64,000 bases of DNA, taken from the IMG/VR virus record IMGVR_UViG_3300008952_000015, positions 62,001 to 126,000 of that record; one strand, written 5' to 3'. A model generated the notes under the pieces. It had not been told where the DNA came from, ran no database searches, and saw only the letters and a list, made by a program, of their open reading frames with translations. This document shows positions 1-64,000 of the stretch, in pieces; the first letter of the stretch is position 1, and the number at the start of each line of letters is the position of its first letter. A program made the position numbers and the translations under genes. Origin of the DNA: a virus.

Positions 1-835
1 TGTCATTACAGGCAGACTCTACCTTACTCTTAACCTTCTCAAAGTTGTCCAAGACATCACTTGGCCGAAGCTGAGAGAATTCATTGGTCAGAAACTTCTG
101 AAACATTACAGCAATCTCTCGACCGACCCAACCCTTAGTAACCTGAGTAAGCATACCATCATCTGTGCGCTTATCTAGACCCATAAGCTGCAAGGTATCA
201 GAAAAGGCAACCCAGCTTCTTCGGGAAGGATAAACTCTACCAGCCTCAAGGTTTCCTACTGGTGGGTCAAGGAGGTTTTGATTACGATTAATAAACTCTA
301 CTACAGCCTCATGGACACTATTTTGTCTGGCCCAATCTAGCCACTCTTGAGTAGATGGATCAAAGTCGATGTGGAACCATCTATCATGCAAAGCAGGATC
401 AAGCTCCACTACATCGTAGTCTTCATCAGAGTTTACCGCAGAGACAACTCGCCATCCATCTGGAAGCTTCTCTCCATCCAAGCGCCTATCTAAGCAAATC
501 TCAAAGACTGCTTGAAGAACATCCTTTGAAGCTCGATTAAGCTCATCAAAGAATAGAATACCCTTTGAGTCCTGTGCTTTAGGCCACCATTCTTGCTTCA
601 AGAAACGAAGCACATCCTTCTCAGTATCTTTGTGAGGCATACCTTTAATGTCACCCACTTCACACTGAGAGAGTCTTACATCATAAAAGCCGTATGACTC
701 ACCTGTTTCTTCTGTTAACTCATCAGCAACCTGCTTGACGACTGAGGACTTCCCCACGCCATGCTTTGCGTGAAGCATCACAGATTTATCTTTCGGCATC
801 CTCTTTAGGATTTCCTTCGTTTGTTCAATGTTCAT
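1..835 (-). CDS. MoxR-like AAA+ ATPase (partial, C-terminus outside window)
   Basis: The frame is open from ATG at 835 to the window edge, 278 codons. A Walker A motif (HGVGKSS) lies near residue 24 and a Walker B (ILFFDELNRA) near residue 92, followed by a sensor-like segment (VVSAVNSDED). This order is that of MoxR/gp-type AAA+ ATPases, which remodel or activate partner proteins, often through a VWA protein. No partner is visible inside the window. It is the first gene after the repeated promoter at 885-907. Function beyond ATP-driven remodelling is inferred. Confidence 0.85.
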   Translation of the reverse strand, partial: MNIEQTKEILKRMPKDKSVMLHAKHGVGKSSVVKQVADELTEETGESYGFYDVRLSQCEVGDIKGMPHKDTEKDVLRFLKQEWWPKAQDSKGILFFDELNRASKDVLQAVFEICLDRRLDGEKLPDGWRVVSAVNSDEDYDVVELDPALHDRWFHIDFDPSTQEWLDWARQNSVHEAVVEFINRNQNLLDPPVGNLEAGRVYPSRRSWVAFSDTLQLMGLDKRTDDGMLTQVTKGWVGREIAVMFQKFLTNEFSQLRPSDVLDNFEKVKSKVESACND

Positions 836-884
836 GCTTTCTCCTTTTCAGCAAGATTCGATAATGGGACACTTCCCACGGAGC

Positions 885-907
885 TATATAACTGATGTAG
901 AAAATAT
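885..907 (-). promoter_or_regulatory. repeated phage promoter, drives MoxR-like gene
   Basis: On the minus strand this reads TTTTCTACATCAGTTATATAG, a good match to the motif found about 25 times in the window. It sits about 50 nt upstream of the MoxR-like start and inside the gap between two genes. Confidence 0.7.
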
Positions 908-917
908 TTCTACTTTT

Positions 918-1277
918 TTATTCTCCCTCTTCACCTGAGGGAGTATCTTCTTTTGGAAGGTCTGCTACGGCATCCCTGACCGAAGCCAGTCTTCCCTGAA
1001 ATGTCTTCAAAGAAGCTACCAAATCCCCTATAGACTCCGGTGAGTCTTGACCAAAAGCACCTCCATCAAATGCCTGTGAATCATAAGCTTGAGGATTAAG
1101 CAAAGATGAAAAGGTGCTTTTGATCGCCTCTAATCCATCCGAAGGCATAACCCCGTCCTCTCCTAATACAGAACCAGCAAAGCTTGTAGCGTCATTCAAT
1201 GTCTCTTCTATTGAAGAGAGCCTTGAACTAATATCCTCTAACTTGGATATAACCATTGTTTCAAAATCACTTGACAT
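918..1277 (-). CDS. acidic coiled-coil hypothetical protein
   Basis: A 119-residue acidic protein with no family I recognise. The first 35 residues form a likely coiled coil (heptads of I/L in the segment SKLEDISSRLSSIEETL). A glycine/serine-rich middle and a second helical stretch follow. A good Shine-Dalgarno (GGAGAAAAC) precedes ATG at 1277. It lies between the GMPR-like gene and the MoxR-like gene and could be a structural or scaffold-type protein, which is only inference. Confidence 0.7.
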   Translation of the reverse strand: MSSDFETMVISKLEDISSRLSSIEETLNDATSFAGSVLGEDGVMPSDGLEAIKSTFSSLLNPQAYDSQAFDGGAFGQDSPESIGDLVASLKTFQGRLASVRDAVADLPKEDTPSGEEGE

Positions 1278-1285
1278 GTTTTCTC

Positions 1286-2389
1286 CTATTTTTTTGTTCC
1301 AAAAGCGTGAGACTCATCCAACGCAGATGGCGTTAACCTTATAAACCTAGAGTTATTTCTTAGGTCATTTAAATTGTAAGAGTTAGTATAAGTCATAGCT
1401 GACCTTAACCCCCCACAAAACTCATCTAAAATATAGTAAGCCTTTCCCTTTAAAGGGATATGTGTCGAAACACCTTCTGCACAAGTTCCAGGCTTAAGCC
1501 CCTCTCTCCTCTCCTCTTGAACCTCTTTTGATGCCATTCCTCTATAAACCTTAACTCTTCTGCCATCTAAAGAAATAACTTCCCCAGGAGACTCTATTGT
1601 TCCTGCAAATATTCGTCCGGCAATAATAGCATCTGCACCAGCAGCTAAGCTCTTAACAAAATCTGCTGGATACCTTATTCCCCCATCTGCTATAATAGAC
1701 ACCTTCCCAAATGTAGCACTACTTTCTCTGGCTGAGAAGCAGTCTGCAACAGAAGCAAGAGTTGGAACTCCTATCCCTGTCATTATCCTTGTCTTACAAA
1801 TTGATCCACCACCTATGCCAACTCTAATGGCACTTGCACCGGCTTCAGCAAGCCTAAGGAATCCTTTGCCTGTAGCTACATTTCCGGCTATAATAGGAAT
1901 ATTCCCAGATGTTTCTCTTTCCACCCACCTTATCATGTCTAGCATGTAACTTGAGTCGCCATTAGCAACGTCAATAGCAACAGCAGAAAGAGAGTCTTTA
2001 AATCTTCCGTAAAGATAATTAAATCTTTTCTTTTCGGATCGTCCAACACCAATAGCAGGAACTACCTTGGCAAGTTTTGATCCGGTTATCTCTGCGTTTT
2101 TATTAAGAATGTCCTCTATAGACAAGGCCTGTTCTTCTTTCGACATAAACCTATGAAGAATTCCAAGACCTCCATTTGAACCCATAGCAAAAGCCATCGT
2201 TGAACCCGTCACAGTATCCATAGGAGAAGATATAATCGGTATATCCAGCTCTATATTCTCTGTTATAAAGGATCTGGTATCAGGTTCACTTCTAGATTTT
2301 AATTCCGAATAAGTAGGAACAATCATTACATCATCAAAAGAGGGAGGTTCGCCATCCTCCATCAAAACCTTCATCGTCTTTCCTATCAT
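1286..2389 (-). CDS. GMP reductase / IMP dehydrogenase-family enzyme without CBS domains
   Basis: A 367-residue TIM-barrel enzyme of the IMPDH/GMPR family. Visible are the N-terminal DDVMIVPTYSE, SSPMDTVTG (55-63), the phosphate/catalytic loop GIGGGSICKTR with Cys198, ADGGIRYPADF and GGLRSAMTY. There is no CBS pair, and the flap from YRGM to AEG is about 25 residues without the Arg-Tyr dyad of IMPDH. Both points favour GMP reductase (GMP to IMP). The C-terminal DESHAF is closer to IMPDH, so the direction of the reaction is not settled. The usual GPGSIC proline is Gly here. It lies 3.3 kb downstream of the PurA-like gene in the same transcription direction, which suggests a shared purine pathway. 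AGGAG lies 8 nt before ATG. Confidence 0.85.
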   Translation of the reverse strand: MIGKTMKVLMEDGEPPSFDDVMIVPTYSELKSRSEPDTRSFITENIELDIPIISSPMDTVTGSTMAFAMGSNGGLGILHRFMSKEEQALSIEDILNKNAEITGSKLAKVVPAIGVGRSEKKRFNYLYGRFKDSLSAVAIDVANGDSSYMLDMIRWVERETSGNIPIIAGNVATGKGFLRLAEAGASAIRVGIGGGSICKTRIMTGIGVPTLASVADCFSARESSATFGKVSIIADGGIRYPADFVKSLAAGADAIIAGRIFAGTIESPGEVISLDGRRVKVYRGMASKEVQEERREGLKPGTCAEGVSTHIPLKGKAYYILDEFCGGLRSAMTYTNSYNLNDLRNNSRFIRLTPSALDESHAFGTKK

Positions 2390-2390
2390 C

Positions 2391-3056
2391 TTAACGGCTC
2401 CTCATATAATATGATTCAAAAGCTTGTGCAAAGGCCTCAGACGTTCCTGATACATGTGATGTAATACACATTCTATCCCACCAATAATGCGCTAATTCAT
2501 GAGCTAAAACTTGCTCATTCAAATAAGGGCTAACGTCTGTTAGCAGTATTGAAGAATTGTTCGCAATCTCAGGAGTGCTGTCATAATAGCCCCACAGGGT
2601 TCTTCCTTCAAGTTTAGCTACGCCAAACTTCCTTTTATAAAAACTACGAAACCTAGCATCATCTTGAAGGATATTTGCAGATACAACTACCACAATTAAA
2701 TTATACTTATATCCCCTACAATCCGAAAGCGTTATTCCTTTTTCCTTTAAAAAGAGATCCATAACATCAGAGGTTCTTTTCACCATACCCTCTACAAAGA
2801 GGGGCTTATGAGTTTTATAGACAGAGGGAATCGCCTTCCCTTCTCTCGCTTCATATAGGATAGTTAAATTAACTGACCTTTTCTTTGAAGCTATTTTCTT
2901 AGAAACAGTAGCTTCTGTTTCTACGTCCGAAATTAACGGTAACTTATAAGCCTTTTGCGCTGGCCCCTCTGCTCCGTTAGCATCACAACTTGCTGTTGTG
3001 AAAAGACTAAGAAGTAATACTGTTACGATCCTTTTGTAAAGTTTTCCTGTATTCAT
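2391..3056 (-). CDS. secreted HExxH metallopeptidase-like lipoprotein
   Basis: The N-terminus is basic and hydrophobic and ends in LFTTASC, a plausible lipobox, so export and lipid anchoring are likely. Near the C-terminus lie AHELAHYWWDR and a downstream SEAFAQAFE, the layout of a zincin zinc-binding helix plus a downstream glutamate. The protein would be a periplasmic or membrane-anchored peptidase, perhaps acting on host envelope proteins. I prefer ATG at 3056, with GGTGG just upstream, over the ATG at 3065. Either start overlaps the upstream small gene by about 50 nt. Confidence 0.75.
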   Translation of the reverse strand: MNTGKLYKRIVTVLLLSLFTTASCDANGAEGPAQKAYKLPLISDVETEATVSKKIASKKRSVNLTILYEAREGKAIPSVYKTHKPLFVEGMVKRTSDVMDLFLKEKGITLSDCRGYKYNLIVVVVSANILQDDARFRSFYKRKFGVAKLEGRTLWGYYDSTPEIANNSSILLTDVSPYLNEQVLAHELAHYWWDRMCITSHVSGTSEAFAQAFESYYMRSR

Positions 3057-3213
3057 CGCCACCATCCCTATAGTGACCCAATATATCTACCTCTAGATTT
3101 GGGCTAAGTTTAAGCATTTCAACATGCTCATAGGGAATTTTGCTATGAATATATACAGCTTTCGTATCAAGATTGGTAACTTTAATCTTACAGAAGAAAT
3201 TATCTTTACTCAT
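3007..3213 (-). CDS. small hypothetical protein overlapping the peptidase start
   Basis: A 68-residue protein with no family I recognise, mixed beta-strand character and a charged C-terminus. AGAGG lies about 8 nt before ATG at 3213. Its last 50 bases overlap the first codons of the peptidase in another frame. That is a long overlap for this genome, so one of the two boundaries may be wrong. Confidence 0.55.
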   Translation of the reverse strand: MSKDNFFCKIKVTNLDTKAVYIHSKIPYEHVEMLKLSPNLEVDILGHYRDGGDEYRKTLQKDRNSITS

Positions 3214-3258
3214 AAGTGCCTCTTCTTTCTTTTAGAGAATCAATCTATGCTTTCAAAA

Positions 3259-4203
3259 TCACTCGCTATCGTCACCTTCGTCAATAAGACGGTTAAGCCT
3301 TTGTCCTAACCAATGGTGTCCTGATGCAGAAGGCAATAGCCAAGGCAAATTATCCCTAGACAAGCAGTCTATCAGGCTCTCTACAACTTTATAATCATCA
3401 CAGCCTACAAACAGCATAGCCCTAGCTTCTAGCTTGGCAACTCTTTCTTTGGCAAGTTCAACTTGGTCAGCTTCAGCTTCATTTTCCTGATTCTTCAATG
3501 ACCTCAGCCTTCTATCTGCTCTTTCCTTGTCCTCTCTTATGCCTTCGACAATAGTTCTCTTAAGTCTCTTGGGCGATGACTTTGCAATCTTTGCAACAAG
3601 TGAATCGGACAGAGCATCATTTGACATAGCTGCCCTAATTATACCTTGCTTCTTATCTACAGCGCCCTTCTCTCTTTTTACTTGGGACCAAAGGTAATCA
3701 AACAACTCTTCATCCTTAGATGAACTCAGAGCAACTCTTTCCCACAGGGAGAACAGGTCGCTATCATCTTCTATAAGAGAATACTTGTGAAGCTCGCTTA
3801 GATAATCAAAGCCCTTGTCTACAACAGGTGCGATTCTTGCTCGCAACTTATTCGTATCCACCTTGTCATCCACAGGTATATCAGAATAAAACTTGATTAA
3901 GAAGCTTTCGCAAAAAGTCTCTGACAAAGACTTTATTCTGTGGCCGTAACCAGATTTATCAACTGCGTTTATTGTTATACCTAAAAGATCACCCCGCTGA
4001 TCGGGAAAAGAATTCCAAATATAATCAAAGGTATCATCTTTAATGATAGCCTGAGCCTTCTGTGAATTCCAGTATGACCCAAAAGCCTCAACTGCATTTT
4101 CTATTGCGTAATTAAAGACAACTGATAGATACTCGTCTTTCAGAAAGTCATCCTTAAAAGTAGAGATTGATTCAACTGTATATGTATTTAGGTAATCAGA
4201 CAT
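3259..4203 (-). CDS. hypothetical helical protein
   Basis: An all-helical protein of 314 residues from ATG at 4203, which overlaps the stop of the upstream gene as ATGTCTGA and has GGAGG upstream. The longer frame from 4236 is not needed. Residues after 200 contain a very charged segment rich in K/R/E and a probable coiled coil. Its style resembles the HEAT-like neighbours, and the 11919-12857 gene has a similar charged region. Function unknown. Confidence 0.75.
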   Translation of the reverse strand: MSDYLNTYTVESISTFKDDFLKDEYLSVVFNYAIENAVEAFGSYWNSQKAQAIIKDDTFDYIWNSFPDQRGDLLGITINAVDKSGYGHRIKSLSETFCESFLIKFYSDIPVDDKVDTNKLRARIAPVVDKGFDYLSELHKYSLIEDDSDLFSLWERVALSSSKDEELFDYLWSQVKREKGAVDKKQGIIRAAMSNDALSDSLVAKIAKSSPKRLKRTIVEGIREDKERADRRLRSLKNQENEAEADQVELAKERVAKLEARAMLFVGCDDYKVVESLIDCLSRDNLPWLLPSASGHHWLGQRLNRLIDEGDDSE

Positions 4204-4915
4204 CGTTAACATCCTCCGTTGAGAGTCTTCCTTCAAGTTTTGAAGAGATCCACTTATTTTTCAAATTCCTATTTGCCAAAAGCATTGGTAAGTATTCAGA
4301 AGAAATTTTTGTAATTAACTCTGAAAATGGTCCTCTCGCTATTTCCTTGGTCATATCATTTAGCTTTTCATACCCAACGGGAGCCATTCTGACCCCCTCT
4401 TGTCTTATGTCTGCTATTTTGTCTGACAGCATCAAGTCTAAACACTCTACTGGCCCAAGCCTCTGAAAGACTGCCTTCCTAACCTTTGTAGACTTTGCAT
4501 CAACTATATCTCTAAGAGCCTCAATGCTACAGAACTGTGCGGCAATAAACTGAACCTCGCCCTCTTCATTTCTAGCAACATGATCAAGAACAGAAACATC
4601 CGAGTAAAGCCCTCGGCAAAGGACGAGTTCTTTCGCTCTATAGACAGTGGATTCTTTTAATATGCGATCTGACTTATCACTATGCTTAGAAAGTGCTGCC
4701 AAAAGAATCTTGTCTCCAACCCAAGAAGATAGCCCAACATCATTCACAAGCTTGTTATAAACTTTGTCTTCAAAGAATACTTCATCAAAAGTTTTCTCGT
4801 CTAACTCTGGAATATTATCCTGAATTATTTGATCTGCTTCTCTCCATCCTGCTTTATTTACGGCAGTAAGAAAGTTGGCGAATTTATTTATTCTCTCTTT
4901 TTTTGTCATTATCAT
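4196..4915 (-). CDS. HEAT-repeat-like hypothetical protein
   Basis: A 239-residue helical protein with repeated units of the kind LxP...L..ML.DK...VR..A, for example GPVECLDLMLSDK followed by DIRQEG. These look like degenerate HEAT/ARM helices that bind other macromolecules. A distant paralogue appears to be the 25162-25971 gene, which has KFLKPMLGDKKYSVRNMA. It overlaps the downstream gene by 8 nt and the upstream DHH gene by 32 nt. Binding partner unknown. Confidence 0.7.
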   Translation of the reverse strand: MIMTKKERINKFANFLTAVNKAGWREADQIIQDNIPELDEKTFDEVFFEDKVYNKLVNDVGLSSWVGDKILLAALSKHSDKSDRILKESTVYRAKELVLCRGLYSDVSVLDHVARNEEGEVQFIAAQFCSIEALRDIVDAKSTKVRKAVFQRLGPVECLDLMLSDKIADIRQEGVRMAPVGYEKLNDMTKEIARGPFSELITKISSEYLPMLLANRNLKNKWISSKLEGRLSTEDVNDV

Positions 4916-5741
4916 CTCCTACAGCTAATTGTGACAAGTTCTCTATTCGGAATCCAGAAGCGTTCTTATGACCCCCACCTCCAAACTCTGCGGCAACCAA
5001 AGATACATCATCACCACCCTCTTTTGATCTCAAGGAAAACTTATAAGCCTCCCCGTCAAAATAATAAGCGGCAGCGTAATCAGCCGTTAGAGCTAACTCT
5101 GCTGCTATCTCTGATTGAAAAAATGGAATGTTTATAATAGGAATAGTCTTCCCCATTATATTCGCCTGATACGCGTTTCTCATTAATGACTTTATTAGAT
5201 TCTTTTTATATTGAAGAATCCCCTCTCCCATCGTCTTAACTCTTTTCCATCTAGCAGAATCCTCTGCATCTAAGTAACTGTGAAGCATATCCCAATTCTC
5301 AAATGTTCTTTCAAAAGAATCTACTGCTGACAAGATTTCTTCTGTAGAATCAAGGTCCCATTTCCACAAATCTCTATCTTCAACATACCTTATTAAGAGT
5401 GGCACGTTCTCTCCTGAGAAAAGATATTCCCACGCTAAAAAGGCACCCGAATGACTCATATCAAAGCTGCAAAACTCAAGATCACCACACTCTTCTTGGG
5501 AGGACTTATGATGATCTAGCACCACAAGACTGTTTGCATCAGCTTTCATCTGTATCATTATCGGCCTCTTATAACAGAAATCGGCCATAAATACATCGCA
5601 ATCATCAACATTAGGTGGTTCGGTTCCATGAGACACAGGGATATACTCTATAGAGCTTCCATACTTTCTCCAAAAAGCCCACGCTGCTCCAAACCCATCT
5701 GGACACCCTGCATGATATAGTAACACTGTTTTTCTTGACAT
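4884..5741 (-). CDS. DHH/DHHA1-family phosphoesterase
   Basis: A 285-residue two-domain phosphoesterase. The N-terminal DHH domain shows YHAGCPDGFGAAWA, the metal-binding MADFCYKR, VLDHHKSS and EDRDLW. The C-terminal DHHA1 domain carries GGGGHKNASGF. Family members hydrolyse short oligonucleotides, cyclic dinucleotides or pAp/polyphosphate using two Mn ions. In a phage it could recycle nanoRNA or degrade a cyclic-nucleotide defence signal; the substrate cannot be read from sequence. It starts exactly where the PurA-like gene ends. Confidence 0.9.
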   Translation of the reverse strand: MSRKTVLLYHAGCPDGFGAAWAFWRKYGSSIEYIPVSHGTEPPNVDDCDVFMADFCYKRPIMIQMKADANSLVVLDHHKSSQEECGDLEFCSFDMSHSGAFLAWEYLFSGENVPLLIRYVEDRDLWKWDLDSTEEILSAVDSFERTFENWDMLHSYLDAEDSARWKRVKTMGEGILQYKKNLIKSLMRNAYQANIMGKTIPIINIPFFQSEIAAELALTADYAAAYYFDGEAYKFSLRSKEGGDDVSLVAAEFGGGGHKNASGFRIENLSQLAVGDDNDKKRENK

Positions 5742-6758
5742 TTAAATTCCTTCTGGAGAAGAGGAAAAAGTTATACTACGAATAAGGTCTGAACAATCTC
5801 TCACTGATCCGTGAATATAATGCTTCATTTCATCAATAGAGGTAAATGTATATAATGAATCTCTGTGATATGCTTTGTAGATACCAAGCTCTCTAAGTAC
5901 ATCACATTTACTTACTACCAAATCTGTAGTTCCAGTTACCTTAATAGCCTTGCAAAGATAGTCTAAGTTCAGCCAGTTAACCTTTCTTCTTCTCCCTGTT
6001 GTTACGCCATACTCCTGTCCTATACGGCCAATTTCACTTAACTCTGAATCATCAAGAAGAGAGGCCGGAAACATCGGATCTTCACCACTTCTTGTATCAT
6101 AAATCTTTGCTGCACCCCAAACCCTATCTATCTTTTGAGAAGGAAAGCCAATGCTACAAGCTCCATAAGGAAGCGTTGTTGACGATGTAACATAGGGATA
6201 ATTACCTTGATCTAAGTCAAGCCAAACACCTTGCGCTCCTTCACACAAAATGTTGCCACTTAACTCTCCCTTCCAAATCAGATTGTCCTCTAAAATATCT
6301 TCTGCCAAAACACCCGTTCTGCCAGCTTTAGCAGCATAACATGGAGCAATTCCCCTGCTAGTTGTGCCAAGCTTTTCTGCTAAGTTATCTTTATCAAATT
6401 GCAAAAACTCATCTTTAACTATGTGGCACTTTGGAGATACCTTGACCAAGGAGGTATCAAAGCCGCTCTTCTTTAAATACTCTAGCTCTTCATAAAAGGA
6501 TTCTGGATGAAGAACACATGCTGGTCCGACCAACGAAGGAATCCCATGAAAGACTCCAGATGGAACAAGGTGTGTCTTATACTTCTTTCCGCTAACATAC
6601 ACAGTATGTCCTGCATTGTTTCCACCCGCCCACCTTGCAACTAATGAGTAATAAGGCAACCCATCTGATCCCACTTGCGATGCAAGTTGACTGGTGATCT
6701 TTCCCTTCGCCTCGTCGCCCCATGCAAGTCCAACAACTACGTCTGCTTTATTTGTCAT
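5742..6758 (-). CDS. purA: short (archaeal/PurZ-size) adenylosuccinate synthetase
   Basis: At 338 residues this is about 90 shorter than bacterial PurA and close to archaeal PurA and phage PurZ lengths. It keeps WGDEAKGK with the catalytic Asp15, GGNNAGHT with His51, GTTSRGIAP (131-139), CEGAQG (172-177), YPYVTSS (187-193) and TTGRRRKVNWL (253-263). PurA joins IMP and aspartate; PurZ-type enzymes use dGMP for the 2-aminoadenine pathway and usually lack the catalytic Asp, which is retained here. Deviations are GDEGKG to GDEAKG and SSTTLPYG in place of the usual SSNTT. The gene overlaps the upstream gene by 11 nt and abuts the DHH gene. Confidence 0.9.
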   Translation of the reverse strand: MTNKADVVVGLAWGDEAKGKITSQLASQVGSDGLPYYSLVARWAGGNNAGHTVYVSGKKYKTHLVPSGVFHGIPSLVGPACVLHPESFYEELEYLKKSGFDTSLVKVSPKCHIVKDEFLQFDKDNLAEKLGTTSRGIAPCYAAKAGRTGVLAEDILEDNLIWKGELSGNILCEGAQGVWLDLDQGNYPYVTSSTTLPYGACSIGFPSQKIDRVWGAAKIYDTRSGEDPMFPASLLDDSELSEIGRIGQEYGVTTGRRRKVNWLNLDYLCKAIKVTGTTDLVVSKCDVLRELGIYKAYHRDSLYTFTSIDEMKHYIHGSVRDCSDLIRSITFSSSPEGI

Positions 6759-7374
6759 CTATCATCACCTTTTTAAGCTCTGGCTCCGCAAGAGAAATGG
6801 GAGCATGAATCTCTGATACCCTGATTTTACTTGGACGACGCAGAAAAGTAATACCCTCTTTATGAGCAGACACCGTTGCTGTAAATGAAATTATATTTCC
6901 AGCGGCGAAGTCATAGGCTTTAGAGGTTTTGAAATAAAACCTCCACCCTCTGTCATCCATACAGATTATTGCTGGCATAGGATACTCAGCATCATCCTTT
7001 GCGGCAACTATCTTTGCTATCACAAGGTCTTTGAACTCAATCCTATCGCCTTCGGCATAATCTGGTGGATCAAGAAGAATTGCTTTAGAGATTGAATCAA
7101 CCAACTTATTTATAGAAGCAATCCATTTATCTGTAAGAAAATGAGGAGTTTCTGATATGACTTTCAACGAAGACCTTAAAAAATCATTATTAGGATTTTC
7201 CTGAACCTTTACTGCCAAAAGACCAAAAGCCATAGGATTTATCTTTGAAAGCTTTTCTTCTCCAGCTTCAGATAAATCTTTACTACGGCTTTTAGAGCGT
7301 TTCTTAGAACGCTTTTTGCGAACCTTAGATCCGCTATTTGTATTGAATATATTAATCAAAACAATTCCTCGCAC
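6748..7374 (-). CDS. basic-tailed hypothetical protein with OB-like C-terminal half
   Basis: A 208-residue protein. Residues 17-32 are a dense Lys/Arg/Ser run (KVRKKRSKKRSKSRSK), suited to nucleic-acid or phosphate binding. The C-terminal half is beta-rich (ISFTATVSAHKEGITFLRRP) and recalls small barrel domains seen in phage proteins. No named family. It is the first gene of an operon headed by the promoter at 7387-7410, ahead of purA. Confidence 0.7.
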   Translation of the reverse strand: MRGIVLINIFNTNSGSKVRKKRSKKRSKSRSKDLSEAGEEKLSKINPMAFGLLAVKVQENPNNDFLRSSLKVISETPHFLTDKWIASINKLVDSISKAILLDPPDYAEGDRIEFKDLVIAKIVAAKDDAEYPMPAIICMDDRGWRFYFKTSKAYDFAAGNIISFTATVSAHKEGITFLRRPSKIRVSEIHAPISLAEPELKKVMIDDK

Positions 7375-7386
7375 CTTCTCAACCAG

Positions 7387-7410
7387 ATATAACTGGTGGA
7401 GGAATTATTT
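7387..7410 (-). promoter_or_regulatory. repeated phage promoter (divergent copy), drives purA operon
   Basis: Minus strand reads TTCCTCCACCAGTTATATC, a weaker form of the common motif but with CACCAGTTATAT intact. It lies just upstream of ATG at 7374. Confidence 0.55.
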
Positions 7411-7462
7411 TAAATATTATCTATAGCTAACTTAATAGCTATCTTTTAACCAGAAGTCATTA

Positions 7463-9775
7463 CTAGCTTTGGGGCGTTTGCTTTCTTGTCGTAGGAGTCT
7501 CTTGCTCTGCCTTCTGTCTGGCTTTCCATTCTGCGTACTGAGCCTCATTCCTTTCAAGCTCTACGGCCCTCAGGCCTTCCAACGCTTTCGATGCTTCGTC
7601 TAAGTAGGCATACTCTTTCTCTCTTGAATCTCGGAAGGCTGATGCAAACCCAGTCTGAGCCTCTGTATCAGACTCTATTGCCTGACCATACATATTGAAC
7701 CAATACTTCCAAGCCTCTTTAGCTTCATCTGTTTTCTGCTGTTCTACAATCCAGTTTCCTTCGGCTTCTGTAAGGTTTGATGGGCCTCCACCGCCATTTT
7801 CGGCGCTCACTCTTCTTCTTAACTCTAGCTCGACTATCCCTACCTGCTTTCCATCTCGTGACTTCGCCATAAAAAATGCGTTTCCAAGCTTAAATTGACC
7901 CTGTGATCCATCCCCTCTTGATACAAAGACTGTTCCGAGAGGATACTGTCCATCGGGACCTCTGGTAGCGCCTTTGGTCGCAACAAAGAATTTATTTAAA
8001 TCCATAAAGATCTTTTTGGACCCTGCTTCTTCTGGCTTTGAAGCCTCATCTGGCGTCTTAGCACGCGCTCTATCAATAGCCGAAAAAGTAAGCTTATCGG
8101 CCAAAGCTCCATCCTTATTGTCCACTCTAAAGGCTTGTATTACTTGCTTTTTAAGCCCATCTCTCTTCATAATTTCTACTACATCATCTTTAGACTGCTG
8201 CGTTAGCTCTCCCTCTGGACCTCGCTTAAAGGTATCAATCCGGCCCCATCTAGAAAGCAATTTGGTTCTCTCTGCTGCGACAGTCCCATCAGGATCATTA
8301 AGATATAGGTACTCGGTCAATAGCTCATCAGTAGGGGGAAGAGTCGCCTGTCCCTCAGACTCAGCTGGCTTTACAACCTTACCTTCAGAGGCCAAGTATT
8401 CTTTGCTCCATGCGTCCCATGCTTTTATCATGTACGAGTTGTTCCATCTGCCTTTATCGTCTAACGTGCGTCCTCCCCAATTCGGGATTTCAACCTTAGA
8501 TGCACCCTCTTTTCCATGAGTCTTAACGGCCCATTGTCGAAACTTAGTTCCGGTCGCTTCATTGTGAATCTTGCCGCCGGAATGAGCCTTCATATCAACC
8601 TTCGGCTTACTAGAGGTAGGCTTCTTTGTAGTAGCAGTATCACCTGTAGCAGTATCACCTGTAGCAGTATCACCTGCGGGGGTAGCCGTTTGCTCTGCAA
8701 AAGCCTTTGCTTCAGCTTCAGAGTTAAACCTCTTCTTCTCGCCTGTTACGGCGTTATGACCAAACCACATGTTGCTGCTTCTCTGATCATCAGGGCCTGT
8801 TCCTTCTCGCCAGTAATTGGCACTTTGTGTGGCGCTTGGCCTTCCCTTTGCACGGTCAGCAATCGCTGGTTCAGTATTGCCTGTAGCATACTTAGCTATC
8901 GGAGAAGTTCCTCTTGATGCACTCTTCCATATTCCGTCATCAGACTTGTATCCATAGTAGGTAAACATAGCTTTTGTGGCCGGATCAGACCATGAGCAAT
9001 TCTGGTCAGTGAAACATGAAGGGACGTTGTCGCAATCCCAGTCAGTAGGACATTTGCTTACATAGTATTCAACTCTATCAGGAAGTCTGTCAGTGGCGGG
9101 TTGTCGTTGTCTAAAGATATATGTTTTATTGTCAGACCAATCAAAATCGCCCTCTTCCTTTTGTCGGATTCTTTCTTGTTTCTTTGAATGTCCAGCCTTC
9201 TCTGCGTCATGTGCATTTTTCCACGCAGTAAAGAGATCAGAGTTTCGTTCCTTGATAAGCCACCAAGCAAGGGGTTGTTTGACCATGTAAGATTCTAATG
9301 AACCTTGGTGTCTTCTAAGAACAGGAACTATAGACTTGTAACTCCCAGTTTCACCAGGAGGCAGCTTCGGCAGTTCACTTCTATCCAACATGGCGTTTAA
9401 GGCCTCATCATAGGCTGCTTCTTTATCCTTAGGTGAAAAGTCTTTCCAGTTTGCTTGAGCGCCACGCAGCGTATTAAAAGCGTTCGTATAAACTTTTTTC
9501 ATCCAGTTAAAAGTATTCAGGACACCCGCTTTATCGGAGGACAGCCCGTGTTCGCTGTCGGAGTAAATATCATAATCTGCCCAAATATTCTTAACGAAAT
9601 CCTGATAGGCGGCATCACAGAGTTCGTAAAATTGCCTAATCAAAGCATTGTTTTGTGCCGTTAACCTAGCTGACTTAACGAGCCTCAATGCACTTACAGT
9701 CTCCGCTTGTTTTGTATGCCCTCGTTGTTCCAAGGCTTTCGCCAGTCTTCCTAATTCTCTTTGTTCTATATTCAT
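7463..9775 (-). CDS. large probable virion protein with N-terminal tag
   Basis: A 770-residue protein whose first 35 residues (GRLAKALEQRGHTKQAET) match the tag shared by about twelve proteins here. A central cysteine-containing block (DWDCDNVPSC) is followed by a low-complexity run with three GDTAT repeats at about 8633-8690 and a Lys/Ala-rich charged C-terminus ending QTPQS. It is rich in Trp, Tyr and Asp and has no transmembrane segment. Size, tag and neighbours suggest an internal or structural virion protein; no enzymatic motif is recognised. Confidence 0.75.
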   Translation of the reverse strand: MNIEQRELGRLAKALEQRGHTKQAETVSALRLVKSARLTAQNNALIRQFYELCDAAYQDFVKNIWADYDIYSDSEHGLSSDKAGVLNTFNWMKKVYTNAFNTLRGAQANWKDFSPKDKEAAYDEALNAMLDRSELPKLPPGETGSYKSIVPVLRRHQGSLESYMVKQPLAWWLIKERNSDLFTAWKNAHDAEKAGHSKKQERIRQKEEGDFDWSDNKTYIFRQRQPATDRLPDRVEYYVSKCPTDWDCDNVPSCFTDQNCSWSDPATKAMFTYYGYKSDDGIWKSASRGTSPIAKYATGNTEPAIADRAKGRPSATQSANYWREGTGPDDQRSSNMWFGHNAVTGEKKRFNSEAEAKAFAEQTATPAGDTATGDTATGDTATTKKPTSSKPKVDMKAHSGGKIHNEATGTKFRQWAVKTHGKEGASKVEIPNWGGRTLDDKGRWNNSYMIKAWDAWSKEYLASEGKVVKPAESEGQATLPPTDELLTEYLYLNDPDGTVAAERTKLLSRWGRIDTFKRGPEGELTQQSKDDVVEIMKRDGLKKQVIQAFRVDNKDGALADKLTFSAIDRARAKTPDEASKPEEAGSKKIFMDLNKFFVATKGATRGPDGQYPLGTVFVSRGDGSQGQFKLGNAFFMAKSRDGKQVGIVELELRRRVSAENGGGGPSNLTEAEGNWIVEQQKTDEAKEAWKYWFNMYGQAIESDTEAQTGFASAFRDSREKEYAYLDEASKALEGLRAVELERNEAQYAEWKARQKAEQETPTTRKQTPQS
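8633..8690 (-). repeat. 15-nt tandem repeat inside the 770-aa gene
   Basis: Three tandem copies of a 15-base unit (plus strand CACCTGTAGCAGTAT, third copy diverging) encode consecutive GDTAT pentapeptides, forming a flexible linker. Confidence 0.85.
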
Positions 9776-9796
9776 TATAACCCCTAAGTCCTTTTT

Positions 9797-10321
9797 TTAT
9801 TTTCTCTCAAATTTCCCGTCAAACGAGTTGAGAAAACTAAAGAAATCTTCAAACTCATTTTGTTCAAGAATATTAATAGGTTTATTATTACATCGTTCTA
9901 TATTAGCAGGTGGAGAAGACTCTTCTGATTCAATATTTGATTCTGCTCCAAAAAAACTCTCCGCAACTTCTTTGTCCTGTTGCTCATATTTGTCTCTTTG
10001 CCTATGAGATACGTCTTCACCGTGACTACCGTAAGGCACATCGAATAACCCATGAGCCTTCTTTCCTATTTCATCATCATCTGTAAAATTATTGCCCGGT
10101 TCGGGGTCGTCGGAATAGCTTATAATGCGCTGAGGCATCTTATCCTTAAGAACAACTCCTGTTTCATAGTTTCCAATTAAATCTATTATACTAAAAGCAT
10201 CATCATCAGAAGGACACTCCCCCTCTTTCGCATACTTAGCCAAGGCGCTCAGGAAGGCTGCCTCTTTATGAAACCCTTTTTTGTAAAGATATGCTTTCAA
10301 TTTTAAGAGTTTATCAAACAC
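9797..10321 (-). CDS. tag-bearing acidic hypothetical protein
   Basis: A 174-residue acidic protein. The N-terminus (LLKLKAYLYKKGFHKEAAFL) is a divergent member of the shared tag family. The remainder is Asp/Glu/Asn-rich and probably disordered, with no catalytic motif. It sits between two other tag-family genes, so a role inside the virion is the natural guess. Confidence 0.7.
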   Translation of the reverse strand: MFDKLLKLKAYLYKKGFHKEAAFLSALAKYAKEGECPSDDDAFSIIDLIGNYETGVVLKDKMPQRIISYSDDPEPGNNFTDDDEIGKKAHGLFDVPYGSHGEDVSHRQRDKYEQQDKEVAESFFGAESNIESEESSPPANIERCNNKPINILEQNEFEDFFSFLNSFDGKFERK

Positions 10322-10336
10322 GGCATCCTCAGCTAT

Positions 10337-10633
10337 TTAGCCTCGACTGACATTCCCGCCAGCAGTTAATGAGAACTCTCTTGAGATTCGCTTAGCCATT
10401 TCATTGATCCTATCAGAAGCAGTTGCCTCTACTGGCGCATCATCTATTGCAGCCTGATCTTTTACAGCTTGCTCAACCGTCTCTGTGGTTTCTGACTGCT
10501 CGTTCAATATGGCTTCCAACTCAGGAGGAATTTCCATTTCTGCACTCTTTAATATAGCATCAAGTCTATCTGCAAGATCGGAATGACCTAGCTTATCCAA
10601 GTGATTTGCTAATTTTATTATTTCTTTCTTCAT
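10337..10633 (-). CDS. possible in-frame internal gene product beginning with the tag
   Basis: ATG at 10633 is preceded by GGAG with 8-9 nt spacing (GGAGATATTAAA-ATG). From here the reading frame gives a 98-residue protein that starts MKKEIIKLANHLD, exactly like the other tag-family N-termini. The same frame is the C-terminal third of the peptidase-like gene. Either internal initiation or an old fusion explains this. Confidence 0.45.
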   Translation of the reverse strand: MKKEIIKLANHLDKLGHSDLADRLDAILKSAEMEIPPELEAILNEQSETTETVEQAVKDQAAIDDAPVEATASDRINEMAKRISREFSLTAGGNVSRG

Positions 10634-11149
10634 TTTAATATCTCCATTTTTAGATAATTCTAAAGGTGAAATTACCTTATTACTAACATTAGTAATAGAT
10701 GCTGGTCCAAAATTAGGAGTAAAAGCGTTCTCACGGGACTCAGCAACGCCCTCTCCTCCGGGGAAAGCCCCATCCTTATGATCATCAATATGAGCTAACT
10801 CGTGTATTAATGTTTTAGCAACCCCGTTCAAAATATCTTGAAACACTGGATCTGATTCATCCATCTGATTTATTTTAGACAGAATATCTTGGGGCCATTC
10901 CTTCTCAAGATTTGTAACTACTATATTTATAGTCTCTATGTTTCCATCATCGTTCGTATCTTCTGTTGTAACGTAGGCCTTTGCGTCAGGTGCTATACCT
11001 GGAGGCAAAGCTTGGTGAAACTTAAGTTTATCTCTGTTGCCTAACACGGCATGTACTGGGCCAGGAAGGTTTGTAATCTTCCTTAAACCGCCCTCTATCT
11101 TATCCCAATAACTTGGTCTTGCTATCTTTTTCATAAGCCTCTCACTCAT
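10337..11149 (-). CDS. HExxH metallopeptidase-like protein with internal tag
   Basis: A 270-residue protein. Residues 111-120 carry AKTLIHELAH and residues 121-124 IDDH, a zincin-type zinc site. Residues 173-204 contain the shared tag (IIKLANHLDKLGHSDLADRL), followed by an acidic tail. The tag begins at an internal Met173 preceded by its own Shine-Dalgarno, so a second product may be made from 10633. The enzyme could be a virion-assembly or ejected peptidase; its substrate is unknown. Confidence 0.75.
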   Translation of the reverse strand: MSERLMKKIARPSYWDKIEGGLRKITNLPGPVHAVLGNRDKLKFHQALPPGIAPDAKAYVTTEDTNDDGNIETINIVVTNLEKEWPQDILSKINQMDESDPVFQDILNGVAKTLIHELAHIDDHKDGAFPGGEGVAESRENAFTPNFGPASITNVSNKVISPLELSKNGDIKMKKEIIKLANHLDKLGHSDLADRLDAILKSAEMEIPPELEAILNEQSETTETVEQAVKDQAAIDDAPVEATASDRINEMAKRISREFSLTAGGNVSRG

Positions 11150-11163
11150 TTCTTAATTATACC

Positions 11164-11577
11164 TTAAAACTTTGGGATAAAAACCCTTGACTTTCGAGGC
11201 TTTTTATAATAGGTTGATGTTGTAATTATATCTATACCTTCGGGCCTTATTACAGAAAAGAAAAAATTAAATGCTTTTCTTGTTTTAACTTTCCTTATCT
11301 CTATCCAGCTTCTCTTTTTGGAATCTATACTTGATGTGTTTGAGACAAACATATGAACAACTCCATCAGCACTTACGGCAAAGTCTTGAGCTATAATGTC
11401 ATTAAGCTGCCTATTACTCAGGTCCTCTAGCATATCTCTTCTGTCCGACCAGAATTCATTAAAATACTTCCTATATTTAATTCTAGCAGTAGTAGATACA
11501 CGAATTGGAAGTCCGGTCCTCGGATCGGTTAGTGTCGCTTGCTCCATCCCTGCGTTCTTTATATGATCAGTCTTCAT
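11164..11577 (-). CDS. hypothetical basic protein
   Basis: A 137-residue basic protein ending in a Lys/Arg/aromatic-rich tail (YYKKPRKSRVFIPKF). No known family. The start at 11577 lies after the terminator at 11619-11648, yet no copy of the common promoter is seen between them, so its promoter is unknown. Confidence 0.7.
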   Translation of the reverse strand: MKTDHIKNAGMEQATLTDPRTGLPIRVSTTARIKYRKYFNEFWSDRRDMLEDLSNRQLNDIIAQDFAVSADGVVHMFVSNTSSIDSKKRSWIEIRKVKTRKAFNFFFSVIRPEGIDIITTSTYYKKPRKSRVFIPKF

Positions 11578-11618
11578 ACTCTGTCCTAAAGCTTACAGAA
11601 TATTACCTAATATTAGCA

Positions 11619-11648
11619 TAAAAAAAGCCCAACTAAAAAGTTGGGCTT
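11619..11648 (-). terminator. rho-independent terminator
   Basis: A perfect 10-bp stem (AAGCCCAACT / AGTTGGGCTT) with a 4-nt A loop is followed on the minus strand by a run of T. It ends the operon that begins near 13.1 kb. Confidence 0.9.
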
Positions 11649-11671
11649 AAATTAGACATATTAAATGTTTT

Positions 11672-11926
11672 TTATAAGGATACGAAATAAGCTAAAAACT
11701 TATACAGATCATCCTCTGTCTCTACCTTTAGGTCTTTTGGCATTTTCTCATACCCCGCCTTTACCATCTGAACATTATTATCAATATAATGTTGCTCAAC
11801 AAGCCCTCTTTCTACTGCCATTATAGATCCGTCAAAGCTGAGCTGTAACGTCGATAACTCGTCAAGGTCAATCTCTTTAAACCTATTTTTATGAAGTGGC
11901 ATATCCAGCCATACAAAATCAGACAT
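11672..11926 (-). CDS. small hypothetical protein
   Basis: An 84-residue soluble protein from ATG at 11926, which overlaps the upstream stop as ATGTCTGA. The two extra codons of the longer frame are unlikely. No recognised domain. Last gene before the terminator. Confidence 0.7.
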   Translation of the reverse strand: MSDFVWLDMPLHKNRFKEIDLDELSTLQLSFDGSIMAVERGLVEQHYIDNNVQMVKAGYEKMPKDLKVETEDDLYKFLAYFVSL

Positions 11927-12857
11927 TATCATACTCCAGCTTATCTTCCCATCTATCTTCGTTTTGTTTGGCAGCCTCTTTGTCTGCCTCTATCTGCTCA
12001 AGCCTTCTCTCTACACGTCGCTTGCCACGATATGATTCAGTTCCCATAAGTGAAGTAATTAAATACTCAGGCAAAGTATCTGCAAGCAGGATTATTACAT
12101 CATCATATTTAGAATCCGTAAATTGCAACAGAAGGTCATCGTAATTAAAATACTTCTCTTTGTTTTCAACCAAGCTCTTTAGACCTGCAACAGAAGAATC
12201 TGACGAGGCATCACTACGAATCTTTCGTGCGGTTTTCAGCGTTAAAAATCCAGACTCAACGTATTGGCTATACATAGCGCCCCTTGCTGCGTAACAAGGC
12301 TTTGTCTTTGAAAAGAATATCTCCTCTTCAGTAAGGTCTTTAAATGCAGTTGGAAGACTATTTGCATAGTTTTTAAGGATTTTTCTAAAAGTTTCTCTTA
12401 CATAATTATTATGTTTTTGAATCTCCCAAGTCTTGCTGAAGAGATTGTCCCACTTAAAACTGTCAACCATTCCTGCCGCAGCAATAGCATACCCTCTGTA
12501 TCCGTTCCAAATGTCGTGAGCAGAAGTGTTCTCTGTAAAAAGAGACTCCGCTAAATCCGCTATAGGCTTTTGCCAGTCAGGAATAGAGTATAGATTAAGA
12601 TCAATAGTCTCAGCATGTAACAGAATTGCATTTAAGAAATTCTCATCGCTCTCTACTGTAGCTCGCTTAACCTCTGGCAAAAGCATCTTACCATCTTTCA
12701 AGAGAAAGGTCTTTGCTGCAAGCAAGAGTCTTAGCTCAGGAGAGGGAGAGGGAGAGGTCGTACTTCTGGGGTTACGATAATGCCTAGAGTTAACATAGAA
12801 AAGCTTTCTTAAGCCTTGCTGCTGCATATACTCCATAGGTGTTAGGTCTTTAGTCAT
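11919..12857 (-). CDS. hypothetical helical protein with charged C-terminus
   Basis: A 312-residue protein from ATG at 12857 (AAGGAG upstream, overlapping the previous stop as ATGACTAA). It has a Pro/Ser stretch near residue 37 (TTSPSPSPE), helical repeats, and a C-terminal Arg/Glu-rich helix (GKRRVERRLEQIEADKE) that resembles the charged region of the 3259-4203 protein. Function unknown. Confidence 0.7.
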   Translation of the reverse strand: MTKDLTPMEYMQQQGLRKLFYVNSRHYRNPRSTTSPSPSPELRLLLAAKTFLLKDGKMLLPEVKRATVESDENFLNAILLHAETIDLNLYSIPDWQKPIADLAESLFTENTSAHDIWNGYRGYAIAAAGMVDSFKWDNLFSKTWEIQKHNNYVRETFRKILKNYANSLPTAFKDLTEEEIFFSKTKPCYAARGAMYSQYVESGFLTLKTARKIRSDASSDSSVAGLKSLVENKEKYFNYDDLLLQFTDSKYDDVIILLADTLPEYLITSLMGTESYRGKRRVERRLEQIEADKEAAKQNEDRWEDKLEYDNV

Positions 12858-13131
12858 TAGAAGACTCCTTGATCCACCTCTTAAATTCATCTAAGTGCAT
12901 ATTAATAATAGCTATTTTGACCTGATCGTTCAGGTGCTCCCAGGCATTAACTAGGGTAGAAAGAGGCAGCTCTATATATGCTTGATACATCTTCTTAGCC
13001 GTTTCATCATACTGTCTGTGACTGGCATTTACACCGACAGCTGTGAGGTAATTTACAACCTCTTCCTCGCTCATAATATCTTCTTGCACCTCTTCTGGTA
13101 CAACTTCTAAATTTTTAATCTCAGCTTGCAT
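12850..13131 (-). CDS. small acidic hypothetical protein
   Basis: A 93-residue helical protein starting at ATG 13131, where AAGGAG lies 9 nt upstream; the 15 additional codons of the longer frame have no ribosome site. No recognised domain. First gene after the promoter at 13192-13214. Confidence 0.65.
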   Translation of the reverse strand: MQAEIKNLEVVPEEVQEDIMSEEEVVNYLTAVGVNASHRQYDETAKKMYQAYIELPLSTLVNAWEHLNDQVKIAIINMHLDEFKRWIKESSND

Positions 13132-13191
13132 CGGTAACAACTCCTTTTTATCAATAAACCGTAGCCTTCGGAACATATTTCTTACAGATTA

Positions 13192-13214
13192 ATATAACTG
13201 GTGTAGATTTTTTT
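13192..13214 (-). promoter_or_regulatory. repeated phage promoter
   Basis: Minus strand reads AAATCTACACCAGTTATATTA. It follows the GroEL gene and heads the three-gene operon that ends at the 11.6-kb terminator. Confidence 0.6.
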
Positions 13215-13227
13215 TATAAAAGTTTAT

Positions 13228-14826
13228 CTACTCTTTTTCCTCATTTATCTCACATACCGTTACTTCGGTAGTTAAGAGAGTCCCACTTGCTGAAGCGGCA
13301 TTTTGAATAGCGGATCTAACTACCTTTACCGGATCTATAATACCTCCATCTACCATGTCTGCAACGAAAGCACCTTTAAGCGCATCAAAGCCACAGGCTT
13401 TGTTTTTGGAGGATATAATCTTCTCCATATAAGAGTGATATTCCTCTCCGGAATTCGCCAACACTTGCTTAAATGGAGCCTTTATTGCCTTAAGGATAAT
13501 GTCTACTCCTACTAACTCTTCAGTCATCATAGGCTCCTTTCTTAGAGCCGCCAGATCCTTTACACAGTGTAAGAGTGCTGCTCCACCACCCGGAACAATG
13601 CCTTCTTCTATTGCGGCTTTAACTGCATTTATTGCATCCTCTACTCGATCCTTCTTCTCCTTAACCTCAGACTCAGATAGACCTCCTACGCTCAAAACTG
13701 CAACAGCTCCAGATAATGAAGACAAACGCTGCTTTAATGCGGCGTGCTCATAAGCCTCTAGTGATTGGTTGGCCTGAGCTTTTATCTGCCTGACCCTTTC
13801 ACCTACTGCCTCCTGTGTTCCTGCTCCATCAATTATAGAAGTTAAGTCTCTTAATACCGCGACCTTTCTGGCTTGCCCAAGATCCTCTAAGGCCAAACCC
13901 CTCAGGCTTCCCGTTACCTCAGAGGTAAATAACTTGCCCCCACATACAACAGCTATATCTTCCATCATATCTTTTCTTATGTCACCAAACCCAGGCGCTC
14001 TAACAGCACAAGAAACCAAAGCTCCACGAGCCTTATTTAATACCAAGGTCTGCAAAGCTTCTCCCTCAACTGTCTGAGCGATAACAAGCAGCGTTCTTCC
14101 TTCTTCAGAAATTGCTTCAAGAATAGGAAGTAACTCAGACGTTGCAGATATTTTGCCATCGTATAATAGGATATATGGATTATCTAATTCACACGACAGT
14201 TTCTCTAAGTTGGTGGCAAAGGTAGGAGTTATATATCCTCTATCAAAATTCACTCCTTCCGTATAAGAAACAGAAGTCTCAAGGCCGGTCGCTTCTTCTA
14301 CAGAGATCATACCGTCATCACCTACGGCAGCTACGACAGAACCTATAAGGTTCCCTAGCTTTACATCATTATTTGCAGATATAACAGCAACACTATTAAT
14401 TAACTCTTCACTATCAACAGACTGGCTTATATCATTCAGCTTGGCTACGACAACATCGACAGCTTTATCTATACCTCTTTTTATAAGAACAGGATTGTGA
14501 CCAGCGGAAACCATCTTAGCCCCTTCTGTATATATAGCTTGAGCTAAAACAGTAGCCGTTGTAGTCCCATCACCAGCAGCGTTATTTGTCGCACTTGCAA
14601 CGCTCTTGATTAGCTCCGCTCCCATATTTTGAACTCTATCATTCAAAGTTATTGACCTAGCAACCGTAACTCCATCTTTAGTTATAAGCGGTGGCCCGAA
14701 CCTCCTTTCAATAGCGGCGTTTCTGCCCCTTGGTCCGAGAGTGGCCTTTACCGCATTAGCCAAAACATCAAGACCCTCTTGTAACCCTTGTCTTGCATCA
14801 GAACTAAATCGAACTTCTTTACCCAT
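13228..14826 (-). CDS. groEL: GroEL-type chaperonin
   Basis: A full-length 532-residue group I chaperonin from ATG at 14826 (GGAG 8 nt upstream). Landmarks are ATLGPRGRNAAI, the ATPase loop GDGTTTATVLAQ, EDAINAVKAAIEEGIVPGGG and DGGIIDPVKVVRSA. The Gly-Met tail of cellular GroEL is missing and the protein ends in EINEEKE. Chaperonin genes occur in a few large phages, where they fold phage proteins; no GroES or co-chaperonin is visible in the window. A 52-residue membrane peptide gene overlaps its start. Confidence 0.97.
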   Translation of the reverse strand: MGKEVRFSSDARQGLQEGLDVLANAVKATLGPRGRNAAIERRFGPPLITKDGVTVARSITLNDRVQNMGAELIKSVASATNNAAGDGTTTATVLAQAIYTEGAKMVSAGHNPVLIKRGIDKAVDVVVAKLNDISQSVDSEELINSVAVISANNDVKLGNLIGSVVAAVGDDGMISVEEATGLETSVSYTEGVNFDRGYITPTFATNLEKLSCELDNPYILLYDGKISATSELLPILEAISEEGRTLLVIAQTVEGEALQTLVLNKARGALVSCAVRAPGFGDIRKDMMEDIAVVCGGKLFTSEVTGSLRGLALEDLGQARKVAVLRDLTSIIDGAGTQEAVGERVRQIKAQANQSLEAYEHAALKQRLSSLSGAVAVLSVGGLSESEVKEKKDRVEDAINAVKAAIEEGIVPGGGAALLHCVKDLAALRKEPMMTEELVGVDIILKAIKAPFKQVLANSGEEYHSYMEKIISSKNKACGFDALKGAFVADMVDGGIIDPVKVVRSAIQNAASASGTLLTTEVTVCEINEEKE

Positions 14827-14977
14827 TTGTATCTCCATTATTCATTTTCTTAAAATCAACACCATCATTGATGGTATCATTAACCTTTGCAGCTATTAGA
14901 TAACCCATAAGAAAGAGTGATAGTACCAAAAATACTTGAAAACCAAGTATTATTTTGAACTGCAAATACTTCTCCAT
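14819..14977 (-). CDS. 52-aa single-pass membrane peptide upstream of groEL
   Basis: ATG at 14977 opens a 52-residue frame with one clear transmembrane segment (IILGFQVFLVLSLFLMGYLI). Its stop TAA lies within the GroEL start region (ATGGGTAAA), so translation is probably coupled. No family recognised. Confidence 0.6.
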   Translation of the reverse strand: MEKYLQFKIILGFQVFLVLSLFLMGYLIAAKVNDTINDGVDFKKMNNGDTNG

Positions 14978-15040
14978 GTAAACTATATTACCATTATAAC
15001 GGCTAAGTTACAAGTGCGTTTAGGTCTTTTTGACATCCAT

Positions 15041-15346
15041 CTATTCCTGGTCCTCATCTCTACACTCTTCAGTCTCTTTAGCCTTCTTTGCAGCTATCCT
15101 ATCGAGTCTCTTTATTCTTCCAGAAATTCTCTCTGCCGCAAAAACTACTTCATCCTCATCAAGTTCTTCCGCAAAGAAATAAAAGATAGCCTTCCCGCCA
15201 TCAGTTAAACCTGCCTCAATTTCTGCAACCTTCTGCTTAAGAGCCGAAAGATTTATCATATCTCTAAGCAATTCTTGACCAGCCTCAAGCACCTTTGGAT
15301 CGTCGGCCTTATCAATCATTGTTCTAAATTCATCAAGTTTACTCAT
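15041..15346 (-). CDS. acidic/basic helical hypothetical protein
   Basis: A 101-residue coiled-coil-prone protein from ATG at 15346 with AGGAG upstream. It ends in a charged KKAKETEECRDEDQE tail. It is divergent from the plus-strand gene at 15428. Confidence 0.7.
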   Translation of the reverse strand: MSKLDEFRTMIDKADDPKVLEAGQELLRDMINLSALKQKVAEIEAGLTDGGKAIFYFFAEELDEDEVVFAAERISGRIKRLDRIAAKKAKETEECRDEDQE

Positions 15347-15427
15347 CAAAAACTCCTGCTGTTTCATGGGTTATTTTACTACTAATATTAAAAATATAGT
15401 TAGTTTTCGTTACTTATGGAGAAAATT

Positions 15428-16966
15428 ATGGACATATCAAACAGAGCGGCCTTACTTGAAACTATGTATAAAAGTGCTAACCCAGCCAGAGGAGCTGGCA
15501 AAGCAACCTCTGAAACCGTCAAAGAACTGTCTCAGCCATTCCTATCTCTTGAGGAGAGACAGGAGAGGCTAAGAGCGATTCAAAATTCGCTTCGTGGTGC
15601 AGATGGACCATTAACTTACACTGAAGAACAAAAGAAAAAACTAGCATCATATAAAGACCTTGTTGATAACTGGGATTCTTACAAAGAATATGTAAACCCC
15701 CAGTTACAAGCTTTGGGTGATTTGGTTGCCGAAAAAACTATTCTGCCAATCATAAAGGCTATAAAGGGTGGAGAGAAAGGAGCGGTAGAGCACGGAATTC
15801 CTGTTCCCAAAAAGCGCGATACAGCCAAAGCTGAAGCAGATATAAAGGCAACTGGATCAACCATTCACGATCTCCGATGTTTCAAGCAAACCTATGCCGC
15901 ACTTCAGAATAATACTTTTCATAAAATTGCCTCTTCAAAAATGGCTAGAGAAGACATATCCTCTGCCTTTCAAACAGAATTTGATAAGTCTTATGACATA
16001 TTCATAAAAAACGCTAAAGACTACGGAGATTTAGATCACGAGACATACGCTCAATTTCACGAACTTGCCGTAGCACATCATATTTTAACCCAAGAAGGGT
16101 TCGTTAAAGATGCTAAGGTTATAGATAACTTTGTCATAAAAAATGCTGGATTCTGGAGCACTGTAGGTGACGGGTTATCTGACGGGTTATCTTATGCTTG
16201 GGATGCAGCAAAAGGTGTAGCCTCAAAAGCTATTGAGTATGGTGGCAAAGCAATAAGCTTTGTTGCCGATGTAGCTGTCGGTGCAGTTAAAGCAGTCGGA
16301 AAGGCCGCATGGGGAGTGTTAAAAGGCTTAAAATATATCGTTACAAAGCTTCCTTTTATTGGAATCATTTTTTCTGCTCCCTTTTTCCTAAAAAATCTTA
16401 TTGAAAGTTACCAAAACGGAAAACGAATACTTTTAGAACAACCGCTTGAGAAATATGGATGGAACCCATATATCGTCATAACTCCCGCTGGTCTTGGTCA
16501 TGTTCGTTCGACGTTTATAAAAGCAGTTGATAAGCATAAGAAAGATCCAGACGCTCTAAAGGAAATCTTAACTATCTTTAGAACAATAGGCGCATTTTGG
16601 ATTGACCTTCTGTTTATGATAACTAATGGATTCATGCTCTTTCTTGACTTATGTGCTCTCATTGGATTCATAGCTGGGTTTTTTACTGCTGGTGCAGGTT
16701 GGCTGGTAGCTGTTGGTGCCTACGGAGGAAGCTTTCTCTTAGCCCTCGGAATAGGCGCATTAGAACTTGGTGCCGAATACTTCAAAGATGAAATGTGGGA
16801 CAAAGATTGTCTGTACTTACTCGATGAAGCTAAGAAGGAAATCAAAATCTTGCTATCAGAAGGAACCCCTGCTAAACGATCCAAAACTACGGTGGTAAAC
16901 CCCTATGAGGAATCTAGCTCTGATGTTATCGAAACATCAGAAGATCCTATTCCTATTGCTGCCTAG
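15428..16966 (+). CDS. tag-containing membrane-active protein, possible ejection protein
   Basis: A 512-residue protein on the otherwise rare plus strand, from ATG at 15428 (GGAG 7 nt upstream). Residues 210-240 (HELAVAHHILTQEGFVKDAK) match the shared tag but are internal. Beyond that are Ala/Gly-rich amphipathic helices (KAISFVADVAVGAVKAVGKA) and hydrophobic segments around residues 295-315 and 390-440 able to span a membrane. A soluble helical first half plus a pore-like second half recalls internal virion proteins that line a channel during DNA ejection; this role is inferred. Confidence 0.75.
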   Translation: MDISNRAALLETMYKSANPARGAGKATSETVKELSQPFLSLEERQERLRAIQNSLRGADGPLTYTEEQKKKLASYKDLVDNWDSYKEYVNPQLQALGDLVAEKTILPIIKAIKGGEKGAVEHGIPVPKKRDTAKAEADIKATGSTIHDLRCFKQTYAALQNNTFHKIASSKMAREDISSAFQTEFDKSYDIFIKNAKDYGDLDHETYAQFHELAVAHHILTQEGFVKDAKVIDNFVIKNAGFWSTVGDGLSDGLSYAWDAAKGVASKAIEYGGKAISFVADVAVGAVKAVGKAAWGVLKGLKYIVTKLPFIGIIFSAPFFLKNLIESYQNGKRILLEQPLEKYGWNPYIVITPAGLGHVRSTFIKAVDKHKKDPDALKEILTIFRTIGAFWIDLLFMITNGFMLFLDLCALIGFIAGFFTAGAGWLVAVGAYGGSFLLALGIGALELGAEYFKDEMWDKDCLYLLDEAKKEIKILLSEGTPAKRSKTTVVNPYEESSSDVIETSEDPIPIAA

Positions 16967-17159
16967 ACAACTTATTACTAGGCTTTCTACTCCACCATCT
17001 TAACCATTCCTGTTCCCACTCTTCCTGGGAAACTCGCCGCGATCTTCCTCTTATGATAGAGAAGTAAATGGTTCTCGAAACATTGTTCACTATATTATCT
17101 CCTAGATATGTCAAAAGAAGCTTCGCTCTAATAGCCAAACCCACAGCAATATAACTCAT
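16953..17159 (-). CDS. small basic hypothetical protein
   Basis: A 68-residue frame, convergent with the 15428-16966 gene and overlapping its last 14 bases. It has a hydrophobic start and a Trp/Arg-rich end. No clear Shine-Dalgarno precedes ATG, so this is a weak call. Confidence 0.35.
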   Translation of the reverse strand: MSYIAVGLAIRAKLLLTYLGDNIVNNVSRTIYFSIIRGRSRRVSQEEWEQEWLRWWSRKPSNKLSRQQ

Positions 17160-17203
17160 GCAGATTATTTTTCATAAATCTGCTACCCAAGCTTCTGTTT
17201 TTT

Positions 17204-17650
17204 TCAAGTATTGGCTTGAATTAACTTAAAGATTCTGCCATACTGTGTGAATTTACCGCCATCCTTTAAAAGCTTCGCAAGAGATAATAGAAATTCTCCT
17301 TCTCCCTCTCTATAATTTGGATTAGAGGATTTTCTTATGCCTTCAAGTTGAGGCAAATCTTTTTCCCATTTAGACAAGAAGTCACTTGGAGAATCACCCG
17401 TAAGCGATTTGAAGTATCTCAAGTAATCTGACAAAGATGCTGCGTTTACTCCCGCCTCTTTTGACCACCTAACATCGGCCTCGTTGATACTTTTTGCCTT
17501 AGACCCATAAGAAACAACAAATGGAAGCTCAAGGCTGTCCTTCTCCATAGGTATCCAGCCAAAGGTAATCTCCGTATCTGAAGCACGTTCTTCATGGTAT
17601 GCGAAGCAACTTTTTACTTTAAGCTTCTTTATAGTGTCATTACTACTCAT
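17204..17650 (-). CDS. hypothetical protein downstream of glutamine synthetase
   Basis: A 148-residue soluble protein with no family I recognise. It overlaps the last 8 nt of the glutamine synthetase gene, so the two are co-translated. Confidence 0.75.
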   Translation of the reverse strand: MSSNDTIKKLKVKSCFAYHEERASDTEITFGWIPMEKDSLELPFVVSYGSKAKSINEADVRWSKEAGVNAASLSDYLRYFKSLTGDSPSDFLSKWEKDLPQLEGIRKSSNPNYREGEGEFLLSLAKLLKDGGKFTQYGRIFKLIQANT

Positions 17651-18707
17651 TTGATTCCTTATCTACCGCTGTAGCCTCAAGGAGATAAGTAGCTACCTTA
17701 TAGGGATCTGCGTTAGAGTTAGGTCTACGGTCCTCAAAGTACCCCAGACCCTGCTTTTCTACATGCCAAGGAATTCTAATTGAAGCGCCTCTATCTGAAA
17801 CTCCATAGCGAAACTCATTTATAGAGCATGTCTCATGTTGCCCCGTAAGCCTTCTCTCTAAGCCTTCTCCGTAAACGCTAGAAATCTTTTCTAAATTACT
17901 GGAAAGACCCAACTTTTCACAGGCTGCGTTAATATGCTCTAGACCACCCTCTTCTCGCATATCTTTCGTTGAGAAGTTAGTGTGCATACCGCTTCCATTC
18001 CAGTCGCCAGAAACAGGCTTTGGATCAAGCTCAATACTCAAGCCTCTTGTTTCGGCAATTCTGTTTAGAATAAACCTAGAAACCCACAGATGATCGCATG
18101 TAGCTACTGCATTAATGCCCGGTCCTCCAATCTGATATTCCCACTGACCTAAAGCTACTTCTGCGTTTACACCTACGATAGATATTCCAGAGCCTAAGCA
18201 AGCTGTCAGATGAAGTTCTGATACCGACCTTCCTTCAGCTAAGCCTCCACCAACAGCACAATAGTACGGACCTTGAGGATCTGGATCTCCAGACTTACCC
18301 CAGCCCATAGGTCTGTTAGTTTCAGTATCAATTATAAAGTATTCCTGCTCAAACCCAAGAAACGGCTCTGACCCTCCATGCTCTATCATGGCATCAATCA
18401 TCCTTGCTCTAGAGTTTGACGAATGAGGTGTCAAGTCTGCATTAAGAACATCACATAACACCAAGATTCCATTCTGCCTATTTGAGTCAACACAGGCGAA
18501 AACGGGCCTTAAAACGCAATCAGATGACTCAGTAGTAGCTTGCCCCGTACTGCTTCCGTCGAACCCCCATACGGGAATGTCTGAAAGACTTAACTTCCAA
18601 TCTTCATCCTCAGATTGGATGTTCAGAACCCTCGTCTTAGACCTAATCTGCGGCGTATCGCCTCCATCTAACCAAATATATTCGCACTTTAATGTAGCTG
18701 CACTCAT
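17643..18707 (-). CDS. glnII: type II glutamine synthetase (GSII)
   Basis: A 354-residue enzyme of the eukaryote/rhizobial GSII type, which makes glutamine from glutamate, ammonia and ATP. Markers are YIWLDGG, PVWGFDGSSTGQA, GFEQEYFII with metal-binding glutamates, PQGPYYCAVG, the ATP/Glu region NAEVALGQWEYQ, DPKPVSGDWNGSG, RLTGQHET and DRGASIRIP. All canonical blocks are present in order, so it should be active. GSII is rare in phages. It lies between a 5'-3' exonuclease and a small unknown gene; glutamine would feed nucleotide synthesis or nitrogen balance in the infected cell. Confidence 0.96.
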   Translation of the reverse strand: MSAATLKCEYIWLDGGDTPQIRSKTRVLNIQSEDEDWKLSLSDIPVWGFDGSSTGQATTESSDCVLRPVFACVDSNRQNGILVLCDVLNADLTPHSSNSRARMIDAMIEHGGSEPFLGFEQEYFIIDTETNRPMGWGKSGDPDPQGPYYCAVGGGLAEGRSVSELHLTACLGSGISIVGVNAEVALGQWEYQIGGPGINAVATCDHLWVSRFILNRIAETRGLSIELDPKPVSGDWNGSGMHTNFSTKDMREEGGLEHINAACEKLGLSSNLEKISSVYGEGLERRLTGQHETCSINEFRYGVSDRGASIRIPWHVEKQGLGYFEDRRPNSNADPYKVATYLLEATAVDKESNE

Positions 18708-18722
18708 TGTATAATCTCCTGT

Positions 18723-19568
18723 TTAGCTATTGTCTATAGTCTCTGAAAAGGTAGAAACAAACTTACCGTAATAAGGTTCCTTCAACATGCTCTCAAATCC
18801 CATACTTTCAAATGAAGCTCTCACTTCCTGTTCGTTAAATTCTGAGGTCGAAACCTCAAGGCCCGTAGTGTCAACGGGCATAAGTCTTATTAAATCGTAA
18901 CTAGTATTATACTCATTGTAGAAACGAGAATCTTTCAATCTATTTTCTAATTCACCATCTTTGGAAAGAATCTTTGAAGCAGTCTTTTTTCCGATGCCTT
19001 TAACCCCAGGAATATTATCAGACTTATCTCCCACCATAGCCTTCCAAGAGACATAATCATAATCTGTATTCTGTCGATAAGAAGAGGCTACTGGATTGTA
19101 TAGCTTTACTGTATCTGGATAGTCGTTTAAAATTTGTATAAAGTCCGTATCGCTTGACACTATGAGTACATCATCGGATGCGTGTAAAGTCTTTATTATG
19201 TGCAAAACAAGATCATCGCACTCGTAATCAGGGTGATACATAGAAGTTACGGGAAAATGCTTTCCCATCAGCTCTATAATGGTATCCTTTTGTCGCTTAA
19301 AAGACTTCCAGTAAGCAACCTCATCTGGATCAGTAGTTTCAACGCGCCTAGTCCCTTTATACTCAGGGTACATCTCCAGTCTTACGGTAGGCTTTCCATC
19401 CAAGGGAAAGTATATCTTATCAGGTTCAAACTGTTCTACGGTTGCCCTTAAAGTTCTCATAAAATTAAAAACTATCTGGTTATCACCAGTGGCAAACCCA
19501 CCTCCCCACTGAAACCGACACCTATGTATCATGTTGTAAGCATCAATTATCATTATTTTCTTCTTCAT
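18723..19568 (-). CDS. T5/RNase H-type 5'-3' exonuclease (FEN family)
   Basis: A 281-residue PIN-like/FEN nuclease. It has IIDAYNMIHR at the N-terminus, the acidic YECDDLV and IVSSDTDFIQIL motifs, and the helix-hairpin-helix region GDKSDNIPGVKGIGKKTA. Family members remove RNA primers and flaps during DNA replication. It is the first gene of the operon with GSII, downstream of no visible common promoter; GGAAGAG precedes ATG. Confidence 0.95.
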   Translation of the reverse strand: MKKKIMIIDAYNMIHRCRFQWGGGFATGDNQIVFNFMRTLRATVEQFEPDKIYFPLDGKPTVRLEMYPEYKGTRRVETTDPDEVAYWKSFKRQKDTIIELMGKHFPVTSMYHPDYECDDLVLHIIKTLHASDDVLIVSSDTDFIQILNDYPDTVKLYNPVASSYRQNTDYDYVSWKAMVGDKSDNIPGVKGIGKKTASKILSKDGELENRLKDSRFYNEYNTSYDLIRLMPVDTTGLEVSTSEFNEQEVRASFESMGFESMLKEPYYGKFVSTFSETIDNS

Positions 19569-19643
19569 ATCTCTTCCTATATACTTATGTTGCTCTCGTT
19601 AAGAAAATATACCCACAACTTTGATATTTTCAACTTCTTTATG

Positions 19644-19686
19644 AAAAAAAACAAAAAGCCGTGGAGACAGCTATATCTCCACGGCT
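19644..19686 (-). terminator. rho-independent terminator
   Basis: An 11-bp perfect stem (AGCCGTGGAGA / TCTCCACGGCT) is followed on the minus strand by TTTTTG and a further T run. It ends the 20-kb group of small genes. Confidence 0.92.
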
Positions 19687-19701
19687 AATTGCAATCTTGA
19701 T

Positions 19702-19902
19702 TTAGCTTAAGTTTTGATTTAAAAAACTCTTCAAAGCCTTAGCATCCCGAATAGTCATGCTAACAGTCTGATCGCTAAGCCGCCAGTCATCAGAGCTGAC
19801 AGTCAGCGTCAGATTATTGCTACCAGCTTGCTTTCGAGTGCTATGGTTTGTTAGCTCCATCTTAACGCTCTTTGTATCGTGAACTTTATTTATATTCGAC
19901 AT
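19702..19902 (-). CDS. small hypothetical protein
   Basis: A 66-residue protein with a beta-strand-rich middle (NLTLTVSSDDW). AAAGGAG lies upstream, and the stop of the preceding 42-residue gene directly abuts its ATG (TAAATG). Last gene before the terminator. Confidence 0.75.
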   Translation of the reverse strand: MSNINKVHDTKSVKMELTNHSTRKQAGSNNLTLTVSSDDWRLSDQTVSMTIRDAKALKSFLNQNLS

Positions 19903-20031
19903 TTATTTCTCCTTTGTGTTGAAAATCATAATTTTATCATCAAGCTTAGGCTCATCCTTAGGCTTGCTCTTGACCTCTCTTTGCTTATCGCTCAGAGTAC
20001 CTTCTTCTTCTGTTGCAGACTCTTCGTTCAT
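19903..20031 (-). CDS. 42-aa acidic/charged peptide
   Basis: ATG at 20031 is preceded by an excellent AGGAGG. The peptide is very charged (NEESATEEEG, KSKPKDEPK) and probably disordered. Its TAA touches the next gene's ATG. Function unknown. Confidence 0.6.
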   Translation of the reverse strand: MNEESATEEEGTLSDKQREVKSKPKDEPKLDDKIMIFNTKEK

Positions 20032-20114
20032 CAATCCTCCTTCTCCGGTTAAGTCTCCCCATAGTGGAGAGAACGGGTTATTTCCAAAGCAATATACGCC
20101 TTGGCTCTCTACTG

Positions 20115-20390
20115 CTAGTTCTTTAGAAAATCTTTTTTAAAACCTTCTAATGAAATGATATAATTTATCGTAGTGATATTGTCATCGCTATCTGCTGTTC
20201 TATAGTGGATAAGGCAGTTGTTCAGATCAATATCTGTTACAACACCTTTTTTAAACCTCTCACTCTTAGATTTAGTAGATACTCTTATCGAATCTCCTTT
20301 GCGAAAATCTTTGATAAAAAAACAATGAAACTCGTCGAAAGGCTTACCCCTCATCTTCTTCGCGCCCTTTTTGTAAGGCTTGTCAGACAT
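20115..20390 (-). CDS. small basic beta-barrel-like hypothetical protein
   Basis: A 91-residue protein with a Lys-rich start and a strand pattern GDSIRVSTK...GVVTDIDLNNCLIHY, which suggests a KOW/Tudor-like barrel. No specific family. Confidence 0.7.
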   Translation of the reverse strand: MSDKPYKKGAKKMRGKPFDEFHCFFIKDFRKGDSIRVSTKSKSERFKKGVVTDIDLNNCLIHYRTADSDDNITTINYIISLEGFKKDFLKN

Positions 20391-20444
20391 TTTCTTTTCC
20401 TTTAATTAAGGTTTTGATTAGGCATCATCGCCACATGACGATGA

Positions 20445-20618
20445 TTAAGTAGGATCATTAAAGTGAACAACTTGATCTCCAGCAACAATGGCTAATACGT
20501 CGCCCTTAAACCCTTTCTTAAGAAAAGATAGGGTGTCGCTTTTTCCATGCGGCCCATGAATAACCTTTGAGGATAATTCATAAGTACAAGGCTCTCTGTA
20601 TATAACTGTCCAAATCAT
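20445..20618 (-). CDS. small hypothetical protein next to tRNA-Leu
   Basis: A 57-residue protein from ATG at 20618 with AGGAG upstream. The longer frame would run into the tRNA and is rejected. No recognised domain. Confidence 0.65.
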   Translation of the reverse strand: MIWTVIYREPCTYELSSKVIHGPHGKSDTLSFLKKGFKGDVLAIVAGDQVVHFNDPT

Positions 20619-20638
20619 ATCGCTCTCCTCCAGGCAAG

Positions 20639-20725
20639 TGGTAGGGATGATGGGACTCGAACCCATAAGATCATTTGATCGACAGATTTTAAGTCTGTTG
20701 CGTATGCCAATTCCGCCACATCCCC
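20639..20725 (-). tRNA. tRNA-Leu (UAA), CCA encoded
   Basis: On the minus strand a full cloverleaf folds, with acceptor GGGGATG/CATCCCT, anticodon loop CTTAAAA carrying UAA, the long variable arm typical of Leu, T-loop GGTTCGAGTCC and a genomic CCA. Confidence 0.95.
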
Positions 20726-20739
20726 ATTGTAGTCATAAA

Positions 20740-21360
20740 TCAAATAATGTCAATAGAATTTTCAAACATATGTTTGACCTTCTTTTTTATCACCTTGTTA
20801 ATACCAGGGTTGATAGTTAAAACATTTTCCATCAGTTTGTGCCGGATAAGATTCCGCATATAAGAAGTGTCAGCGTTACTAGGATCTTCTAAGAATGGGA
20901 CTTCTTTTCTGGCGCACCAGCCCGTTAGAGCAAGTTTGCTGGTAGCTAAGAATGGTCTGATAAAGTTGTCCCGACTATATGGAATAAGCATTGGGTTGCC
21001 ATGAATGGATGTAAATAGCCATGTTTCAACTGCGTCATCTAGGTGATGGCATGTGATAATCTTTTTGTCTAAAAAGTTAGAGAAAAATGCGTATCTTTCA
21101 TTTCTCCAGTATTCTTCTTTTGATTCGTCAGAAGCTCGTTCTCTCTCTACCGTTCCGACCTCAAGTCGAAGATTTCTGTTCTCACAATAATTTCTAACAA
21201 AAGCTTCTGCTTTGGGCGCAAATGCAGTACCATGATTAAAATGGAGCACGAGCAATTCTCTATTGCTTCGACTAAGAAAGTCCAATACAGCCATGCTATC
21301 AGAGCCTCCAGAGACAGCTACCGCTACCTTCTTTGGAATACTCCCTAAAATATTAATCAT
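20740..21360 (-). CDS. tilS: TilS-like tRNA(Ile) lysidine synthetase, short form
   Basis: A 206-residue N-type ATP pyrophosphatase. The PP-loop SGGSDS is at residues 17-22, with HFNHG, CHHLDDAVET (matching the GHHxDDQxET of TilS), RPFL and EDPSNADTSYMRNLIRHKL. TilS puts lysidine on C34 of tRNA-Ile2 so that CAU reads AUA. Cellular enzymes have extra C-terminal domains that are absent here. Two CAU tRNAs lie 17 kb away on the same strand, one of which resembles tRNA-Ile2. Preceded by the promoter at 21396-21417. Confidence 0.88.
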   Translation of the reverse strand: MINILGSIPKKVAVAVSGGSDSMAVLDFLSRSNRELLVLHFNHGTAFAPKAEAFVRNYCENRNLRLEVGTVERERASDESKEEYWRNERYAFFSNFLDKKIITCHHLDDAVETWLFTSIHGNPMLIPYSRDNFIRPFLATSKLALTGWCARKEVPFLEDPSNADTSYMRNLIRHKLMENVLTINPGINKVIKKKVKHMFENSIDII

Positions 21361-21395
21361 AAAGCAATACCCTACCAGTAATGATTCCTATGTCA

Positions 21396-21417
21396 ATATA
21401 ACTGATGAAGAAAATAT
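21396..21417 (-). promoter_or_regulatory. repeated phage promoter, drives tilS
   Basis: Minus strand reads ATTTTCTTCATCAGTTATATTG, a near-consensus copy 36 nt upstream of the tilS start. Confidence 0.75.
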
Positions 21418-21427
21418 TTAAAATAAT

Positions 21428-21712
21428 TTAATGAAGCATCCCATCATCACCACCGAACCCGCCGCTTGAGGATATTATGTGAGATAGGATCTGTTCAAAT
21501 GTCTGCAACTTTGTTACATTAAGTTGGATTTGTGTCTGATGTAATGTTTGCTGTTGCTCTAAAATAGATAGCTCTTTCTCTAAAAGTTCAAAGCTTTTAT
21601 TTATGATCTCTGATTTTAAATGCTTTTGTATCATAAACATCGAATATATGTTTGCAACAGATAGAATTAAGGCTATCATTAATAATGCTATTGAAAAATA
21701 ATCTATATACAT
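21428..21712 (-). CDS. membrane-anchored coiled-coil protein
   Basis: A 94-residue protein with one N-terminal transmembrane helix (FSIALLMIALILSVANIYSM), then a long coiled coil (EQQQTLHQTQIQLNVTKL) and a Gly/Asp tail. It could be a spanin-like or anchor component. It directly follows the tag-family gene at 21715. Confidence 0.7.
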   Translation of the reverse strand: MYIDYFSIALLMIALILSVANIYSMFMIQKHLKSEIINKSFELLEKELSILEQQQTLHQTQIQLNVTKLQTFEQILSHIISSSGGFGGDDGMLH

Positions 21713-21714
21713 AT

Positions 21715-22020
21715 CTATTCTATATACTCAGTTAATAAGTTTTTAATTTCTTCAAGGTCACTTGCATCAAATGACTCATATATAATACTAACAAGTTCGC
21801 TTTTAAACATTTCATTTGTAGCGTTTGCTTGAATTTCTGCCCTAAGGTCATCAAAGTCAGCCCCGCGACTATACCCCTCTTCTGCCTCTAGGCTAAGTTC
21901 ATCAGAGGTACTTGTAGCGACTCCATAAAGCTTATGTATCATGTCGTCAATATATATTGACTCCTCAGTCATCTCTAGTTCATAAAGTTCTTTTGATAAT
22001 CTTAATAATTCAGCTAACAT
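21715..22020 (-). CDS. small acidic protein with divergent N-terminal tag
   Basis: A 101-residue protein from ATG at 22020 (GGAG upstream). The first 32 residues (LAELLRLSKELYELEMTEES) follow the hydrophobic spacing of the shared tag, with the GL replaced. The rest is acidic and helical. Confidence 0.65.
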   Translation of the reverse strand: MLAELLRLSKELYELEMTEESIYIDDMIHKLYGVATSTSDELSLEAEEGYSRGADFDDLRAEIQANATNEMFKSELVSIIYESFDASDLEEIKNLLTEYIE

Positions 22021-22129
22021 TTTAATCTCCAATTCTATTATTTTTCACAAGTAACATTACATCGTATTACTATATTTTATTATTTTTCAATAATAGAACA
22101 ACTTTATGTGCAAGAAGAGAATAAATCTT

Positions 22130-22363
22130 ATGAAAATTATACCGAAAATTGTTTTATATGTTGCTGTAGTTCTGCTGCTATCTGTTTCTTTAAACGAAAA
22201 AGCTGATTCTCAAATTGAGTCGTCAATAATAGAACCTATTGTGATTGAGAGTCAAGCAAAAGTAGAGCCTACCCCCTATAGCGTTAGCGACGAAAATAAA
22301 ATTAAGAACCCAATATATAAAGAGAAAATAATTTTAAGCTCTAGTTTAAAATTAGATCATTAG
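22130..22363 (+). CDS. small exported protein
   Basis: A 77-residue plus-strand protein from ATG at 22130, with a hydrophobic signal/anchor (IVLYVAVVLLLSVSL) and a polar remainder. An in-frame ATG at 22106 is an alternative start. It converges on the 22341-22667 gene with a 23-nt overlap. No common promoter copy precedes it. Confidence 0.55.
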   Translation: MKIIPKIVLYVAVVLLLSVSLNEKADSQIESSIIEPIVIESQAKVEPTPYSVSDENKIKNPIYKEKIILSSSLKLDH

Positions 22364-22667
22364 ATCTAGAAAAATTAGAATAAGCATCTATGTGAAACTT
22401 ATCTATAAAATCTAAATATATATCTTGGTCTGGAAAGACTATAGTAGATGCGATTGCTCCACCGCTAGGCTTTTCTACGCAGAATGTCATAACTGGAAAC
22501 GAAAACTCTTCCTCAATACCTTCGCTTCCCATAACCGATATAAAGCCCTGCATATTCTCTACTGAGCTGCCAAAAGGAATTGTTGTTAGAAGTCTTCCTC
22601 CTAAGCCTTTTTGTTGTTCCCATAATGTTTGAGGGGTTTCTTCATTCATCTTTGACGCAAAAGTCAT
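22341..22667 (-). CDS. hypothetical protein
   Basis: A 108-residue soluble protein with alternating strands (FPVMTFCVEKPSG). A start at Met7 is also possible. No family recognised. Confidence 0.65.
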   Translation of the reverse strand: MTFASKMNEETPQTLWEQQKGLGGRLLTTIPFGSSVENMQGFISVMGSEGIEEEFSFPVMTFCVEKPSGGAIASTIVFPDQDIYLDFIDKFHIDAYSNFSRSNDLILN

Positions 22668-22677
22668 ATATGCCTAC

Positions 22678-22956
22678 CTATGTTTTGATTTTATCAAGCA
22701 AAAATAACGCAGGGTATGACAATGTTTCCTCTAACTCTACAAACTCCCAGAGTGGTAGGTCTTCAAGAACACCCTCATACCTCTTAGTCTTATAAGAACT
22801 GTCTCTAAGGCGCTTTAATCCATTATTAATAGCTCGTACAGCATCTCCTTTTCTAGGCCATGTCTTCCCTACTTTGGTCCATTTCTCTCGCGAGAGAGAA
22901 GACAGAAAGAGCTTTGTTTTAGTATGCCGAACTTTATATCCAAGAACTTTTCTCAT
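22678..22956 (-). CDS. small basic phage protein
   Basis: A 92-residue basic protein. The pattern TKLFLSSLSREKWTKVGKTW followed by RKGDAVRAINNGLK recurs in phage hypotheticals of unknown role. Confidence 0.65.
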   Translation of the reverse strand: MRKVLGYKVRHTKTKLFLSSLSREKWTKVGKTWPRKGDAVRAINNGLKRLRDSSYKTKRYEGVLEDLPLWEFVELEETLSYPALFLLDKIKT

Positions 22957-22992
22957 GGGTATATTATACCCATTATTATTTTCAGTCTCTAT

Positions 22993-23226
22993 TTATTCTT
23001 TTTTAGAAACAATCGTGCCAGATATATTATCATCAGTCTTGCCAGCCAATGTAGTTGATACAAACTTTTGAAAACGCTTATGAGAAAACCTCTTTAGGCC
23101 CTCTCTTTTTTTGAACCATTCTACAAAATCTTTGTCTAAATCAAAGTGTAAAGTAGACGTTCCGTTTTTATTATCTGTAATTTTAGATATTTTAAGTCGA
23201 GCAATATGTTCTGCTTCACTCTTCAT
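22993..23226 (-). CDS. small hypothetical protein
   Basis: A 77-residue charged protein that overlaps the end of the CYTH gene by 11 nt, indicating co-translation. No recognised domain. Confidence 0.65.
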   Translation of the reverse strand: MKSEAEHIARLKISKITDNKNGTSTLHFDLDKDFVEWFKKREGLKRFSHKRFQKFVSTTLAGKTDDNISGTIVSKKE

Positions 23227-23809
23227 CTTTCAAGCTCCTAACTTTGGCTCTAGCGGCAGCTCCTTCTTCGGTAAATATTTCATACAAAGACCGAACTTCT
23301 CTGGTTAACTCCGATAACCCAAGGCTTTCTTCCCAGTCATTAATAGACCCAACGCCCTCTTCCAAGGAAGAGTAATTCACGGCCTCTAACTCAACAACGC
23401 TGCGTCCATCAGATAAGGTATAGTAGGACACGTCACAGTTATCAAAGTGCCATATCCAAGCCTCCTTATAGACCTGAAATGCTTTTTCGTATCCAGCCAA
23501 GGTTAAGAACTCTACTACAGCAGAGTCTTCGTTGTCTGTAACATTTAGGTTAATTTCTTTTCTTATAACATTTGTCTTGAGCTTCCTCTTTAATGTTAGC
23601 TCGTAAATGCCGCCACCTTTTCTAAAGCGCACAAAGTTTTGCCCATCATCTTCATTTCTTAGATAATAATCATCACAGGATACAACGTAAATAGTTTCCG
23701 GGGTTTCCAGAGAATTATTCCCTATTACAACCTCTTCTATTCGCGCAAACAAATCTTCTTTAGTAAAAGATTTTGCCCAATATTTATATTCAATTTCCTT
23801 ATAATCCAT
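23216..23809 (-). CDS. CYTH-domain triphosphate-binding protein
   Basis: A 197-residue single CYTH domain (adenylate cyclase CyaB/thiamine triphosphatase fold). The ExExK signature is EIEYKYW at residues 5-11. Basic and acidic strands FVRFRKGGG, YELTLKRKL and RKEINLNV line the tunnel, and SVVELEAV follows. Family members hydrolyse inorganic or organic triphosphates with Mg. A phage role in triphosphate turnover or signalling is inferred. It is the middle of an operon with the nuclease-like gene. Confidence 0.88.
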   Translation of the reverse strand: MDYKEIEYKYWAKSFTKEDLFARIEEVVIGNNSLETPETIYVVSCDDYYLRNEDDGQNFVRFRKGGGIYELTLKRKLKTNVIRKEINLNVTDNEDSAVVEFLTLAGYEKAFQVYKEAWIWHFDNCDVSYYTLSDGRSVVELEAVNYSSLEEGVGSINDWEESLGLSELTREVRSLYEIFTEEGAAARAKVRSLKDEE

Positions 23810-23818
23810 TTCTTACTC

Positions 23819-24175
23819 CTATTTTATTCTATGTATAGCATAGCCTTCTGATACCATCAGGTCATTTACACTACACCAAGAACCATCTGGACTCTCTATC
23901 CATATGTTCGCCAAATATCGCCCATACTTACCCTTCTTGTCTCGTATTGTTTGAACAAGAACGCTTCTGTCTAAGACTTTAGACCTAAGAAAGTCCCTAG
24001 ACTCCCTTGCTTTTATCAAGGTCTTTCCTCTAAGCTCAGGAGAGTCTATTCCATAAAGTCTCATCTTCAAGCCATCTCGCTTAATCTTCATGCCCAAATC
24101 AAGACTTATAGTCACAGTATCTCCGTCATAAACGCCTGTAATAACCCCTTTGTAAAAATATAAGTTATCTATCAA
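23819..24175 (-). CDS. staphylococcal-nuclease-like (SNase) protein
   Basis: A 118-residue OB-fold nuclease. VYDGDTVTI, MRLYGIDSPELRG and KKGKYGRYLANI are the three hallmark blocks and carry the catalytic Arg/Glu and Arg. No signal peptide is present, so it would act inside the cell or virion. It is minimal in length but complete for the core. Confidence 0.9.
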   Translation of the reverse strand: MIDNLYFYKGVITGVYDGDTVTISLDLGMKIKRDGLKMRLYGIDSPELRGKTLIKARESRDFLRSKVLDRSVLVQTIRDKKGKYGRYLANIWIESPDGSWCSVNDLMVSEGYAIHRIK

Positions 24176-24184
24176 GTTTTCTCC

Positions 24185-25165
24185 CTAGATATAGATATGA
24201 GACACAGACGGAGGAAAAGTTCTTTCTGCATCAAGAAACTCTCTTACTCCATCTAAATTCTTTCTGCCTAATAGAAAAAGGGCGTAATCGCCTCTAAATG
24301 TCTTCATTTTTGTAAAATGTTTAAAACATAACTCAAATGATCTCACCATATCTTTAAAGTCACTTCCGGCAAGAAGAACTTTCCCATACACATCATTAAC
24401 AAGAGTTACTTTCTTCTGATATTCAGAATAATCTATAGTATCTGTGTCAACATATATTTGATATATAAGCTCAGATAGCGAAGGTGAAAAGTCTAATAAG
24501 TATCTTTTGGAATACTTAAAGGCCCTTAGCCCTGCGTATATTCTCTGAGACATAGAGCGATCACTCAGATAGTTTGTTGGGTTATTGATTCTTAATTTGA
24601 AATCATCAAAAGCAGAATCTAACGCAGAGTCATAATAAAGAACCCCATCGTGATAAGCAACGCAACAATTTATAAAATCAAAAGTCTCAAATAAATCTCC
24701 TATTGAAGAGACAGGCTTTTTTATAGCTTGAAAAACATATGATGTTGGGGCAACTTCTCTGAGAAAACTATTCGCCCACTTGCTAGTCTTTACTATTCTG
24801 TAGTCAGATCCAAGTGGAGAAGATAGACTCGGAACCCCAACCGTTTCTTTTAAGAGTGTATCAAGGTCTGATAGCATCCAAGATCCAAACCCATTAGAGT
24901 GTAATGGGCTGCTCTCAAAGAACCAAGCGTCTATATCTCCAAACTTATCTAGCTTGTCCTCAAAGACAACATTCCTAGTTCCACTGAAAGTGGCGGCTCT
25001 CTCAAGCTGCCTCCACTTTGAGTCTGAATCATAAAGCCGATAAGCTCTGTATACAGAGAGCATTGAGCCTCCTGCAAAAACAGGCTTTAGCTGCATGAGG
25101 TTATCATCTTTTACAATGTGACTTACAAGCCAATCAATTCGTTTATCGGAAATGGTTTTAATCAT
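24185..25165 (-). CDS. nucleotidyltransferase-like phage protein
   Basis: A 326-residue protein. FAGGSMLSVYRAY (around 30-42) and KFGDIDAWFF (around 74-83) resemble the GGS...DxD core of minimal nucleotidyltransferases, and ETFDFINCC recalls the FDF element seen in phage members. It would transfer a nucleotide to an unknown acceptor. It overlaps the HEAT-like gene upstream by 4 nt. Confidence 0.65.
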   Translation of the reverse strand: MIKTISDKRIDWLVSHIVKDDNLMQLKPVFAGGSMLSVYRAYRLYDSDSKWRQLERAATFSGTRNVVFEDKLDKFGDIDAWFFESSPLHSNGFGSWMLSDLDTLLKETVGVPSLSSPLGSDYRIVKTSKWANSFLREVAPTSYVFQAIKKPVSSIGDLFETFDFINCCVAYHDGVLYYDSALDSAFDDFKLRINNPTNYLSDRSMSQRIYAGLRAFKYSKRYLLDFSPSLSELIYQIYVDTDTIDYSEYQKKVTLVNDVYGKVLLAGSDFKDMVRSFELCFKHFTKMKTFRGDYALFLLGRKNLDGVREFLDAERTFPPSVSHIYI

Positions 25166-25971
25166 GTATGCTTTAGCTTTCGCTCTAAGGCTCTTGAGAT
25201 CCTCTCGCCAGCATTTCTTAGGTTAATAAAATACAAGGCATCTTCTGGTGACATTCGGCTAATTAAAGCCGTTAGCATCATTTCCATATTGCTATAGTTT
25301 AGATCTATAGACGGATCAAGCTCTTTTGCTTGCTCTATAAGAGGTGCAAACTCTTCTGGCTCAGCAAGGGCAATAGCCTGTCTGTGAAGCCAAGTTGACC
25401 ACCACCACTGGCTCTCTTCTTTATTCACAGTTAAAGAGGAAGGAAGAAAGGTCTTGTAGCAATTATCAACACCTATTCTTGTCATAGCCATGTTTCTTAC
25501 ACTATACTTCTTATCTCCCAGCATAGGCTTTAAAAACTTTACAGGCAGGATTCTTGCACACCTAGTTCTAATACGAGCATCAGGAGAGTTACGAAGCCTC
25601 TTAGCCATCTTAAGCCTAATTGACGAATGAGCATTGTCCAACATAAAGATTGCCCATACGCCACTGGAGCTGTTCGTTAAAACCTTTAGATCCTCTTGCC
25701 TTTGGACGCTCAAGGAACTCATTACAACCTCGTTGATTAGAACTCCAAATCTCTTTTTCGACCCCTTAGTAAAAGACGTTAGAGGGTAATGGTTCCATCT
25801 TGAATCTGAAATAAGCTTAGCCTTAGAGCGGCTAGACATAGCGTTCCATACCTCAAAGACTTGATCTGTATTACTAAAGGAAAGTCCTTGCCACCTTCTT
25901 CCGTCATCAGTTGTTGTAAGCCTTAGGGCTTTTGAAAATTTTTCATATGGATGATTTACAGCTTTCTTCAT
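25162..25971 (-). CDS. HEAT-like repeat protein
   Basis: A 269-residue helical protein with HEAT-type units (SIRLKMAKRLRNSPDARIRT, KKYSVRNMAMTRIG). It appears distantly related to the 4196-4915 gene. Co-translated with the nucleotidyltransferase-like gene. Binding partner unknown. Confidence 0.65.
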   Translation of the reverse strand: MKKAVNHPYEKFSKALRLTTTDDGRRWQGLSFSNTDQVFEVWNAMSSRSKAKLISDSRWNHYPLTSFTKGSKKRFGVLINEVVMSSLSVQRQEDLKVLTNSSSGVWAIFMLDNAHSSIRLKMAKRLRNSPDARIRTRCARILPVKFLKPMLGDKKYSVRNMAMTRIGVDNCYKTFLPSSLTVNKEESQWWWSTWLHRQAIALAEPEEFAPLIEQAKELDPSIDLNYSNMEMMLTALISRMSPEDALYFINLRNAGERISRALERKLKHT

Positions 25972-26026
25972 CGTATCCTCATATTGTTAAATTGTTATGG
26001 AAATTGTCTTAGCAAAATCCTATGTC

Positions 26027-26608
26027 TCATTTTCCTTTTTCCCATCTTTTTCTACAAATTTCTTCCCAATTTTTATGGCAATCAGAACAGAGGGTTCTGA
26101 TCCAGCCACCACTCCTCTCTTCGCCAGGACTTCCACATTCTTCACAAGTCTTGCAAGAAAGCTCTTCTGCTTTACTAATCAAGTTATAAATCTCATCATT
26201 TCCAGCGGTCATATAGAATCTAAGTCCACCATACTTTTCTTTTACCTGTATTGCTTTTGGGTAAGATCCCTTGTATTCATCACAAAAGCAAGCATAGTAG
26301 TTTACAGGCGGCTTCTCCTTTGACTCTAAATCTTCATGGATGGATAGACACCTTCCTGGGCTTTGCGTCTTACAGGCGTAATGACGCTCCTTAGAGCACC
26401 CACATTTAGAACAGGACAGATTGGGGTTGTCGTCAATAATACCCTGTATGATAGGCTCAAGCTTTGAGGATAAATCCCAAACTATATCAAACCATCCATC
26501 GCCACACTCAAAGCCCCAACACATGCAGGTTGCTTGCATCGAACCTTGTCTGTCGCTATAAAGAAGCGGAAAGCTCTCAACCAGCTTTTTATCTAACTCT
26601 TCATTCAT
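26027..26608 (-). CDS. zinc-ribbon phage protein
   Basis: A 193-residue protein with three Cys clusters (CSKCGCS, CKTCEECGSPG, CSDC). FECGDGWFDIV and QVKEKYGGLRFYM are signatures of a common uncharacterised phage family. Metal binding is likely; role unknown. Confidence 0.75.
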   Translation of the reverse strand: MNEELDKKLVESFPLLYSDRQGSMQATCMCWGFECGDGWFDIVWDLSSKLEPIIQGIIDDNPNLSCSKCGCSKERHYACKTQSPGRCLSIHEDLESKEKPPVNYYACFCDEYKGSYPKAIQVKEKYGGLRFYMTAGNDEIYNLISKAEELSCKTCEECGSPGEERSGGWIRTLCSDCHKNWEEICRKRWEKGK

Positions 26609-26704
26609 CTTAAGCCCTTAAGTATTAAATGGCAAGACCCAGCCAACCTGCCTGTTGCTACGCAACCCACCCACTACGAACGGGGTAACTTCATAATATA
26701 TCAG

Positions 26705-26917
26705 TTAGCCCTTATCCTGAACGAACTGATAAAGTTTTTCAGCTTCTTCTAAAACGTCTTCTGTCGTATAAGGCTCAACGGCATCACGCTGCCCCTCTGG
26801 TCTTAAGTGTTCATTTTGAAATTGTTGGTTTACCCGACTTTCCAAAATGCCAATAGCCATCCCCAATAGATCTGTGCGAATCTCATATCCGTTTTTATTT
26901 ATATTATATGTGCTCAT
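26705..26917 (-). CDS. small conserved-type phage protein
   Basis: A 70-residue protein (YEIRTDLLGMAIGILESR then YTTEDVLEEAEKLYQFV) of a type often seen in T4-like phages. AGAGAGAAG upstream. Function unknown. Confidence 0.7.
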   Translation of the reverse strand: MSTYNINKNGYEIRTDLLGMAIGILESRVNQQFQNEHLRPEGQRDAVEPYTTEDVLEEAEKLYQFVQDKG

Positions 26918-26993
26918 TTCATCTTCTCTCTCTGTGTTAAAGGCTTAATTGCCTCAATTATATTATACCACAAAAAGATTAACTTATACTAAG

Positions 26994-27364
26994 TGGTGGA
27001 GGCGGCGGGAGTCGAACCCGCGTCCAAAATAAGTCACGCATCAAGTCATTCACAAGCTTGTCTGATGTATTCCCACAACAGCAAGGTAGCTACAGAAAAC
27101 CCTTTTCCTATGTAGCCTCGGAAGCCCACTCATTAAAATGAGGCATCCATCTTGATTTTTTATTTTAGCAGGATCTCTACCTGTTATTTAACATTGGATT
27201 ACAAGGCTGTTAAAGGCCCAGACAACTAAGCTGCTAAAGCAAATTCGTTGTAGTAATAATTGTCATTGGCAATTATAAGTTTTGCAACAAGTTTTAAGCC
27301 ATTTGTTACCGTAGACTGCTTGCACTATCCGCTATCATTACCCTGTCGATACCATTTCGCCCCC
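26994..27364 (-). ncRNA. ssrA: tmRNA (transfer-messenger RNA)
   Basis: A 371-nt minus-strand RNA. The 5' end GGGGGCG pairs with 3' CGCCTCC, followed by A and an encoded CCA. The T arm is GGTTCGACTCC. After the resume Ala codon the tag frame reads AKLIIANDNYYYNEFALAA and stops at TAG; the ALAA end is the ClpXP-type degron. The RNA rescues stalled ribosomes and tags incomplete peptides, acting with host SmpB. It has its own promoter at 27386-27408. Confidence 0.97.
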
Positions 27365-27385
27365 ATATATAGATTAGGTCAAAGT

Positions 27386-27408
27386 CATATAATTGATGTA
27401 GAAAAAAT
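27386..27408 (-). promoter_or_regulatory. repeated phage promoter, drives tmRNA
   Basis: Minus strand reads TTTTTTCTACATCAATTATATG, 22 nt before the mature tmRNA 5' end. This implies a short processed leader. Confidence 0.75.
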
Positions 27409-27426
27409 AACAAAAATTATTACAAG

Positions 27427-27870
27427 CTAGTTAGAAAGGCGGTATATGCAGTAGCCGCTATTCTCCTTAACGACGCTTAAATCTAAAGAAACACTCCTTT
27501 GAAAGCCTCTTGAGGTCTTGCCATCTTTCTTTATATCCCTTCTGACAGCTATAAAGGCATGTCCTCCTTTTCTCAAAAGAGACTTAATAGAACTTAAAAT
27601 TTCACTTTCAGACTCTTCGCTTACAACATTTAAAACATAAGTGCATAATATGGTGTCAAAAGACAGCCCTGTAAGGTCCATAGGTCGCCAATGTGGGTCG
27701 TAAGCCTCAACAGTATGTCCGGCTTTTTTAAGGTGGTCAAAGTCAGCTCCCCTTCCACAGCCGTAGTCTAGAATGGCTCCACTTAGTAGGCCACTCTCTT
27801 GAAGGAATCTCAAAGGAGCCGAAGCTGCCTTTCTGGATATAGCGGTATTATAACTTTGTACAGTTTGCAT
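27427..27870 (-). CDS. class I SAM-dependent methyltransferase
   Basis: A 147-residue minimal Rossmann methyltransferase with motif I LDYGCGRGAD (residues 34-43), motif II VEAYDPH and FDTILCTYVLNVV. The N-terminal TAISRKAASAPLRFL resembles methyltransferases found near DNA phosphorothioation genes. The substrate cannot be assigned. Confidence 0.82.
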   Translation of the reverse strand: MQTVQSYNTAISRKAASAPLRFLQESGLLSGAILDYGCGRGADFDHLKKAGHTVEAYDPHWRPMDLTGLSFDTILCTYVLNVVSEESESEILSSIKSLLRKGGHAFIAVRRDIKKDGKTSRGFQRSVSLDLSVVKENSGYCIYRLSN

Positions 27871-27936
27871 ATCAACTCCGTTATCATGTTATGATGTATA
27901 TCTTGCTTTTATAGTAAGCAGCATTGAATGGAGTGC

Positions 27937-28320
27937 TTACTCATCCCTATGTAGAATATCTTGAAACAGCTGATCTGCCTGTGCTCTTTCCTCGTCTGTA
28001 GGAGCACCTGCACCTTCTACCTCTGCTGCCAACTGATTCATTTCTCTTACAGCCGCAGCTGCCGCGCCGTTCATATCTAATCCAAACTCTTGAATATTTC
28101 GCATAAACAAAGCTCTAAACATATCTGCATAAGACTCAGGATCTAGCCAATCGCTATCCAGAAAGCCTTTATGCACAGCCTCATCCTCCCTGCTCAAAGG
28201 CTCATTATTAAAGCCTTCCGCAAGAGTTCCTGCGAACTTGTCTAAAACATCAGCTTCTTTAGCTAACCCCTTGCTATCTAGCTCTTGAGCTAATTTCAAA
28301 ACCTTTGTTAATAATGACAT
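27937..28320 (-). CDS. tag-family acidic protein
   Basis: A 127-residue protein whose first 30 residues (KVLKLAQELDSKGLAKEADV) closely match the shared tag. An acidic Ala/Glu-rich helical remainder follows. No enzymatic motif; it may be internal virion cargo. Confidence 0.75.
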   Translation of the reverse strand: MSLLTKVLKLAQELDSKGLAKEADVLDKFAGTLAEGFNNEPLSREDEAVHKGFLDSDWLDPESYADMFRALFMRNIQEFGLDMNGAAAAAVREMNQLAAEVEGAGAPTDEERAQADQLFQDILHRDE

Positions 28321-28340
28321 TATATTCTCCTTTGCCTCTA

Positions 28341-28541
28341 TTATTTATTATTAATAGTAACAGATTTTTCGGGAACCTTTGATAAAAATTTCTCCATTTC
28401 TTTGGAAAGGCTTTCAGAAAACTTCTCTAACTCTTCCAAAGAAAAGCTTTCTAAGTGCATAAAGCCAACGTCATCTCTCCAAATGAGATACTTATACTTC
28501 CTGTATGTTTCATCTTTTTTATGTGGAGGTTTAATGTTCAT
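28341..28541 (-). CDS. small hypothetical protein
   Basis: A 66-residue protein with a long amphipathic helix (EELEKFSESLSKEMEKFLSK). No recognised family. Confidence 0.6.
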   Translation of the reverse strand: MNIKPPHKKDETYRKYKYLIWRDDVGFMHLESFSLEELEKFSESLSKEMEKFLSKVPEKSVTINNK

Positions 28542-28576
28542 TACTTTAATGTTACCGAAAAATATTCTTAAAAGAA

Positions 28577-28741
28577 TTAATTATTTTTCCTTAAAAGACT
28601 TCCGGCTTCATTAAATACCTTTTTAATCTTTTCCCTGAAATCCTTTTGTACCCATCCGTCATTTCTGGGATTGCTTGCTTCGCTACCCCAGTCCTTAAGC
28701 GCATCTAAGACTTCTCTCAAAGAGGGTTTGCTTTTGCTCAT
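28577..28741 (-). CDS. 54-aa small protein after the sigma factor
   Basis: ATG at 28741 overlaps the sigma-factor stop as ATGA, giving a 54-residue basic helical protein (SLREVLDALKDWGS). The tight coupling supports a real gene, possibly a partner of the sigma factor. Confidence 0.65.
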   Translation of the reverse strand: MSKSKPSLREVLDALKDWGSEASNPRNDGWVQKDFREKIKKVFNEAGSLLRKNN

Positions 28742-29586
28742 TTGTACTCCTCTATCCCATAATGTACCCTTAGCCTCTTTCTAAGCCTATCTATTGCCCT
28801 CTTCTCTACTCTTCTGACCCACTCCCTAGATATATTTAACTCTTTCTCTAAGACCCTTAATGTTTTTGGCTCTTCGGTTAAGAATCTATTTTTTATAATT
28901 TTTCGCTCAAGATCGGGTAAGGTTGGCATTATCTCGTTAATAGCAAGCGTAAGGCTGTTTAACTCGTCTGCATCTTCATACTCACTGTGAGGACTGATGG
29001 GGTCTTGCAATAAATCTACTCTAAGAGTAGTTCCATCCTCACCTGCTTTAATAGGCGTATCTAGCCTAACGTCAGCGCCTTTTAAGGAGGCCATCATTTG
29101 TCGCAAAGAATCTTTTTTTACAGACAGAGAAGTTGCTATATAATTTAACTTATCTTCTCCTGTCAGCTCGCTCTCTTCAGCTTCTTTTAAGGATTTAGAT
29201 AGATTGGAAAACAGAGTTCTGTCATCTCTGGTCGTTCCCATCTTGACCACTGATTTATAATCCATAATATATCTTTTCATATTCGCCCTAACCCACCACA
29301 TAGCATAAGTTAGGAAAGTCACCTCTTGTGTTGTATCAAACATGCTTGCCGCCTTAAGCAGTCCCGCAATACCTTCTTGCATCAAGTCTTCGTAAGAAAT
29401 ATAATAATTCTTAGCCTTTAGCTTAAAGGCTTCCTTTGAAACAATCTTCATATTAGACAATACAAGTTGGTCTAAAGCAGGTTTATTAGAGTTGACCTGC
29501 CACTTCTTTACCAGATCAAGCTGCACATTTGCAGGAAGAACAGGGTTGTCTTTTATAATATCTTTTATTAAATCTATCGACGGCAT
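28738..29586 (-). CDS. RpoH-like sigma-70 family factor
   Basis: A 282-residue sigma factor from ATG at 29586 (AAAGGAG upstream). It has region 2 (YEDLMQEGIAGLLKAA, then TFLTYAMWWVRANMKRYI), a segment DRTLFSNLSKSL resembling the RpoH box, and region 4 with the helix-turn-helix (LRVLEKELNISREWVRRVEK). It should direct host RNA polymerase to phage promoters. The roughly 25 copies of TTTTCTWCATCRGTTATAT are obvious candidates, but that link is inference. Confidence 0.92.
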   Translation of the reverse strand: MPSIDLIKDIIKDNPVLPANVQLDLVKKWQVNSNKPALDQLVLSNMKIVSKEAFKLKAKNYYISYEDLMQEGIAGLLKAASMFDTTQEVTFLTYAMWWVRANMKRYIMDYKSVVKMGTTRDDRTLFSNLSKSLKEAEESELTGEDKLNYIATSLSVKKDSLRQMMASLKGADVRLDTPIKAGEDGTTLRVDLLQDPISPHSEYEDADELNSLTLAINEIMPTLPDLERKIIKNRFLTEEPKTLRVLEKELNISREWVRRVEKRAIDRLRKRLRVHYGIEEYK

Positions 29587-29596
29587 ACAGTCTCCT

Positions 29597-29794
29597 TTAC
29601 CATTCATCACGCTGTTTGTATAAACGTTTTTTTGAACGCCTTATTTTTGAATTTTTGTTCTGAATCTCTCCAACATCATACCACTCGTCCCACTCATCCT
29701 CCTTTGGGTCGTAAACAATATCCTTAGGCCCTTTCTTTTCTTCCTCTGTATTGTAATTAGAGTCACCCCTATCGCTCTTCTCCGAAGAATCCAT
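29597..29794 (-). CDS. small charged hypothetical protein
   Basis: A 65-residue, Asp/Glu/Trp-rich then basic protein (DPKEDEWDEWYDV ... RRSKKRLYK). Start uncertain: ATG at 29794, or one at 29842 inside the previous gene. No family. Confidence 0.55.
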   Translation of the reverse strand: MDSSEKSDRGDSNYNTEEEKKGPKDIVYDPKEDEWDEWYDVGEIQNKNSKIRRSKKRLYKQRDEW

Positions 29795-29819
29795 TTCGCT
29801 ACCTGCTCCTTTTATCTCT

Positions 29820-30263
29820 CTATTTATTAGAGTCTGTTCCAAACATTCTGTCTACTACAGGATAAATGCCCCCATAATTACTGTGGGGATCTTTCAAATG
29901 ATGGTGCATGTGATGTTCTGCCCAATAAGCAGCTGACCCATTATGAGCCTTCCAGTGTCTATGAGCATAAACGGGAAAGAAAGAGCAGACTCCTAGCGCA
30001 AAGGGCAGACTTATGTAGCCAAGGCTGATCATAAAAATGGCGATAAGAACCTTAGACCATCCTGGGAACAATGCTCTTTCCAAGGAATCTGGCTTAGCAT
30101 GGTGCCTTGTGTGAATGGCTCTAATCTTATTTAGGATAGGCAGGGTTCCTAGTTTGCCGTGAAAAACAAACCTGTGAGTAAAGTAAAATGCTAAGGCACC
30201 AGAAATGTGTCCAGCAAAGATTAGTAATATAAAAAGTAACGTATCAAATAGTGTATGTTCCAA
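29820..30263 (-). CDS. fatty acid hydroxylase/sterol desaturase superfamily membrane enzyme
   Basis: A 147-residue integral membrane protein with histidine boxes HRFVFH, HTRHH, HRHWKAH and EHHMHHH that hold a di-iron site, and three to four hydrophobic segments. It would hydroxylate or desaturate an acyl or carotenoid-like lipid in the host membrane. Lipid modification by phage is unusual; the substrate is unknown. Confidence 0.88.
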   Translation of the reverse strand: MEHTLFDTLLFILLIFAGHISGALAFYFTHRFVFHGKLGTLPILNKIRAIHTRHHAKPDSLERALFPGWSKVLIAIFMISLGYISLPFALGVCSFFPVYAHRHWKAHNGSAAYWAEHHMHHHLKDPHSNYGGIYPVVDRMFGTDSNK

Positions 30264-30265
30264 GT

Positions 30266-30562
30266 TTAGTCTCCAGATTCTTTTATCATTCTTATTATTT
30301 CCCGGTCAAAAGTGAAGCTTTTTGTTTTAGAAAGCCTTTCTTTTCCAGTATAAGGAACGCACATTTCTTTCAAAGCATACAGATCTTTTCTTCTGACGAA
30401 AGATCCCTCAAACCCTTTCACATGGGTTATTTCTCCGCTTTGCCACTCGGTAACTCTATCTATAATCTTTTTAACTTTTTTATAAACTTTTGGTCCAGCA
30501 GCAGTCTTTACCTCTAAAATATCACCGACTTTGTAGGTAATGTTATTCTTTTTCGTTTTCAT
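30266..30562 (-). CDS. small basic barrel-like protein
   Basis: A 98-residue protein with a strand pattern YKVGDILEVKTAAG then GFEGSFVRRKDL, suggesting an SH3/KOW-like fold. Overlaps the upstream membrane peptide gene by 20 nt. Confidence 0.65.
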   Translation of the reverse strand: MKTKKNNITYKVGDILEVKTAAGPKVYKKVKKIIDRVTEWQSGEITHVKGFEGSFVRRKDLYALKEMCVPYTGKERLSKTKSFTFDREIIRMIKESGD

Positions 30563-30731
30563 TTTTATTCAACTCCATAGATAGCAGGACTGTGGCGTAA
30601 GACATGCCAGAAAGTAGCATCAAGTCAAGGTTGTCATAATATAGACCCGCCCCAAAGACGAACGCATTTATAACAAGCAAAGATGTTAAAAAGGTTTTAT
30701 TCCTCAATATTTTCAAGAAGTTACTGTTCAT
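30543..30731 (-). CDS. small membrane protein (two TM segments)
   Basis: A 62-residue protein with hydrophobic helices at about 14-31 and 35-50 and a charged tail NKNENEKE. Unknown function. Confidence 0.6.
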   Translation of the reverse strand: MNSNFLKILRNKTFLTSLLVINAFVFGAGLYYDNLDLMLLSGMSYATVLLSMELNKNENEKE

Positions 30732-30767
30732 ATCCTGTTCCTTTCTAGCTACATATTTAATAGTATA

Positions 30768-31130
30768 TCAAAGCCTCATAATCTCCCACGTTCCATCCCA
30801 CTCTGTATAGTGAACTTTTCTTACTCCATGCTTCTTTAAGAACCTTTGACAGTACAAGCAGGGCTTAGACATTGTTGGAACACCATTTTTAGAAAACCTT
30901 ATAACTCTTATCTCGCTTATCTCACCTGGCTTAAACTGCCGGATAAGATCCATCTCTGCATGAAGATGAAAACCCTTAGTGCCGTCTGGATGAACTCTCT
31001 TAAATTTTGCTGAAGACCTATCAGAGTTTGTTCCGAATATAACAGACGAACCTCTTTTGGCCCAAGCCGCAAGGTGATAGTCGTGACTATTATTTAGAGC
31101 AATCTCTCTTGCTTTATTTAGATAATACAC
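30768..31130 (-). CDS. CMP/dCMP deaminase-like protein
   Basis: A 120-residue zinc deaminase fold, with HAEMDLI (zinc ligand and catalytic Glu) and KPCLYCQRFLKKHG (two Cys ligands). It is shorter than classic dCMP deaminase, so the base or nucleotide substrate is uncertain. The open start is a GTG at 31130. An overlapping 7-codon frame (ATG at 31137) has the better AGGAGG and may couple translation. Confidence 0.8.
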   Translation of the reverse strand: MYYLNKAREIALNNSHDYHLAAWAKRGSSVIFGTNSDRSSAKFKRVHPDGTKGFHLHAEMDLIRQFKPGEISEIRVIRFSKNGVPTMSKPCLYCQRFLKKHGVRKVHYTEWDGTWEIMRL

Positions 31131-31178
31131 TGGACATTATGCCGCCTCCTAACGGGGCTAATATTAAGAAAATATATT

Positions 31179-31616
31179 CTACCACTCATATTTAGGAAAA
31201 TCCTCATACTCTGGGCCATCCGAATCTAAATCTAGATACTGACAGTCGTTTGATATGGCAAACAAAATAAGCATCCTCAGTCCCTCGCTAACAGTGACCT
31301 CTCCTATTTCTTTTAGCAAGTCTTCTCTTAGGTGTATTCTTGTCCCATAATGATGGTCGTGAAGCGAGAAGATTTCGGGGAAGTAGGCCAACGTATCAAA
31401 GTCCTTCTGCTCTACATGGCAGGTTGAGGCTACCATAGTTTTATATACCTCAAAGCCTTCGCCAACAGGTGTTAAATCTTCTGTGCCTCTACTCTTATCT
31501 ATTTTGGTCATCAATGATTCTATTTCAGAAGAATAATTATATTTAAATTGAAACGATAATGTATCAATAATAAGATTAAGCTCTTCTTCAGTTAGCTCTA
31601 CTTTGCAAGTAGACAT
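31179..31616 (-). CDS. hypothetical protein (possible DUF5983-like)
   Basis: A 145-residue acidic protein. STCHVEQKDFDTLA, IHLREDLL and YLDLDSDGPEYEDFPKY recall an uncharacterised phage/plasmid family. It overlaps the upstream gene stop by one base. Confidence 0.65.
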   Translation of the reverse strand: MSTCKVELTEEELNLIIDTLSFQFKYNYSSEIESLMTKIDKSRGTEDLTPVGEGFEVYKTMVASTCHVEQKDFDTLAYFPEIFSLHDHHYGTRIHLREDLLKEIGEVTVSEGLRMLILFAISNDCQYLDLDSDGPEYEDFPKYEW

Positions 31617-31828
31617 TAGTTTGTTCCCGTAAGAAGGGGGCTTAACTCTTCTGTCGCTTTAAAGATATAATCCATAGCATGATCTATGTTTTCAAACTTT
31701 GTTGTTACCTGATGACCATTACTAAGGTTAATAATAATGCCATTAGAATCTTTCGCAATAGACGCAATATGCTCTGCGTTTACAAGAATGATCTTGCCCG
31801 TTGTAGTTTCTATTGGAAGTAATTTCAT
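31616..31828 (-). CDS. small LytTR/FlbD-like beta protein
   Basis: A 70-residue protein, LVNAEHIASIAKDSNGIIIN then LSNGHQVTTK, with the strand-turn pattern of small DNA-contact or regulatory barrels. The 39086-39319 gene has a comparable pattern. Role unproven. Confidence 0.6.
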   Translation of the reverse strand: MKLLPIETTTGKIILVNAEHIASIAKDSNGIIINLSNGHQVTTKFENIDHAMDYIFKATEELSPLLTGTN

Positions 31829-31839
31829 ACTATTCTCCT

Positions 31840-32976
31840 TTACTCGTAATCTCTTACGCTAATTCCAACGGGAAACCTTGGCCTACCATCATCAGTAAGC
31901 TCTTGATATTTAACCGTTAAATCCTTACCTATATAAGAGTTAAGATTCTTGTATATCTCAGCCCTGTCTTCGTGAGTTCCCTTTGGTCTAACGTCAAACT
32001 CAAGCCCGTCAGCAGTTACGCATCTAAAGATAACAAGGCCAGTCTCTCTGCCAGTGCCATCTTTTCCTCCGATAATCTTAAACTCATTATCGACAAACCT
32101 CTTTACCTTCTGTAAATCATAAGAGCGATGCTTATATTTGTAGGGACTATTTTGATTGCGAACCATCATTCCCTCATAGCCATCGCCAATAAATCTTGAT
32201 TCATAAAGATCAAATTCCTCTTGATTTTCAATGTCAACCGTTTCTACAAACTTAATGTTATCAATAAGTCCGATATGCCCGTTCCATTCTTTGCAATACG
32301 CCGGAAACATAGTGGTACACATAGTTCTCTTGGGAATCCTATCTTCAAAGGAAAGGCTTGGGTGTGGACTGTCATAAATATGATACTCCAAGAGGTCTGT
32401 ATCGGCTCTCTTTTTCTTAACCGCAGAGATAATTCTTTGAAAGGTCCAGTCGTGAACATATATTTCTCCGTCTACACACTGACCTTCGCTTAGCATTACC
32501 CCTAATTGAGTAGCGATTTTATCTGGAATATCCATTTCCTTGCCCTTTCTAGACCACATCAGTATATTGCCATCTTCTTTCTTGGCAATCATCCTGACTC
32601 CATCCAATTTAGGCTGAACCCAACATGGAAACTTAATCTTCGCACTATGCTTATCGTATCTGTGGGCAAGCATAGGAAGGAATAACCCGTCAGATGCAGA
32701 TGGAATCTTGCTCTTATCCTCTACATACCCTGAGTCTTTCTTGCGACTATGGGCAGACTTAGCCTCAGACAATGCTTGTTCATAGGGAGAAGTTTCATTG
32801 GCTCTGCCAATATTTTTTCCTTCCTCTATATAGCGTTGATCAAGCTGCTTCTTGCCATCTTCATAGCCATGCTCGGTTTCGATATAGCAGGTTCCATCGG
32901 CCATTTTAAGAACCGAGATATTCCACTCCTTAATCTTACCGTTAGTGGATCTTCCATACAGCGTAGATAAACTCAT
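31840..32976 (-). CDS. ATP-dependent DNA ligase with N-terminal WGR-like domain
   Basis: A 378-residue ligase. Residues 1-75 resemble a WGR-type domain (LYGRSTNGKIKEWNI). The nucleotidyltransferase domain has QPKLDGVR with the adenylated Lys123, SRKG, VDGEIY, EGMMVR and KVKRF, followed by an OB domain ending FPVGISVRDYE. It seals nicks in replication and repair. The N-terminal domain is uncommon in small phage ligases and may bring DNA or protein binding. Confidence 0.95.
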   Translation of the reverse strand: MSLSTLYGRSTNGKIKEWNISVLKMADGTCYIETEHGYEDGKKQLDQRYIEEGKNIGRANETSPYEQALSEAKSAHSRKKDSGYVEDKSKIPSASDGLFLPMLAHRYDKHSAKIKFPCWVQPKLDGVRMIAKKEDGNILMWSRKGKEMDIPDKIATQLGVMLSEGQCVDGEIYVHDWTFQRIISAVKKKRADTDLLEYHIYDSPHPSLSFEDRIPKRTMCTTMFPAYCKEWNGHIGLIDNIKFVETVDIENQEEFDLYESRFIGDGYEGMMVRNQNSPYKYKHRSYDLQKVKRFVDNEFKIIGGKDGTGRETGLVIFRCVTADGLEFDVRPKGTHEDRAEIYKNLNSYIGKDLTVKYQELTDDGRPRFPVGISVRDYE

Positions 32977-33171
32977 CTATTCCTCCTCTTCAACATAGCC
33001 TAAAACCGTTAACAATATAATTCCATCATCAACACCAGATACTTCCCAGGAAATGCCCTGAAGATAAGGCTCTCCGGTTAAGTCACAAAGATGATCATTA
33101 AAATCATCAATAGTCGTACCAACAACATCGTCGAAATCTATTTCAACAACTTTCTTTACATCATAAGTCAT
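32977..33171 (-). CDS. small acidic hypothetical protein
   Basis: A 64-residue acidic protein whose stop abuts the ligase start region, so it is co-transcribed with the ligase. No recognised domain. Confidence 0.65.
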   Translation of the reverse strand: MTYDVKKVVEIDFDDVVGTTIDDFNDHLCDLTGEPYLQGISWEVSGVDDGIILLTVLGYVEEEE

Positions 33172-33175
33172 GTGC

Positions 33176-33292
33176 TTATTTCCCTTTGAAAAGATTTATA
33201 GCAAAGAGATTGTAGAAAACAACCGCTGAAAAACCTGAACTAAAAATAATACAGGCTAAGATAGCTGCTTCATATAGAACTTGCTTACTCAA
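33176..33292 (-). CDS. 38-aa membrane peptide (TTG start)
   Basis: TTG at 33292 overlaps the upstream stop (TTGAGTAA) and has AGAAGGA upstream. The peptide has one transmembrane helix (AAILACIIFSSGFSAVVFY). A longer reading with ATG at 33352 is possible but would lie deep inside the previous gene. Confidence 0.5.
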   Translation of the reverse strand: MSKQVLYEAAILACIIFSSGFSAVVFYNLFAINLFKGK

Positions 33293-33512
33293 ACCTAAAT
33301 CCTTCTTCAAGCTTTTCAGTAGGTATTCTGAGCGCCATATAAACCTTGTCATTACGATTGACCAGAACCCCTTTTTGTGCGGGACGATAAGCAAATACTT
33401 CGTTATCCCACTTCAAAAGGCTCCATTCAAGGCGACTAAATAAGACGCTTTTAATGTGAATCCCCAAGGTTAATCCTGCTATAAAAAGAATTATACCAAG
33501 CATTACTGACAT
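33285..33512 (-). CDS. small membrane-anchored protein
   Basis: A 75-residue protein from ATG at 33512 (AGGTG upstream). It has an N-terminal transmembrane helix (LGIILFIAGLTLGI), then a soluble segment. Unknown function. Confidence 0.6.
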   Translation of the reverse strand: MSVMLGIILFIAGLTLGIHIKSVLFSRLEWSLLKWDNEVFAYRPAQKGVLVNRNDKVYMALRIPTEKLEEGFRFE

Positions 33513-33513
33513 T

Positions 33514-33987
33514 TCAATCACCTAAATCCATTCCATATTCAAAATTTACAGTTGTAGCGTTTACTCTATATTCTTTTGCGTTATTTTTCACATGAAATCT
33601 TCTCGCCATCTTTGTAATGGGAGATAGAGTTACGACACGCCTTATTGAAGGCTTCGTCTTAGCCATACTTATTACTCTCTTAACGATCTCTTTCCCAGCT
33701 CCAGCCTGATAACTCCATACAGTATAAGGTACTGCTATAGGTCCATCAACACATGAAAGCGTATCCAGTGATTCTATATCATATGGAACTTCTAATGTTC
33801 TAGCTAAACATAAAAATGCTGCATAAAAATCACTATCATCGACTAAGGCAAAGACTTTTCTGCCAGATGAAACTCGGAATCCCCTTGGTAATTCTGGCCT
33901 TACAGGGTCTTTCCCTTCCCACAATCGAGGGCTGTCTGTAACATCATTAACCGTGTGATTCTCATAGCTTATTCTCTTTCGGGTCAC
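33514..33987 (-). CDS. GNAT-like acetyltransferase (tentative)
   Basis: A 157-residue protein. VVTLSPITKMARRFHVKNNA and TTVNFEY match a phage/plasmid family annotated as acyltransferase-like, and the central AGAGKEIVKRV may contact an acyl-CoA. The classic GNAT motif is not fully clear. First gene after the promoter at 34020-34042. Confidence 0.6.
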   Translation of the reverse strand: MTRKRISYENHTVNDVTDSPRLWEGKDPVRPELPRGFRVSSGRKVFALVDDSDFYAAFLCLARTLEVPYDIESLDTLSCVDGPIAVPYTVWSYQAGAGKEIVKRVISMAKTKPSIRRVVTLSPITKMARRFHVKNNAKEYRVNATTVNFEYGMDLGD

Positions 33988-34019
33988 ACTACCCTCCGAT
34001 ACAAAAAGGTTTCCTCTAC

Positions 34020-34042
34020 ATTATAACCGATGTAGAATTTTT
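34020..34042 (-). promoter_or_regulatory. repeated phage promoter
   Basis: Minus strand reads AAAATTCTACATCGGTTATAAT. It heads the operon running to the DNA ligase. Confidence 0.65.
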
Positions 34043-34062
34043 TTTAATTAAATTATGCCTTG

Positions 34063-35226
34063 CTACAGAAGGCCTCTTATCTTCGACACATATTCCTTTG
34101 CTACGCGGGAAGGCATATGAACCCCGTCGCACTTAGAGCAGACGTAACCAGACTTAATCTCCCTGCCGCCTATAATTTGAGGCTTATCAAACCTTATATG
34201 TTTATAAGGATCAATGAAAGTCCACCCTTGAGCCTCAACCAAGGGTCTTACAAAATCATTATCTGAGCTTCTTTTGTCATATCGGGCAAGGAAGCTTTTG
34301 TCTGACCTTTGAAACTTATAATTACTGCCCCTTTTTCTCACCGGAGGCGGGGTTCCACTCCATATCACAGGAGCCTTTGAGTACGAAGAAATTAAGCTTA
34401 TCAGGGTTTCAGTGCCACCTGTTCCATTACCGCCTAAAGAAATTATTATCTTAGTTGGACCTTTTTCTAAGAGGCTAATTAGTTTTGCATTGGTTGCCCA
34501 ATGAGAAGCTCTTGTAGAGCGTTTTGCAAGTCTAATTTTCTCCCCACTACCTGCGGCCATAAGAGCGTTTCCAAGGGTCCATGCCATCTGACTATCCCCA
34601 AGGTAAAGGGTAAAGTCACCCTTTGTAATTCGTGGCCCTGTACCATGTTCCTTGCTGCCCTTATCGGGGTAGGATTCGATTAGCTCTAAGGTATCTTCGT
34701 TTACTAGATCATCAATTTCTCCTGAGTATTTTCCGTCCGATTTAGCTTTCTCTTTAAATGCAATTACTGCTGATTTGGTTTCTCTTCCAAAAAGACCATC
34801 TACGCCAAATCTCGGCAGATCAAACCCAGCTCTCACTAATGCTTTTTGCAGCCGTTCTACTGCGCCCTTATTTTTTGAGTTAACCTTTAATAAAAGGCCT
34901 TCATCAAAATCTTCTGATTCAGACGAAGACCCCTTTGGCGGCGGTCTTTCTTTGGAAAGGGAAATCGGTGGAGACTCAGATGCCTCTGGCTTTGTATCAG
35001 AAGTAGGCTCAGGATTCAAAGGAGGGCTATAACTTACGCTCTCTCCCGTTATCTCTCTTAGTTCTGCTCGTAGCTTCTCAGCCTTTTCTGCATCTCCGAT
35101 AGGCGCAGCGTTTTTGAGGATCAAGTCTCCGCTAAGCAAAAGGACTTTATCGGACTCTTTAAGAAGACCTCTCTCCCTCAATACTGCGGCTAACCTATTT
35201 AGCTTTTTGTCGAAGAAATTACTCAT
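34063..35226 (-). CDS. tag-family SGNH hydrolase with peptidoglycan-binding domain
   Basis: A 387-residue protein from ATG at 35226; the longer frame overlaps a neighbouring gene. In order it has the shared tag (LNRLAAVLRERGLLKESDKV), a Pro/Ser/Glu-rich linker, a PG_binding_1-type domain (AVERLQKALVRAGF ... VDGLFGRETKSAVIAF), and an SGNH-type hydrolase (GDSQMAW, LGGNGTGG, CDGVHMP with Asp/His). It probably binds cell wall and removes acyl groups or cleaves an ester in the envelope during entry or lysis. Confidence 0.82.
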   Translation of the reverse strand: MSNFFDKKLNRLAAVLRERGLLKESDKVLLLSGDLILKNAAPIGDAEKAEKLRAELREITGESVSYSPPLNPEPTSDTKPEASESPPISLSKERPPPKGSSSESEDFDEGLLLKVNSKNKGAVERLQKALVRAGFDLPRFGVDGLFGRETKSAVIAFKEKAKSDGKYSGEIDDLVNEDTLELIESYPDKGSKEHGTGPRITKGDFTLYLGDSQMAWTLGNALMAAGSGEKIRLAKRSTRASHWATNAKLISLLEKGPTKIIISLGGNGTGGTETLISLISSYSKAPVIWSGTPPPVRKRGSNYKFQRSDKSFLARYDKRSSDNDFVRPLVEAQGWTFIDPYKHIRFDKPQIIGGREIKSGYVCSKCDGVHMPSRVAKEYVSKIRGLL

Positions 35227-35281
35227 ATCATAACTATGTTTATTAATAGTAAAAACGCAAAAAGCAGAGACAAAGCCTCTG

Positions 35282-35632
35282 CTAAAATTGCGCCTCTTGA
35301 CGTATATCATCAAATACAGGCCAACTATTATTTATAAGGTCATCTACCCAAGAGACTACTTTATTCGTCTTGCCTCCTATGTGCCACTCTCTTATGTCGC
35401 ATAAGTCCAGACCACCTTCTCCAAGGTAGTTCTTTCCATCTTTCCAGTTATATATCGTTGCTATAGAGCCATCCTCAAACTCTATAACCCATTCTGCATC
35501 AGACTTATAGTTATCAAAACCCTCGCATGGTGGTCCTAACTTTTCAAGTATCTCGCTATAACTAGCGTTTATCTCACCTTGCAAACAGGTTCCAGAGCAA
35601 CAAGCCTCGTTTATAGAAGCGACTTTAGGCAT
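35282..35632 (-). CDS. conserved-type phage protein
   Basis: A 116-residue protein from ATG at 35632 (AAGGAG upstream). SYSEILEKLGPP, DAEWVIEFEDGSIATIYNWK and REWHIGG belong to a widespread unnamed phage family. Two cysteine pairs at the N-terminus. Function unknown. Confidence 0.75.
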   Translation of the reverse strand: MPKVASINEACCSGTCLQGEINASYSEILEKLGPPCEGFDNYKSDAEWVIEFEDGSIATIYNWKDGKNYLGEGGLDLCDIREWHIGGKTNKVVSWVDDLINNSWPVFDDIRQEAQF

Positions 35633-35642
35633 AGATAACTCC

Positions 35643-35735
35643 TTACAGAAGAATGGTGAGCAAAAATACTGAAGCGCCAAGGCTCACCAGTATCTTTAGA
35701 AAGTTAATATCATCCTCATCAAAGTATTTTCTCAT
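35643..35735 (-). CDS. 30-aa membrane peptide
   Basis: ATG at 35735 has AAGGAG 6 nt upstream. The peptide has a charged start (RKYFDEDDIN) and one transmembrane helix (LVSLGASVFLLTILL). Confidence 0.6.
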   Translation of the reverse strand: MRKYFDEDDINFLKILVSLGASVFLLTILL

Positions 35736-35749
35736 AGCTTCTCCTTATA

Positions 35750-35836
35750 TTATGAGAGTTTAGGTGGAGGTGGGTCAAAGATATATGATTGCTCATAATC
35801 TGGATATTGATTAAATAAATTATCATAATTATCCAC
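35750..35836 (-). CDS. 28-aa peptide with GTG start
   Basis: GTG at 35836 overlaps the previous stop (GTGGATAA), with GGTGA upstream. The product is aromatic and Pro-rich (NQYPDYEQSYIFDPPPP). It fills an otherwise empty interval; evidence is codon-like only. Confidence 0.4.
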   Translation of the reverse strand: MDNYDNLFNQYPDYEQSYIFDPPPPKLS

Positions 35837-36059
35837 AGGGTTCACCAATTCCTTCAAAGTTGTAGTTTCCGACTCTAATTGCCTCTGCTTCTGCGCTTCT
35901 AGCTTCTTCGTAGTCATCACGCTCTTCCTCCTTGCTCTTACATTTCATGCAGATAAGCTTAACTGAATACATAGACATAATTCTGCTGCCTGTCTCTTTA
36001 TAGCAGCGTTGGCATAATTCGGCCCAAACAGGCTCGCTATGATCATTGTAGTGATTCAT
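35829..36059 (-). CDS. small zinc-ribbon protein
   Basis: A 76-residue protein with CQRCYKETG and ICMKCKSKEEE, a two-CxxC zinc ribbon, and an acidic C-terminus. Role unknown. Confidence 0.7.
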   Translation of the reverse strand: MNHYNDHSEPVWAELCQRCYKETGSRIMSMYSVKLICMKCKSKEEERDDYEEARSAEAEAIRVGNYNFEGIGEPCG

Positions 36060-36081
36060 TCTTCACTCTCTTCAAAAGTTA

Positions 36082-36255
36082 TTACTCTTCAGCTTGAGCG
36101 TCTTGCTGAACAACATCAGTTACGTCTTGCTGAACAACATCAGTTACGTCTTGCTGAACAACTCTTTCAGAAGCACTATTGCCAAGGCATCCTCCAAAGT
36201 ATGCGCCAGCTGCGCCAATTAAAACCGCTGCAATTAAAGTCATTAAAATTTTCAT
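36082..36255 (-). CDS. 57-aa exported peptide with octapeptide repeats
   Basis: ATG at 36255 opens a 57-residue peptide with a signal/anchor (LMTLIAAVLIGAAGAYFGGC, possible lipobox) and a repeat VVQQDVTD encoded by 24-nt direct repeats. The plus-strand frame opposite is a shadow. Confidence 0.65.
   Translation of the reverse strand: MKILMTLIAAVLIGAAGAYFGGCLGNSASERVVQQDVTDVVQQDVTDVVQQDAQAEE
36106..36165 (-). repeat. 24-nt tandem repeat in the exported peptide gene
   Basis: The minus-strand unit GTTGTTCAGCAAGACG-TAACTGAT occurs about 2.5 times in tandem and codes for VVQQDVTD. Copy number may vary by slippage. Confidence 0.85.
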
Positions 36256-36286
36256 TACTCTCTCCTATTATTTATTGAATTAAAAA

Positions 36287-36517
36287 TTATCTCGGAGCAA
36301 AAGATGCTGTTGCAAACCACATATCAGGCGGGTTCGATTCATATCTGATGCTTTCAACCAAGTATCTTGTTGTACCATCATCCTGCTTTAAAAGCAAAAA
36401 ATCACCACTTTTAATTCCAGAGCACCAGCCAACAAGGTCTACGCTCATACCTCCGTCACGAAGCTCCATGATGTTGTAATTGCATCCCCAAGATTTTCTC
36501 GATATATCATGCGTCAT
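36287..36517 (-). CDS. small hypothetical phage protein
   Basis: A 76-residue protein from ATG at 36517, which overlaps the upstream stop as TAATG. GIKSGDFLLLKQDDGTTRYLV looks like a small beta barrel. Confidence 0.7.
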   Translation of the reverse strand: MTHDISRKSWGCNYNIMELRDGGMSVDLVGWCSGIKSGDFLLLKQDDGTTRYLVESIRYESNPPDMWFATASFAPR

Positions 36518-36753
36518 TACTCGCTCCACTTTTCATATAGTTCTAGCTCATCAGAATCCATTTCATATGGATCAACATAGTCAATCTCTCTGCCCTTAGA
36601 GAGTTGTGTATCAACTATGTCTACAATCTCATAATCAGTAATCTGGCTATGATCAAAAGAGTAATCTAAGTCTTGAACAATCTCCTGAATAGACTCTTCT
36701 GTTTGACCGTCCTCTAAATAAAGCTTAACGTGCAAATATACATAGCTACTCAT
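36517..36753 (-). CDS. small acidic hypothetical protein
   Basis: A 78-residue acidic protein (YVYLHVKLYLEDGQTEESIQ) with a ferredoxin-like strand-helix pattern. It overlaps the neighbouring genes at both ends. Confidence 0.7.
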   Translation of the reverse strand: MSSYVYLHVKLYLEDGQTEESIQEIVQDLDYSFDHSQITDYEIVDIVDTQLSKGREIDYVDPYEMDSDELELYEKWSE

Positions 36754-37451
36754 CGGGTAATCTCCAGTGCCTTCTTTTCCTTTTTAGAAAGAGTTTTAAC
36801 TCTAACGTACTGTCCTCTAATTACTCGCTCTCCAATTATATCGACAATCCAGCTTTGATTCTCATAAGACACAAAGGCTAGGCCATCAAAATCACTCGGC
36901 CATCCTTCTAAGGATGCCTTAAACCAAGTCCCATCTGTTGCTCTTCTAATATAGAAAACAGAATCATCACCAGTCTTGATGAGATTAGGGTTATCTTTTT
37001 CTTTATTCCAAGGTGGACGTTTTTCTTTCGGCTCTTTAAGAATACCGTTCTTATCTACATAAAAAGTCCGACCATTACGATAAAGAGGGGTTAGGCCCCA
37101 GCCAACCCCATGTGGTTTTCCGTTTTTAAAAACAGGATGAAGCTCAACATAATCAAACAAATGTTGAAAGATATGATCTTGAACGACCCCTCTGCGGTCC
37201 ATATTTTCACAAATTTCTGAATAAACCTTGTTCCAAGGTCTATTGCAGTTCTTTGCCAGATACCGAACAAGAGGATTTAAGTATTCATTAAGCTCTTTTC
37301 TTCCCCACCAATTTCTGTCTTTGGGCTTCATAGAAGAGTAGCTAGGAAGGTCGTCATAACTGCCTTCTCTCTCCAGCCTTCTACTCTTTTTTACCTCACC
37401 ATTTTTTCGACTGCTACCAATGCGAGGAGTAGTGACCAGAACTTTATCCAT
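36750..37451 (-). CDS. hypothetical protein
   Basis: A 233-residue basic protein from Met5 of the longer frame. NPLVRYLAKNCNRPWNKVYSEICENMDRRGVVQDHI is the core of a family seen in diverse bacteria and plasmids; its role is unknown. Confidence 0.7.
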   Translation of the reverse strand: MDKVLVTTPRIGSSRKNGEVKKSRRLEREGSYDDLPSYSSMKPKDRNWWGRKELNEYLNPLVRYLAKNCNRPWNKVYSEICENMDRRGVVQDHIFQHLFDYVELHPVFKNGKPHGVGWGLTPLYRNGRTFYVDKNGILKEPKEKRPPWNKEKDNPNLIKTGDDSVFYIRRATDGTWFKASLEGWPSDFDGLAFVSYENQSWIVDIIGERVIRGQYVRVKTLSKKEKKALEITR

Positions 37452-37472
37452 ATCTTTACGCATGTCTAATCC

Positions 37473-37739
37473 CTAGTGATTGTCTACGCTAAGTTGCTGA
37501 ATACTGAAGAACTCAGTGTCTCCTGATAGCTCAGTCCACGCTTCCCATAGGTCATCGTCGCTCAGATGAGAAGTGTCTTCTCCCCATTCTTTTGCCGTAT
37601 CTCTCATTAATGCTGTGCCAGCAATACGGGCTTTTTCATGTGAGCTATATAAGGATAAGTCATGCCCATGTTTATGATCGTAGACCAATAGCCAGAACGT
37701 GTCTCTATACAGTGCGTTTGCTAATTGCCAACGATTCAT
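37473..37739 (-). CDS. small hypothetical protein
   Basis: An 88-residue acidic helical protein with several Trp (YRDTFWLLVYDHKHGHD). No recognised family. Confidence 0.65.
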   Translation of the reverse strand: MNRWQLANALYRDTFWLLVYDHKHGHDLSLYSSHEKARIAGTALMRDTAKEWGEDTSHLSDDDLWEAWTELSGDTEFFSIQQLSVDNH

Positions 37740-37748
37740 TTATATATC

Positions 37749-37928
37749 CTAATGAAGTGTTCTATTAAAGTTAGCAAAGTATTCAGAAGCCTCTTTCAAG
37801 CCTTCAGCTATAGCATCCCTTGTTACTGAGTCAGTCAACTCTAGCTCAGTATACATACACTCATCTAGAATCACCTTTACTATCCATCCACTAATATCGG
37901 ATGCTAAATTCTTATTATCCTCAGTCAT
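37749..37928 (-). CDS. 59-aa hypothetical protein
   Basis: ATG at 37928 opens a 59-residue acidic helical protein (LASDISGWIVKVILDECMY). It ends just before the 37739 gene start, in operon spacing. Confidence 0.6.
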   Translation of the reverse strand: MTEDNKNLASDISGWIVKVILDECMYTELELTDSVTRDAIAEGLKEASEYFANFNRTLH

Positions 37929-37943
37929 ACTTACCTCGTTAAA

Positions 37944-38021
37944 TGGTCGGCTGACCGAGACTCGAACTCGGAACCCTCTGTTTATGAGACAGACGCTCTA
38001 ACCTGATTGAGCTATCAGCCG
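37944..38021 (-). tRNA. tRNA with CAU anticodon (Met or Ile2), CCA encoded
   Basis: The minus-strand cloverleaf has acceptor CGGCTGA/TCAGCCG, anticodon stem TCTGT/ACAGA with loop CTCATAA (CAU), T stem CCGAG/CTCGG and CCA. Identity between elongator Met and Ile2 is open. Confidence 0.93.
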
Positions 38022-38028
38022 ATATGTT

Positions 38029-38208
38029 TTATTTTATATCGAATTGAAACCAGTAATAACCGTCTTCAAACTCAAGCTCTTCATCTATTACAGTCTGCCC
38101 TACAATATAAGAGAGAGCCTCTGCAATATAAGGCCCATCATGGTAGTCTTTAAGCGGAACCTTTGGAGTAGGAAACTCAAGCCACATAACCTTCTTATCG
38201 TTCTTCAT
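38029..38208 (-). CDS. small hypothetical protein
   Basis: A 59-residue protein from ATG at 38208, overlapping the stop of the upstream gene by 14 nt. It is acidic and aromatic (EDGYYWFQFDI). Confidence 0.6.
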   Translation of the reverse strand: MKNDKKVMWLEFPTPKVPLKDYHDGPYIAEALSYIVGQTVIDEELEFEDGYYWFQFDIK

Positions 38209-38407
38209 CAGAATATCTCTCGACTTCTTCAACAGTTGTATAAAAGCCTTCTCCGTCAATTCTATAAGAAGCGCGTACAGCTTTAGATTTATTCTCAAAT
38301 TTATACGCTTGTTCCAAGTTACCCCACATAGACCAAGGAAAGAATGTGGTTGTTCCCACATAGAACCTTTCGTCCCATGAGACTCCTGACCGTTCTAATA
38401 CATACAT
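38195..38407 (-). CDS. small hypothetical protein
   Basis: A 70-residue protein from ATG at 38407 with a strand-rich pattern (YVLERSGVSWDERFYVG). It is the first gene after the promoter at 38423-38446. Confidence 0.65.
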   Translation of the reverse strand: MYVLERSGVSWDERFYVGTTTFFPWSMWGNLEQAYKFENKSKAVRASYRIDGEGFYTTVEEVERYSDEER

Positions 38408-38422
38408 AGTTACTCCTGTCTG

Positions 38423-38446
38423 CATATAACCGATGAAGAAAATCTT
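38423..38446 (-). promoter_or_regulatory. repeated phage promoter
   Basis: Minus strand reads GATTTTCTTCATCGGTTATATG, a consensus copy just upstream of the 38407 start. Confidence 0.75.
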
Positions 38447-38468
38447 TTACAAAAGTAGTCTACAGCCT

Positions 38469-38711
38469 TTATTTAGGCTGCTTGGAGAGATATAGGTTTA
38501 TCTTGCTCCATAAGGTCTTAAACGAATCAGTGGGCCTGACTCCAGCTTTTCTCTTTAGCTTTCTAAACTTTCTTCTTATAAGTCTTTTTTGAAGTTTGTT
38601 ATATCCGTCAAACGAATCTTTGCCCGTTTCTTTATTATGTCGCCACAGGTCTTTGGGCAAAACTCCATAGAGTGTTTGGAGTATATAGGCTTCGGAATTA
38701 TCATCGCTCAC
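38469..38711 (-). CDS. small basic hypothetical protein
   Basis: An 80-residue protein with a Lys/Arg-rich centre (LQKRLIRRKFRKLKRKAG), suited to nucleic-acid binding. Unknown family. Confidence 0.6.
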   Translation of the reverse strand: MSDDNSEAYILQTLYGVLPKDLWRHNKETGKDSFDGYNKLQKRLIRRKFRKLKRKAGVRPTDSFKTLWSKINLYLSKQPK

Positions 38712-38996
38712 ATTAAAGCCTCAATTCCATAAGAAGGATTACTAGCTACCTTTCGGCAAAAGTAGTGTTCATCTGTTTAATATTATAGAAGACCCATGAA
38801 ACGTAGTGGCAAACGAATCATTTGACCGAGCTTTTTCATTATTATGCTTAACGCCACAACTTGTATATTACCGTTACTTATATGTTTCGGCAATACGTTT
38901 CTGAAACCCACCCTCTCTAAAAAGACAACCAAACCTTCTTAGAGAAACTTCAGAATTCCTCTCCAACAAGTGTTGAGCGACAACACTGAATTAAAA
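38712..38996. other. intergenic stretch without a convincing gene
   Basis: This interval holds a small hairpin (GTGTTGAGCGACAACAC at about 38969-38985) and a few frames under 20 codons on the minus strand. Nothing further can be supported. Confidence 0.5.
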
Positions 38997-39074
38997 TGGT
39001 AGGGCTAGTAGGACTCGAACCTACAACCGTTCCGTTATGAGCGGAAAGCTCTAACCAGATTGAGCTATAGCCCC
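38997..39074 (-). tRNA. tRNA with CAU anticodon, probably tRNA-Ile2
   Basis: The cloverleaf has acceptor GGGGCTA/TAGCCCT, anticodon stem TTCCG/CGGAA with loop CTCATAA, T arm GTAGGTTCGAGTCCTAC and CCA. From memory the anticodon-to-T-arm sequence resembles Bacillus tRNA-Ile2(CAU). That would make it a substrate for the phage TilS. Confidence 0.93.
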
Positions 39075-39085
39075 ATAAATAATAG

Positions 39086-39319
39086 TTATAAATCTTGTCC
39101 GAGACTTGCTGGAACATAACTCTGTATGCAGCTAGACATCAGGTGATCGGGACTTAATTCTGGAACAGCAATCTCTTGAGCGTTACTATACATAACTATA
39201 GAGCCTCCATTAGAGTCTGATCTAACGCTAATGATTTGCGATACAGAAATAAAAGTTACATTCTTGTCTTTCGACCCAAGAATGTTTGAATGTGTCTCAA
39301 TTCTTAAAAAAAGTTCCAT
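39086..39319 (-). CDS. small LytTR/FlbD-like beta protein
   Basis: A 77-residue protein from ATG at 39319 (GGAG 8 nt upstream). TFISVSQIISVRSDSNGGSI resembles the pattern of the 31616 gene. Unknown role. Confidence 0.65.
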   Translation of the reverse strand: MELFLRIETHSNILGSKDKNVTFISVSQIISVRSDSNGGSIVMYSNAQEIAVPELSPDHLMSSCIQSYVPASLGQDL

Positions 39320-39338
39320 GAACATACTCCTTCAAAAC

Positions 39339-39361
39339 GATATAACCGATGTAGAAAAATT
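39339..39361 (-). promoter_or_regulatory. repeated phage promoter
   Basis: Minus strand reads AATTTTTCTACATCGGTTATATCG. It lies 20 nt upstream of the 39319 start, with the tRNA downstream in the same transcript. Confidence 0.75.
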
Positions 39362-39369
39362 TTGTATTT

Positions 39370-40527
39370 TTATAATACTGATTTTATAAGATTAATATAC
39401 CTAGATATATTCTTTGGGTTATCAGGAGAGTGGTTCCAAATCATTTCTTCACATCCGTTGTTGTATATGCGTAACTCTTTCGGACTAAGAGTCTCATGCC
39501 GAAGGGCCTCCTTCAGCTTCTCCTTGCCGTCTAAGACATTGTTTTCTTTGTAGTAATACCCGTAACTTGATAACGCTTCTGAGTTATGAACGAATGGATA
39601 CCCTTTAAGTGCAAATTCAAAATATGTATAGTTAAGGGAGTTCAATATCTGGTGGCTCACCAAAACTCTGGCCTTGTTCGCAAAAATATCTATCATAGGC
39701 TCTCTATCCTCTAAGGACAATATATTATCCTCAAACACCTTTAGGTGATTTAATCTGTTTTTTAAAACCTTCCCATTCTTGCCGTTTTTTATACGCTTTG
39801 AGTTGAAGACAAATCCCTTCTCTATTAGATCTGGAACTTCTCTGTAGGCCTCATTTATCATCATTATTGGTATTAAGTTTGTTTTAAGAAAGGCTATGCT
39901 AGGCTCAACACATGCCACTGATCTATTTCTCTTGTCATTCTTTTTGAATGTCAGATCATATTTTTCTCCAAACTTCTTTTTATAAAGCATTGAATATATA
40001 TTTATAAAAAATGGATTCCATATATAAGGACATTGTTTCGCCTTATCTTCTGACACCCCAGATGCTAATGATATATACTGTTTTTGAAACTCAAAATGTG
40101 GACTATACAAAAGAAGATCCGGAGGCACCTCGTAGGTAACTCTAAGCCATTCATGTAAATCATAGACAGGCTTAAGGTCTAGCGAATATTGAACAAAGGT
40201 TTCTAGGTCTGAACATAGGTTATTCCCATACTTTATAAGAATTAGCTTGACTCCATTTGCCCTTAAAACCTTGGCCTCTTCGTTGCTCACAGAGTATGCA
40301 ATTTGTATGACTATATCTTGCTTTTTTAACAGCTCTATATTATGCTGAAAGGCTTTAACTCCCATTATATCTGTAGTCTTACATGGGTCTTTCGATACCA
40401 GGTTAACTTCAAACTCATTGCTTTTATCAAGCATTTTTGCTAAAGACCATGCGTTTTGATATAAACCATTTTTAAAGAAAGAATTTAAATTGGTGTTTCC
40501 CAATATGGTTACTTTTATTTTATTCAC
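39370..40527 (-). CDS. glycosyltransferase-like protein (DUF2827 type)
   Basis: A 385-residue GT-B-like protein. The N-terminal NTNLNSFFKNGLYQNAWSLAKML, CPYIWNPFF and the C-terminal VSHQILNSLNYTYFEFAL...GYPFVHNSE...GYYY follow the DUF2827 pattern. These proteins sit in polysaccharide or phage glycosylation loci and may transfer sugars to DNA, proteins or surface glycans. Acceptor unknown. Confidence 0.78.
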   Translation of the reverse strand: MNKIKVTILGNTNLNSFFKNGLYQNAWSLAKMLDKSNEFEVNLVSKDPCKTTDIMGVKAFQHNIELLKKQDIVIQIAYSVSNEEAKVLRANGVKLILIKYGNNLCSDLETFVQYSLDLKPVYDLHEWLRVTYEVPPDLLLYSPHFEFQKQYISLASGVSEDKAKQCPYIWNPFFINIYSMLYKKKFGEKYDLTFKKNDKRNRSVACVEPSIAFLKTNLIPIMMINEAYREVPDLIEKGFVFNSKRIKNGKNGKVLKNRLNHLKVFEDNILSLEDREPMIDIFANKARVLVSHQILNSLNYTYFEFALKGYPFVHNSEALSSYGYYYKENNVLDGKEKLKEALRHETLSPKELRIYNNGCEEMIWNHSPDNPKNISRYINLIKSVL

Positions 40528-41018
40528 TAGAATTCCTTAGTATTCTTTAGAAGATTATACAATCTACCTGGAGGTATTCTTGGCGTATCATAAAGCTTTA
40601 GCTGCCCCCACGTTAAGACTCTAGACACAGATAGAGCATAGGCGACCCATTCGCTGCAATACCATTTATTAGGGAATCTTACTTTGAATGGCGTTAGGTG
40701 AGAAATTATCATCCCCAACCAATCGTAGCCTTGTCCTCTTGTGCTTTCTATAAAACTTCTTAGTGAGTCAAGTTGTTTTTCTGTTACAGCTATATCAACA
40801 AAGTCCCAATCTGTTTTCGGAAAGTTCCAATCTGCTTTCTGTATTCCTCCAAGGCTTTTCGTTCTGATTACCGGATGATCTGGAGGGGTTATGCCTGTCA
40901 TAGTTCCATTGGGCATAATGAGTTCTACATGACTATAGGGACTATCTGTCCACCACCTTACAATCCTATCCCTTCTAAGCCCCTCACCCTTGTAAAATGC
41001 TATCGTTATATCGCTCAC
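40527..41018 (-). CDS. NlpC/P60-like (papain-fold) cysteine hydrolase
   Basis: A 163-residue permuted papain-like enzyme, with histidine in SPYSHVELIM (about 29) and cysteine in NKWYCSEWVAY (about 121). Such proteins cleave peptidoglycan peptides or lipid/peptide amides. It starts one base from the glycosyltransferase-like gene. Confidence 0.78.
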   Translation of the reverse strand: MSDITIAFYKGEGLRRDRIVRWWTDSPYSHVELIMPNGTMTGITPPDHPVIRTKSLGGIQKADWNFPKTDWDFVDIAVTEKQLDSLRSFIESTRGQGYDWLGMIISHLTPFKVRFPNKWYCSEWVAYALSVSRVLTWGQLKLYDTPRIPPGRLYNLLKNTKEF

Positions 41019-41047
41019 TAATCACCCCTATCTATTTTGTTTTATAG

Positions 41048-42058
41048 TTATTTAATCTTTGCCACGTCATCTCCTAAACCATCCGGCTCATCAGAGCTGT
41101 TAGTATCTAATTCTCCGCTAAGAATATCAGATATGTGTTCGCGTATCCTGCTTCTAGTTGGGCGGCCAGCCTCGCCTGTATCTTTTTTATATTCGGCGTG
41201 CTCCCACTCAACACCTGCATCTTTTAAAAACTCATTTGCCTCAATTATCATTTCAGTATGAGTAGTTACTTTTCCCTTTGTTCCTTTGACGAAAGATATC
41301 CATCTTCGTCCCGGCTCATTGTTGTTTATAATAAACTTCGAAATAACTTTACCAAGCTTTCGTATAACCTCGCTATATGCCTCTTTGTCAAATGGTACAG
41401 AGAATTTTTCTCCAACTAATTTATCCCAATCTTTCGTGAGCATCCCGCTCGCTCTCTGAGAGGGATCTTTGAAAAGTCCAGGCACATCATATCCGGGGAA
41501 ACTCTCCCACATATCCTCAGGAACAATTCCTAATGGTTCAGATATTGTCACCCAATAAGCGAGTTTTTCTTTTTCGTTTAATCGATCCTTAATATCACTA
41601 TAGGCCTTATAATACTGTCCAGAGCCAGGGCAGCTCTCTCCCCAAGGCTTTGAGGCTGCACATGGGACTAAAATAATATGCTTATACTTCTCTGGAATTA
41701 TAAAGTCTTCTATCTCTTCAAACCAAGCTTGTATTTTAGGATTTTTTAATAAATCTAAAACCTCACCTGGAGTATAGGCTGTTAGTTCTGGGTCATATTT
41801 GAAATCTTCTGTCTCTTTGTAGCTTGAGCTAGGCTTTTTATCTACAAGATGAGGCCGTAAGATATTGTCGTAAGTATCTTGATCTATATAAGGAAAGCTG
41901 CTTCCTTCCTTTTCCTTACCCCACTGATCAGCCTCCCATTTGGATACAGGCGCAGCCTGTTTTAATATCAAGTCAGCTTGATCCGCAAGAGAGTATAGTC
42001 CACCACTATCTAACTCATTGGCTATCAAAATTAATTCTTTAATGGCCCTCAGATTCAT
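41048..42058 (-). CDS. tag-family protein with DUF5591/archaeosine-synthase-like domain
   Basis: A 336-residue protein. It has an N-terminal shared tag (IKELILIANELDSGGLYSLA), then a domain with ILVPCAASKPW, VTISEPLGIVP and FPGYDVPGLF. This layout is seen in DUF5591/ArcS-type proteins linked to 7-deazaguanine chemistry. If the domain is active it may act on nucleic acid; if packaged it could enter the cell with DNA. Function is inferred. Confidence 0.65.
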   Translation of the reverse strand: MNLRAIKELILIANELDSGGLYSLADQADLILKQAAPVSKWEADQWGKEKEGSSFPYIDQDTYDNILRPHLVDKKPSSSYKETEDFKYDPELTAYTPGEVLDLLKNPKIQAWFEEIEDFIIPEKYKHIILVPCAASKPWGESCPGSGQYYKAYSDIKDRLNEKEKLAYWVTISEPLGIVPEDMWESFPGYDVPGLFKDPSQRASGMLTKDWDKLVGEKFSVPFDKEAYSEVIRKLGKVISKFIINNNEPGRRWISFVKGTKGKVTTHTEMIIEANEFLKDAGVEWEHAEYKKDTGEAGRPTRSRIREHISDILSGELDTNSSDEPDGLGDDVAKIK

Positions 42059-42621
42059 CATATTCCAACTTCGTGCTCTTCTTCTATTAAATAATATTTT
42101 ACAGCTTCTACTAAAAAAGAGAAGTCTTCGCTATAATGAGGGTTGTCTGATGCCTCACCTTCTGCCGCTTGTTCTGCCTCAGACACAACGTCTCTAATGA
42201 GCTGATTAATATCAGACTCCCCCAGATCATGATACAGGTCTGCTAATCTATCTGGAAGCACCTCTATTATATACATTATAAGCGTTGTACTGCCGTGATA
42301 AGCATATTCTGAAAGCTTGCGCTCCCCACCTTCATGCTCGAATTTTGCGTCAGGAGATAAATTCTTTAGAGCGAACTCTCTAATCATATTATTTCTTCTT
42401 TCGTCTCTTTTGTCCTCAAAGTTAACAACCTCTCCCAGCTGTTCTTCCTCATCAAGCGTGTCACTTTTAGGCTCTAGCTTAGGCCTTAAAGCTCTAGCTC
42501 TTTCTTCAAAATTAATAATATCAGCTGCAAGTTTATCTAAAACACTTGCCTCTTTCAAAAGACCTCGACTATCCAGCTCTGCGGCTATTGAGATCAACTC
42601 TTTTATATATTTATTCTTCAT
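42058..42621 (-). CDS. tag-family acidic protein
   Basis: A 187-residue protein with a strong tag at residues 5-30 (IKELISIAAELDSRGLLKEA), followed by acidic helices. It overlaps the next tag gene by 4 nt. No catalytic motif. Confidence 0.72.
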   Translation of the reverse strand: MKNKYIKELISIAAELDSRGLLKEASVLDKLAADIINFEERARALRPKLEPKSDTLDEEEQLGEVVNFEDKRDERRNNMIREFALKNLSPDAKFEHEGGERKLSEYAYHGSTTLIMYIIEVLPDRLADLYHDLGESDINQLIRDVVSEAEQAAEGEASDNPHYSEDFSFLVEAVKYYLIEEEHEVGI

Positions 42622-42711
42622 GTGATATTCCTGCGTATATTGGACTAGGCTGCTCTAAATCCCCACTACTATTAGTATACTAATAATTACTATAAGTGAA
42701 GGGAGTCTGAT

Positions 42712-43116
42712 ATGAAAAAGATCGCAGCAGATAGAAATTATAGAATATTTAGAAAAAAAGCTAACCTTGTATTAAAGACAGCAATAGCTGCTTCTTATGA
42801 AGAACATATGAAAGATGGTTATCAGGTGTCTTCGCTAGACCCTGAGATAGAGAGGATCGACATAACTAAAGACGACGATGGAGTCATAACTCTGTCAGCT
42901 GATATTGCCGCCATTGTGTCGAGAAATATCAATAAAGCCGGACCTCTTCTCTCAGAGATAGCAGAACAACTGGATAGAGCGTTGGCCTTTGAAACAGCCT
43001 ACTACGTGCTCGACCCCAGACTAATTTCGTTAATAAACAATCTTGAAGAAGCTAATGAAAAACTATTTAATGCAGGAATGCAAGCAAATCATTTGCGAGA
43101 TGGAACCGGAGACTGA
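42712..43116 (+). CDS. hypothetical protein with MKKIAA N-terminus
   Basis: A 134-residue plus-strand protein from ATG 42712 (AAGGGAG upstream). It has a basic start (MKKIAADRNYRIFRKKANLV) and then acidic helices. A similar start, MKKIAAEKKYKLLKLAQ, occurs in the 47683-47838 gene. Unknown function. Confidence 0.65.
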   Translation: MKKIAADRNYRIFRKKANLVLKTAIAASYEEHMKDGYQVSSLDPEIERIDITKDDDGVITLSADIAAIVSRNINKAGPLLSEIAEQLDRALAFETAYYVLDPRLISLINNLEEANEKLFNAGMQANHLRDGTGD

Positions 43117-43147
43117 GGGCTTTTAGAAGATCTCTCTAGCATTAGGT

Positions 43148-43840
43148 TTATGCATGATCAATAGTCTTAGAGAGATGATCCTTTATCAGCCATAGCTCTG
43201 CCATAATCTCTTCAGAGGCTGCCTTTATACCGCCTTCAGAACGACCCGATGGATCTTCTCTCAGGATAGTAACGGCAAGATTTGATTCCTTATCCTCAAT
43301 CTGTTCGGTTACTGAACCAATAATGCTAATTAGACCCTCTACTCCTAATGATAATGCTGCTATAAAGCGTGCTGGAGCATGTTTAGCTAAAAGAATTATT
43401 CCGCCGCTAGACCGAAGGCTCTTAAGAAGATTAAAGGCTCTAAGCGCAGCTCCAGCAGGAACTGTAATTGCGGCAGATAAAAGATTAAAGAAACCATTAA
43501 GGTTCTCCCCTTTTTTAAAGTACCCTATTGCAGCAGTAATGTCTATAAGCATAGTTCCTTTCATGGCGGCTATACCCCCTGCTGTTGTAACTGGATCAGG
43601 CCAAACTATAGCTCCTGCTGCCGCAACTTTTCCAAATATAGATATAACCTCTAATACTTCTGGATTTCCCATAAGAAGCTCATAAACACCTTTTCCTGAA
43701 CTTGGTGGAGCAGACTCAACGTGCTGTAGTAGACCAGAGCCATCTAAAGACTCTTTTATTATCTGATCTAGAGCATCAGCTTCCTTGCATAGACCCTTTG
43801 AGTCCAAAGTATTTGCAATTATAATAAGATCTTTTATCAC
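43148..43840 (-). CDS. tag-family protein with hydrophobic middle
   Basis: A 230-residue protein. The tag (IKDLIIIANTLDSKGLCKEA) is at residues 2-29. An Ala/Gly-rich segment (VAAAGAIVWPDPVTTAGGIA) and several hydrophobic helices follow, with a polar end. It resembles membrane-inserting or pore-like virion proteins, such as the 15428 gene. Confidence 0.7.
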   Translation of the reverse strand: MIKDLIIIANTLDSKGLCKEADALDQIIKESLDGSGLLQHVESAPPSSGKGVYELLMGNPEVLEVISIFGKVAAAGAIVWPDPVTTAGGIAAMKGTMLIDITAAIGYFKKGENLNGFFNLLSAAITVPAGAALRAFNLLKSLRSSGGIILLAKHAPARFIAALSLGVEGLISIIGSVTEQIEDKESNLAVTILREDPSGRSEGGIKAASEEIMAELWLIKDHLSKTIDHA

Positions 43841-43968
43841 AATAAACTCCTTATTATCTTGATCTTAAATATTAATAGCCCCAACGGTCGCCGCCCACGC
43901 TCTTAGTTTGTTTTTGTTCGACGCAAAAATTTTTTTAAATCAACCCTCGCATCTTTCTTTTGTTTGCT
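43841..43968. other. intergenic segment with a partial repeat
   Basis: The sequence GTTCGACGCAAAAATTTTT at about 43917-43936 is repeated with few changes as GTTTGACGCGAAAATTTTT at 43976-43995, inside the end of the next gene. No coding region or terminator is evident. Confidence 0.55.
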
Positions 43969-44346
43969 TTAGTTATGTTTGACGCGAAAATTTTTTGAGA
44001 GGTTAGCGTACTTGACTAGCAAAGCTAGTCTGGATTGACTTGGGGACAATGATTCTTTAGATCCAAGTCTTACTCTTTGGTATTGGGAGTTAGCATAAGC
44101 ATCATTATACTTGGCTATACCTACTAGCCTTGCCTTCTTACCCTTACCTCTATATATGTACTCTCCGGGGTTAGAGGCCTCCTCTGCTTCGTCTTTGCCT
44201 ACTATCACTACGAATACCCCATAGTCTTCTCCGTGGTACATAGAGGACGTTATAGCGTGCTCTCTGGCGAACCTAATGGATGGGGTTAGGTAGTCTCCGT
44301 TTCTAATCCCATCTGCTTCTATTGGCATGGCTCTATAAAAAATCAT
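43969..44346 (-). CDS. hypothetical protein (ART-like N-terminus)
   Basis: A 125-residue protein. YRAMPIEADGIRNGDYLTPS, FAREHAITSSMYHGEDYGVF and EASNPGEYIYRG match a family seen in phages and may be ADP-ribosyltransferase-like. The catalytic triad is not certain. Its first 20 codons are duplicated upstream of the neighbouring methyltransferase. Confidence 0.6.
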   Translation of the reverse strand: MIFYRAMPIEADGIRNGDYLTPSIRFAREHAITSSMYHGEDYGVFVVIVGKDEAEEASNPGEYIYRGKGKKARLVGIAKYNDAYANSQYQRVRLGSKESLSPSQSRLALLVKYANLSKNFRVKHN

Positions 44347-44348
44347 TT
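44287..44348. repeat. 62-bp direct repeat, copy 1
   Basis: Identical to 44915-44976 except for one base. It contains the first 20 codons of the 43969-44346 gene. Confidence 0.95.
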
Positions 44349-44915
44349 GTTTTTAAACTCGAAGTGATATATTAGTCTTGGTGGTCCAGAGCCTTTTTGT
44401 GATTTAATTACTTTAGACGGCTTAATTCCGCAGGTCCACTTCTTAATCATTTTTTTTGTAACCATATGATGACAATTGCTTTCATCTTCCATTCTCCATA
44501 AATAAGGAAAAGAAAGGATCGCTCCCTTAGAAATTCTCATTACTTCAGAGAAGGCTTGCTCCTGCTTTCCCCCTAAGTGCTCCCATACCTGTAGTGCAAC
44601 AAATAGATCGAACTGCTTGTCCTCAAAAGGCCACGGAGTATCTGTTGCATCGTGTCTTACCCACGGGTTGCGTAACGTGCTTAGAAAAGATTTTCTTAAA
44701 TCCATAACAGTGCTTGTCTTGCACAAAGGCATACTAGCGCAACCTACTTCTAATACGGAATTAATACTTCTTGGTATTGTTTTTATTTTATCAATAACCT
44801 GAGATGTATAGGCCCATCTGCTTTCCTTCCAATAGCCTGGGTTTATTTTTTGCGCTTCCTTAAAGTCTGCGTAAGCTACCAGCTCAGGTTTAGTGAGTTT
44901 TTTGATTATTTTCAT
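44343..44915 (-). CDS. class I SAM-dependent methyltransferase
   Basis: A 190-residue methyltransferase with VLEVGCASMPLC (motif I), VMDLRKSF, and DKQFDLFVALQVWEHLGG. The substrate is unknown. It is bracketed by a 62-bp direct repeat derived from the start of the downstream gene, suggesting it was inserted there. Confidence 0.8.
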   Translation of the reverse strand: MKIIKKLTKPELVAYADFKEAQKINPGYWKESRWAYTSQVIDKIKTIPRSINSVLEVGCASMPLCKTSTVMDLRKSFLSTLRNPWVRHDATDTPWPFEDKQFDLFVALQVWEHLGGKQEQAFSEVMRISKGAILSFPYLWRMEDESNCHHMVTKKMIKKWTCGIKPSKVIKSQKGSGPPRLIYHFEFKNK

Positions 44916-44974
44916 AGGTAGTCTCCGTTTCTAATCCCATCTGCTTCTATTGGCATGGCTCTATAGAAAATCAT
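44912..44974 (-). pseudogene. 20-codon truncated copy of the 43969-44346 gene start
   Basis: The frame reads MIFYRAMPIEADGIRNGDYL and stops within the ATG of the methyltransferase gene (CTATGAAAATAATC). It may now act as a leader that couples translation. Confidence 0.75.
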
Positions 44975-44976
44975 TT
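44915..44976. repeat. 62-bp direct repeat, copy 2
   Basis: 61 of 62 bases match copy 1. Together the copies flank the methyltransferase gene. Confidence 0.95.
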
Positions 44977-45182
44977 TAATTCTCTATTTCATCTAAAGAT
45001 TCTTCTTCAGTATCGCAGACAACAGTTCCCGCTTGGAAAGCTTCGTCCTTAGTTATGTTTGTATCGTCTAAGTCTGAGAAATCTCCAAGGTCGCTTATTA
45101 TCTCATCTAAAGCATCAGCTTCTTTCCGAAGTCCTTTTGCATCCAGCTCATTTGCCAGTTTAATTAATTCTTTTATAATCAT
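44976..45182 (-). CDS. short tag-family protein
   Basis: A 68-residue protein that is almost only tag (IIKELIKLANELDAKGLRKE) plus an acidic tail. This is the cleanest example of the tag and argues that the tag alone can be a functional unit. Confidence 0.75.
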   Translation of the reverse strand: MIIKELIKLANELDAKGLRKEADALDEIISDLGDFSDLDDTNITKDEAFQAGTVVCDTEEESLDEIEN

Positions 45183-45187
45183 AATAT

Positions 45188-45580
45188 TTACTTCCTTTTG
45201 TAATCGTCTTCGATGATCTCGTAAGCAGTCTCTACTCGATCAGACGACTCTATAACCACTGAGTCCTCCAAGGCTGTTAGCCTATAGGGGCATCCAGAGG
45301 GTACTGATAAAGCTTGCTTGGGATTTAGCTCTGTTGTCATCATACGCTTAGGATCTGTAGTCTTGTGGTCCCCATACATAACCTCTAGCTTTCCTGATAC
45401 TAAGTAAAAAGATTCGTTCTTTACTTGGTACTTCTTTAGGGATGTTCTATGTCCCTTTTTAATATTTATTATTTTACAGTGCGATACCGTACTTGTTGTG
45501 GCCCATGTAGTCTCCAGCCCCCACGGTTTGTCTTTTGTTGTTACGTCGCTTATCCAAGGGACTTTAATCTCATAGCCCAT
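45188..45580 (-). CDS. cupin-fold sugar isomerase-like protein
   Basis: A 130-residue cupin from Met15 of the longer frame (ATG 45580). KPWGLETTW, HCKIINIKKGHRTSLKKYQVK and SFYLVSGKLEVMYG follow the C-terminal cupin of type II mannose-6-phosphate isomerases. It could serve sugar-nucleotide or surface-sugar metabolism. Confidence 0.72.
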   Translation of the reverse strand: MGYEIKVPWISDVTTKDKPWGLETTWATTSTVSHCKIINIKKGHRTSLKKYQVKNESFYLVSGKLEVMYGDHKTTDPKRMMTTELNPKQALSVPSGCPYRLTALEDSVVIESSDRVETAYEIIEDDYKRK

Positions 45581-45712
45581 ATCTTTCCTTAATTTATTTA
45601 TTTTATATTTGTACCTTAACAAACATCCCGAAACTTAATTAACTGAAACTACTCTCATCTGATCTAATGCCCTTAAAAATTAATTATTTATATATATATG
45701 TTTTAGGAGGCC

Positions 45713-46243
45713 TTACTCATCCTCTGGCTCTTGGAACTTACGGTATTCGTTTCCAAGACTGTCAATAGCATGGCCTGGGTTCTTTTGTTCAAACTGCCAT
45801 TTCTCAAAGGCAAGTTCACTAGGATCTCGCTTTTCCTTCTGCATTGATTTCTCATTCAGAATATCCCGCTCAAGCTTTCGGATTGTTCCCTTTATATTAG
45901 CGGCAAACCTAAGAAACGGCTCGTGCAGCATACCAAGATCATCGCTTATATCATTTCTTCTTTTAATATATTCAACAGCGTCCTTGTACCAGCTAGTTGC
46001 AAACTCTTCTGCGGCCATCTCTCGGCCATAAAAAAACATATCTTTTGCTTCTTCATCTGTATTATACGTCTTTAGATAAAACTCTAAATTATCCTCATTC
46101 AAAGCATCATCGCCTGAGCTTAAGTCTGTGTCCTCATCGCCCTCTTCAGCCGCCATTCTAATTATCTTATCCAAGATGCCAGCCTCTTCAGCCAAGCCTC
46201 TCTGATCTAACTCATTCGCTAATTTAATTAATTCTTTTATCAT
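45713..46243 (-). CDS. tag-family acidic protein
   Basis: A 176-residue protein from ATG 46243 (AAAGGAT upstream), with the tag IKELIKLANELDQRGLAEEA followed by acidic and basic helices. No enzymatic motif. It is the rightmost tag gene in the window. Confidence 0.72.
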   Translation of the reverse strand: MIKELIKLANELDQRGLAEEAGILDKIIRMAAEEGDEDTDLSSGDDALNEDNLEFYLKTYNTDEEAKDMFFYGREMAAEEFATSWYKDAVEYIKRRNDISDDLGMLHEPFLRFAANIKGTIRKLERDILNEKSMQKEKRDPSELAFEKWQFEQKNPGHAIDSLGNEYRKFQEPEDE

Positions 46244-46279
46244 CTTCATATCCTTTGGGTTCTGAGTCCTTAACAACCA

Positions 46280-46735
46280 AGTCCTGCCTTTTTATTTAAT
46301 ATTAGTATGTGCGCGTGTGTATAGGACCTGTGCATCTTTTGCGTGTGCGTGTATGGTCATCAGTGTGCGTGTGTGCGAGCCTCTATTCTTACTGATCTAA
46401 GCAGCCTCAGTTCTTATACAAAAGTCTGAAAAAATTTCCAGCGGAAAAATTTGGAAAACCGTTTTTTCTTATATGAAACATCCAAAAAAGGTTCCGTGGG
46501 AAAAACTACGCTACGCCGTTTTTTACCGTTTTTCACAGAAAACTGAAGATTTTTAGCCGAAAAAAAAGGTCTTTTGCTCTCAGAAAAAAGGGTCTTTGAT
46601 TTCCAGAAAAAAAGGTCTTTTTACCCCAGAAAATAGGTTGCTTTGTTTCTCACAGAGAAAAAGTCTTATGCTCTGTAAAATTTCTTCAGGTTCTCCTGCG
46701 TTTTTTTGGGACTATTCCTCCTTATATATATAAAA
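46280..46735. repeat. non-coding low-complexity region: TG/CG-rich stretch then AT-rich tandem repeats
   Basis: 46303-46385 is rich in alternating purine-pyrimidine (TGTGCGCGTGTGTAT). 46545-46690 has about five imperfect 22-25 nt units of the type CAGAAAAAAGGGTCTTT. No gene fits. Candidate roles are a replication or packaging element, or a regulatory spacer at the boundary of the two genome arms. Confidence 0.7.
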
Positions 46736-46773
46736 ATAAAAAAACCAGCGTAGCTTTGTGGGCTAGGCTGGTT
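46736..46773 (-). terminator. rho-independent terminator
   Basis: An imperfect stem (CCAGCGTAGC / GCTAGGCTGG) is followed on the minus strand by a T run. It lies downstream of the 46808-47347 gene. Confidence 0.85.
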
Positions 46774-46807
46774 TAGTGGGGCTACCCTCTATATATATTC
46801 TATTTAC

Positions 46808-47347
46808 TTACTCGTCTGTATCGTCTGGTAGGTAGGGAAGTTCCTCATCTTCAATATCGGGAGAGTTCTTGGAAGGAATAGTTTTATTATCCTTATAGGT
46901 AAAGTTGAATTCTAACTGAGTGTTATAGGGGAATCCTTTTTCTTCATCATCCTCTCCAACAACAAAGTAATCATCCACGTTATCATAATTAAAAGGATTA
47001 TATTCGAAGTCATAGTCTAGCGTATCACTATGATTTCCATAATTAAATTGTGGGGTGGTGAAAGTAGAGAACGTATTTTTATTCTCATACTTCGGAAAAG
47101 AATATTTAGATATATTCTCTTCGCTGAGATACCGATAGTATTCATCAGCGGAACAGGCGAGGTTAGACTCTTGGTCTATCTGATATAAGAAGGGGTGAGT
47201 TGGAAGATTTAGTTCTAAGAAATTAATTATCTCTCCCTTGGGCTGGGAGAAAAGAATCTTTTTATCTGTTACTGAATTGTATAAGTCATAATGATTCTCG
47301 GCAACTTCAATAAGATAAAATCCTAATCCATAGTTTAAGTCTGACAT
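46808..47347 (-). CDS. acidic hypothetical protein
   Basis: A 179-residue protein with a very acidic, Asn/Asp/Tyr-rich second half (DYDFEYNPFNYDNVDDYF). Unknown function. First gene after the promoter at 47584-47606, with a long leader. Confidence 0.7.
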   Translation of the reverse strand: MSDLNYGLGFYLIEVAENHYDLYNSVTDKKILFSQPKGEIINFLELNLPTHPFLYQIDQESNLACSADEYYRYLSEENISKYSFPKYENKNTFSTFTTPQFNYGNHSDTLDYDFEYNPFNYDNVDDYFVVGEDDEEKGFPYNTQLEFNFTYKDNKTIPSKNSPDIEDEELPYLPDDTDE

Positions 47348-47682
47348 AATGTTCTCTCTCCTTTTGCCTTGCGGTGTGTTTGATATTTTAATATTACTAT
47401 GAAAAATGTATATAGATTAAATATTTATTAAAATAATAAAATCTTTTTAACATTCCATTAACTATCACTGTTGCTTTCTTGAAACATTATTATTACCTGA
47501 TACCTCTATCAGTTGTAAACTCAAATGTTTTATTAACAGGTTATCAGTACCCCAAGGAAACTGATGGCATACCCATCCACAACGATATAACTGGTGGATA
47601 ATTTTTAAGAAATAAAAGGTGGAGGAGGGTCTAATAGTAGCGGGCACTGCTACCTCTATAGCTGGTTAGATGCTATGTAAAA
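47348..47682. other. intergenic leader region with promoter and hairpin
   Basis: Contains a promoter copy (47584-47606), a small perfect hairpin (CTGATACCTCTATCAG at about 47499-47514) and only minimal frames. The 60-codon frame across the promoter is not credible. It may be a 230-nt 5' leader of the 47347 gene or a small RNA. Confidence 0.55.
47584..47606 (-). promoter_or_regulatory. repeated phage promoter
   Basis: Minus strand reads AAAATTATCCACCAGTTATATCG, a weaker copy that retains CACCAGTTATATCG. Confidence 0.6.
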
Positions 47683-47838
47683 CTAATGCCCGTGAGTCCT
47701 GATAGCTGCTGCGAGTTTTTTATCAAACTCTTCTCTTAGTTGCTTAAGAATTGCGCTCAACTGATTGTGATCTACCAACTGTCTTTTCTGGGCTAACTTT
47801 AATAATTTATATTTTTTTTCTGCCGCTATTTTCTTCAT
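47683..47838 (-). CDS. small basic protein with MKKIAA N-terminus
   Basis: A 51-residue protein from ATG 47838 (GAGGTG upstream), a helical basic product (KKIAAEKKYKLLKLAQKRQ). Its stop TAG lies inside a cassette-boundary motif. Confidence 0.6.
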   Translation of the reverse strand: MKKIAAEKKYKLLKLAQKRQLVDHNQLSAILKQLREEFDKKLAAAIRTHGH

Positions 47839-47940
47839 GGGGTCACCTCTATCAAACAGGCTTTTATTAGTATATGTAAAACTATTGCCCTGAGTAATGA
47901 ACAGAACTATAGCCATAAGTAATCCATTTGGGGTAAAGTA

Positions 47941-48243
47941 TTATTCTTTATCTAACATAAAGGTAGCCCTAGTATCAGCTATTGCACCCCTATATTCTAA
48001 AGTTAAATCTCCCTTTAAGACCTGCCCGCGCCGCCTGGTTGAATTTACTGGGCTACTGGGGCTATCTGTTTTTTTATTATTCTTTACATTCAAAACCTCA
48101 TTATGAATGTAGCTTATAGATCTCACCATAGCCTTCTGATTATTATTTAAAGCTTTTATTTTAGCCAGCATAAACTGAAAGACCACGCCCATCGAAACTG
48201 TAAGGAGTATGAATAGAGCATAGAATGTAAACTCTTGAGACAT
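47941..48243 (-). CDS. membrane-anchored hypothetical protein
   Basis: A 100-residue protein with one N-terminal transmembrane helix (FYALFILLTVSMGVVFQFML) and a basic/polar tail. Unknown family. A hairpin-bounded element lies upstream. Confidence 0.65.
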   Translation of the reverse strand: MSQEFTFYALFILLTVSMGVVFQFMLAKIKALNNNQKAMVRSISYIHNEVLNVKNNKKTDSPSSPVNSTRRRGQVLKGDLTLEYRGAIADTRATFMLDKE

Positions 48244-48646
48244 AATTATATCCTTTCTATTAAATAAAGAAAGGGCTCTTAAAGCATAGTTCCTGGGCCG
48301 CCTTACTGATTTACTGGGCGAATTTCGGAAAGTATAGCTTGCTTTAAGAGCCCTGTTATATTTAATACTACTCTATTTAATATAAATTATTTTGCAAGTC
48401 GCGAACATCTCTTTATTTTTTTGCCTATAGAGTATTTAATCAATGGCTTTTAATGTATCTATAAACCAGATTAAATGCCCAGCTGGTTACGAGCTCGACG
48501 CTTAACGAGTCATTCTTTCTTTCTAATATTTTTTATTAAATTTTGTAAACCTTTTGCCCGGCTTACATCGCATTCTAAGTCACAGCGATTGCAATAAATG
48601 ATAGCCTATTTCTATTAAAAATCATTCTTATATTTATTTTTGAGAT
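48244..48646. other. intergenic region with long-stem hairpin and boundary motif
   Basis: 48272-48286 (AGGGCTCTTAAAGCA) and 48340-48354 are perfect inverted repeats forming a 15-bp stem with a 53-nt loop. The boundary motif lies at 48545. No frame is convincing. The hairpin could be a terminator or attenuator for the minus-strand gene. Confidence 0.65.
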
Positions 48647-48668
48647 TTTTTTCTACATCGGTTATATC
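48647..48668 (+). promoter_or_regulatory. repeated phage promoter (plus strand)
   Basis: Reads TTTTTTCTACATCGGTTATATCG, a strong copy 47 nt upstream of the 48716 gene. Confidence 0.8.
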
Positions 48669-48715
48669 GTTGTGCAGGGTGGTCCTGCTCCTAACAACCA
48701 AGAAAAGGAAAACCA

Positions 48716-49198
48716 ATGAGCGACAAAACAAACATTTTTGCTAACGAAAACAGCGAGTCTCCGCTTCAGACTATCCGCCAGACCATGAGTGTTGCGGTGG
48801 ATGATGATGGAACTCCTAATGTGAACTTCGCCACGAATCGTGGTAAGGGAAGTGGATCTCAAACCATTCCTGTTGCTGACTACGCCGAGGTAGTTAGTAC
48901 GCTTCAAGAGTATGCAGATGCTGGCATCGAGGGCAGAGAGGAAGAGAGTCTTTCCCCTGCCGAAACAATCCGCCGCACCATTCGCGTTGAAGATGGTATG
49001 ATTTCGTTCCGAACTCGATCTGGTAAAGGCTCTAAGCCAGCCAAGATTCCTTTGGCTCAGTTTGGCGAAGTCTGCTCTTTGCTTACTGAAACTGTCTCCG
49101 CTGTTGAGGCTGCTGGAAGTAAGCTTAGTTCGGCAGAAGAAGAGGCCGATAATTCCGAAGCTTGGGACGATCAATATGACGATCTAAGCGAAGAGTAA
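48716..49198 (+). CDS. paralogue A1 of duplicated GKGSG-domain protein
   Basis: A 160-residue protein with two similar halves. Half 1 has PLQTIRQTMSVAVDDDGTP and FATNRGKGSGSQTIP. Half 2 has AETIRRTIRVEDGMISFR and RSGKGSKPAKIP. Paralogues are at 53654-54061 and 58085-58531. Conserved Arg/Gly/Lys positions suggest nucleic-acid or phosphate binding; function unknown. Strong promoter, good ribosome site (AAAAGGAAAACC) and own terminator imply high expression. Confidence 0.85.
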   Translation: MSDKTNIFANENSESPLQTIRQTMSVAVDDDGTPNVNFATNRGKGSGSQTIPVADYAEVVSTLQEYADAGIEGREEESLSPAETIRRTIRVEDGMISFRTRSGKGSKPAKIPLAQFGEVCSLLTETVSAVEAAGSKLSSAEEEADNSEAWDDQYDDLSEE

Positions 49199-49206
49199 TC
49201 TCTCAA

Positions 49207-49244
49207 TAAAAAGGCCCAGGCAGCGATCTAATGCTGCCTGGGCC
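49207..49244. terminator. bidirectional terminator hairpin
   Basis: A perfect 12-bp stem (GGCCCAGGCAGC / GCTGCCTGGGCC) with an 8-nt loop lies between convergent genes. The T run is on the minus strand (for the 49280-49462 gene). Confidence 0.88.
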
Positions 49245-49279
49245 ACCCTTTGCTTAAACTGTAAAACTATTGCCCTGAG

Positions 49280-49462
49280 TTAGTCTACCGTCTTACCTAG
49301 GGTTAACTTAACTAAATCTGCTGCGTTCTTCTTCAGAGTTCTCAAGCCCTTTCTAGCTCTAGTCCCTGCTGCAGCATTACCTCCAGCATTCTTCATTACA
49401 TCTGTTTCTAAAGAGTCTACTAACTCCTTGAGTTCTTGCCATTTTGTTTCTACTGTAGCCAT
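49280..49462 (-). CDS. histone H1/Hc1-like small basic protein
   Basis: A 60-residue protein (MKNAGGNAAAGTRARKGLRT, KKNAADLVKL) resembling the N-terminal region of Hc1-type bacterial histone-like proteins and phage relatives. It would bind DNA and alter compaction. Confidence 0.72.
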   Translation of the reverse strand: MATVETKWQELKELVDSLETDVMKNAGGNAAAGTRARKGLRTLKKNAADLVKLTLGKTVD

Positions 49463-49561
49463 AAAAAAATCTCCTTATATAATATTTATTTTTTTACAGG
49501 GAAGACACCCCGTCAAATCTATTCTACTTAATTTGTAAAACTATTGCCCAAAAAATTTACC

Positions 49562-49951
49562 TCAGCAATCATTCGGATCATGTCCAGAACAAGTAGCGAT
49601 GCAACGAAATCTTAATATCTGATCATTCTCCAGCATATCTGCCTTTATGGATAAGTCATCACCACAATGCTTCTTCATAAGCTCGCTAGGGTTGTCCCAA
49701 GCTGCTCTGTGATACGAATACCATCTGTCTCCCGATCCCTCATCGGCAAGATGAACCGCTTCAAATGCTGCGTTACAAGCCTCTGCTTCTGCTTGCTTAT
49801 CACTAAGTCCGGGATTTAAAAGCCCTACCTGCTCTATAACTGTAACTGCATAATTTAAAGCACATTCATCAGATGCGTGCGTGCGTTCCACTGAAGCCTC
49901 CGGACAGGCCGTCAGTAAAGCAGTTGTAATTAAAATTAAAATATATCTCAT
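49562..49951 (-). CDS. lipoprotein
   Basis: A 129-residue protein with signal peptide and lipobox (ITTALLTAC), then six further cysteines that could form disulfides in the periplasm. Unknown family; perhaps a superinfection-exclusion factor, which is inference only. Confidence 0.75.
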   Translation of the reverse strand: MRYILILITTALLTACPEASVERTHASDECALNYAVTVIEQVGLLNPGLSDKQAEAEACNAAFEAVHLADEGSGDRWYSYHRAAWDNPSELMKKHCGDDLSIKADMLENDQILRFRCIATCSGHDPNDC

Positions 49952-50017
49952 ATACTTACCTCCAATAAGTGTATTGTTTCCTAATTGTAAATCTTTTGCC
50001 CTGAAAGTTAAGGGACT

Positions 50018-50297
50018 TTATTAAGTTGTATCTCATCCTCAACTATCTCTGCATCATATATTTTTTCATCTATATTTTTTTTGTACATATACGCGAGAGA
50101 ATCCTCGCTAGGCAATTTATTTAAAAAAGCTTTTTTTTTAAATGACTATAATCTTGACACATCGGGGGCTTCTGCTTCGAGGAAGGAGTAGTAACACGTT
50201 GGCGATAAGGGGTTTTTCTTCCATCTGTCCATCCCATAAAAAATCCCAAGAGATACCCTATGGAGACTAAGACTAGACTTCCTATAAATTCTATCAT
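50018..50297 (-). CDS. membrane protein gene with putative frameshift at A9
   Basis: ATG at 50297 opens a 58-residue frame with one transmembrane helix (IGSLVLVSIGYLLGFFMGW) that stops at 50121. A run of nine A (minus strand, rc of about 50131-50139) precedes the stop. In the -1 frame coding-like sequence continues for about 40 residues (KLPSEDSLAYMYKKNID) to TAA at 50018-50020. This is either a programmed -1 shift or a homopolymer indel. Confidence 0.55.
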
Positions 50298-50300
50298 TTA

Positions 50301-50453
50301 TTATCCACGCCAGTAATTCCGCGCACACATGCACGCAAATAAAGCACACAACGCGCCTAGGGCGTGATTGCCATTCGCGAATAAAGATACAGCAACTCCA
50401 GTATTAAACACTGTGCAAGCTAAGCTAAAGTTTTTTGATGTAAAAATTTTCAT
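50301..50453 (-). CDS. 50-aa membrane peptide
   Basis: ATG at 50453 has AGAGGAT upstream. The peptide is Ala/Cys-rich and hydrophobic (GALCALFACMCARNYW). The longer frame reaching 50606 runs through a structured non-coding element and is rejected. Confidence 0.6.
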   Translation of the reverse strand: MKIFTSKNFSLACTVFNTGVAVSLFANGNHALGALCALFACMCARNYWRG

Positions 50454-50479
50454 AATATCCTCTCTAGATAAAAAGGGGA

Positions 50480-50610
50480 GGTGGAGCTCACTTGGAGTAG
50501 CAGACGATAGTGTGGAGTGCGTATTCTGACCACCTATCTCTTCCGTAGGCTTCGAAGGTACGCCTCCTGAACACCTACCTTTTTGTAAGCCATCCAAGGA
50601 GCTCACACCT
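50480..50610 (-). ncRNA. putative structured RNA or 5' leader
   Basis: On the minus strand GGTGTGAGCTCCTTGG (50594-50609) and CCAAGTGAGCTCCAC (50481-50495) can close a roughly 14-bp stem around about 100 nt that contains smaller hairpins. It is GC-richer than its surroundings. It precedes the 50453 membrane peptide; it could be a leader, riboswitch or small RNA. Confidence 0.4.
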
Positions 50611-50639
50611 TTTCTAAACTCCCGTCGAAATTTAGCCCC

Positions 50640-50835
50640 AAGCCCTCCATACTCTATACCGTTATAGTTATATTACTCTAAAGAAAATAAGAATTCAGCG
50701 TCGATTATTTGAATCATCGAGCGATGGTCTAGCTAGCAACGTTTTCCCCACTCTCTTGACCCAGAGAGGCTTAGAACTTAAGGGGTCGGGGGTTTCACCC
50801 GCCACTGAACTCTTATTGTTGTCCATTATACTTAG
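50640..50835. other. GC-rich intergenic stretch, possible structured RNA
   Basis: No frame is convincing. Several hairpins are possible, such as CTCTCTTGACCCAGAGAG and GACCC/GGGTC. A weak AT-rich promoter-like sequence (TTTTCTTTAGAGTAATATAA, minus) lies at about 50666-50692. Confidence 0.4.
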
Positions 50836-51000
50836 TCAGTCTGGATTATGAGCGTTGCAAGTGCAGCACATTTCATCTTCGTGCTCCGTCTTCTCCCTAC
50901 ACTTGTAGCAGTAATTATAATAATATCCTTCATCATAACCACCTTTATCTTGCATGTGTACGGGTACGTACTTCCACACCCAATCTCTTTCCTTAGGCAT
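50836..51000 (-). CDS. small zinc-ribbon protein
   Basis: A 54-residue protein from ATG 51000 (GGAG upstream). CYKCREKTEHEDEMCCTC forms two CxxC knuckles. Unknown role. Confidence 0.7.
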   Translation of the reverse strand: MPKERDWVWKYVPVHMQDKGGYDEGYYYNYCYKCREKTEHEDEMCCTCNAHNPD

Positions 51001-51083
51001 TACTCTCTTCTCCTGCAAATAGTTAGGCCTCTCTTTATTCAACCTTTTGAGGGTCAATAGATCCCACATAATTCTCTCCGAAA

Positions 51084-51160
51084 TGGCACGCCCGATAGGA
51101 TTCGAACCTATGACCCTCGGCTTAGAAGGCCGATGCTCTATCCAGCTGAGCTACGGGCGC
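51084..51160 (-). tRNA. tRNA-Arg (UCU), CCA encoded
   Basis: The minus-strand cloverleaf has acceptor GCGCCCG/CGGGCGT, anticodon loop CTTCTAA (UCU), T arm ATAGGTTCGAATCCTAT, and G then CCA. UCU reads AGA/AGG, which AT-rich phages use more than many hosts. Confidence 0.95.
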
Positions 51161-51166
51161 ATATAA

Positions 51167-51652
51167 TTATTCTACATTTTTCTCTGAATCTTTTTTATTA
51201 TTTTCAATCATCTTAGCGATTTCTTCGTGCAAGGCTTTATCCCAAGCTTCCTTGGCTTCTTCTGGGGCCTCATAGCCTTCCTCATAAGCTTCATCAGGAT
51301 GCACATATCCTGCGTGCTCTACATGCTCTTCTCCAATGCGAAGAAAGCTATCCTCATCCTCGTGTATGTGCATATACAGAGCATCCTTGGGAAGCGTAAT
51401 TGGATCTGAATGTAAAGGAGTTACTACTCGGCCTTCACCTTCTTCAACAAAAGAGAAGGTGGTAGGGGTATGAAAATAAATTTGGTGGATTTCCCCAGGA
51501 AAGCTCACGGGGCCATCAAAAAAGAAGGGAGCTACGGTCGGTAGCTTCTGCCACCATACTCTTAGCTCATCAATAGTCATATTAGGAACCCACAGCCATT
51601 CCCTGTATCCGTACTCTTCTTCTACCTGAACAACGTATTCAAACTGGTCCAT
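51167..51652 (-). CDS. acidic hypothetical protein
   Basis: A 161-residue acidic protein (EEVAEIM-like helical end, YGYREWLWVPNMTIDELRVW start). No family recognised. Confidence 0.7.
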   Translation of the reverse strand: MDQFEYVVQVEEEYGYREWLWVPNMTIDELRVWWQKLPTVAPFFFDGPVSFPGEIHQIYFHTPTTFSFVEEGEGRVVTPLHSDPITLPKDALYMHIHEDEDSFLRIGEEHVEHAGYVHPDEAYEEGYEAPEEAKEAWDKALHEEIAKMIENNKKDSEKNVE

Positions 51653-51655
51653 TAC

Positions 51656-51796
51656 TTACACTCCAGCCGCTAGGAGATACTCAATCTGAGCTTCTTTTCC
51701 ATCATTATTAATTGCTGCCGCTTCGCTTGCCTTCACCTCGTGGACTAACTCGTCTAAGTCCTCTACTTCCAATTTCTCAAGGTCTTCTTTAGTCAT
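51656..51796 (-). CDS. 46-aa acidic peptide
   Basis: ATG at 51796 opens a 46-residue acidic helix (EDLEKLEVEDLDELVHEVKA). It lies directly downstream of a minus-strand boundary motif. Confidence 0.6.
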   Translation of the reverse strand: MTKEDLEKLEVEDLDELVHEVKASEAAAINNDGKEAQIEYLLAAGV

Positions 51797-51825
51797 CACT
51801 ACACTCCGGGCAAAAGTTTTACTAT

Positions 51826-52047
51826 CTATGCTTCTGCAATCGGCTGAGGAAAAGCAGATGAAAATAGCATACTTGTGTACACGCTCTGCCCCATCTTTGA
51901 AATAGTAATCAAAGGACTCCCATCCTCATCCATCTGAACGTCAAGATAGCCTTTTTTATATAAAGATAAAATAGCCTCATTCATATCTCTTTCCATGTAA
52001 TGAGAATTATTTATTTTCTCTAGCATAAAAGATTCAAATTCACTCAT
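51826..52047 (-). CDS. winged-helix-like small protein
   Basis: A 73-residue protein from ATG 52047, overlapping the previous stop by 8 nt. MNEAILSLYKKGYLDVQMDE then PLITISKMGQSVY has the helix-strand-turn-strand pattern of a winged helix and may be a regulator. Confidence 0.6.
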   Translation of the reverse strand: MSEFESFMLEKINNSHYMERDMNEAILSLYKKGYLDVQMDEDGSPLITISKMGQSVYTSMLFSSAFPQPIAEA

Positions 52048-52636
52048 CACAATCCTCCTCCTCTTCTTCTTCTGGCAACTCATAGCAATTATCACCCTGA
52101 AACTCACCCTCATAAAACTCTGCATCTCCGGCAAAGCCCATGCCAGCTTCTTCATAATGAAGCTCAAAGCATAGGGTAGGCCAATCTTTAGAAACTTTTG
52201 TTAGAAAGTTTAGGGGAGGAGCCCAAGGAGTCTCAAATGAATAACCAAGAAAAGAATCTTCTGCATCATCTAGCTGAGCTTCTGAGGCACCCCACTTACA
52301 ACCCCAGTTATCATTCTCCCATGTATAGCCTCCATACGCACATGTACGTCCGAGCATTTCTGCTACCTTCGCTGCTTGACTTCCATCATAAGGCAACTTC
52401 CTAACTTCGTCAGGAACAGGATACAGTGCGTGAAAGGAAAAGACAGAAACTTCTCCTGGCTCTGGAAGAGACTCGGACAAAGCCTTCAGCCTAACATCAT
52501 CGTGAATGGGCCACCCACCACCTGTTGCATGGTAGTTATGATATGATTGCACAGGGCCTTCGGCTGTCACCTTGAACCTCTGAATGTCCTTAGATGGGCC
52601 ACTTACATTTAGTTTATTCCAACACCAATTAGGCAT
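52040..52636 (-). CDS. DUF1281/YubB-like ferredoxin-fold protein
   Basis: A 198-residue protein from ATG 52636 (GGGAG upstream). MPNWCWNKLNVSG is the family hallmark, with FHALYPVPDEV, YTWENDNWGCKWGA and PTLCFELHYEEAGMGFAG following. The family is common on plasmids and phages; role unknown. Acidic tail. Confidence 0.85.
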   Translation of the reverse strand: MPNWCWNKLNVSGPSKDIQRFKVTAEGPVQSYHNYHATGGGWPIHDDVRLKALSESLPEPGEVSVFSFHALYPVPDEVRKLPYDGSQAAKVAEMLGRTCAYGGYTWENDNWGCKWGASEAQLDDAEDSFLGYSFETPWAPPLNFLTKVSKDWPTLCFELHYEEAGMGFAGDAEFYEGEFQGDNCYELPEEEEEEDCDE

Positions 52637-52637
52637 C

Positions 52638-52826
52638 TTACTCTCCCTGCTTTTCGCTATTAGTTTCGTCATCAAATAGATTTTCAGAAACAAAATCAGC
52701 ACCACTTGTAAGTACCGACCCAACCTTGTTTACCATAGACTCTGCACTTGCAGGGTTAGTTACGGCCCAATGCACAAGACAATAAGACAAGCCCAATGCG
52801 ATTATAATTTTTATATAACTTTCCAT
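52638..52826 (-). CDS. small membrane protein
   Basis: A 62-residue protein with one transmembrane helix (IIIALGLSYCLVHWAV) and an acidic tail. Unknown function. Confidence 0.65.
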   Translation of the reverse strand: MESYIKIIIALGLSYCLVHWAVTNPASAESMVNKVGSVLTSGADFVSENLFDDETNSEKQGE

Positions 52827-52887
52827 GTCACTTCCTCTTTATTATTGTACGCACATACGCGTACAGGGCAAGTATTTTTTATACTCG

Positions 52888-53118
52888 CTACTCTCTCCAT
52901 CTATCTGATTTAGAGAAAATCATCATATCTTCTTTGTTATCTTCTTTCTCTAGAATCTTTTTAGACCTCTCATTACCACACAATGCTTTGTCTCTATGGT
53001 GCCACTTCCGAGAAGCCTTCTTTTGGTCATTCTCTGAAGCATATCGGAGCTTTATGATTTCTCCACCATTCTTTAGAAATTCAGCAATTAGTTCTTCTGT
53101 ACTACGTTCGTCACTCAT
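52888..53118 (-). CDS. small charged hypothetical protein
   Basis: A 76-residue protein rich in Lys/Glu/Arg (NERSKKILEKEDNKED). No recognised family. Confidence 0.65.
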   Translation of the reverse strand: MSDERSTEELIAEFLKNGGEIIKLRYASENDQKKASRKWHHRDKALCGNERSKKILEKEDNKEDMMIFSKSDRWRE

Positions 53119-53132
53119 TATTATCTTCCTTT

Positions 53133-53399
53133 TTAGAAAATAGAAATTGAATTCTTATTCTTCTTTTTAGAAGTCCTTTTAGAGACTTTCTTCTTTTCTT
53201 TTACAGGTGTTACAAATTCATCAGGCGAATAGCCTTCGTCTAAGGCTTGCTGGTTCAGGTCTTTCCACAAAGCAGTCGGAACCCTACAGTTAGGACACCT
53301 ACCCATAGAACCATTATAGCCAGCTTTCCCTAGCCAATAATTACCTTCTTCACTCTTGTGATAATAGTATTTATATCCATCTAATGTAACTTCCACCAT
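53133..53399 (-). CDS. small CPNC-motif protein with basic tail
   Basis: An 88-residue protein from ATG 53399 (AGGAG upstream). GRCPNCRVPTALW gives a single metal knuckle, and the end is Lys-rich (KEKKKVSKRTSKKKNKN). Probably nucleic-acid associated. Confidence 0.65.
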   Translation of the reverse strand: MVEVTLDGYKYYYHKSEEGNYWLGKAGYNGSMGRCPNCRVPTALWKDLNQQALDEGYSPDEFVTPVKEKKKVSKRTSKKKNKNSISIF

Positions 53400-53443
53400 C
53401 ACAAATCTCCTGCTTAGTAATAGGTCAACTGACCTTTCACAAA

Positions 53444-53466
53444 GATATAATCGGTGCAATAAATAT
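53444..53466 (-). promoter_or_regulatory. repeated phage promoter (divergent copy)
   Basis: Minus strand reads TATTGCACCGATTATATC, upstream of the 53399 start. The upstream half is poorly conserved. Confidence 0.5.
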
Positions 53467-53568
53467 GCCAAATAATTTCTATAAGCCGACCAAAGAGTTT
53501 GTAAACCTATTGTTTGCTCGGTATGTAAACCTATTGCCCGAGGCTGGGTTGAGGGAAAATTTCATTTT

Positions 53569-53590
53569 ATTTTCTACATCGGTTATATCG
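53569..53590 (+). promoter_or_regulatory. repeated phage promoter (plus strand)
   Basis: Reads TTTTCTACATCGGTTATATCG. It is followed by a small hairpin (TGAGAGAATACTCTCTCA) and the 53654 gene. Confidence 0.8.
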
Positions 53591-53653
53591 TTGTGAGAGA
53601 ATACTCTCTCAAGAAACCCTCCATCATCGGCGGGATTAGACTAGGAGTCTGTT

Positions 53654-54061
53654 ATGCAGTCCATTTTTACAAGCGAGCACAGCGAGAGTCCCGCAGCAAT
53701 CCTGCGTAAGACTATGAGCGTCAGTCTCGGTGATGATGGCACCCCGATGGTGTCTTTCGCCGTGAACCGAGGCAAGGGGTCTGGTCGTCAATCAATGCCA
53801 GTTTCGGAGTTTGCCGATTATGTCGGTGCTCTGGAAGATGCCCTTCAAGCAGGTATCTCGGAGGAATCTGACGAGGCTCTTTCGGCAGCAGATATGGTGC
53901 GGCGCACCATCCGTCAGGACGAAGGTATTGTATCCTTCCGAGTCCGAGGCGGGAAGGGTGCTAAGCCAGCGAAGCTGCCAGTTGATAGCTTCTCTGAGGT
54001 TGTTGACCTTCTCTCCTCCACTGTTGACGCAGTAGAGGATGCTGGTAGCAAGTTGGCCTAA
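53654..54061 (+). CDS. paralogue A2 of duplicated GKGSG-domain protein
   Basis: A 135-residue protein. Half 1 has ILRKTMSVSLGDDGTP and VNRGKGSGRQSMP. Half 2 has MVRRTIRQDEGIVSFRVR and GKGAKPAKLP. It is shorter than A1 because the C-terminal acidic tail is absent. Higher GC than neighbours. Confidence 0.85.
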   Translation: MQSIFTSEHSESPAAILRKTMSVSLGDDGTPMVSFAVNRGKGSGRQSMPVSEFADYVGALEDALQAGISEESDEALSAADMVRRTIRQDEGIVSFRVRGGKGAKPAKLPVDSFSEVVDLLSSTVDAVEDAGSKLA

Positions 54062-54065
54062 GAGC

Positions 54066-54107
54066 ATGGGGGAGGGGCTGCCGAGTAAAGTTCGGACCCT
54101 CCCCCAT
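54066..54107 (+). terminator. strong terminator-like hairpin
   Basis: ATGGGGGAGGG pairs with CCCTCCCCCAT, with an extra CCGA/TTCGG stem inside. There is no T run, so termination may need another factor. A boundary motif follows. Confidence 0.7.
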
Positions 54108-54162
54108 TAGGACGAGTTGTAAATCTTTTGCCCAAAACAGTTCTGACACAGTAAGGACCATT

Positions 54163-54366
54163 ATGCGCTTCGGAACGAATGAAACTCGGTCAATGTCTAA
54201 CCAAGCATTGTTCACCCTCATTGATAACAAAAAGCAAGCCATTGAGAGGCTTCAGGAAAAGAAGTTAGATTCAAAGAAAGAAGAGGTAGAGTATTGCTAC
54301 CTCGTTCGAGAAAAGCAACGAAGATTTCACAAGCCAGTAAAGCACCCTGGCTGCTGTATCAACTAA
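54163..54366 (+). CDS. small basic hypothetical protein
   Basis: A 67-residue helical basic protein (KKQAIERLQEKKLDSKKEEV) ending CCIN. AAGGACC precedes ATG. Unknown. Confidence 0.6.
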   Translation: MRFGTNETRSMSNQALFTLIDNKKQAIERLQEKKLDSKKEEVEYCYLVREKQRRFHKPVKHPGCCIN

Positions 54367-54403
54367 GGCTAAGGTCTTGTAAAACTATTGCCCGAGGGGT
54401 ATA

Positions 54404-54571
54404 ATGAAAACTGGTAAATCAAAACTTTTCAAATCAAGAAAAGATCTTGACGGTCAGTTTCACCGAGGAAATAAGGGTCGTAGTGCTGCCAAAGCAAAGA
54501 AGCATAAAAGATCTATAGAGAAATCTCTAAGGCAAAAGTCCAAAGAGATATGTAAGGACCATGAAGAATAA
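54404..54571 (+). CDS. 55-aa highly basic peptide
   Basis: ATG at 54404 opens a Lys/Arg-rich peptide (KAKKHKRSIEKSLRQKSKE) that overlaps the next gene by 11 nt. A nucleic-acid-binding role is plausible. Confidence 0.65.
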   Translation: MKTGKSKLFKSRKDLDGQFHRGNKGRSAAKAKKHKRSIEKSLRQKSKEICKDHEE

Positions 54572-54863
54572 TTATAAAAAAATAGCTTCTGAAATTGGAG
54601 AGTTAGTTCAAGAGAAGAATGATGCTTATGGCGATTCTTTTGGACAAGCCTGTCGAATCTTAGAGGTTCTTTATCCAAATGGGATAAAACCATTTCAATA
54701 CAGAGATGCTTTGGCTATAACAAGGGTTATTGATAAGCTATTTAGGTTGGCTAATAAGAAAGATGCCTTTGGCGAAAGTCCTTGGCGTGACATTTGCGGT
54801 TATGCCATATTAGGTGTTGCTAATGATGAAGATGATGAAAAGAACAGAATAGATAATAAGTGA
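54561..54863 (+). CDS. DUF1599/Nmad1-type protein
   Basis: A 100-residue protein. ELVQEKNDAYGDSF, DKLFRLANKK and ESPWRDICGYAILG match a phage family tied to nucleotide modification (Nmad1/DUF1599). No partner modification gene is visible nearby. Confidence 0.78.
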   Translation: MKNNYKKIASEIGELVQEKNDAYGDSFGQACRILEVLYPNGIKPFQYRDALAITRVIDKLFRLANKKDAFGESPWRDICGYAILGVANDEDDEKNRIDNK

Positions 54864-55081
54864 TGCAAGATCCGTGCCAAAGCAATGTAAAACTATTGCC
54901 CGACGAGCTGTCGGACGAAGAACTAGAGCAGGTAGTTGGCGGGATGAACTACAATCAATTTCAAGTCTGGCGTGTAAATTATTTAAATAATTTTCTTCAC
55001 CAGTTATATGATCCTGAGAGAAGTAGAACGGCAAAGCAACCCGGTGTGATTACCGAAAGTGTATCTCCCCCAAAAAAATAA
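54863..55081 (+). CDS. possible double-glycine leader precursor peptide
   Basis: ATG at 54863 overlaps the upstream stop (TGATG). The 72-residue product has DELSDEELEQVVGG at residues 14-27, like a bacteriocin/RiPP double-Gly leader, followed by a 45-residue core. However, codons 8-14 coincide with a boundary motif and codons 42-50 with a promoter copy, so it may be fortuitous. Confidence 0.45.
   Translation: MQDPCQSNVKLLPDELSDEELEQVVGGMNYNQFQVWRVNYLNNFLHQLYDPERSRTAKQPGVITESVSPPKK
54989..55009 (+). promoter_or_regulatory. repeated phage promoter (plus strand)
   Basis: Reads AATTTTCTTCACCAGTTATATG. Sequence downstream (AACGGCAAAGCAA) also follows the 56481 copy. Confidence 0.7.
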
Positions 55082-55104
55082 GCTGCGCTATTGCTTCCTC
55101 CCTC

Positions 55105-55152
55105 GCCCTACCTGCTGCGACACGAAACGTGGCAGGTAGGGCTTTTCCTTTT
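55105..55152 (+). terminator. rho-independent terminator
   Basis: An 11-bp stem (GCCCTACCTGC / GCAGGTAGGGC) is followed by TTTTCCTTTT. Confidence 0.9.
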
Positions 55153-55172
55153 ATAAAACATAGGGGCAAATG

Positions 55173-55442
55173 ATGGACGTTAGAATTGAAGCAATCAGAA
55201 AAGATCCTTGTGTTGGAAATGGCACTTGCAGCTCAATCGACGAATGTTTGGGCGACGATGAATTGTCTTGGATGCTTAATGAGGATGGTGTTGTCTCAAC
55301 AGCAGTCGCTATCCAATGGGCAAGAGATTATGAGCAAATGTTTATGGAACAACTGCTGAACACTAGATGGGGAGAGGATAGCGACCCTGAGCTAAAAGAA
55401 TATGCAGCTTGGAAAAAGAAACTTGAGGATAATCCCCTTTAG
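55173..55442 (+). CDS. small acidic hypothetical protein
   Basis: An 89-residue protein from ATG 55173 (GGGGC upstream). CVGNGTCSSIDECLGDDEL and AIQWARDYEQMF suggest a small helical protein. Unknown. Confidence 0.65.
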   Translation: MDVRIEAIRKDPCVGNGTCSSIDECLGDDELSWMLNEDGVVSTAVAIQWARDYEQMFMEQLLNTRWGEDSDPELKEYAAWKKKLEDNPL

Positions 55443-55476
55443 AAGTAACATGGGCCATCGAGAAAATTTTAACATA

Positions 55477-55496
55477 TTTTCTTCACCAATTATATA
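55477..55496 (+). promoter_or_regulatory. repeated phage promoter (plus strand)
   Basis: Reads TTTTCTTCACCAATTATATAA, 15 nt before the 55512 ATG, with AAAGGA between. Confidence 0.7.
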
Positions 55497-55511
55497 AGAA
55501 AGGAATATAAG

Positions 55512-55730
55512 ATGAAAGCAATTATTATCGGAGTCACGGCAGCTATCGGGCTGCTTGGCGGAGCAGTAAGTATGGTCGGAAACGACAAGACCGAAGAGAG
55601 CACTCAGGGCTACATTAACCAGCCAGTGCAGTACCTTGAATTCACAGAGCCTATGGAAATTACAGGGCGCATACAACATATCATTTTCACGCCTGATGAA
55701 GCAGAGGAAATATTGAGCAAGGAAAAGTAA
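55512..55730 (+). CDS. small exported protein
   Basis: A 72-residue protein with an N-terminal signal/anchor (IIIGVTAAIGLLGGAVSMVG), then a soluble acidic segment. Unknown. Confidence 0.65.
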   Translation: MKAIIIGVTAAIGLLGGAVSMVGNDKTEESTQGYINQPVQYLEFTEPMEITGRIQHIIFTPDEAEEILSKEK

Positions 55731-55737
55731 GTAAACA

Positions 55738-55824
55738 GAATGCACGCACGCACACACAGCGTATACATAGTGTGTGCGTGCGGGAGCTTATGCGGGCTTT
55801 AAAGTTAGTTGCGTGCGTGTATAC
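55738..55824. repeat. GCACGCAC/GTGCGTGC low-complexity stretch
   Basis: Alternating purine-pyrimidine runs (TGCACGCACGCACACACAGC, GTGTGCGTGCGG, GCGTGCGTGTATAC) form inverted repeats. Similar octamers recur near 46.3, 49.9, 50.3, 52.85, 56.98, 60.85 and 61.25 kb. Confidence 0.75.
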
Positions 55825-55851
55825 TTAATTTGTAAAACTATTGCCCAGGAA

Positions 55852-56166
55852 TTATATCATCATAAAAAATATCATGATGTGAATCATGGCGACGAAAGAA
55901 TAGCATAACAACAGAAGCCCAATTCCACTTTGGGCTATTTTTTTATTTATATATTTATTTAATAAATATAGTCCAGGCAGGCTCAAACCAAGCTTTATCA
56001 AAACAAAGCTTGCTGGAGAGTCCTTGATTTGGGCGGAGAGCAATGGATTGGCCTCTTCTATCCCGAAAAAAAAATACCAATTAAGGGTAGCTATGAGATC
56101 AAGTATTATAAGTAACAGTAATATTCTGATATGAACTTGTTTAAAGTACTGTATAACCTTTGTCAT
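55852..56166 (-). CDS. DUF5658-like membrane protein
   Basis: A 104-residue protein from ATG 56166, with three hydrophobic helices and the pattern DLIATLNWYFFFGIEEANPL typical of DUF5658. Unknown function. Confidence 0.72.
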   Translation of the reverse strand: MTKVIQYFKQVHIRILLLLIILDLIATLNWYFFFGIEEANPLLSAQIKDSPASFVLIKLGLSLPGLYLLNKYINKKIAQSGIGLLLLCYSFVAMIHIMIFFMMI

Positions 56167-56176
56167 ATTTAGAATA

Positions 56177-56359
56177 CTACAAGAAATAACTCCGCAAGAC
56201 AAGCTCTAGTTGATTATGAAGCAAAGTCTCCAATACCTTAGCCTCTTCTTCATCAATATCTAGGTTGAAAGGCAAGTCTACTTTGACAGAAACTGACCTC
56301 TTTTTGATATCGGTGTGGAATACCGCACCAGAGGTCAGGCACTTTGTTTCGTTTGCCAC
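56177..56359 (-). CDS. small hypothetical protein (GTG start)
   Basis: GTG at 56359 is preceded by GGGAGG. The 60-residue protein has strands then an acidic helix (DIDEEEAKVLETLLHNQLEL). It follows the promoter at 56380-56402. Confidence 0.65.
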   Translation of the reverse strand: MANETKCLTSGAVFHTDIKKRSVSVKVDLPFNLDIDEEEAKVLETLLHNQLELVLRSYFL

Positions 56360-56379
56360 GGACCACCTCCCTTCTATCC

Positions 56380-56402
56380 TATATAATTGATGCCAATTTC
56401 TC
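56380..56402 (-). promoter_or_regulatory. repeated phage promoter (divergent copy)
   Basis: Minus strand reads GAAATTGGCATCAATTATATAG. The ATCAATTATATAG half is conserved. Confidence 0.6.
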
Positions 56403-56480
56403 TTCAAATAAAAGAAGTTGGCACATTTGTTGCACAGAGTAAAACTATTGCCCAGGATGCTGGGAAACAAGAATTGAAAA

Positions 56481-56501
56481 TATTTTCTTCACCAGTTATA
56501 T
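56481..56501 (+). promoter_or_regulatory. repeated phage promoter (plus strand)
   Basis: Reads TATTTTCTTCACCAGTTATATAG, a strong copy. Confidence 0.75.
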
Positions 56502-56506
56502 AGCTC

Positions 56507-56759
56507 TGGATGGAGAAAGAAGATAAACGGCAAAGCAAAGAGGTAGAGTCAGAGGCCATCACGAATCACAGAGAAACTTATCCGGTCCATAATCGAATAC
56601 TAGTCAAGACTTGGCATAAGGATAAGAGGACATGTAATTCAAAGAGCGGGCTCCAGACGCTGTTTTACACGCAGGCTGCGCTAAACTTTTTCTGAACCCT
56701 TCTGGGATACTGTTCGCGAACAGGAACCGGGGACTCAAGCTAACGCATTGGTCCCCGGT
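56507..56759 (+). ncRNA. possible small RNA (or weak 61-aa gene)
   Basis: The transcript from the promoter at 56481 would start about at 56507 and reach the hairpin at 56726-56759. The only frame (56510-56695) begins on the predicted transcript start with no ribosome site and has unconvincing composition. A perfect palindrome CTGTTCGCGAACAG lies near the end. A small RNA of about 250 nt is the better guess. Confidence 0.4.
56726..56759 (+). terminator. terminator-like hairpin
   Basis: A 9-bp stem (ACCGGGGAC / GTCCCCGGT) lies 18 nt before a boundary motif. There is no long T run. Confidence 0.65.
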
Positions 56760-56813
56760 ATCCCTCTACTCGAATTGTAAAACTATTGCCCGGGGCAATT
56801 GATAAAGTTTTTA

Positions 56814-56924
56814 TCAATAGCTTCCAAACGCCATAGCCATAAATGTAAGAGCTAAGCCGAAAGAGCCAGCTCCTATAGTATAACCTATTATCTTTACAAT
56901 TCGGATTGTTTTGTAACTATCCAT
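56814..56924 (-). CDS. 36-aa membrane peptide
   Basis: ATG at 56924 with GGGAGG upstream opens a 36-residue peptide with one transmembrane helix (GYTIGAGSFGLALTFMAMAF). Confidence 0.65.
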   Translation of the reverse strand: MDSYKTIRIVKIIGYTIGAGSFGLALTFMAMAFGSY

Positions 56925-57012
56925 GAAAACCTCCCTACTTATAAAAGTATTGACTTTCACCAATAATTAGCAGATTTTCAGCACGCACGCGGGCAAAAGG
57001 TTTACATAAGGC

Positions 57013-57043
57013 AAAAAAAAAGCACCCTGCCGAAGCAGAGTGC
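57013..57043 (-). terminator. rho-independent terminator of the large RNA
   Basis: Stem GCACCCTGC / GCAGAGTGC (one mismatch) closed by CGAA, followed on the minus strand by nine T. Confidence 0.92.
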
Positions 57044-57723
57044 CTAAAAACTCAGGACTGCATATCCTTGGTTTTTAAGTGGGAGACACTAGCATGTCTT
57101 GTTCTCCCTCCAGTGACCCCCAAAGCGGTTAAGCTCTGTCCCCTTGCGGGTTAGGCGTACACACACGGGCAACTAATACCCTTCACTGGATTGCTCCCTG
57201 TTCTCACCCTTTGGAGGTGTTGAACAGCAAACGATACTCCTGGCCCCATTCTGTGCTCGATAGAGTAGGTTGTACACCTCCCCCCTCAATCACACGCTAA
57301 GGTTCAACCCCTTGGTAGGATATTCCCCTAACCCCTTTCGGGACGGTAGGACCGTTGCCGTTCCTACCAGAGAGCCTTCTGACACCAGAAGTTAAGTTCT
57401 GTCAGCGTTAACCGACTTACCAAGAGTTTTTCTTAGTGTATGCCCTGTACCCGTTTCCACGATGAACCTACAAGTTCGCAGATACCTTCAGCAGCACTCC
57501 TATAGTGGAATATAGGCTCACGCATCCGATTACCAGATGATACTCAGGGCTACCACACCCCTTAACTCATCCCCCTTCATAGTTGGGCGGCAACGTGTAT
57601 GCACACGTCTTTCCCAAACCGGGTTCTCGCTATCTTCCGAAGAAGCTTCAGATCCGGTATCTGAAGTTTAAAGACCCGAGAGCAAGGGTCATATTCTAAA
57701 TTTTAAAAGACCGTATTTCTTAC
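57013..57723 (-). ncRNA. large ornate structured non-coding RNA, about 700 nt
   Basis: A gene-free, GC-richer block lies between its own promoter (57730-57750) and terminator (57013-57043). Minus-strand hairpins include CTTCAGAT/ATCTGAAG, CTTC-UUCG-GAAG, ACGTGTGCATACACGT, CCTATA/TATAGG, GGTAGGA/TCCTACC, CCC-GAAA-GGG, CCC-GCAA-GGG, CTAAGA/TCTTGG and CACC/GGTG within TTGCT-GTTC/GAAC-AGCAA. Size, phage location and GNRA/UUCG loops recall GOLLD or ROOL classes; the class is unconfirmed. It is not tmRNA, rRNA or RNase P by any signature I can see. Confidence 0.85.
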
Positions 57724-57729
57724 ACTAGC

Positions 57730-57750
57730 ATATAACTGATGTAGAAAATA
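57730..57750 (-). promoter_or_regulatory. repeated phage promoter, drives the large RNA
   Basis: Minus strand reads TATTTTCTACATCAGTTATATG, a consensus copy directly upstream of the structured block. Confidence 0.85.
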
Positions 57751-57812
57751 ATTTCATTTTTCAATCGTGATACAATCATACCCGTGACTGAAAAAAAACT
57801 CAACTTTATTTT

Positions 57813-58007
57813 CTAAAATTCTTTCCAGCTAATTGATTCTCCGTCAAGCTTCCTTTGAAGCCTCACTTTGAAGCCAAGAGCTTTGTGTCCACTCAGGGGA
57901 GATACAAGCTCAAGAGCATAGCTCACTTGATCCGTAGTAGCATTTCGCTTCAATGCCTCTCGGCAAAACCCATACACAAATTTTCTATGCTCGCTCGTAT
58001 CTGCCAT
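57813..58007 (-). CDS. small basic hypothetical protein
   Basis: A 64-residue protein from ATG 58007 (AAAGGAG upstream), with a helix then strands (KALGFKVRLQRKLDGESISW). Unknown. Confidence 0.65.
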   Translation of the reverse strand: MADTSEHRKFVYGFCREALKRNATTDQVSYALELVSPLSGHKALGFKVRLQRKLDGESISWKEF

Positions 58008-58084
58008 GATGCTCCTTTGCAATCAATCGGTTAGAGAGATGAGGCACCTGATTTCCCTGTGCCTCCCCGTGGGGTTCCAAACTT

Positions 58085-58531
58085 TTATTCCTCGAATGAA
58101 GGCTCATCAATCGGGCTGGACAATTTATTCCCAGCCGTTTCGACGGCATCCACAGTTGACCGCAGCAACTCTACGACCTCAGAGAAATCTTCCGAACCGA
58201 GCTTAGCTGGCTTTGAACCCTTGCCAGACCGGACCCTAAAAGAAATCTGCCCATCATCCTGCCGAATTGTACGTCGCACAGTCTCAGCAGCCGAAAGATT
58301 CTCGTCTTCAGCCTCAGGAATTCCATTCTCGGAATATCCTTCCAATGCCATGACATACTCTCGGTATTGGTCAACAGGCAAAACCTGCGCTCCGCTACCC
58401 TTACCACGGTTCGTGGCAAAACTTACCATCGGTGTTCCATCGTCATCAACAGAAACCGACATAGTTTGTCGAATAACCTGTGCTGGGCTTTCGCTATGGT
58501 CGCTTGCAAAAATGTTAGTCTTATCGCTCAT
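58085..58531 (-). CDS. paralogue A3 of duplicated GKGSG-domain protein
   Basis: A 148-residue protein. MSDKTNIFAS is nearly identical to the start of A1. Half 1 has VIRQTMSVSVDDDGTP and FATNRGKGSG; half 2 has TVRRTIRQDDGQISFRVR and GKGSKPAKLG. It is preceded by two tandem promoters, so expression may be strongest of the three. Confidence 0.85.
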   Translation of the reverse strand: MSDKTNIFASDHSESPAQVIRQTMSVSVDDDGTPMVSFATNRGKGSGAQVLPVDQYREYVMALEGYSENGIPEAEDENLSAAETVRRTIRQDDGQISFRVRSGKGSKPAKLGSEDFSEVVELLRSTVDAVETAGNKLSSPIDEPSFEE

Positions 58532-58587
58532 AATTTATCCTTTTTCTTGCGGCGTTTGGTTGAAAGTAATATCGGGTGCCGCACAAC

Positions 58588-58612
58588 GATATAACTGATG
58601 TAGAAAATAATC
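58588..58612 (-). promoter_or_regulatory. repeated phage promoter, proximal of tandem pair
   Basis: Minus strand reads TTATTTTCTACATCAGTTATATCG; part of a 40-nt duplication with the copy at 58659. Confidence 0.8.
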
Positions 58613-58658
58613 TCAAATTTTCTATCTGCTCTTTTTCTCTTGTCCTTTCCTACACAAC

Positions 58659-58682
58659 GATATAACCGATGTAGAAAATAAT
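58659..58682 (-). promoter_or_regulatory. repeated phage promoter, distal of tandem pair
   Basis: Minus strand reads TTATTTTCTACATCGGTTATATCG. 58582-58621 and 58653-58692 match at 39 of 40 positions. Confidence 0.8.
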
Positions 58683-58746
58683 CTCAAATTTTACCGTAAA
58701 ACTATTGCCCGGCGCAGGGCAGAGATGGCGGGAAGAAAATGAAGTT

Positions 58747-58766
58747 TTTTTCTTCATCAGTTATAT
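58747..58766 (+). promoter_or_regulatory. repeated phage promoter (plus strand)
   Basis: Reads TTTTCTTCATCAGTTATATC, followed by AAAGGAG and the 58788 gene. Confidence 0.8.
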
Positions 58767-58787
58767 CAATGTGAAAGGAGACTAAAG

Positions 58788-59006
58788 ATGAATAAACCAT
58801 TTGAGAACGAAGGAAAGAATGAAGTAATCGAGAATCTTCTTGAAGAATTTTCGAAGAAAATCGGGACGCCTCGAAGTATTGCTTTCAAAACAAATACTTG
58901 CGTCACTTGTGGCGGCGAAGCTAACGACTTTCGAGATACGACTTCCAAGAAGGAATACTCTATCTCCGGCATGTGTCAAGCCTGTCAGGATAAGATTTGG
59001 GGTTAG
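58788..59006 (+). CDS. small zinc-finger phage protein
   Basis: A 72-residue protein. CVTCGGEANDFRDTTSKKEY and SGMCQACQD form a four-Cys zinc site of a common phage family. Unknown role, possibly RNA or DNA binding. Confidence 0.78.
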   Translation: MNKPFENEGKNEVIENLLEEFSKKIGTPRSIAFKTNTCVTCGGEANDFRDTTSKKEYSISGMCQACQDKIWG

Positions 59007-59083
59007 GAAGTATAGTATATACCTGTAAAGGTAAAATATACCCAACCGTTAGAATTTTTCAACCATAAAAATAGGAGAAAATT

Positions 59084-59314
59084 ATGGGAATGCAAAGAAA
59101 TCGATCTGCTCGTCAAGCAGAGGCTAAAGAGAGGGATGCTGCTCGGGCAGAACTTACCGATCAGCAGCAGCTTGATCGACTGGATACAATCCTTGGAGTT
59201 GGGATTGGGGCGAAAAAGGAGCGAGCAAGGCTCGCCAAGCGAATTGTTGAGGTTGCAAAAACTAAGACCTCGGCTCCAAAAAAGAAAAAGAAGGCAACCA
59301 AAGGGAAGGAGTAA
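59084..59314 (+). CDS. small basic-tailed protein
   Basis: A 76-residue helical protein (QQLDRLDTILGVGIGAKKER) with a poly-Lys C-terminus (PKKKKKATKGKE). Its stop codon is the TAA of the boundary motif. AGGAG upstream. Confidence 0.7.
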   Translation: MGMQRNRSARQAEAKERDAARAELTDQQQLDRLDTILGVGIGAKKERARLAKRIVEVAKTKTSAPKKKKKATKGKE

Positions 59315-59348
59315 AACTATTGCCCGGTGGGGACAGAATATAAGATTT

Positions 59349-59367
59349 ATTTCTTCATCGGTTATAT
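59349..59367 (+). promoter_or_regulatory. repeated phage promoter (plus strand)
   Basis: Reads TATTTCTTCATCGGTTATATAG, followed by CAGGAGG and the 59391 gene. Confidence 0.8.
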
Positions 59368-59390
59368 AGTGATGTAATCAGGAGGTAAGC

Positions 59391-59660
59391 ATGGGATTGA
59401 TAAATGATGATGATACAGGCCGACCGTTATGGTATCGAGCCATCCACCGCAAGGTTTTGGTGGTCTACACCGAACACGCCTTTGGTGATGACCGTGGAGT
59501 GTGGGCTGCTTATGTAGTCCCAGTAAAGGGTGAGAATCATAATAAGGAAGCCCAAACTTGGCGCTCAGAAGGCGTTAAGATGACCGAAAGTGAGGCTCGT
59601 GCTATATACGGTGCTGTGACAGAAGATTTTGACAATCGTGGTTTGAAGTATAATCCCTAA
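59391..59660 (+). CDS. small hypothetical protein
   Basis: An 89-residue protein (WYRAIHRKVLVVYTEHAFGD, SEARAIYGAVTEDF) with a mixed alpha/beta pattern. Unknown family. AGGAGG upstream. Confidence 0.7.
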   Translation: MGLINDDDTGRPLWYRAIHRKVLVVYTEHAFGDDRGVWAAYVVPVKGENHNKEAQTWRSEGVKMTESEARAIYGAVTEDFDNRGLKYNP

Positions 59661-59678
59661 TAAGGGATGGGAGGCGGT

Positions 59679-60080
59679 ATGTTTGACGAATTGGTAGGAC
59701 AAGCGGTCCAGGCAATCATTCTTGAGAAAGAGGGCCAAACCCTTATTATCAAAACCGACAAGTATAAATATACTTTCGTTGCGGAAGGTGACTGCTGTGC
59801 TGTCGCCTATGTTTTGGAGCCTGACGAAGAAGATCTGAGGGATTTTCTGGGGAACAAAATTGTTCAAGCCACCTCAAGTGCCGTTAGTGTTACTAACGAT
59901 GATTGGGGAAACCAGACCGATACCGAATTCTACAACCTTCGAACTCACAAGGGAGAGCTAACCCTTGAGCTTCGGACAGAACATAACGGATATTATTGTG
60001 GCTGGCTGATGCTGGTCGGCAGGGAAGAACTGTGGCCTATCCATGATGACATTCGAGAGAAGGCAATCCGGGGAATGTAA
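59679..60080 (+). CDS. hypothetical phage protein (DUF7448-like pattern)
   Basis: A 133-residue protein from ATG 59679 (GGGAGGCGGT). GDCCAVAYVLE and TEFYNLRTHKGELTLELR are typical of an uncharacterised phage family. Its stop is the boundary-motif TAA. Confidence 0.7.
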   Translation: MFDELVGQAVQAIILEKEGQTLIIKTDKYKYTFVAEGDCCAVAYVLEPDEEDLRDFLGNKIVQATSSAVSVTNDDWGNQTDTEFYNLRTHKGELTLELRTEHNGYYCGWLMLVGREELWPIHDDIREKAIRGM

Positions 60081-60112
60081 ATCTTTTGCCCGGCCGGTGG
60101 AGAATTTGAAAT

Positions 60113-60132
60113 AATTTTCTTCATCGGTTATA
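60113..60132 (+). promoter_or_regulatory. repeated phage promoter (plus strand)
   Basis: Reads AATTTTCTTCATCGGTTATATCATGG, about 30 nt before the 60161 ATG. Confidence 0.8.
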
Positions 60133-60160
60133 TCATGGTGTAACAAACACGGAGTGTAAG

Positions 60161-60466
60161 ATGAGTGTAGAATTCGATTACGAAGATATTGAAGAAGGCT
60201 ATAACGTCGAAAATGAACAATGGTTCTTTTCTGCGGCGATGGTCAGCACTTGTGAGCCGCTTTTCAATGATTGCGAAGATAATTATGATGTTAGGGCAAA
60301 GCTCGAAAATGCTGGTGTCATCGACTCAACTGTTGAGGACGACACCGAATCTTGTCAGCTCTGGTGCTATTTCAATAGCAAGGCAGACGGCGAAAGCTTC
60401 GTTGATCGGCTGAACGAATATCTTGTAAAGAAAGCTGCGGTGCTCGAAGAAGCGGCGGCGTTCTAA
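60161..60466 (+). CDS. acidic hypothetical protein
   Basis: A 101-residue acidic protein with three internal cysteines. No recognised family. A boundary motif begins two bases after its stop. Confidence 0.7.
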   Translation: MSVEFDYEDIEEGYNVENEQWFFSAAMVSTCEPLFNDCEDNYDVRAKLENAGVIDSTVEDDTESCQLWCYFNSKADGESFVDRLNEYLVKKAAVLEEAAAF

Positions 60467-60497
60467 AGTAAATCTTTTGCCCAGGGAGGGTGATAAA

Positions 60498-60836
60498 GTG
60501 GGATTTTTTAGTTGGAATTGTAATGGATGCGGCCACCCGATGCTGAACCCATACTCTGTGAATGGCATCAATAGCTGGATGGCGAATGTTGTAGTCATTG
60601 AGGGTGGCAGCAAAACTCTGCTGAGAGGCGAGTACGATGGATATGGTCGGGTCGATGATAGAGATATACAGCTCGGACCCTGGAAAGATAATTCCAATCT
60701 TGAGAACGAACCATGCTGTTATCACGATGCGTGCTGGGTGAAGGCCGGCGAACCTACAGAATATATCCCATCAACGCACGCAGAGGATCAAGGATACTTT
60801 TTTGACGATGAACACGATATAGAACCCCCAACGTAA
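60498..60836 (+). CDS. conserved-type phage protein (GTG start)
   Basis: A 112-residue protein from GTG 60498 (GGGAGGG upstream). FFSWNCNGCGHPMLNPYSVN, WMANVVVIEGG and GEYDGYGRV are signatures of a widespread phage/plasmid family. The CxxC may bind metal. Its stop is the boundary-motif TAA. Confidence 0.78.
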   Translation: MGFFSWNCNGCGHPMLNPYSVNGINSWMANVVVIEGGSKTLLRGEYDGYGRVDDRDIQLGPWKDNSNLENEPCCYHDACWVKAGEPTEYIPSTHAEDQGYFFDDEHDIEPPT

Positions 60837-60877
60837 ATCTATTGCCCGCGCACGCACGGGTTTTGCATGGAGATAGC

Positions 60878-61105
60878 ATGGAAAATAACCAAGGACCAAT
60901 AACCCTGGATGACATTGAGGCAACTCTAAATGTCCATCGAAATTATTTGCGGCAGCTCGCGCTGGATATAATCCTATTGGAAGATGATGATATAAATAAA
61001 AGTCTCTTTGAGTATATTCAGGTCATGGGTGAGTTTGAGCTCCTCGGAGAAATGACGGCCCTAACGATGAAATTGCACCGACAAAATAATCACCCGCACA
61101 CATGA
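60878..61105 (+). CDS. small helical hypothetical protein
   Basis: A 75-residue acidic helical protein from ATG 60878 (GGAG upstream). No recognised family. Confidence 0.65.
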   Translation: MENNQGPITLDDIEATLNVHRNYLRQLALDIILLEDDDINKSLFEYIQVMGEFELLGEMTALTMKLHRQNNHPHT

Positions 61106-61136
61106 AAATTTTAACTAAAAAAAGTATCATCATCGG

Positions 61137-61292
61137 ATGATACGTATAGTTAAAAAATCCTTGAAGATTATTGTAATGTGTGCTACTATTTGTGCAATAA
61201 CTTTTATTGCACAATATAGCTTCCTTAGCGCAGCAAAAGCTTTTGGCCTTGCGCACGCACAGGTACAAAATATCCCGGACCCCGGGCAATAG
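61137..61292 (+). CDS. 51-aa exported peptide
   Basis: ATG at 61137 opens a peptide with a basic/hydrophobic signal (IIVMCATICAITFIAQYSFL). It ends PDPGQ, with the TAG stop supplied by a minus-oriented boundary motif. It is preceded by a 12-codon frame overlapping as ATGA. Confidence 0.55.
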   Translation: MIRIVKKSLKIIVMCATICAITFIAQYSFLSAAKAFGLAHAQVQNIPDPGQ

Positions 61293-61302
61293 GTTTACAA
61301 TT

Positions 61303-61331
61303 TAAATAAAAGATAGCAGCCGAAAGGCTGC
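61303..61331 (-). terminator. rho-independent terminator
   Basis: Stem GCAGCC / GGCTGC closed by GAAA is followed on the minus strand by TATCTTTTATTT. It ends the 61349 operon. Confidence 0.8.
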
Positions 61332-61348
61332 CATCAATTATTACGCGC

Positions 61349-61663
61349 CTATTCTTCAGACGCGGGCGCAAAGGTAATCTCTCCCCTGCATAGGCCCAAA
61401 CATACTTCCAGCATATTATTCAGCCCAAGATTGGCAGGGGTAACTGGAATTCCCCAGTTTACATTCTTCCCAATATCCTCAACGAAGATTCCGCTATAAG
61501 GAACATTTCCAAGAATATGAAAAGTTGACTCATGGTGTTTCGGCACTGTGACCGTCACTCCTTCATCATTACGATAAGTGAGTCCAATCCTTGTCATTTG
61601 GAGGTTGGACTTTTTAAATCCAATCTTTCTCATTCTTGCAAAAAATTGCTTACGAGTCAACAT
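61349..61663 (-). CDS. hypothetical protein
   Basis: A 104-residue protein with a helical start (QFFARMRKIGFKKSNLQMTR) and strands. Unknown family. It overlaps the upstream gene by 14 nt. Confidence 0.68.
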   Translation of the reverse strand: MLTRKQFFARMRKIGFKKSNLQMTRIGLTYRNDEGVTVTVPKHHESTFHILGNVPYSGIFVEDIGKNVNWGIPVTPANLGLNNMLEVCLGLCRGEITFAPASEE

Positions 61664-61808
61664 TATTCTTCTCCTCGGTATAGGTTTTTACGGAATAATT
61701 ATCTGCGTCTGCCTGTGCATGTTCGGCCTTTCGCCTCTCTTTGATGCGAGCCTTGATAGCTTCTTGTCGGCTTCTGTCCGGTTGGGTGATTACCTTTACT
61801 CTAAACAT
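61650..61808 (-). CDS. 52-aa basic hypothetical protein
   Basis: From ATG 61808 (TAATG overlap with the upstream stop). Helical and charged (IKARIKERRKAEHAQADADN). Confidence 0.65.
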   Translation of the reverse strand: MFRVKVITQPDRSRQEAIKARIKERRKAEHAQADADNYSVKTYTEEKNNVDS

Positions 61809-61990
61809 TATCCCATATCCTCTAATTCCAGCCAAGCTGAAATGTTTTGTTCAAGGCATCCAGCCTCGTCATCATTGATGTCTAATTCTTCAAGGACACG
61901 CTCACACACGTCATCACCACATTTTCCTGTCAAAACCATGTGAGCAATTTCCATCGCAGATACTGTCATGTTAAATTCAAAGTCTTCCAT
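61808..61990 (-). CDS. small acidic hypothetical protein
   Basis: A 60-residue acidic helical protein (CERVLEELDINDDEAGCLEQ). First gene after the promoter at 62014-62037; GGAGA upstream. Confidence 0.68.
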   Translation of the reverse strand: MEDFEFNMTVSAMEIAHMVLTGKCGDDVCERVLEELDINDDEAGCLEQNISAWLELEDMG

Positions 61991-62013
61991 TCTAATCTCT
62001 CCTTGTTACACTC

Positions 62014-62037
62014 TTATATAACTGGTGCAGAAAATAA
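62014..62037 (-). promoter_or_regulatory. repeated phage promoter
   Basis: Minus strand reads TTATTTTCTGCACCAGTTATATAAG, a good copy. A boundary motif lies just upstream (62070-62085). Confidence 0.75.
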
Positions 62038-62101
62038 TCTCATATTCTGCTTAAAATTTCCCGCCGCCCGGGGCAAAAGATTTACACACTCACATATGCT
62101 C

Positions 62102-62743
62102 TTATTGAACATGATAATCAATGTTTTTAACATCTACTTGCCAACACGCTCGGCAGGGTCCACACTTATTATCACGCTTGTATGCCTCACACGGCATGCC
62201 CATATTAGCTTGAACGGTAGATGTGGGGAGATCCCCAAAAGATTTAGGCGGTTCCCTTCCAATCATTGGAGCGGATAGCCTAACCACAAGATTTGTAGGC
62301 CACACATCTCCAACAATCGCCGCTGCCTCTTTATACATCCTATTTTCCTTTGTCGGCATCCAAAACTTAATGTTTGGTAGGTTATTAGCTACCGCAACCC
62401 ACATCAAAAGATGTTTGACAGACTGAATGTCACCGCTGTCATGAATCCTAAAATAAGGGTCGGCAGGGTCTGTATAGTGACCAATCAAAAGAGTCATCGC
62501 CTCAATCCATCGAGGATGCTGCAAGGCTTTTAGGCGAGCTTGGTGAGCATCCTTTACAACTTGATACCTATAGTTTCCGTTGAACGCATAACACTTGCTG
62601 CATACACTGCCTTCGACCTTAGCCAGCTTAGCACCTGTTTTGCAGTCAAATGCTGACAAACTTGTCGACCATCCCGGCATCTTAGATGGTTTGCCTAAGC
62701 CGCTTTTATGACCCGTTATTTCTTTCGCCTCACCCAACTTCAT
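62102..62743 (-). CDS. Gp88-family phage protein
   Basis: A 213-residue protein of the gene product 88 family. STSLSAFDCKTGAKLAK, EGSVCSKCYAFNG, RIHDSGDIQSVKHL and CGPCRACW supply several Cys clusters. The catalytic or binding role of the family is not established. Confidence 0.8.
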   Translation of the reverse strand: MKLGEAKEITGHKSGLGKPSKMPGWSTSLSAFDCKTGAKLAKVEGSVCSKCYAFNGNYRYQVVKDAHQARLKALQHPRWIEAMTLLIGHYTDPADPYFRIHDSGDIQSVKHLLMWVAVANNLPNIKFWMPTKENRMYKEAAAIVGDVWPTNLVVRLSAPMIGREPPKSFGDLPTSTVQANMGMPCEAYKRDNKCGPCRACWQVDVKNIDYHVQ

Positions 62744-62766
62744 ACCCGCCTCCGTTATTACATAAC

Positions 62767-62789
62767 GATATAACCGATGAAGAAAAAAA
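62767..62789 (-). promoter_or_regulatory. repeated phage promoter, drives the Gp88-like gene
   Basis: Minus strand reads TTTTTTTCTTCATCGGTTATATCG, a strong copy. Confidence 0.78.
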
Positions 62790-62883
62790 TCTTAAATAGT
62801 TTTGTAAAGCTATTGTATCAATCCCTAAAAATTGTTGGCACGATTCTTGCAAGAATACTTTTGTAAATCTTTTGCCCGGATTG

Positions 62884-62926
62884 AAAAAAAGACCGATGAA
62901 ACAGGAGGCATTGTTTCATCGGTCTT
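62884..62926 (-). terminator. strong rho-independent terminator
   Basis: A perfect 15-bp stem (AAGACCGATGAAACA / TGTTTCATCGGTCTT) with an 8-nt loop and a minus-strand T run follows the kinase-like gene. Confidence 0.93.
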
Positions 62927-62956
62927 GAGCAAAAGATTTAGAAACCCATTACTCCA

Positions 62957-63406
62957 TCACCTTTCCCAAGGTGGACGGGGATCACCACTTCCCCAATTTT
63001 CTTCCCAACTATTCCTCATTCGCTGGATTCCTTCGAGTGGAACCCCATGACCATTACGATAAGCCAACTCCTCATCTGTACACCCGCCATCGTAGGTGCT
63101 TACAACAGTTACACGATAACCGTGTTTTTCGGCCATATCAAAATATGGCTGCATCTCCCACCGCTGGCAAAAGGTGTTGTGAACAACAACGCTTCGACCA
63201 TTAGCCATAGCTGTAGCTGCACGGTCCTGACAGTGCGCGTGTGCTTGCGGAAGGAGGTTTGGGCTAAAAATATACTCTCCCTCTGGAGTAGTAAAGAAAT
63301 CATCCGCTGCCAAAGAAACAGCCCCAGTACCAGCGCAAAGCAGGTTTCCCAGAGTGGTCTTTCCAGACCCAGAAATTCCTCGAATAAGAATAATAGACTT
63401 TTGCAT
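62957..63406 (-). CDS. P-loop kinase (polynucleotide-kinase/N4BP2-like)
   Basis: A 149-residue protein from ATG 63406. ILIRGISGSGKTTLGNLL is a Walker A; AADDFFTTPEGEYIFSPNLL and AHAHCQDRA match the N4BP2/PNK-like group. It probably phosphorylates a nucleic-acid end or small molecule. Complete but minimal. Confidence 0.85.
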   Translation of the reverse strand: MQKSIILIRGISGSGKTTLGNLLCAGTGAVSLAADDFFTTPEGEYIFSPNLLPQAHAHCQDRAATAMANGRSVVVHNTFCQRWEMQPYFDMAEKHGYRVTVVSTYDGGCTDEELAYRNGHGVPLEGIQRMRNSWEENWGSGDPRPPWER

Positions 63407-63424
63407 GATCATCTCCCTGTGTAT

Positions 63425-63447
63425 CGATATAACTGGTGAAGAAAATT
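63425..63447 (-). promoter_or_regulatory. repeated phage promoter, drives the P-loop kinase
   Basis: Minus strand reads AATTTTCTTCACCAGTTATATCG, a strong copy. Confidence 0.78.
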
Positions 63448-63475
63448 ATTTCAAATTTTCCATGTGTACGTGGGC

Positions 63476-63844
63476 TTACCCCTTCCAGTTCAGCCATTCT
63501 TGATCAGTCTGTGGAGCAAGACCCTTCTCTACTCCTAAGTTTACCTGAACCATTCGATCCCGTTGATTTTTAAGGATTATATTTTGCTCCTCAAGTTCCA
63601 CCATTTTAGATGAAAGAAAATGAATATACTCGCCCGCATCCCTGCCGGCATCTTCTTGCCCCTGTTTATGAGCCTCCTGGATGACAAAGGCTATAAGATC
63701 AGCAAGCTCAGGGTAGGCGTTACCGGGGAACCCCTCATCCTCTACCCAGGGAAATTTATCGTAAATTGCTTCGTACAAAGCTTCCTCAGGAAAATCTCCC
63801 ACCACATAATCTGGCGGGTCCATATCGTTTGGTGATCTAATCAT
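63476..63844 (-). CDS. acidic coiled-coil hypothetical protein
   Basis: A 122-residue protein with a C-terminal coiled coil (KMVELEEQNIILKNQRDRMV). Unknown family. Confidence 0.68.
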   Translation of the reverse strand: MIRSPNDMDPPDYVVGDFPEEALYEAIYDKFPWVEDEGFPGNAYPELADLIAFVIQEAHKQGQEDAGRDAGEYIHFLSSKMVELEEQNIILKNQRDRMVQVNLGVEKGLAPQTDQEWLNWKG

Positions 63845-63855
63845 TATAGCAACTC

Positions 63856-64000
63856 CTACAAAACTTGCTTTTTGAGCCAGTCAACAAAATCGAAAGCATT
63901 AGTTTTGCCACCGATATTGAACTGAACGGGGGCGGTTCCAGCCCAAAACTCTGATGGGGTAATCCCAGTATCAGGGCAGTACAAGGTTGTATATTTCCAG
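63856..64000 (-). CDS. partial hypothetical gene (start outside window)
   Basis: The frame is open from the window edge to TAG at 63856-63858. The last 47 codons include YCPDTGITPSEFWAG and end DFVDWLKKQVL. Identity cannot be assigned. Confidence 0.6.
   Translation of the reverse strand, partial: WKYTTLYCPDTGITPSEFWAGTAPVQFNIGGKTNAFDFVDWLKKQVL

Follow-up and report, generated by a model that had tools for sequence, protein, structure and literature searches.

A recurrent helical hairpin on diverse proteins of a phage-G-like lineage resembles head-assembly proteins and probably targets its cargo to the prohead

Results

The window analysed here comprises 64,000 nucleotides (positions 62,001 to 126,000) of the IMG/VR virus record IMGVR_UViG_3300008952_000015, referred to as G000. 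An initial annotation had pointed out a helical segment shared by about twelve of its proteins. We built a seed profile (HMM) from seven copies in the window, which score 54–64 bits with it, compared with at most about 7 bits for shuffled proteins (20x). Of the twelve copies named, these seven are strong, and all lie on the minus strand. Six are N-terminal: those of ORF 27937-28320 (28231..28320, 58 bits, ending in LDKFA), ORF 41048-42061 (41954..42058, 55.5 bits, ending in ILKQAA), ORF 42058-42621 (42526..42621, 56.7 bits, ending in LDKLAA), ORF 43148-43840 with a glycine/alanine-rich pore-like cargo (43748..43840, 59.4 bits), ORF 44976-45182 (45090..45182, 61.5 bits) and ORF 45713-46276 (46151..46249, 64.2 bits, ending in IIRMAA). 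The seventh is internal and occupies residues 173–203 of the HExxH zincin-like ORF 10337-11149 (10541..10633, 54 bits). The cargo of ORF 41048-42061 had been described as ArcS-like, in agreement with its match to DUF5591 (2.6e-7), and the 68-aa product of ORF 44976-45182 indeed consists of little more than the tag and an acidic tail.

Four further copies, also on the minus strand, are degenerate and are backed by family profile-profile comparison in full register. They are the tag of ORF 21715-22032 (21916..22020, P 2.9e-6), that of ORF 9797-10321 (VFDKLLKLKAYLYKKGFHKEAAFLSALAKYA, 10229..10321, P 4.6e-5, 5.1 bits with the seed HMM), that of ORF 34063-35313 (35107..35226, P 4.0e-4, ending in ILKNAA) and that of the 770-aa protein at 7463-9775 (MNIEQRELGRLAKALEQRGHTKQAETVSALRLVKSA, 9668..9775, P 4.4e-4); the tags at 7463, 9797 and 21715 are N-terminal. 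For ORF 34063-35313 the ORF start needs correction, as the protein truly starts near ORF residue 30, at MSNFFDKKL. The cargo is peptidoglycan-binding/SGNH-like: it matches Pfam PG_binding_1 (6.9e-6), and a tagged relative in contig G013 matches both Lipase_GDSL_2 (7.8e-19) and PG_binding_1 (2.3e-12). The remaining copy, the possible internal tag FHELAVAHHILTQEGFVKDAKVIDNFVIKNA at residues 214–244 of the pore-like ORF 15416-16966 (16055..16147, plus strand), can be made out by eye and has IKNA at its end; with the seed HMM it scores 0.1 bit, not significant alone. In the family comparison this protein gave a P of 1.2e-2 at another place than FHELAVAHHILTQEGFVKDAKVIDNFVIKNA, which is not significant either. 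ORF 15416-16966 is encoded on the strand opposite to the other tagged genes.

The tag spans about 30 residues with the signature L-I-K-L-A-N-x-L-D-x-x-G-L-x-K-E-A-D-x-L-D-x-I-I-K-K-x-A, and its positions 5, 9, 12, 13, 16, 21 and 25 are more than 90% conserved. The AlphaFold2 (AF2) model of a tag alignment headed by the copy of ORF 44976-45182 is a confident helical hairpin (pLDDT 91.5), with helices at about residues 2–14 and 18–35. Searches of Pfam, PHROG and PDB gave no match of note to the tag, and none among solved structures was significant.

The repeat proved larger than first described. Searching with the profile recovered tags in the G000 head module, outside the window, and in related records. 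In 21 such records, 127 ORFs contain 136 tag domains (E<1e-3), and shuffled proteins (5x) reach at most 10.8 bits. With a degenerate DNA pattern we located about 40 IMG/VR contigs that carry the tag, mostly from one phage-G-like lineage; most of them have a phage-G-like portal at 45–100% identity and many other proteins in common. As had been stated for the window, the downstream parts are unrelated, the 121 tags being spread over about 98 cargo clusters. Near the N-terminus stand 90 of the 107 distinct tags, and tags also occur internally, between domains and at the C-terminus. The cargo ranges over cell-wall hydrolases, zincins, anti-restriction-like, chaperone, tRNA-acting and membrane proteins.

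Phage G (NC_023719) itself has a homologous head module (portal 33–35% identity, major capsid protein or MCP 8e-93, protease gp19 1.8e-27). Unlike the tag lineage, it gave 0 tag matches and its MCP has no N-terminal extension. Moraphages (PMC12619734) were rejected as the host lineage, since their description includes T4-like core genes and a family B DNA polymerase, while the portal and MCP of G000 are phage-G-like.

Short amphipathic hairpins are common and neighbouring tagged genes could be duplicates, so that the tag might be a generic hairpin domain or the product of recent paralogy with no common function. We regard this as very improbable, given that seven positions are conserved above 90% across 98 cargo clusters and that the exact tag pattern had 0 matches in 257 Gb of prokaryote genomes. 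Likewise, tblastn of the tag against 50,697 phage records (isolates) returned nothing relevant, at a sensitivity limited by the short query. The initial annotation had named a common hairpin of unrelated soluble proteins as the finding that would speak against an address, and the searches of prokaryote genomes (exact pattern), phage records (tblastn) and solved structures gave no significant match. Tags of the same genome are more alike than tags of different genomes, even on unrelated cargo (0.495 vs 0.464, 0 of 300 permutations), as expected if the tags share a genome-specific partner.

The head-module tags of G000, numbered along the whole record, lie in 10501-11106 and, in three copies, in 15978-16877, with homologs in several contigs. 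A divergent copy is found at 4373-4918 of G000, and its homolog at G023:101299 gave a P of 1.4e-6 in the family profile-profile comparison. A further location is the small gene that separates the head protease gene from the capsid genes, which we call the scaffold slot and whose product is a small acidic protein, probably a scaffold. Tags in this slot occur in divergent relatives. In G033 the slot genes carry true tags (single-sequence E 2e-14 and 3e-11), in G025 the slot gene has a C-terminal hairpin (3.3e-6), and in G004 a weaker hairpin was detected (1.8e-4). The slot protein of the main lineage contains two degenerate tag repeats in gapless register (P 6.7e-5), and its AF2 model places turns at positions matching the repeats, with a C-terminal pLDDT of about 90. 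Its similarity to the tag is weak (hhalign probability 7–64%; P 5e-3 on the full family), and the strong evidence connecting scaffold and tag is positional, from G033 and G025. Judged by sequence, the closest relatives of the tag are scaffold-slot proteins and further head proteins that these phages encode.

A common N-terminal segment on unrelated proteins would suit any address, and the tag could direct proteins inside the infected cell rather than to the virion, for example to the membrane, the replication centre, a compartment built by the phage or a shared hub like a chaperonin. These phages have GroEL-like genes of their own, and the DnaJ, ArcS-like and tRNA-nucleotidyltransferase proteins among the tagged cargoes need no virion location. 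We nevertheless think such an address improbable: the hairpin is part of head-module genes and of the protease-adjacent slot, the tag ends in a motif enriched in head proteins (see below), and the recognisable replication and metabolic enzymes of G000 are untagged.

The tag usually ends in a short motif. Of the 116 tags that precede cargo, 84 have [KR]xA no more than 12 residues past LD, with an offset of 3 or 4, compared with 9/116 and 10/113 in control windows. Among C-terminal tags it occurs in 2 of 13 (Fisher test against cargo-preceding tags 9.5e-5, or 6e-4 without tails that are too short). Many of the 32 cargo-preceding tags without [KR]xA in the residues scored have KxS or a related form. 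Because KxA is present within helix 1 too, part of the junction signal could reflect helix chemistry and not cleavage. A short N-terminal "MKKxA" leader, considered as a second signal, was rejected as it was not enriched over control windows.

The motif also occurs beyond the tags. In untagged head proteins hhKxA was counted 122 times against 26.4 expected (4.6-fold), and in replication proteins 33 times against 25 expected (1.3-fold); z-scores of this enrichment overstate independence because the head proteins are kin across phages. The enrichment is uneven, being 2.4-fold in G000 (6/100 shuffles) and 2.2-fold in G004 (9/100), and in several genomes non-head proteins are also enriched, up to about 2-fold. 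The head region of the tagless phage G gave a 3-fold value from 4 sites (7/100). Depletion of hhKxA in the cargo was not seen (5 vs 4.4 expected). The N-terminal extension of the MCP retains hh[KR]xA in the forms IVKYA, LLKYA and LVRIA. As an obligatory partner of the tag this extension was rejected, since the distant relative G019 has variant tags and an MCP without extension. G000 encodes a head-maturation protease (phrog_18299 match, 7.4e-14), whose His/Ser are conserved in 13 homologs and which has hhKxA sites along its long acidic C-terminal region.

These data bear on whether the hairpin is removed at all. It might instead be a permanent structural or scaffold anchor in the head or another part of the virion, with KxA as a feature of the helix end and no proteolysis. 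The presence of the hairpin in head-module proteins, the KxA within helix 1, the tags lacking [KR]xA and the tags in C-terminal positions or between domains would all fit such a role. However, KxA is lost in C-terminal tags and kept in those preceding cargo, the junction offset varies by one residue and yet [KR]xA is retained, and beyond the tags the motif is enriched in head proteins as well as in the MCP extension and in the acidic region of the protease itself. We therefore hold a permanent anchor to be unlikely, if less so than an address inside the cell.

Discussion

The tag resembles head-building machinery and usually ends in a cleavage-site-like motif, and thus it probably loads cargo into the head. 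We consider it probable that it is a modular prohead-targeting hairpin, related to scaffold and cut by the head protease after hhKxA. The hairpin would belong to, or derive from, a helical-hairpin family of phage head-assembly proteins, above all the slot protein. During head assembly it would dock at the docking place of the scaffold, and any protein bearing it would end up inside the prohead. Cleavage by the head-maturation protease would follow at the end of helix 2, behind hhKxA (or hhKKxA), and release the cargo, which may exit the head together with the DNA when the phage infects. The docking partner, cleavage, enclosure and injection of tagged proteins are what we infer here. The initial proposal of a prohead address like that of T4 thus gains from the head-module and slot tags, the [KR]xA junction, the hhKxA sites of untagged head proteins and the protease. 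It is supported in part, with the packaging, cleavage and delivery of tagged proteins as its predicted steps.

In T4, a capsid-targeting sequence (CTS) on the internal proteins IPI-III and Alt is cut by gp21 (PMC3012670, PMC5694885). Like the tag, it is a short N-terminal address on diverse proteins and part of the head-assembly core system; removal by a His/Ser prohead protease at a short consensus is predicted for the tag as well, and delivery of its cargo with the DNA is plausible. The T4 CTS has 10–20 residues, whereas the tag is a helical hairpin of about 30 residues ending in [KR]xA and, unlike the CTS, is also found internally and C-terminally and on far more cargoes. For P1 DarB, the first 30 residues suffice to bring a reporter into the capsid (PMC9024508), a length similar to that of the tag. 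However, the P1 Dar proteins have no common consensus, in contrast to the strong consensus on about 98 cargoes here. The tag probably works like the T4 and P1 sequences, a comparison of mechanism between signals that are not demonstrably homologous.

SPN3US and phiKZ, which are also giant phages with many inner-head proteins, carry long propeptides on proteins of the inner head and on ejection proteins, with cleavage at AxE/SxE (PMC5694885, PMC10052503). These protease-cut propeptides are thought to be CTS-like. They are mostly longer than 100 residues and have no common domain, only the paralogs gp53/gp54 sharing an N-terminus, and their cleavage site differs from the putative [KR]xA motif of the tag.

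Another parallel concerns the scaffold. The coat-binding domain of the P22 scaffolding protein is a C-terminal helix-loop-helix (PMC9965877) of about 30 residues that docks on the inner procapsid surface, and it is likely a mechanical analogue of the scaffold-slot hairpin. A C-terminal helical hairpin is present in the slot genes of G033 and G025, and the AF2 model of the main-lineage slot protein agrees. P22 has no head protease, while the tag lineage encodes one.

For giant phages, knowledge of what the head contains usually depends on proteomics of isolates alone. A packaging role of the tag would allow the inner-head cargo of an entire uncultured lineage to be listed from sequence. It would also supply hypotheses on about 98 protein clusters that otherwise have no annotation, and a candidate packaging domain that is genetically encoded and brings its own protease site. 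We lean, by a modest degree, towards the broader view that a scaffold-type hairpin became a universal loading domain, complete with a protease site, for about 100 cargoes in an open-ended set. This would make it a dedicated and expandable delivery system for virion effectors, the members of which could be recognised by sequence. The data also suggest reuse of a scaffold-type hairpin as a possible origin of capsid-targeting signals.

A separate observation concerns the internal tag of the zincin-like ORF 10337-11149. This tag opens with an in-frame ATG preceded by a Shine-Dalgarno-like GGAG, and both are kept in 8 of 8 zincin homologs compared with a background of 18%. The ATG is therefore probably a nested start, from which the tag part is also made as a separate protein.

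The tag recurs in the window and in related viruses

The ~30-residue tag that the initial annotation had reported on about twelve otherwise unrelated genes is a real repeat. A seed profile was built from seven copies in the window (bases 62001-126000 of the 128,565-base IMG/VR virus record, here G000); these scored 54-64 bits, against at most ~7 bits for 20-fold shuffled proteins. The unambiguous copies lie at 27937, 41048, 42058, 43148, 44976 and 45713, with an internal copy in the gene at 10337. Four degenerate copies, at 21715, 9797, 34063 and 7463, belong to families that align in full register with the tag profile (P 2.9e-6 to 4.4e-4) and that follow directly after the tagged families, together with one head protein, when 159 families are ranked against it. 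Eleven of the twelve copies are supported; the one at 15428 is visible by eye but not significant. Since iterating the profile inflates the scores of included copies, non-iterated seed scores and family comparisons are the fair measures. ORF calling was mechanical, and several start positions are uncertain.

The repeat extends beyond the window. A degenerate DNA pattern for LDxxGLxKEADxLD matched 53 stretches across about 40 IMG/VR contigs; 257 Gb of prokaryote genomes gave no match. In the fetched records, 127 ORFs together contain 136 tag domains at E<1e-3, with shuffled sequences scoring at most 10.8 bits, and profile search gave up to 22 tags per record. Such searches detected further copies in the G000 head module and in related records, and none in phage G; tblastn found none in phage isolates, its sensitivity being low for so short a query. 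No published description was found in the open-licence literature. Most tag contigs share a portal, 45-100% identical among them and ~33-35% identical to that of phage G, and the larger ones without it have many other proteins in common with the lineage. The more distant relative G019 (a 177,708-base record) has seven ORFs with variant tags of the style EADSLTxxVxRxAQ; in this family SLT replaces LDx, and ends such as RxAQ occur.

Tag structure and cargo

Conservation exceeds 90% at L5, A9, L12, D13, G16, A21 and D25, with I or L at 27-28. The AlphaFold2 model comprises a helix (2-14), a turn and a second helix (18-35), with a mean pLDDT of 91.5. The tag is near the N-terminus in 90 of 107 distinct cases and internal or C-terminal in the remainder.

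Among 121 tags taken for comparison, the cargo formed 98 clusters. Most cargo has no known domain; the recognizable types are GDSL/SGNH with peptidoglycan-binding, LysM and cell-wall hydrolase, ArdC-N-like, DnaJ, DUF5591/ArcS-like, HExxH zincins and, with a C-terminal tag, a PcnB/CCA-type tRNA nucleotidyltransferase (related record G003, C1:110494-112848; PolyA_pol 2.2e-30). Proteins for lysis, anti-restriction and chaperoning are what one would expect to be delivered at infection; the ArcS-like and nucleotidyltransferase cargoes are neutral. Tags on unrelated cargo are more similar within a genome (0.495) than between genomes (0.464). This fits a shared genome-specific partner; recent duplication would also produce such similarity.

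HExxH is kept in 8 of 8 zincin-like genes (HELAH, HEQDH, HEVAH, HELGH, HEYGH). In all eight, which are homologous and hence not independent events, the internal tag starts with an in-frame ATG and a Shine-Dalgarno-like sequence, against an internal ATG background of 18%. They lie at 10337-11149 in the window and, in related records, at G023 32229, G013 17418, G018 113816, G009 110107, G030 46608, G022 78677 and G012 155122. The ATG and the Shine-Dalgarno-like site are conserved and sit exactly at the tag. Judged from sequence, each gene may give two products, the second a free tagged acidic protein from a nested gene.

Tags and hairpins in the head module

The G000 head module (G000 1-19000) encodes the head-maturation protease, portal and terminase. 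Tagged proteins are found there at G000 10501 and, with three copies, at G000 15978; G000 4373-4918 is a divergent member (homolog G023:101299, P 1.4e-6 in the family ranking). An untagged nucleotidyltransferase-like gene lies inside the module at G000 12649-13461, and likewise in that of G023.

We defined the scaffold slot as the gene that separates the protease from the next gene of the capsid region, where a scaffold is usually encoded. In G033 the slot gene contains two true tags (E 2e-14 and 3e-11). The G025 slot gene has a C-terminal hairpin (3.3e-6), and the hairpin in G004 is weaker (1.8e-4). In the main, phage-G-like lineage, the N-terminal half of the slot protein is acidic and modelled with low confidence, and two degenerate hairpins align gaplessly to the tag, with turns in the AF2 model where the alignment places them; P is 6.7e-5 for repeat 2 alone and only 5e-3 in an unbiased whole-family ranking. 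From its position and composition, we infer that the slot protein is a scaffold.

A cleavage-site-like motif follows the tag

We counted [KR]xA in the 12 residues downstream of the tag's final LD. It occurs behind 84 of 116 cargo-preceding tags, with an offset of 3 or 4 in almost every case, compared with 9/116 and 10/113 in control windows. C-terminal tags, with no cargo behind them, have it in 2 of 13 cases, both from one family (Fisher 9.5e-5; 6e-4 once two too-short tails are dropped). Untagged head proteins, which as samples from related phages are non-independent, contain 122 [LIVM][LIVM]KxA motifs against 26.4 expected, and replication proteins 33 against 25; control motifs of shuffled order show little enrichment. 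By genome, enrichment of this hhKxA motif is strong (6- to 7-fold) in G018, G011, G009 and G025 and modest (~2-fold, not significant alone) in G000 and G004. His and Ser are conserved in the protease family, whose long C-terminal region has several hhKxA sites. These observations make hhKxA a probable protease site. In the 1135-aa head protease of G023 (C1:104725-108132), the protease domain precedes a stretch of repeats (RRIAYMQGGAEGVEPNTYKSETWDR...) and acidic segments, so that the protein may be a fusion of protease and scaffold.

The major capsid protein (MCP) of tagged phages has an N-terminal extension that keeps hh[KR]xA (IVKYA, LLKYA, LVRIA). Phage G shares the protease, but its MCP, gp27, lacks this ~45-50-residue extension. 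G019 combines variant tags with an MCP that lacks the extension, so the tag does not require it as a partner.

The tag as a candidate capsid-targeting system

The initial annotation had likened the tag to the T4 capsid-targeting sequence (CTS), as an address to the prohead. Its presence in head-module and slot genes and the [KR]xA junction lend partial support to such an address, whose function we still infer. The tag is best read as a capsid-targeting-like system, which we regard as likely; the tag is probably related to these phages' own scaffold-slot hairpins and released by the protease. As a mechanism, we propose that the tag docks on the scaffold hairpin's partner while the prohead assembles, that the head protease cleaves behind hhKxA, and that the freed cargo remains with the DNA. 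Docking has a mechanical precedent in P22, where a helix-loop-helix at the C-terminus of the scaffold docks onto the inner face of the procapsid (PMC9965877). The internal proteins of T4 are defence proteins that differ widely apart from their conserved CTS (PMC3012670), and the N-terminal 30 residues of P1 DarB are enough to package a reporter (PMC9024508).

Other genes in the record

The record carries two different GroEL-like genes (window 13228-14838; G000 21719-23377). Sequence inspection identified glutamine synthetase-like, adenylosuccinate synthetase-like and IMPDH-like genes in the window (17643-18707, 5742-6758 and 1286-2389). The window also has tRNA genes for Leu, Met (two) and Arg, at 20639-20725, 37944-38021, 38997-39074 and 51084-51160, and ARAGORN found a tmRNA gene at 26994-27364 with the tag peptide ANDNYYYNEFALAA.

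Follow-up and report, generated by a model that had tools for sequence, protein, structure and literature searches.

To date, giant ornate RNAs comprise very few known classes, and those of phages are not known to have a particular function. GOLLD (RF02032), a giant structured RNA that exceeds 800 nt, occurs in phages and prophages and has kissing loops and pseudoknots, and ROOL (RF03087), which is found in phages and plasmids, forms an RNA-only octamer; both are often located near tRNAs (PMC12286853). Where it has been measured, ROOL is extremely abundant (PMC5643018). OLE is an ornate bacterial RNA of about 600 nt that forms a homodimer, and the palindrome-switching loops of OLE and GOLLD provide support for the symmetric inter-chain kissing contacts seen by cryo-EM, the covarying palindromic loop of GOLLD being taken as evidence of a symmetric bridge (PMC12286853). 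The same paper cites a pull-down of ribosomes with GOLLD. The large lytic Vibrio phage ICP1 produces an abundant non-coding transcript of ~800 nt (PMC7567579). Long untranslated RNAs are also preceded by boxA in bacterial rRNA leaders and in boxA-led CRISPR arrays. This element is bound by NusB–S10 and opposes Rho-dependent termination (PMC4807359).

The DNA analysed here, hereafter referred to as the window, is a stretch of 64,000 nucleotides that corresponds to bases 62001–126000 of a 128,565-base IMG/VR virus record. A sequence-only reading had proposed that 57013–57723 encodes a large, ornate phage RNA, non-coding and equipped with a promoter and a terminator, and the comparative data agree with this proposal. 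Comparison of homologues identifies a non-coding RNA gene of ~640 nt with a boxA-like leader, a conserved, pseudoknotted fold and a terminator, and the block is present as a single copy within the 128,565-base record. The proposed extent did not hold, as the conserved RNA, from boxA to a 3′ hairpin, spans 639 nt at 57076–57714 on the minus strand. The window copy can be aligned with 23 other distinct full-length homologues and forms 167 of the 180 consensus pairs. We consider it probable that this is a giant ornate phage RNA of a new class, for which we propose rRNA-style antitermination and, with decreasing certainty, self-association and a role in translation.

A neighbouring protein (58085–58531) led to a first homologue, on a 223-kb IMG/VR contig, and exact conserved motifs were then used to find more contigs. 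The RNA is present on 29 other contigs of 15–317 kb, most of which are IMG/VR phage fragments or genomes. Of the resulting 30 carrier records, which include that of the window, 26 contain the full-length RNA and four contain a partial copy where the contig ends. Removal of two identical copies left 24 distinct full-length members that are about 50–93% identical. On the 223-kb contig the RNA block is found in the same neighbourhood and is 72% identical to that of the window over 567 nt. Bacterial MAG contigs account for two of the carriers: one matches an IMG/VR contig (both have 101,404 bases and the same RNA) and the other contains a phage terminase gene. A scan of GTDB contigs gave only two matches, both on viral-looking contigs, and none was found in 35 other genomes of the same order. 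Using five family members as queries in blastn, no homologue was detected in INPHARED phages, where only tRNAs matched, and no credible match was obtained in the huge phages LR745208 and LR756508 or in phage K (LR745208 gave one 12.9-bit fragment, E 0.09). The carriers encode large terminase (TerL) proteins of three or more dissimilar kinds. That of the window is about 25% identical to those of Bacillus and Staphylococcus phages, a second kind is T4-like, and a third shows 56% identity to the TerL of a 485-kb uncultured phage.

In the window a promoter and a terminator bracket the RNA gene, for which transcription is predicted. The promoter motif of the phage, TTCTNCATCAGTTATAT, occurs 25 times in the window compared with 0.12 occurrences expected, and a perfect copy (TTCTACATCAGTTATAT) is located at 57730–57746 on the minus strand, confirming the consensus promoter that had been recognised at the start of the block; another copy is situated 23 nt upstream of a tmRNA gene. 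Judging from the position of the promoter, the RNA probably starts near 57723, and the conserved RNA begins about 24 nt past the promoter. An intrinsic terminator at 57013–57045 on the minus strand, identified by a terminator scan and direct reading, comprises an 11-pair stem (57045–57020) with a UUCG cap, followed by a T run. This is the sole terminator-like site found in 1.6 kb, where the scan alone is not above chance. The rho-independent terminator of the sequence-only reading is present in the window, but its hairpin, which reaches ~57013, is separate from the conserved RNA and is not common to homologues; in several of these a T run comes directly after the conserved 3′ hairpin itself. 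A repeat, TGCTAGTGT, with copies at 57722–57730 and 57086–57094 (expected count 0.28), had been regarded as a feature of the RNA and was rejected. Its 5′ copy overlaps the promoter and is mostly upstream of the probable start, and it is absent as a conserved element among homologues. A sigma-70 family factor of the phage, with Pfam regions 2 and 4, is encoded at 28738–29610 (minus strand) and is a candidate for recognition of the promoter motif present in 25 copies.

The leader of the window copy contains a boxA-like element, GGTCTTTTAAA, at 57702–57712 on the minus strand. The consensus for the family is GNTCTTTNAHA, and the commonest forms are GTTCTTTGAAA and GTTCTTTAACA, from which the window copy departs. 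At the rate at which the consensus occurs in the same regions (46 times in 989 kb on both strands), the leaders, which amount to 686 bases, would be expected to contain 0.03 copies, yet it is found in 22 of the 24. On the basis of its sequence, we assign this element to the boxA of rRNA leaders. The boxA of the CRISPR array of Legionella Lens is the 11-mer GTTCTTTAAAA (PMC7862264). The element precedes the first helix (helix 1) by 19–26 nt, or by 53–55 nt in one clade that has an extra hairpin. Outside the loose boxA pattern are L067 (ATTCTTTGAAA), which is one position off, and L060 (GTTCATTGATA), which is two off. Since the element in L067 lies almost directly past the CCA end of a tRNA, this copy is probably cut from a tRNA transcript. 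The arrangement is like that of rRNA leaders and boxA-led CRISPR arrays, although the RNA downstream is rRNA or pre-crRNA in those cases and a phage RNA of an unnamed family here. It also differs from that of GOLLD, for which boxA is unmentioned in PMC12286853, and from that of ROOL, as no boxA is present in the 200+ nt upstream of one ROOL locus (pMP118). A link of either RNA to boxA or Nus factors was not reported in the literature that we found. A pairing of boxA with an invariant GGGAG, predicted by RNAalifold, was rejected; changes in boxA are uncompensated and the pairing rests on invariant columns.

The fold was assessed using a covariation alignment (A3) of the 24 distinct full-length members, on which a consensus with a large covariance share was obtained. 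It contains 180 pairs in 39 helices, and 96.4% of 4283 cells are standard pairs, compared with 39–45% when the partners are slid by 1–3 columns. Because the structure was derived from the same alignment, the percentage paired leans towards that structure, and the stronger evidence is that of double changes and tree-based nulls. Changes on both sides are seen in 119 of the 180 pairs, with 703 double-change cells versus 193 in shuffled alignments, and the covariation score is 0.537 compared with 0.240 after shuffling and 0.085–0.119 with partners slid by 1–3 columns. For the nulls, each column was simulated along a FastTree tree with its number of substitutions kept, and four-pair helices were scored. 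Seventeen helices, including two pseudoknots, scored above all of the 40 simulations on which the null E-values rest. These helix-level scores were used because the pairwise covariation test alone is weak (7 pairs at E ≤ 0.05). Covariation among homologues had been put forward as a check on the RNA, and its outcome favours an RNA.

The elements described next are all on the minus strand. The 5′ hairpin (helix 1, GACCC-UUGCUCUC-GGGUC, 57673–57690) has a loop that forms three pairs with 57626–57628, and these are paired in all 24 members, with two of the three changing on both sides. Residues 57599–57602 form a pseudoknot with 57577–57580 (97.9% paired, two double-change pairs, helix E = 0.1). 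The kissing loop GUGGUA at 57551–57556 forms 6 bp with the loop UUCCAC at 57505–57510; the contact is 95.1% paired and its double changes include GUGACA/UGUCAC and GUAGUG/UACUAC. A further pseudoknot joins UAGGUU (57465–57470), within the conserved block CUUGUAGGUUCAUCG, to AACUUA (57393–57398), and this is paired in 24 of 24 members with four double-change pairs and E = 0 of 40 nulls. Tetraloops had been noted from the sequence and were compared among homologues. The GCAA loop at 57355–57358 caps a strongly covarying stem (helix 23, seven of eight pairs with double changes) and is GCAA or GAAA in most homologues, and the GAAA tetraloop at 57336–57339, within CCCGAAAGGG, is invariant in all 24, but an internal UUCG loop is not kept. 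Helix 30 (CUGUUC...GAACAG, 57198–57227), which is followed by an invariant GGGAG, has six outer pairs that are invariant in the 24 members and six inner pairs that change on both sides. In the 3′ hairpin (57080–57109), the loop at 57093–57096 kisses 57160–57163, and pair 666–745, which is of two types, is Watson–Crick in each of the 24 members (helix E = 0 of 40 nulls). Any of these loop contacts could be intramolecular or intermolecular, which covariation cannot tell.

The hairpin at 57268–57278 (minus strand) has a palindromic loop, UGUACA, that is self-complementary in 21 of the 24 members and is a candidate homodimer kissing loop. In the most divergent clade the loop is UAGCUA in L070 and L064, which is also self-complementary, and the palindrome is imperfect in L069 and L062. 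A switch between palindromes is the criterion that was applied to the loops of OLE and GOLLD. Here the switch from UGUACA to UAGCUA represents one event in one clade, and the palindromic loop is therefore only suggestive of self-association of the phage RNA.

The RNA is located among small phage genes. A tRNA abuts or nearly abuts it immediately upstream in L065, L067, L068, L077, L083, L084 and L085, such that the GOLLD-like location near tRNAs is seen in seven regions and not in the window. In other regions tRNA genes are found within a few kb, and several carriers, including the window, have no tRNA close to the RNA. There is no obligatory protein partner, as no protein family is beside the RNA in more than 8 of the 30 regions, and then at varying distance. 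A predicted FKBP-like protein is encoded near eight RNA copies, also at varying distance. Two paralogous small proteins of no known family, at 53654–54061 (plus strand) and 58085–58531 (minus strand), flank the RNA region of the window, and relatives of these are also found near the RNA in L003.

The location between small phage genes would also fit a protein gene that has decayed or is out of frame, or a long leader that is not translated. We consider this reading already refuted and assign it almost no probability. The block 57714–57076 on the minus strand has no usable reading frame. When the homologues are compared, none of the frames stays open throughout, and the gaps break the frame, since just 84 of 557 gap runs have a length divisible by three. 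These data substantiate the earlier statement that the block has no credible reading frame, and the check for a conserved protein frame likewise favours an RNA. In addition, the compensatory changes are far beyond the nulls and a terminator is present ahead of the next gene. The GC content at 57000–57699 (0.497) is above that of the surroundings (about 0.38–0.47) and folding of the minus strand (z = −7.0) is much stronger than that of the plus strand (z = −2.8); the higher GC content had been noted before. The RNA might instead be a diverged GOLLD or ROOL, with which it shares the size class, phage hosts and a tRNA neighbourhood (PMC12286853), and the sequence-only reading had left GOLLD, ROOL and a new class as options. 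A comparison of all 4227 families of Rfam 15 with the window region gave six hits, all under the gathering score, and none of the families matched the RNAs from ten members with E values of up to 1. The best match to the GOLLD model was 8.6 bits (cut-off 150), at a different place in the related genome G001, and when the window and nine other member loci were scanned with the whole library, GOLLD was not among the matches. The ROOL model matched none of ten carrier records, the window's included, at E up to 10, but gave 130.4 bits on the known ROOL of plasmid pMP118, on which the model of the present RNA family (R1) scored at most 9.9 bits, which is noise. OLE and HEARO were likewise not among the hits in the window region or, at E up to 1, in ten member loci. 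The covariance models, with a ROOL control that worked, thus exclude GOLLD and ROOL, and of the three options the new class is the one supported. For sequence and secondary structure, a diverged form of either RNA is refuted, and it is very improbable; only a common three-dimensional fold could revive it.

Two further explanations concern function. In one, the boxA of an abundant RNA acts as a decoy that titrates NusB–S10, thereby starving host rRNA operons and redirecting transcription to the phage, and the fold merely stabilises the RNA. The boxA is indeed unpaired in the leader and conserved in position, and there is a precedent in lambda NutL RNA, high-level transcription of which is cited in PMC4807359 as titrating Nus factors and lowering rRNA expression. 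However, a decoy would have no use for a core of 600 nt in which about 40 helices and pseudoknots are conserved, and there is one boxA rather than an array, so we consider a decoy improbable. Somewhat less doubtful, although still unlikely in our view, is a catalytic RNA or a monomeric RNA–protein scaffold, in which a ribozyme or RNP core would bind a protein of the host or the phage without self-assembly. Large ribozymes and RNPs likewise display such a size, pseudoknots and invariant internal blocks, but Rfam, which includes ribozymes and introns, gave no match, the gene interrupts nothing, and no protein family is constantly beside the RNA, although a host protein may be the partner.

The model comparisons therefore indicate a giant ornate RNA outside any named family. 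It is longer than 500 nt and has many covarying helices and loop–loop contacts, as expected for giant ornate RNAs. It is similar in length to ROOL and OLE, whereas GOLLD, at >800 nt, is longer than the present RNA of about 640 nt, and OLE is bacterial and not of phage origin. Like the ICP1 RNA, for which high expression has been shown, it is a long intergenic RNA of large phages, but no profile or model match was found between the ICP1 RNA and the RNA family. No paper describing the ~640-nt RNA was found in the literature searched, which covered few subscription journals and not bioRxiv, and a description elsewhere is possible. A separate observation concerns the ICP1 gap L053:6098–7108, which is without boxA and unrelated to the RNA family, and may contain another class.

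For the new class of phage RNA, we propose the following mechanism. On the basis of known biology, boxA would recruit host NusB–S10 to the transcribing RNA polymerase, and the untranslated transcript would escape Rho, be completed and fold during its synthesis in the manner of rRNA. It would then likely be abundant and stable. With less certainty, folded copies may self-associate through the palindromic loop or the loop contacts into a particle, as do GOLLD, ROOL and OLE. The least certain step is that during infection the particle might act on or shelter parts of the translation machinery, either phage tRNAs or ribosomes, and the sole hints at such a target are the tRNA neighbourhood and the GOLLD–ribosome pull-down. 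We tentatively suggest that this could be a fourth natural class of RNA-only particle that has no sequence relationship with GOLLD, ROOL or OLE and is made by an rRNA-style phage unit (boxA antitermination, tRNA-linked transcription and co-transcriptional folding), by which large phages might manage translation. The finding of one more class, in large phages that differ from each other, suggests that phages have invented RNAs of this sort repeatedly and that these are not just a curiosity. The boxA leader offers a testable handle on production of the RNA and a possible link to host Nus factors, and with the palindromic loop and the alignment of 24 members, self-assembly becomes directly testable in vitro without phage culture.

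The window also encodes a phage tmRNA (26994–27364, minus strand) with the tag ANDNYYYNEFALAA and a phage GroEL (13228–14838, minus strand). A dispersed 17-mer, GTAAAACTATTGCCCGG, has 23 sites in the window with up to three mismatches (0.16 expected), for example at 56777–56793, 56989–57005, 58696–58712 and 59311–59327. It has no fixed distance to promoters, and one copy is directly after the terminator of the RNA. In tRNA-rich relatives a different repeated hairpin, ACCGCAGGGAGGCAYGGGTTNAYAGRTGCCTC, is found just 3′ of the RNA and before other genes (L030:1203–1241, L082:8084–8101 and 8354–8371, L084:9597–9614 and L081:8810–8827).
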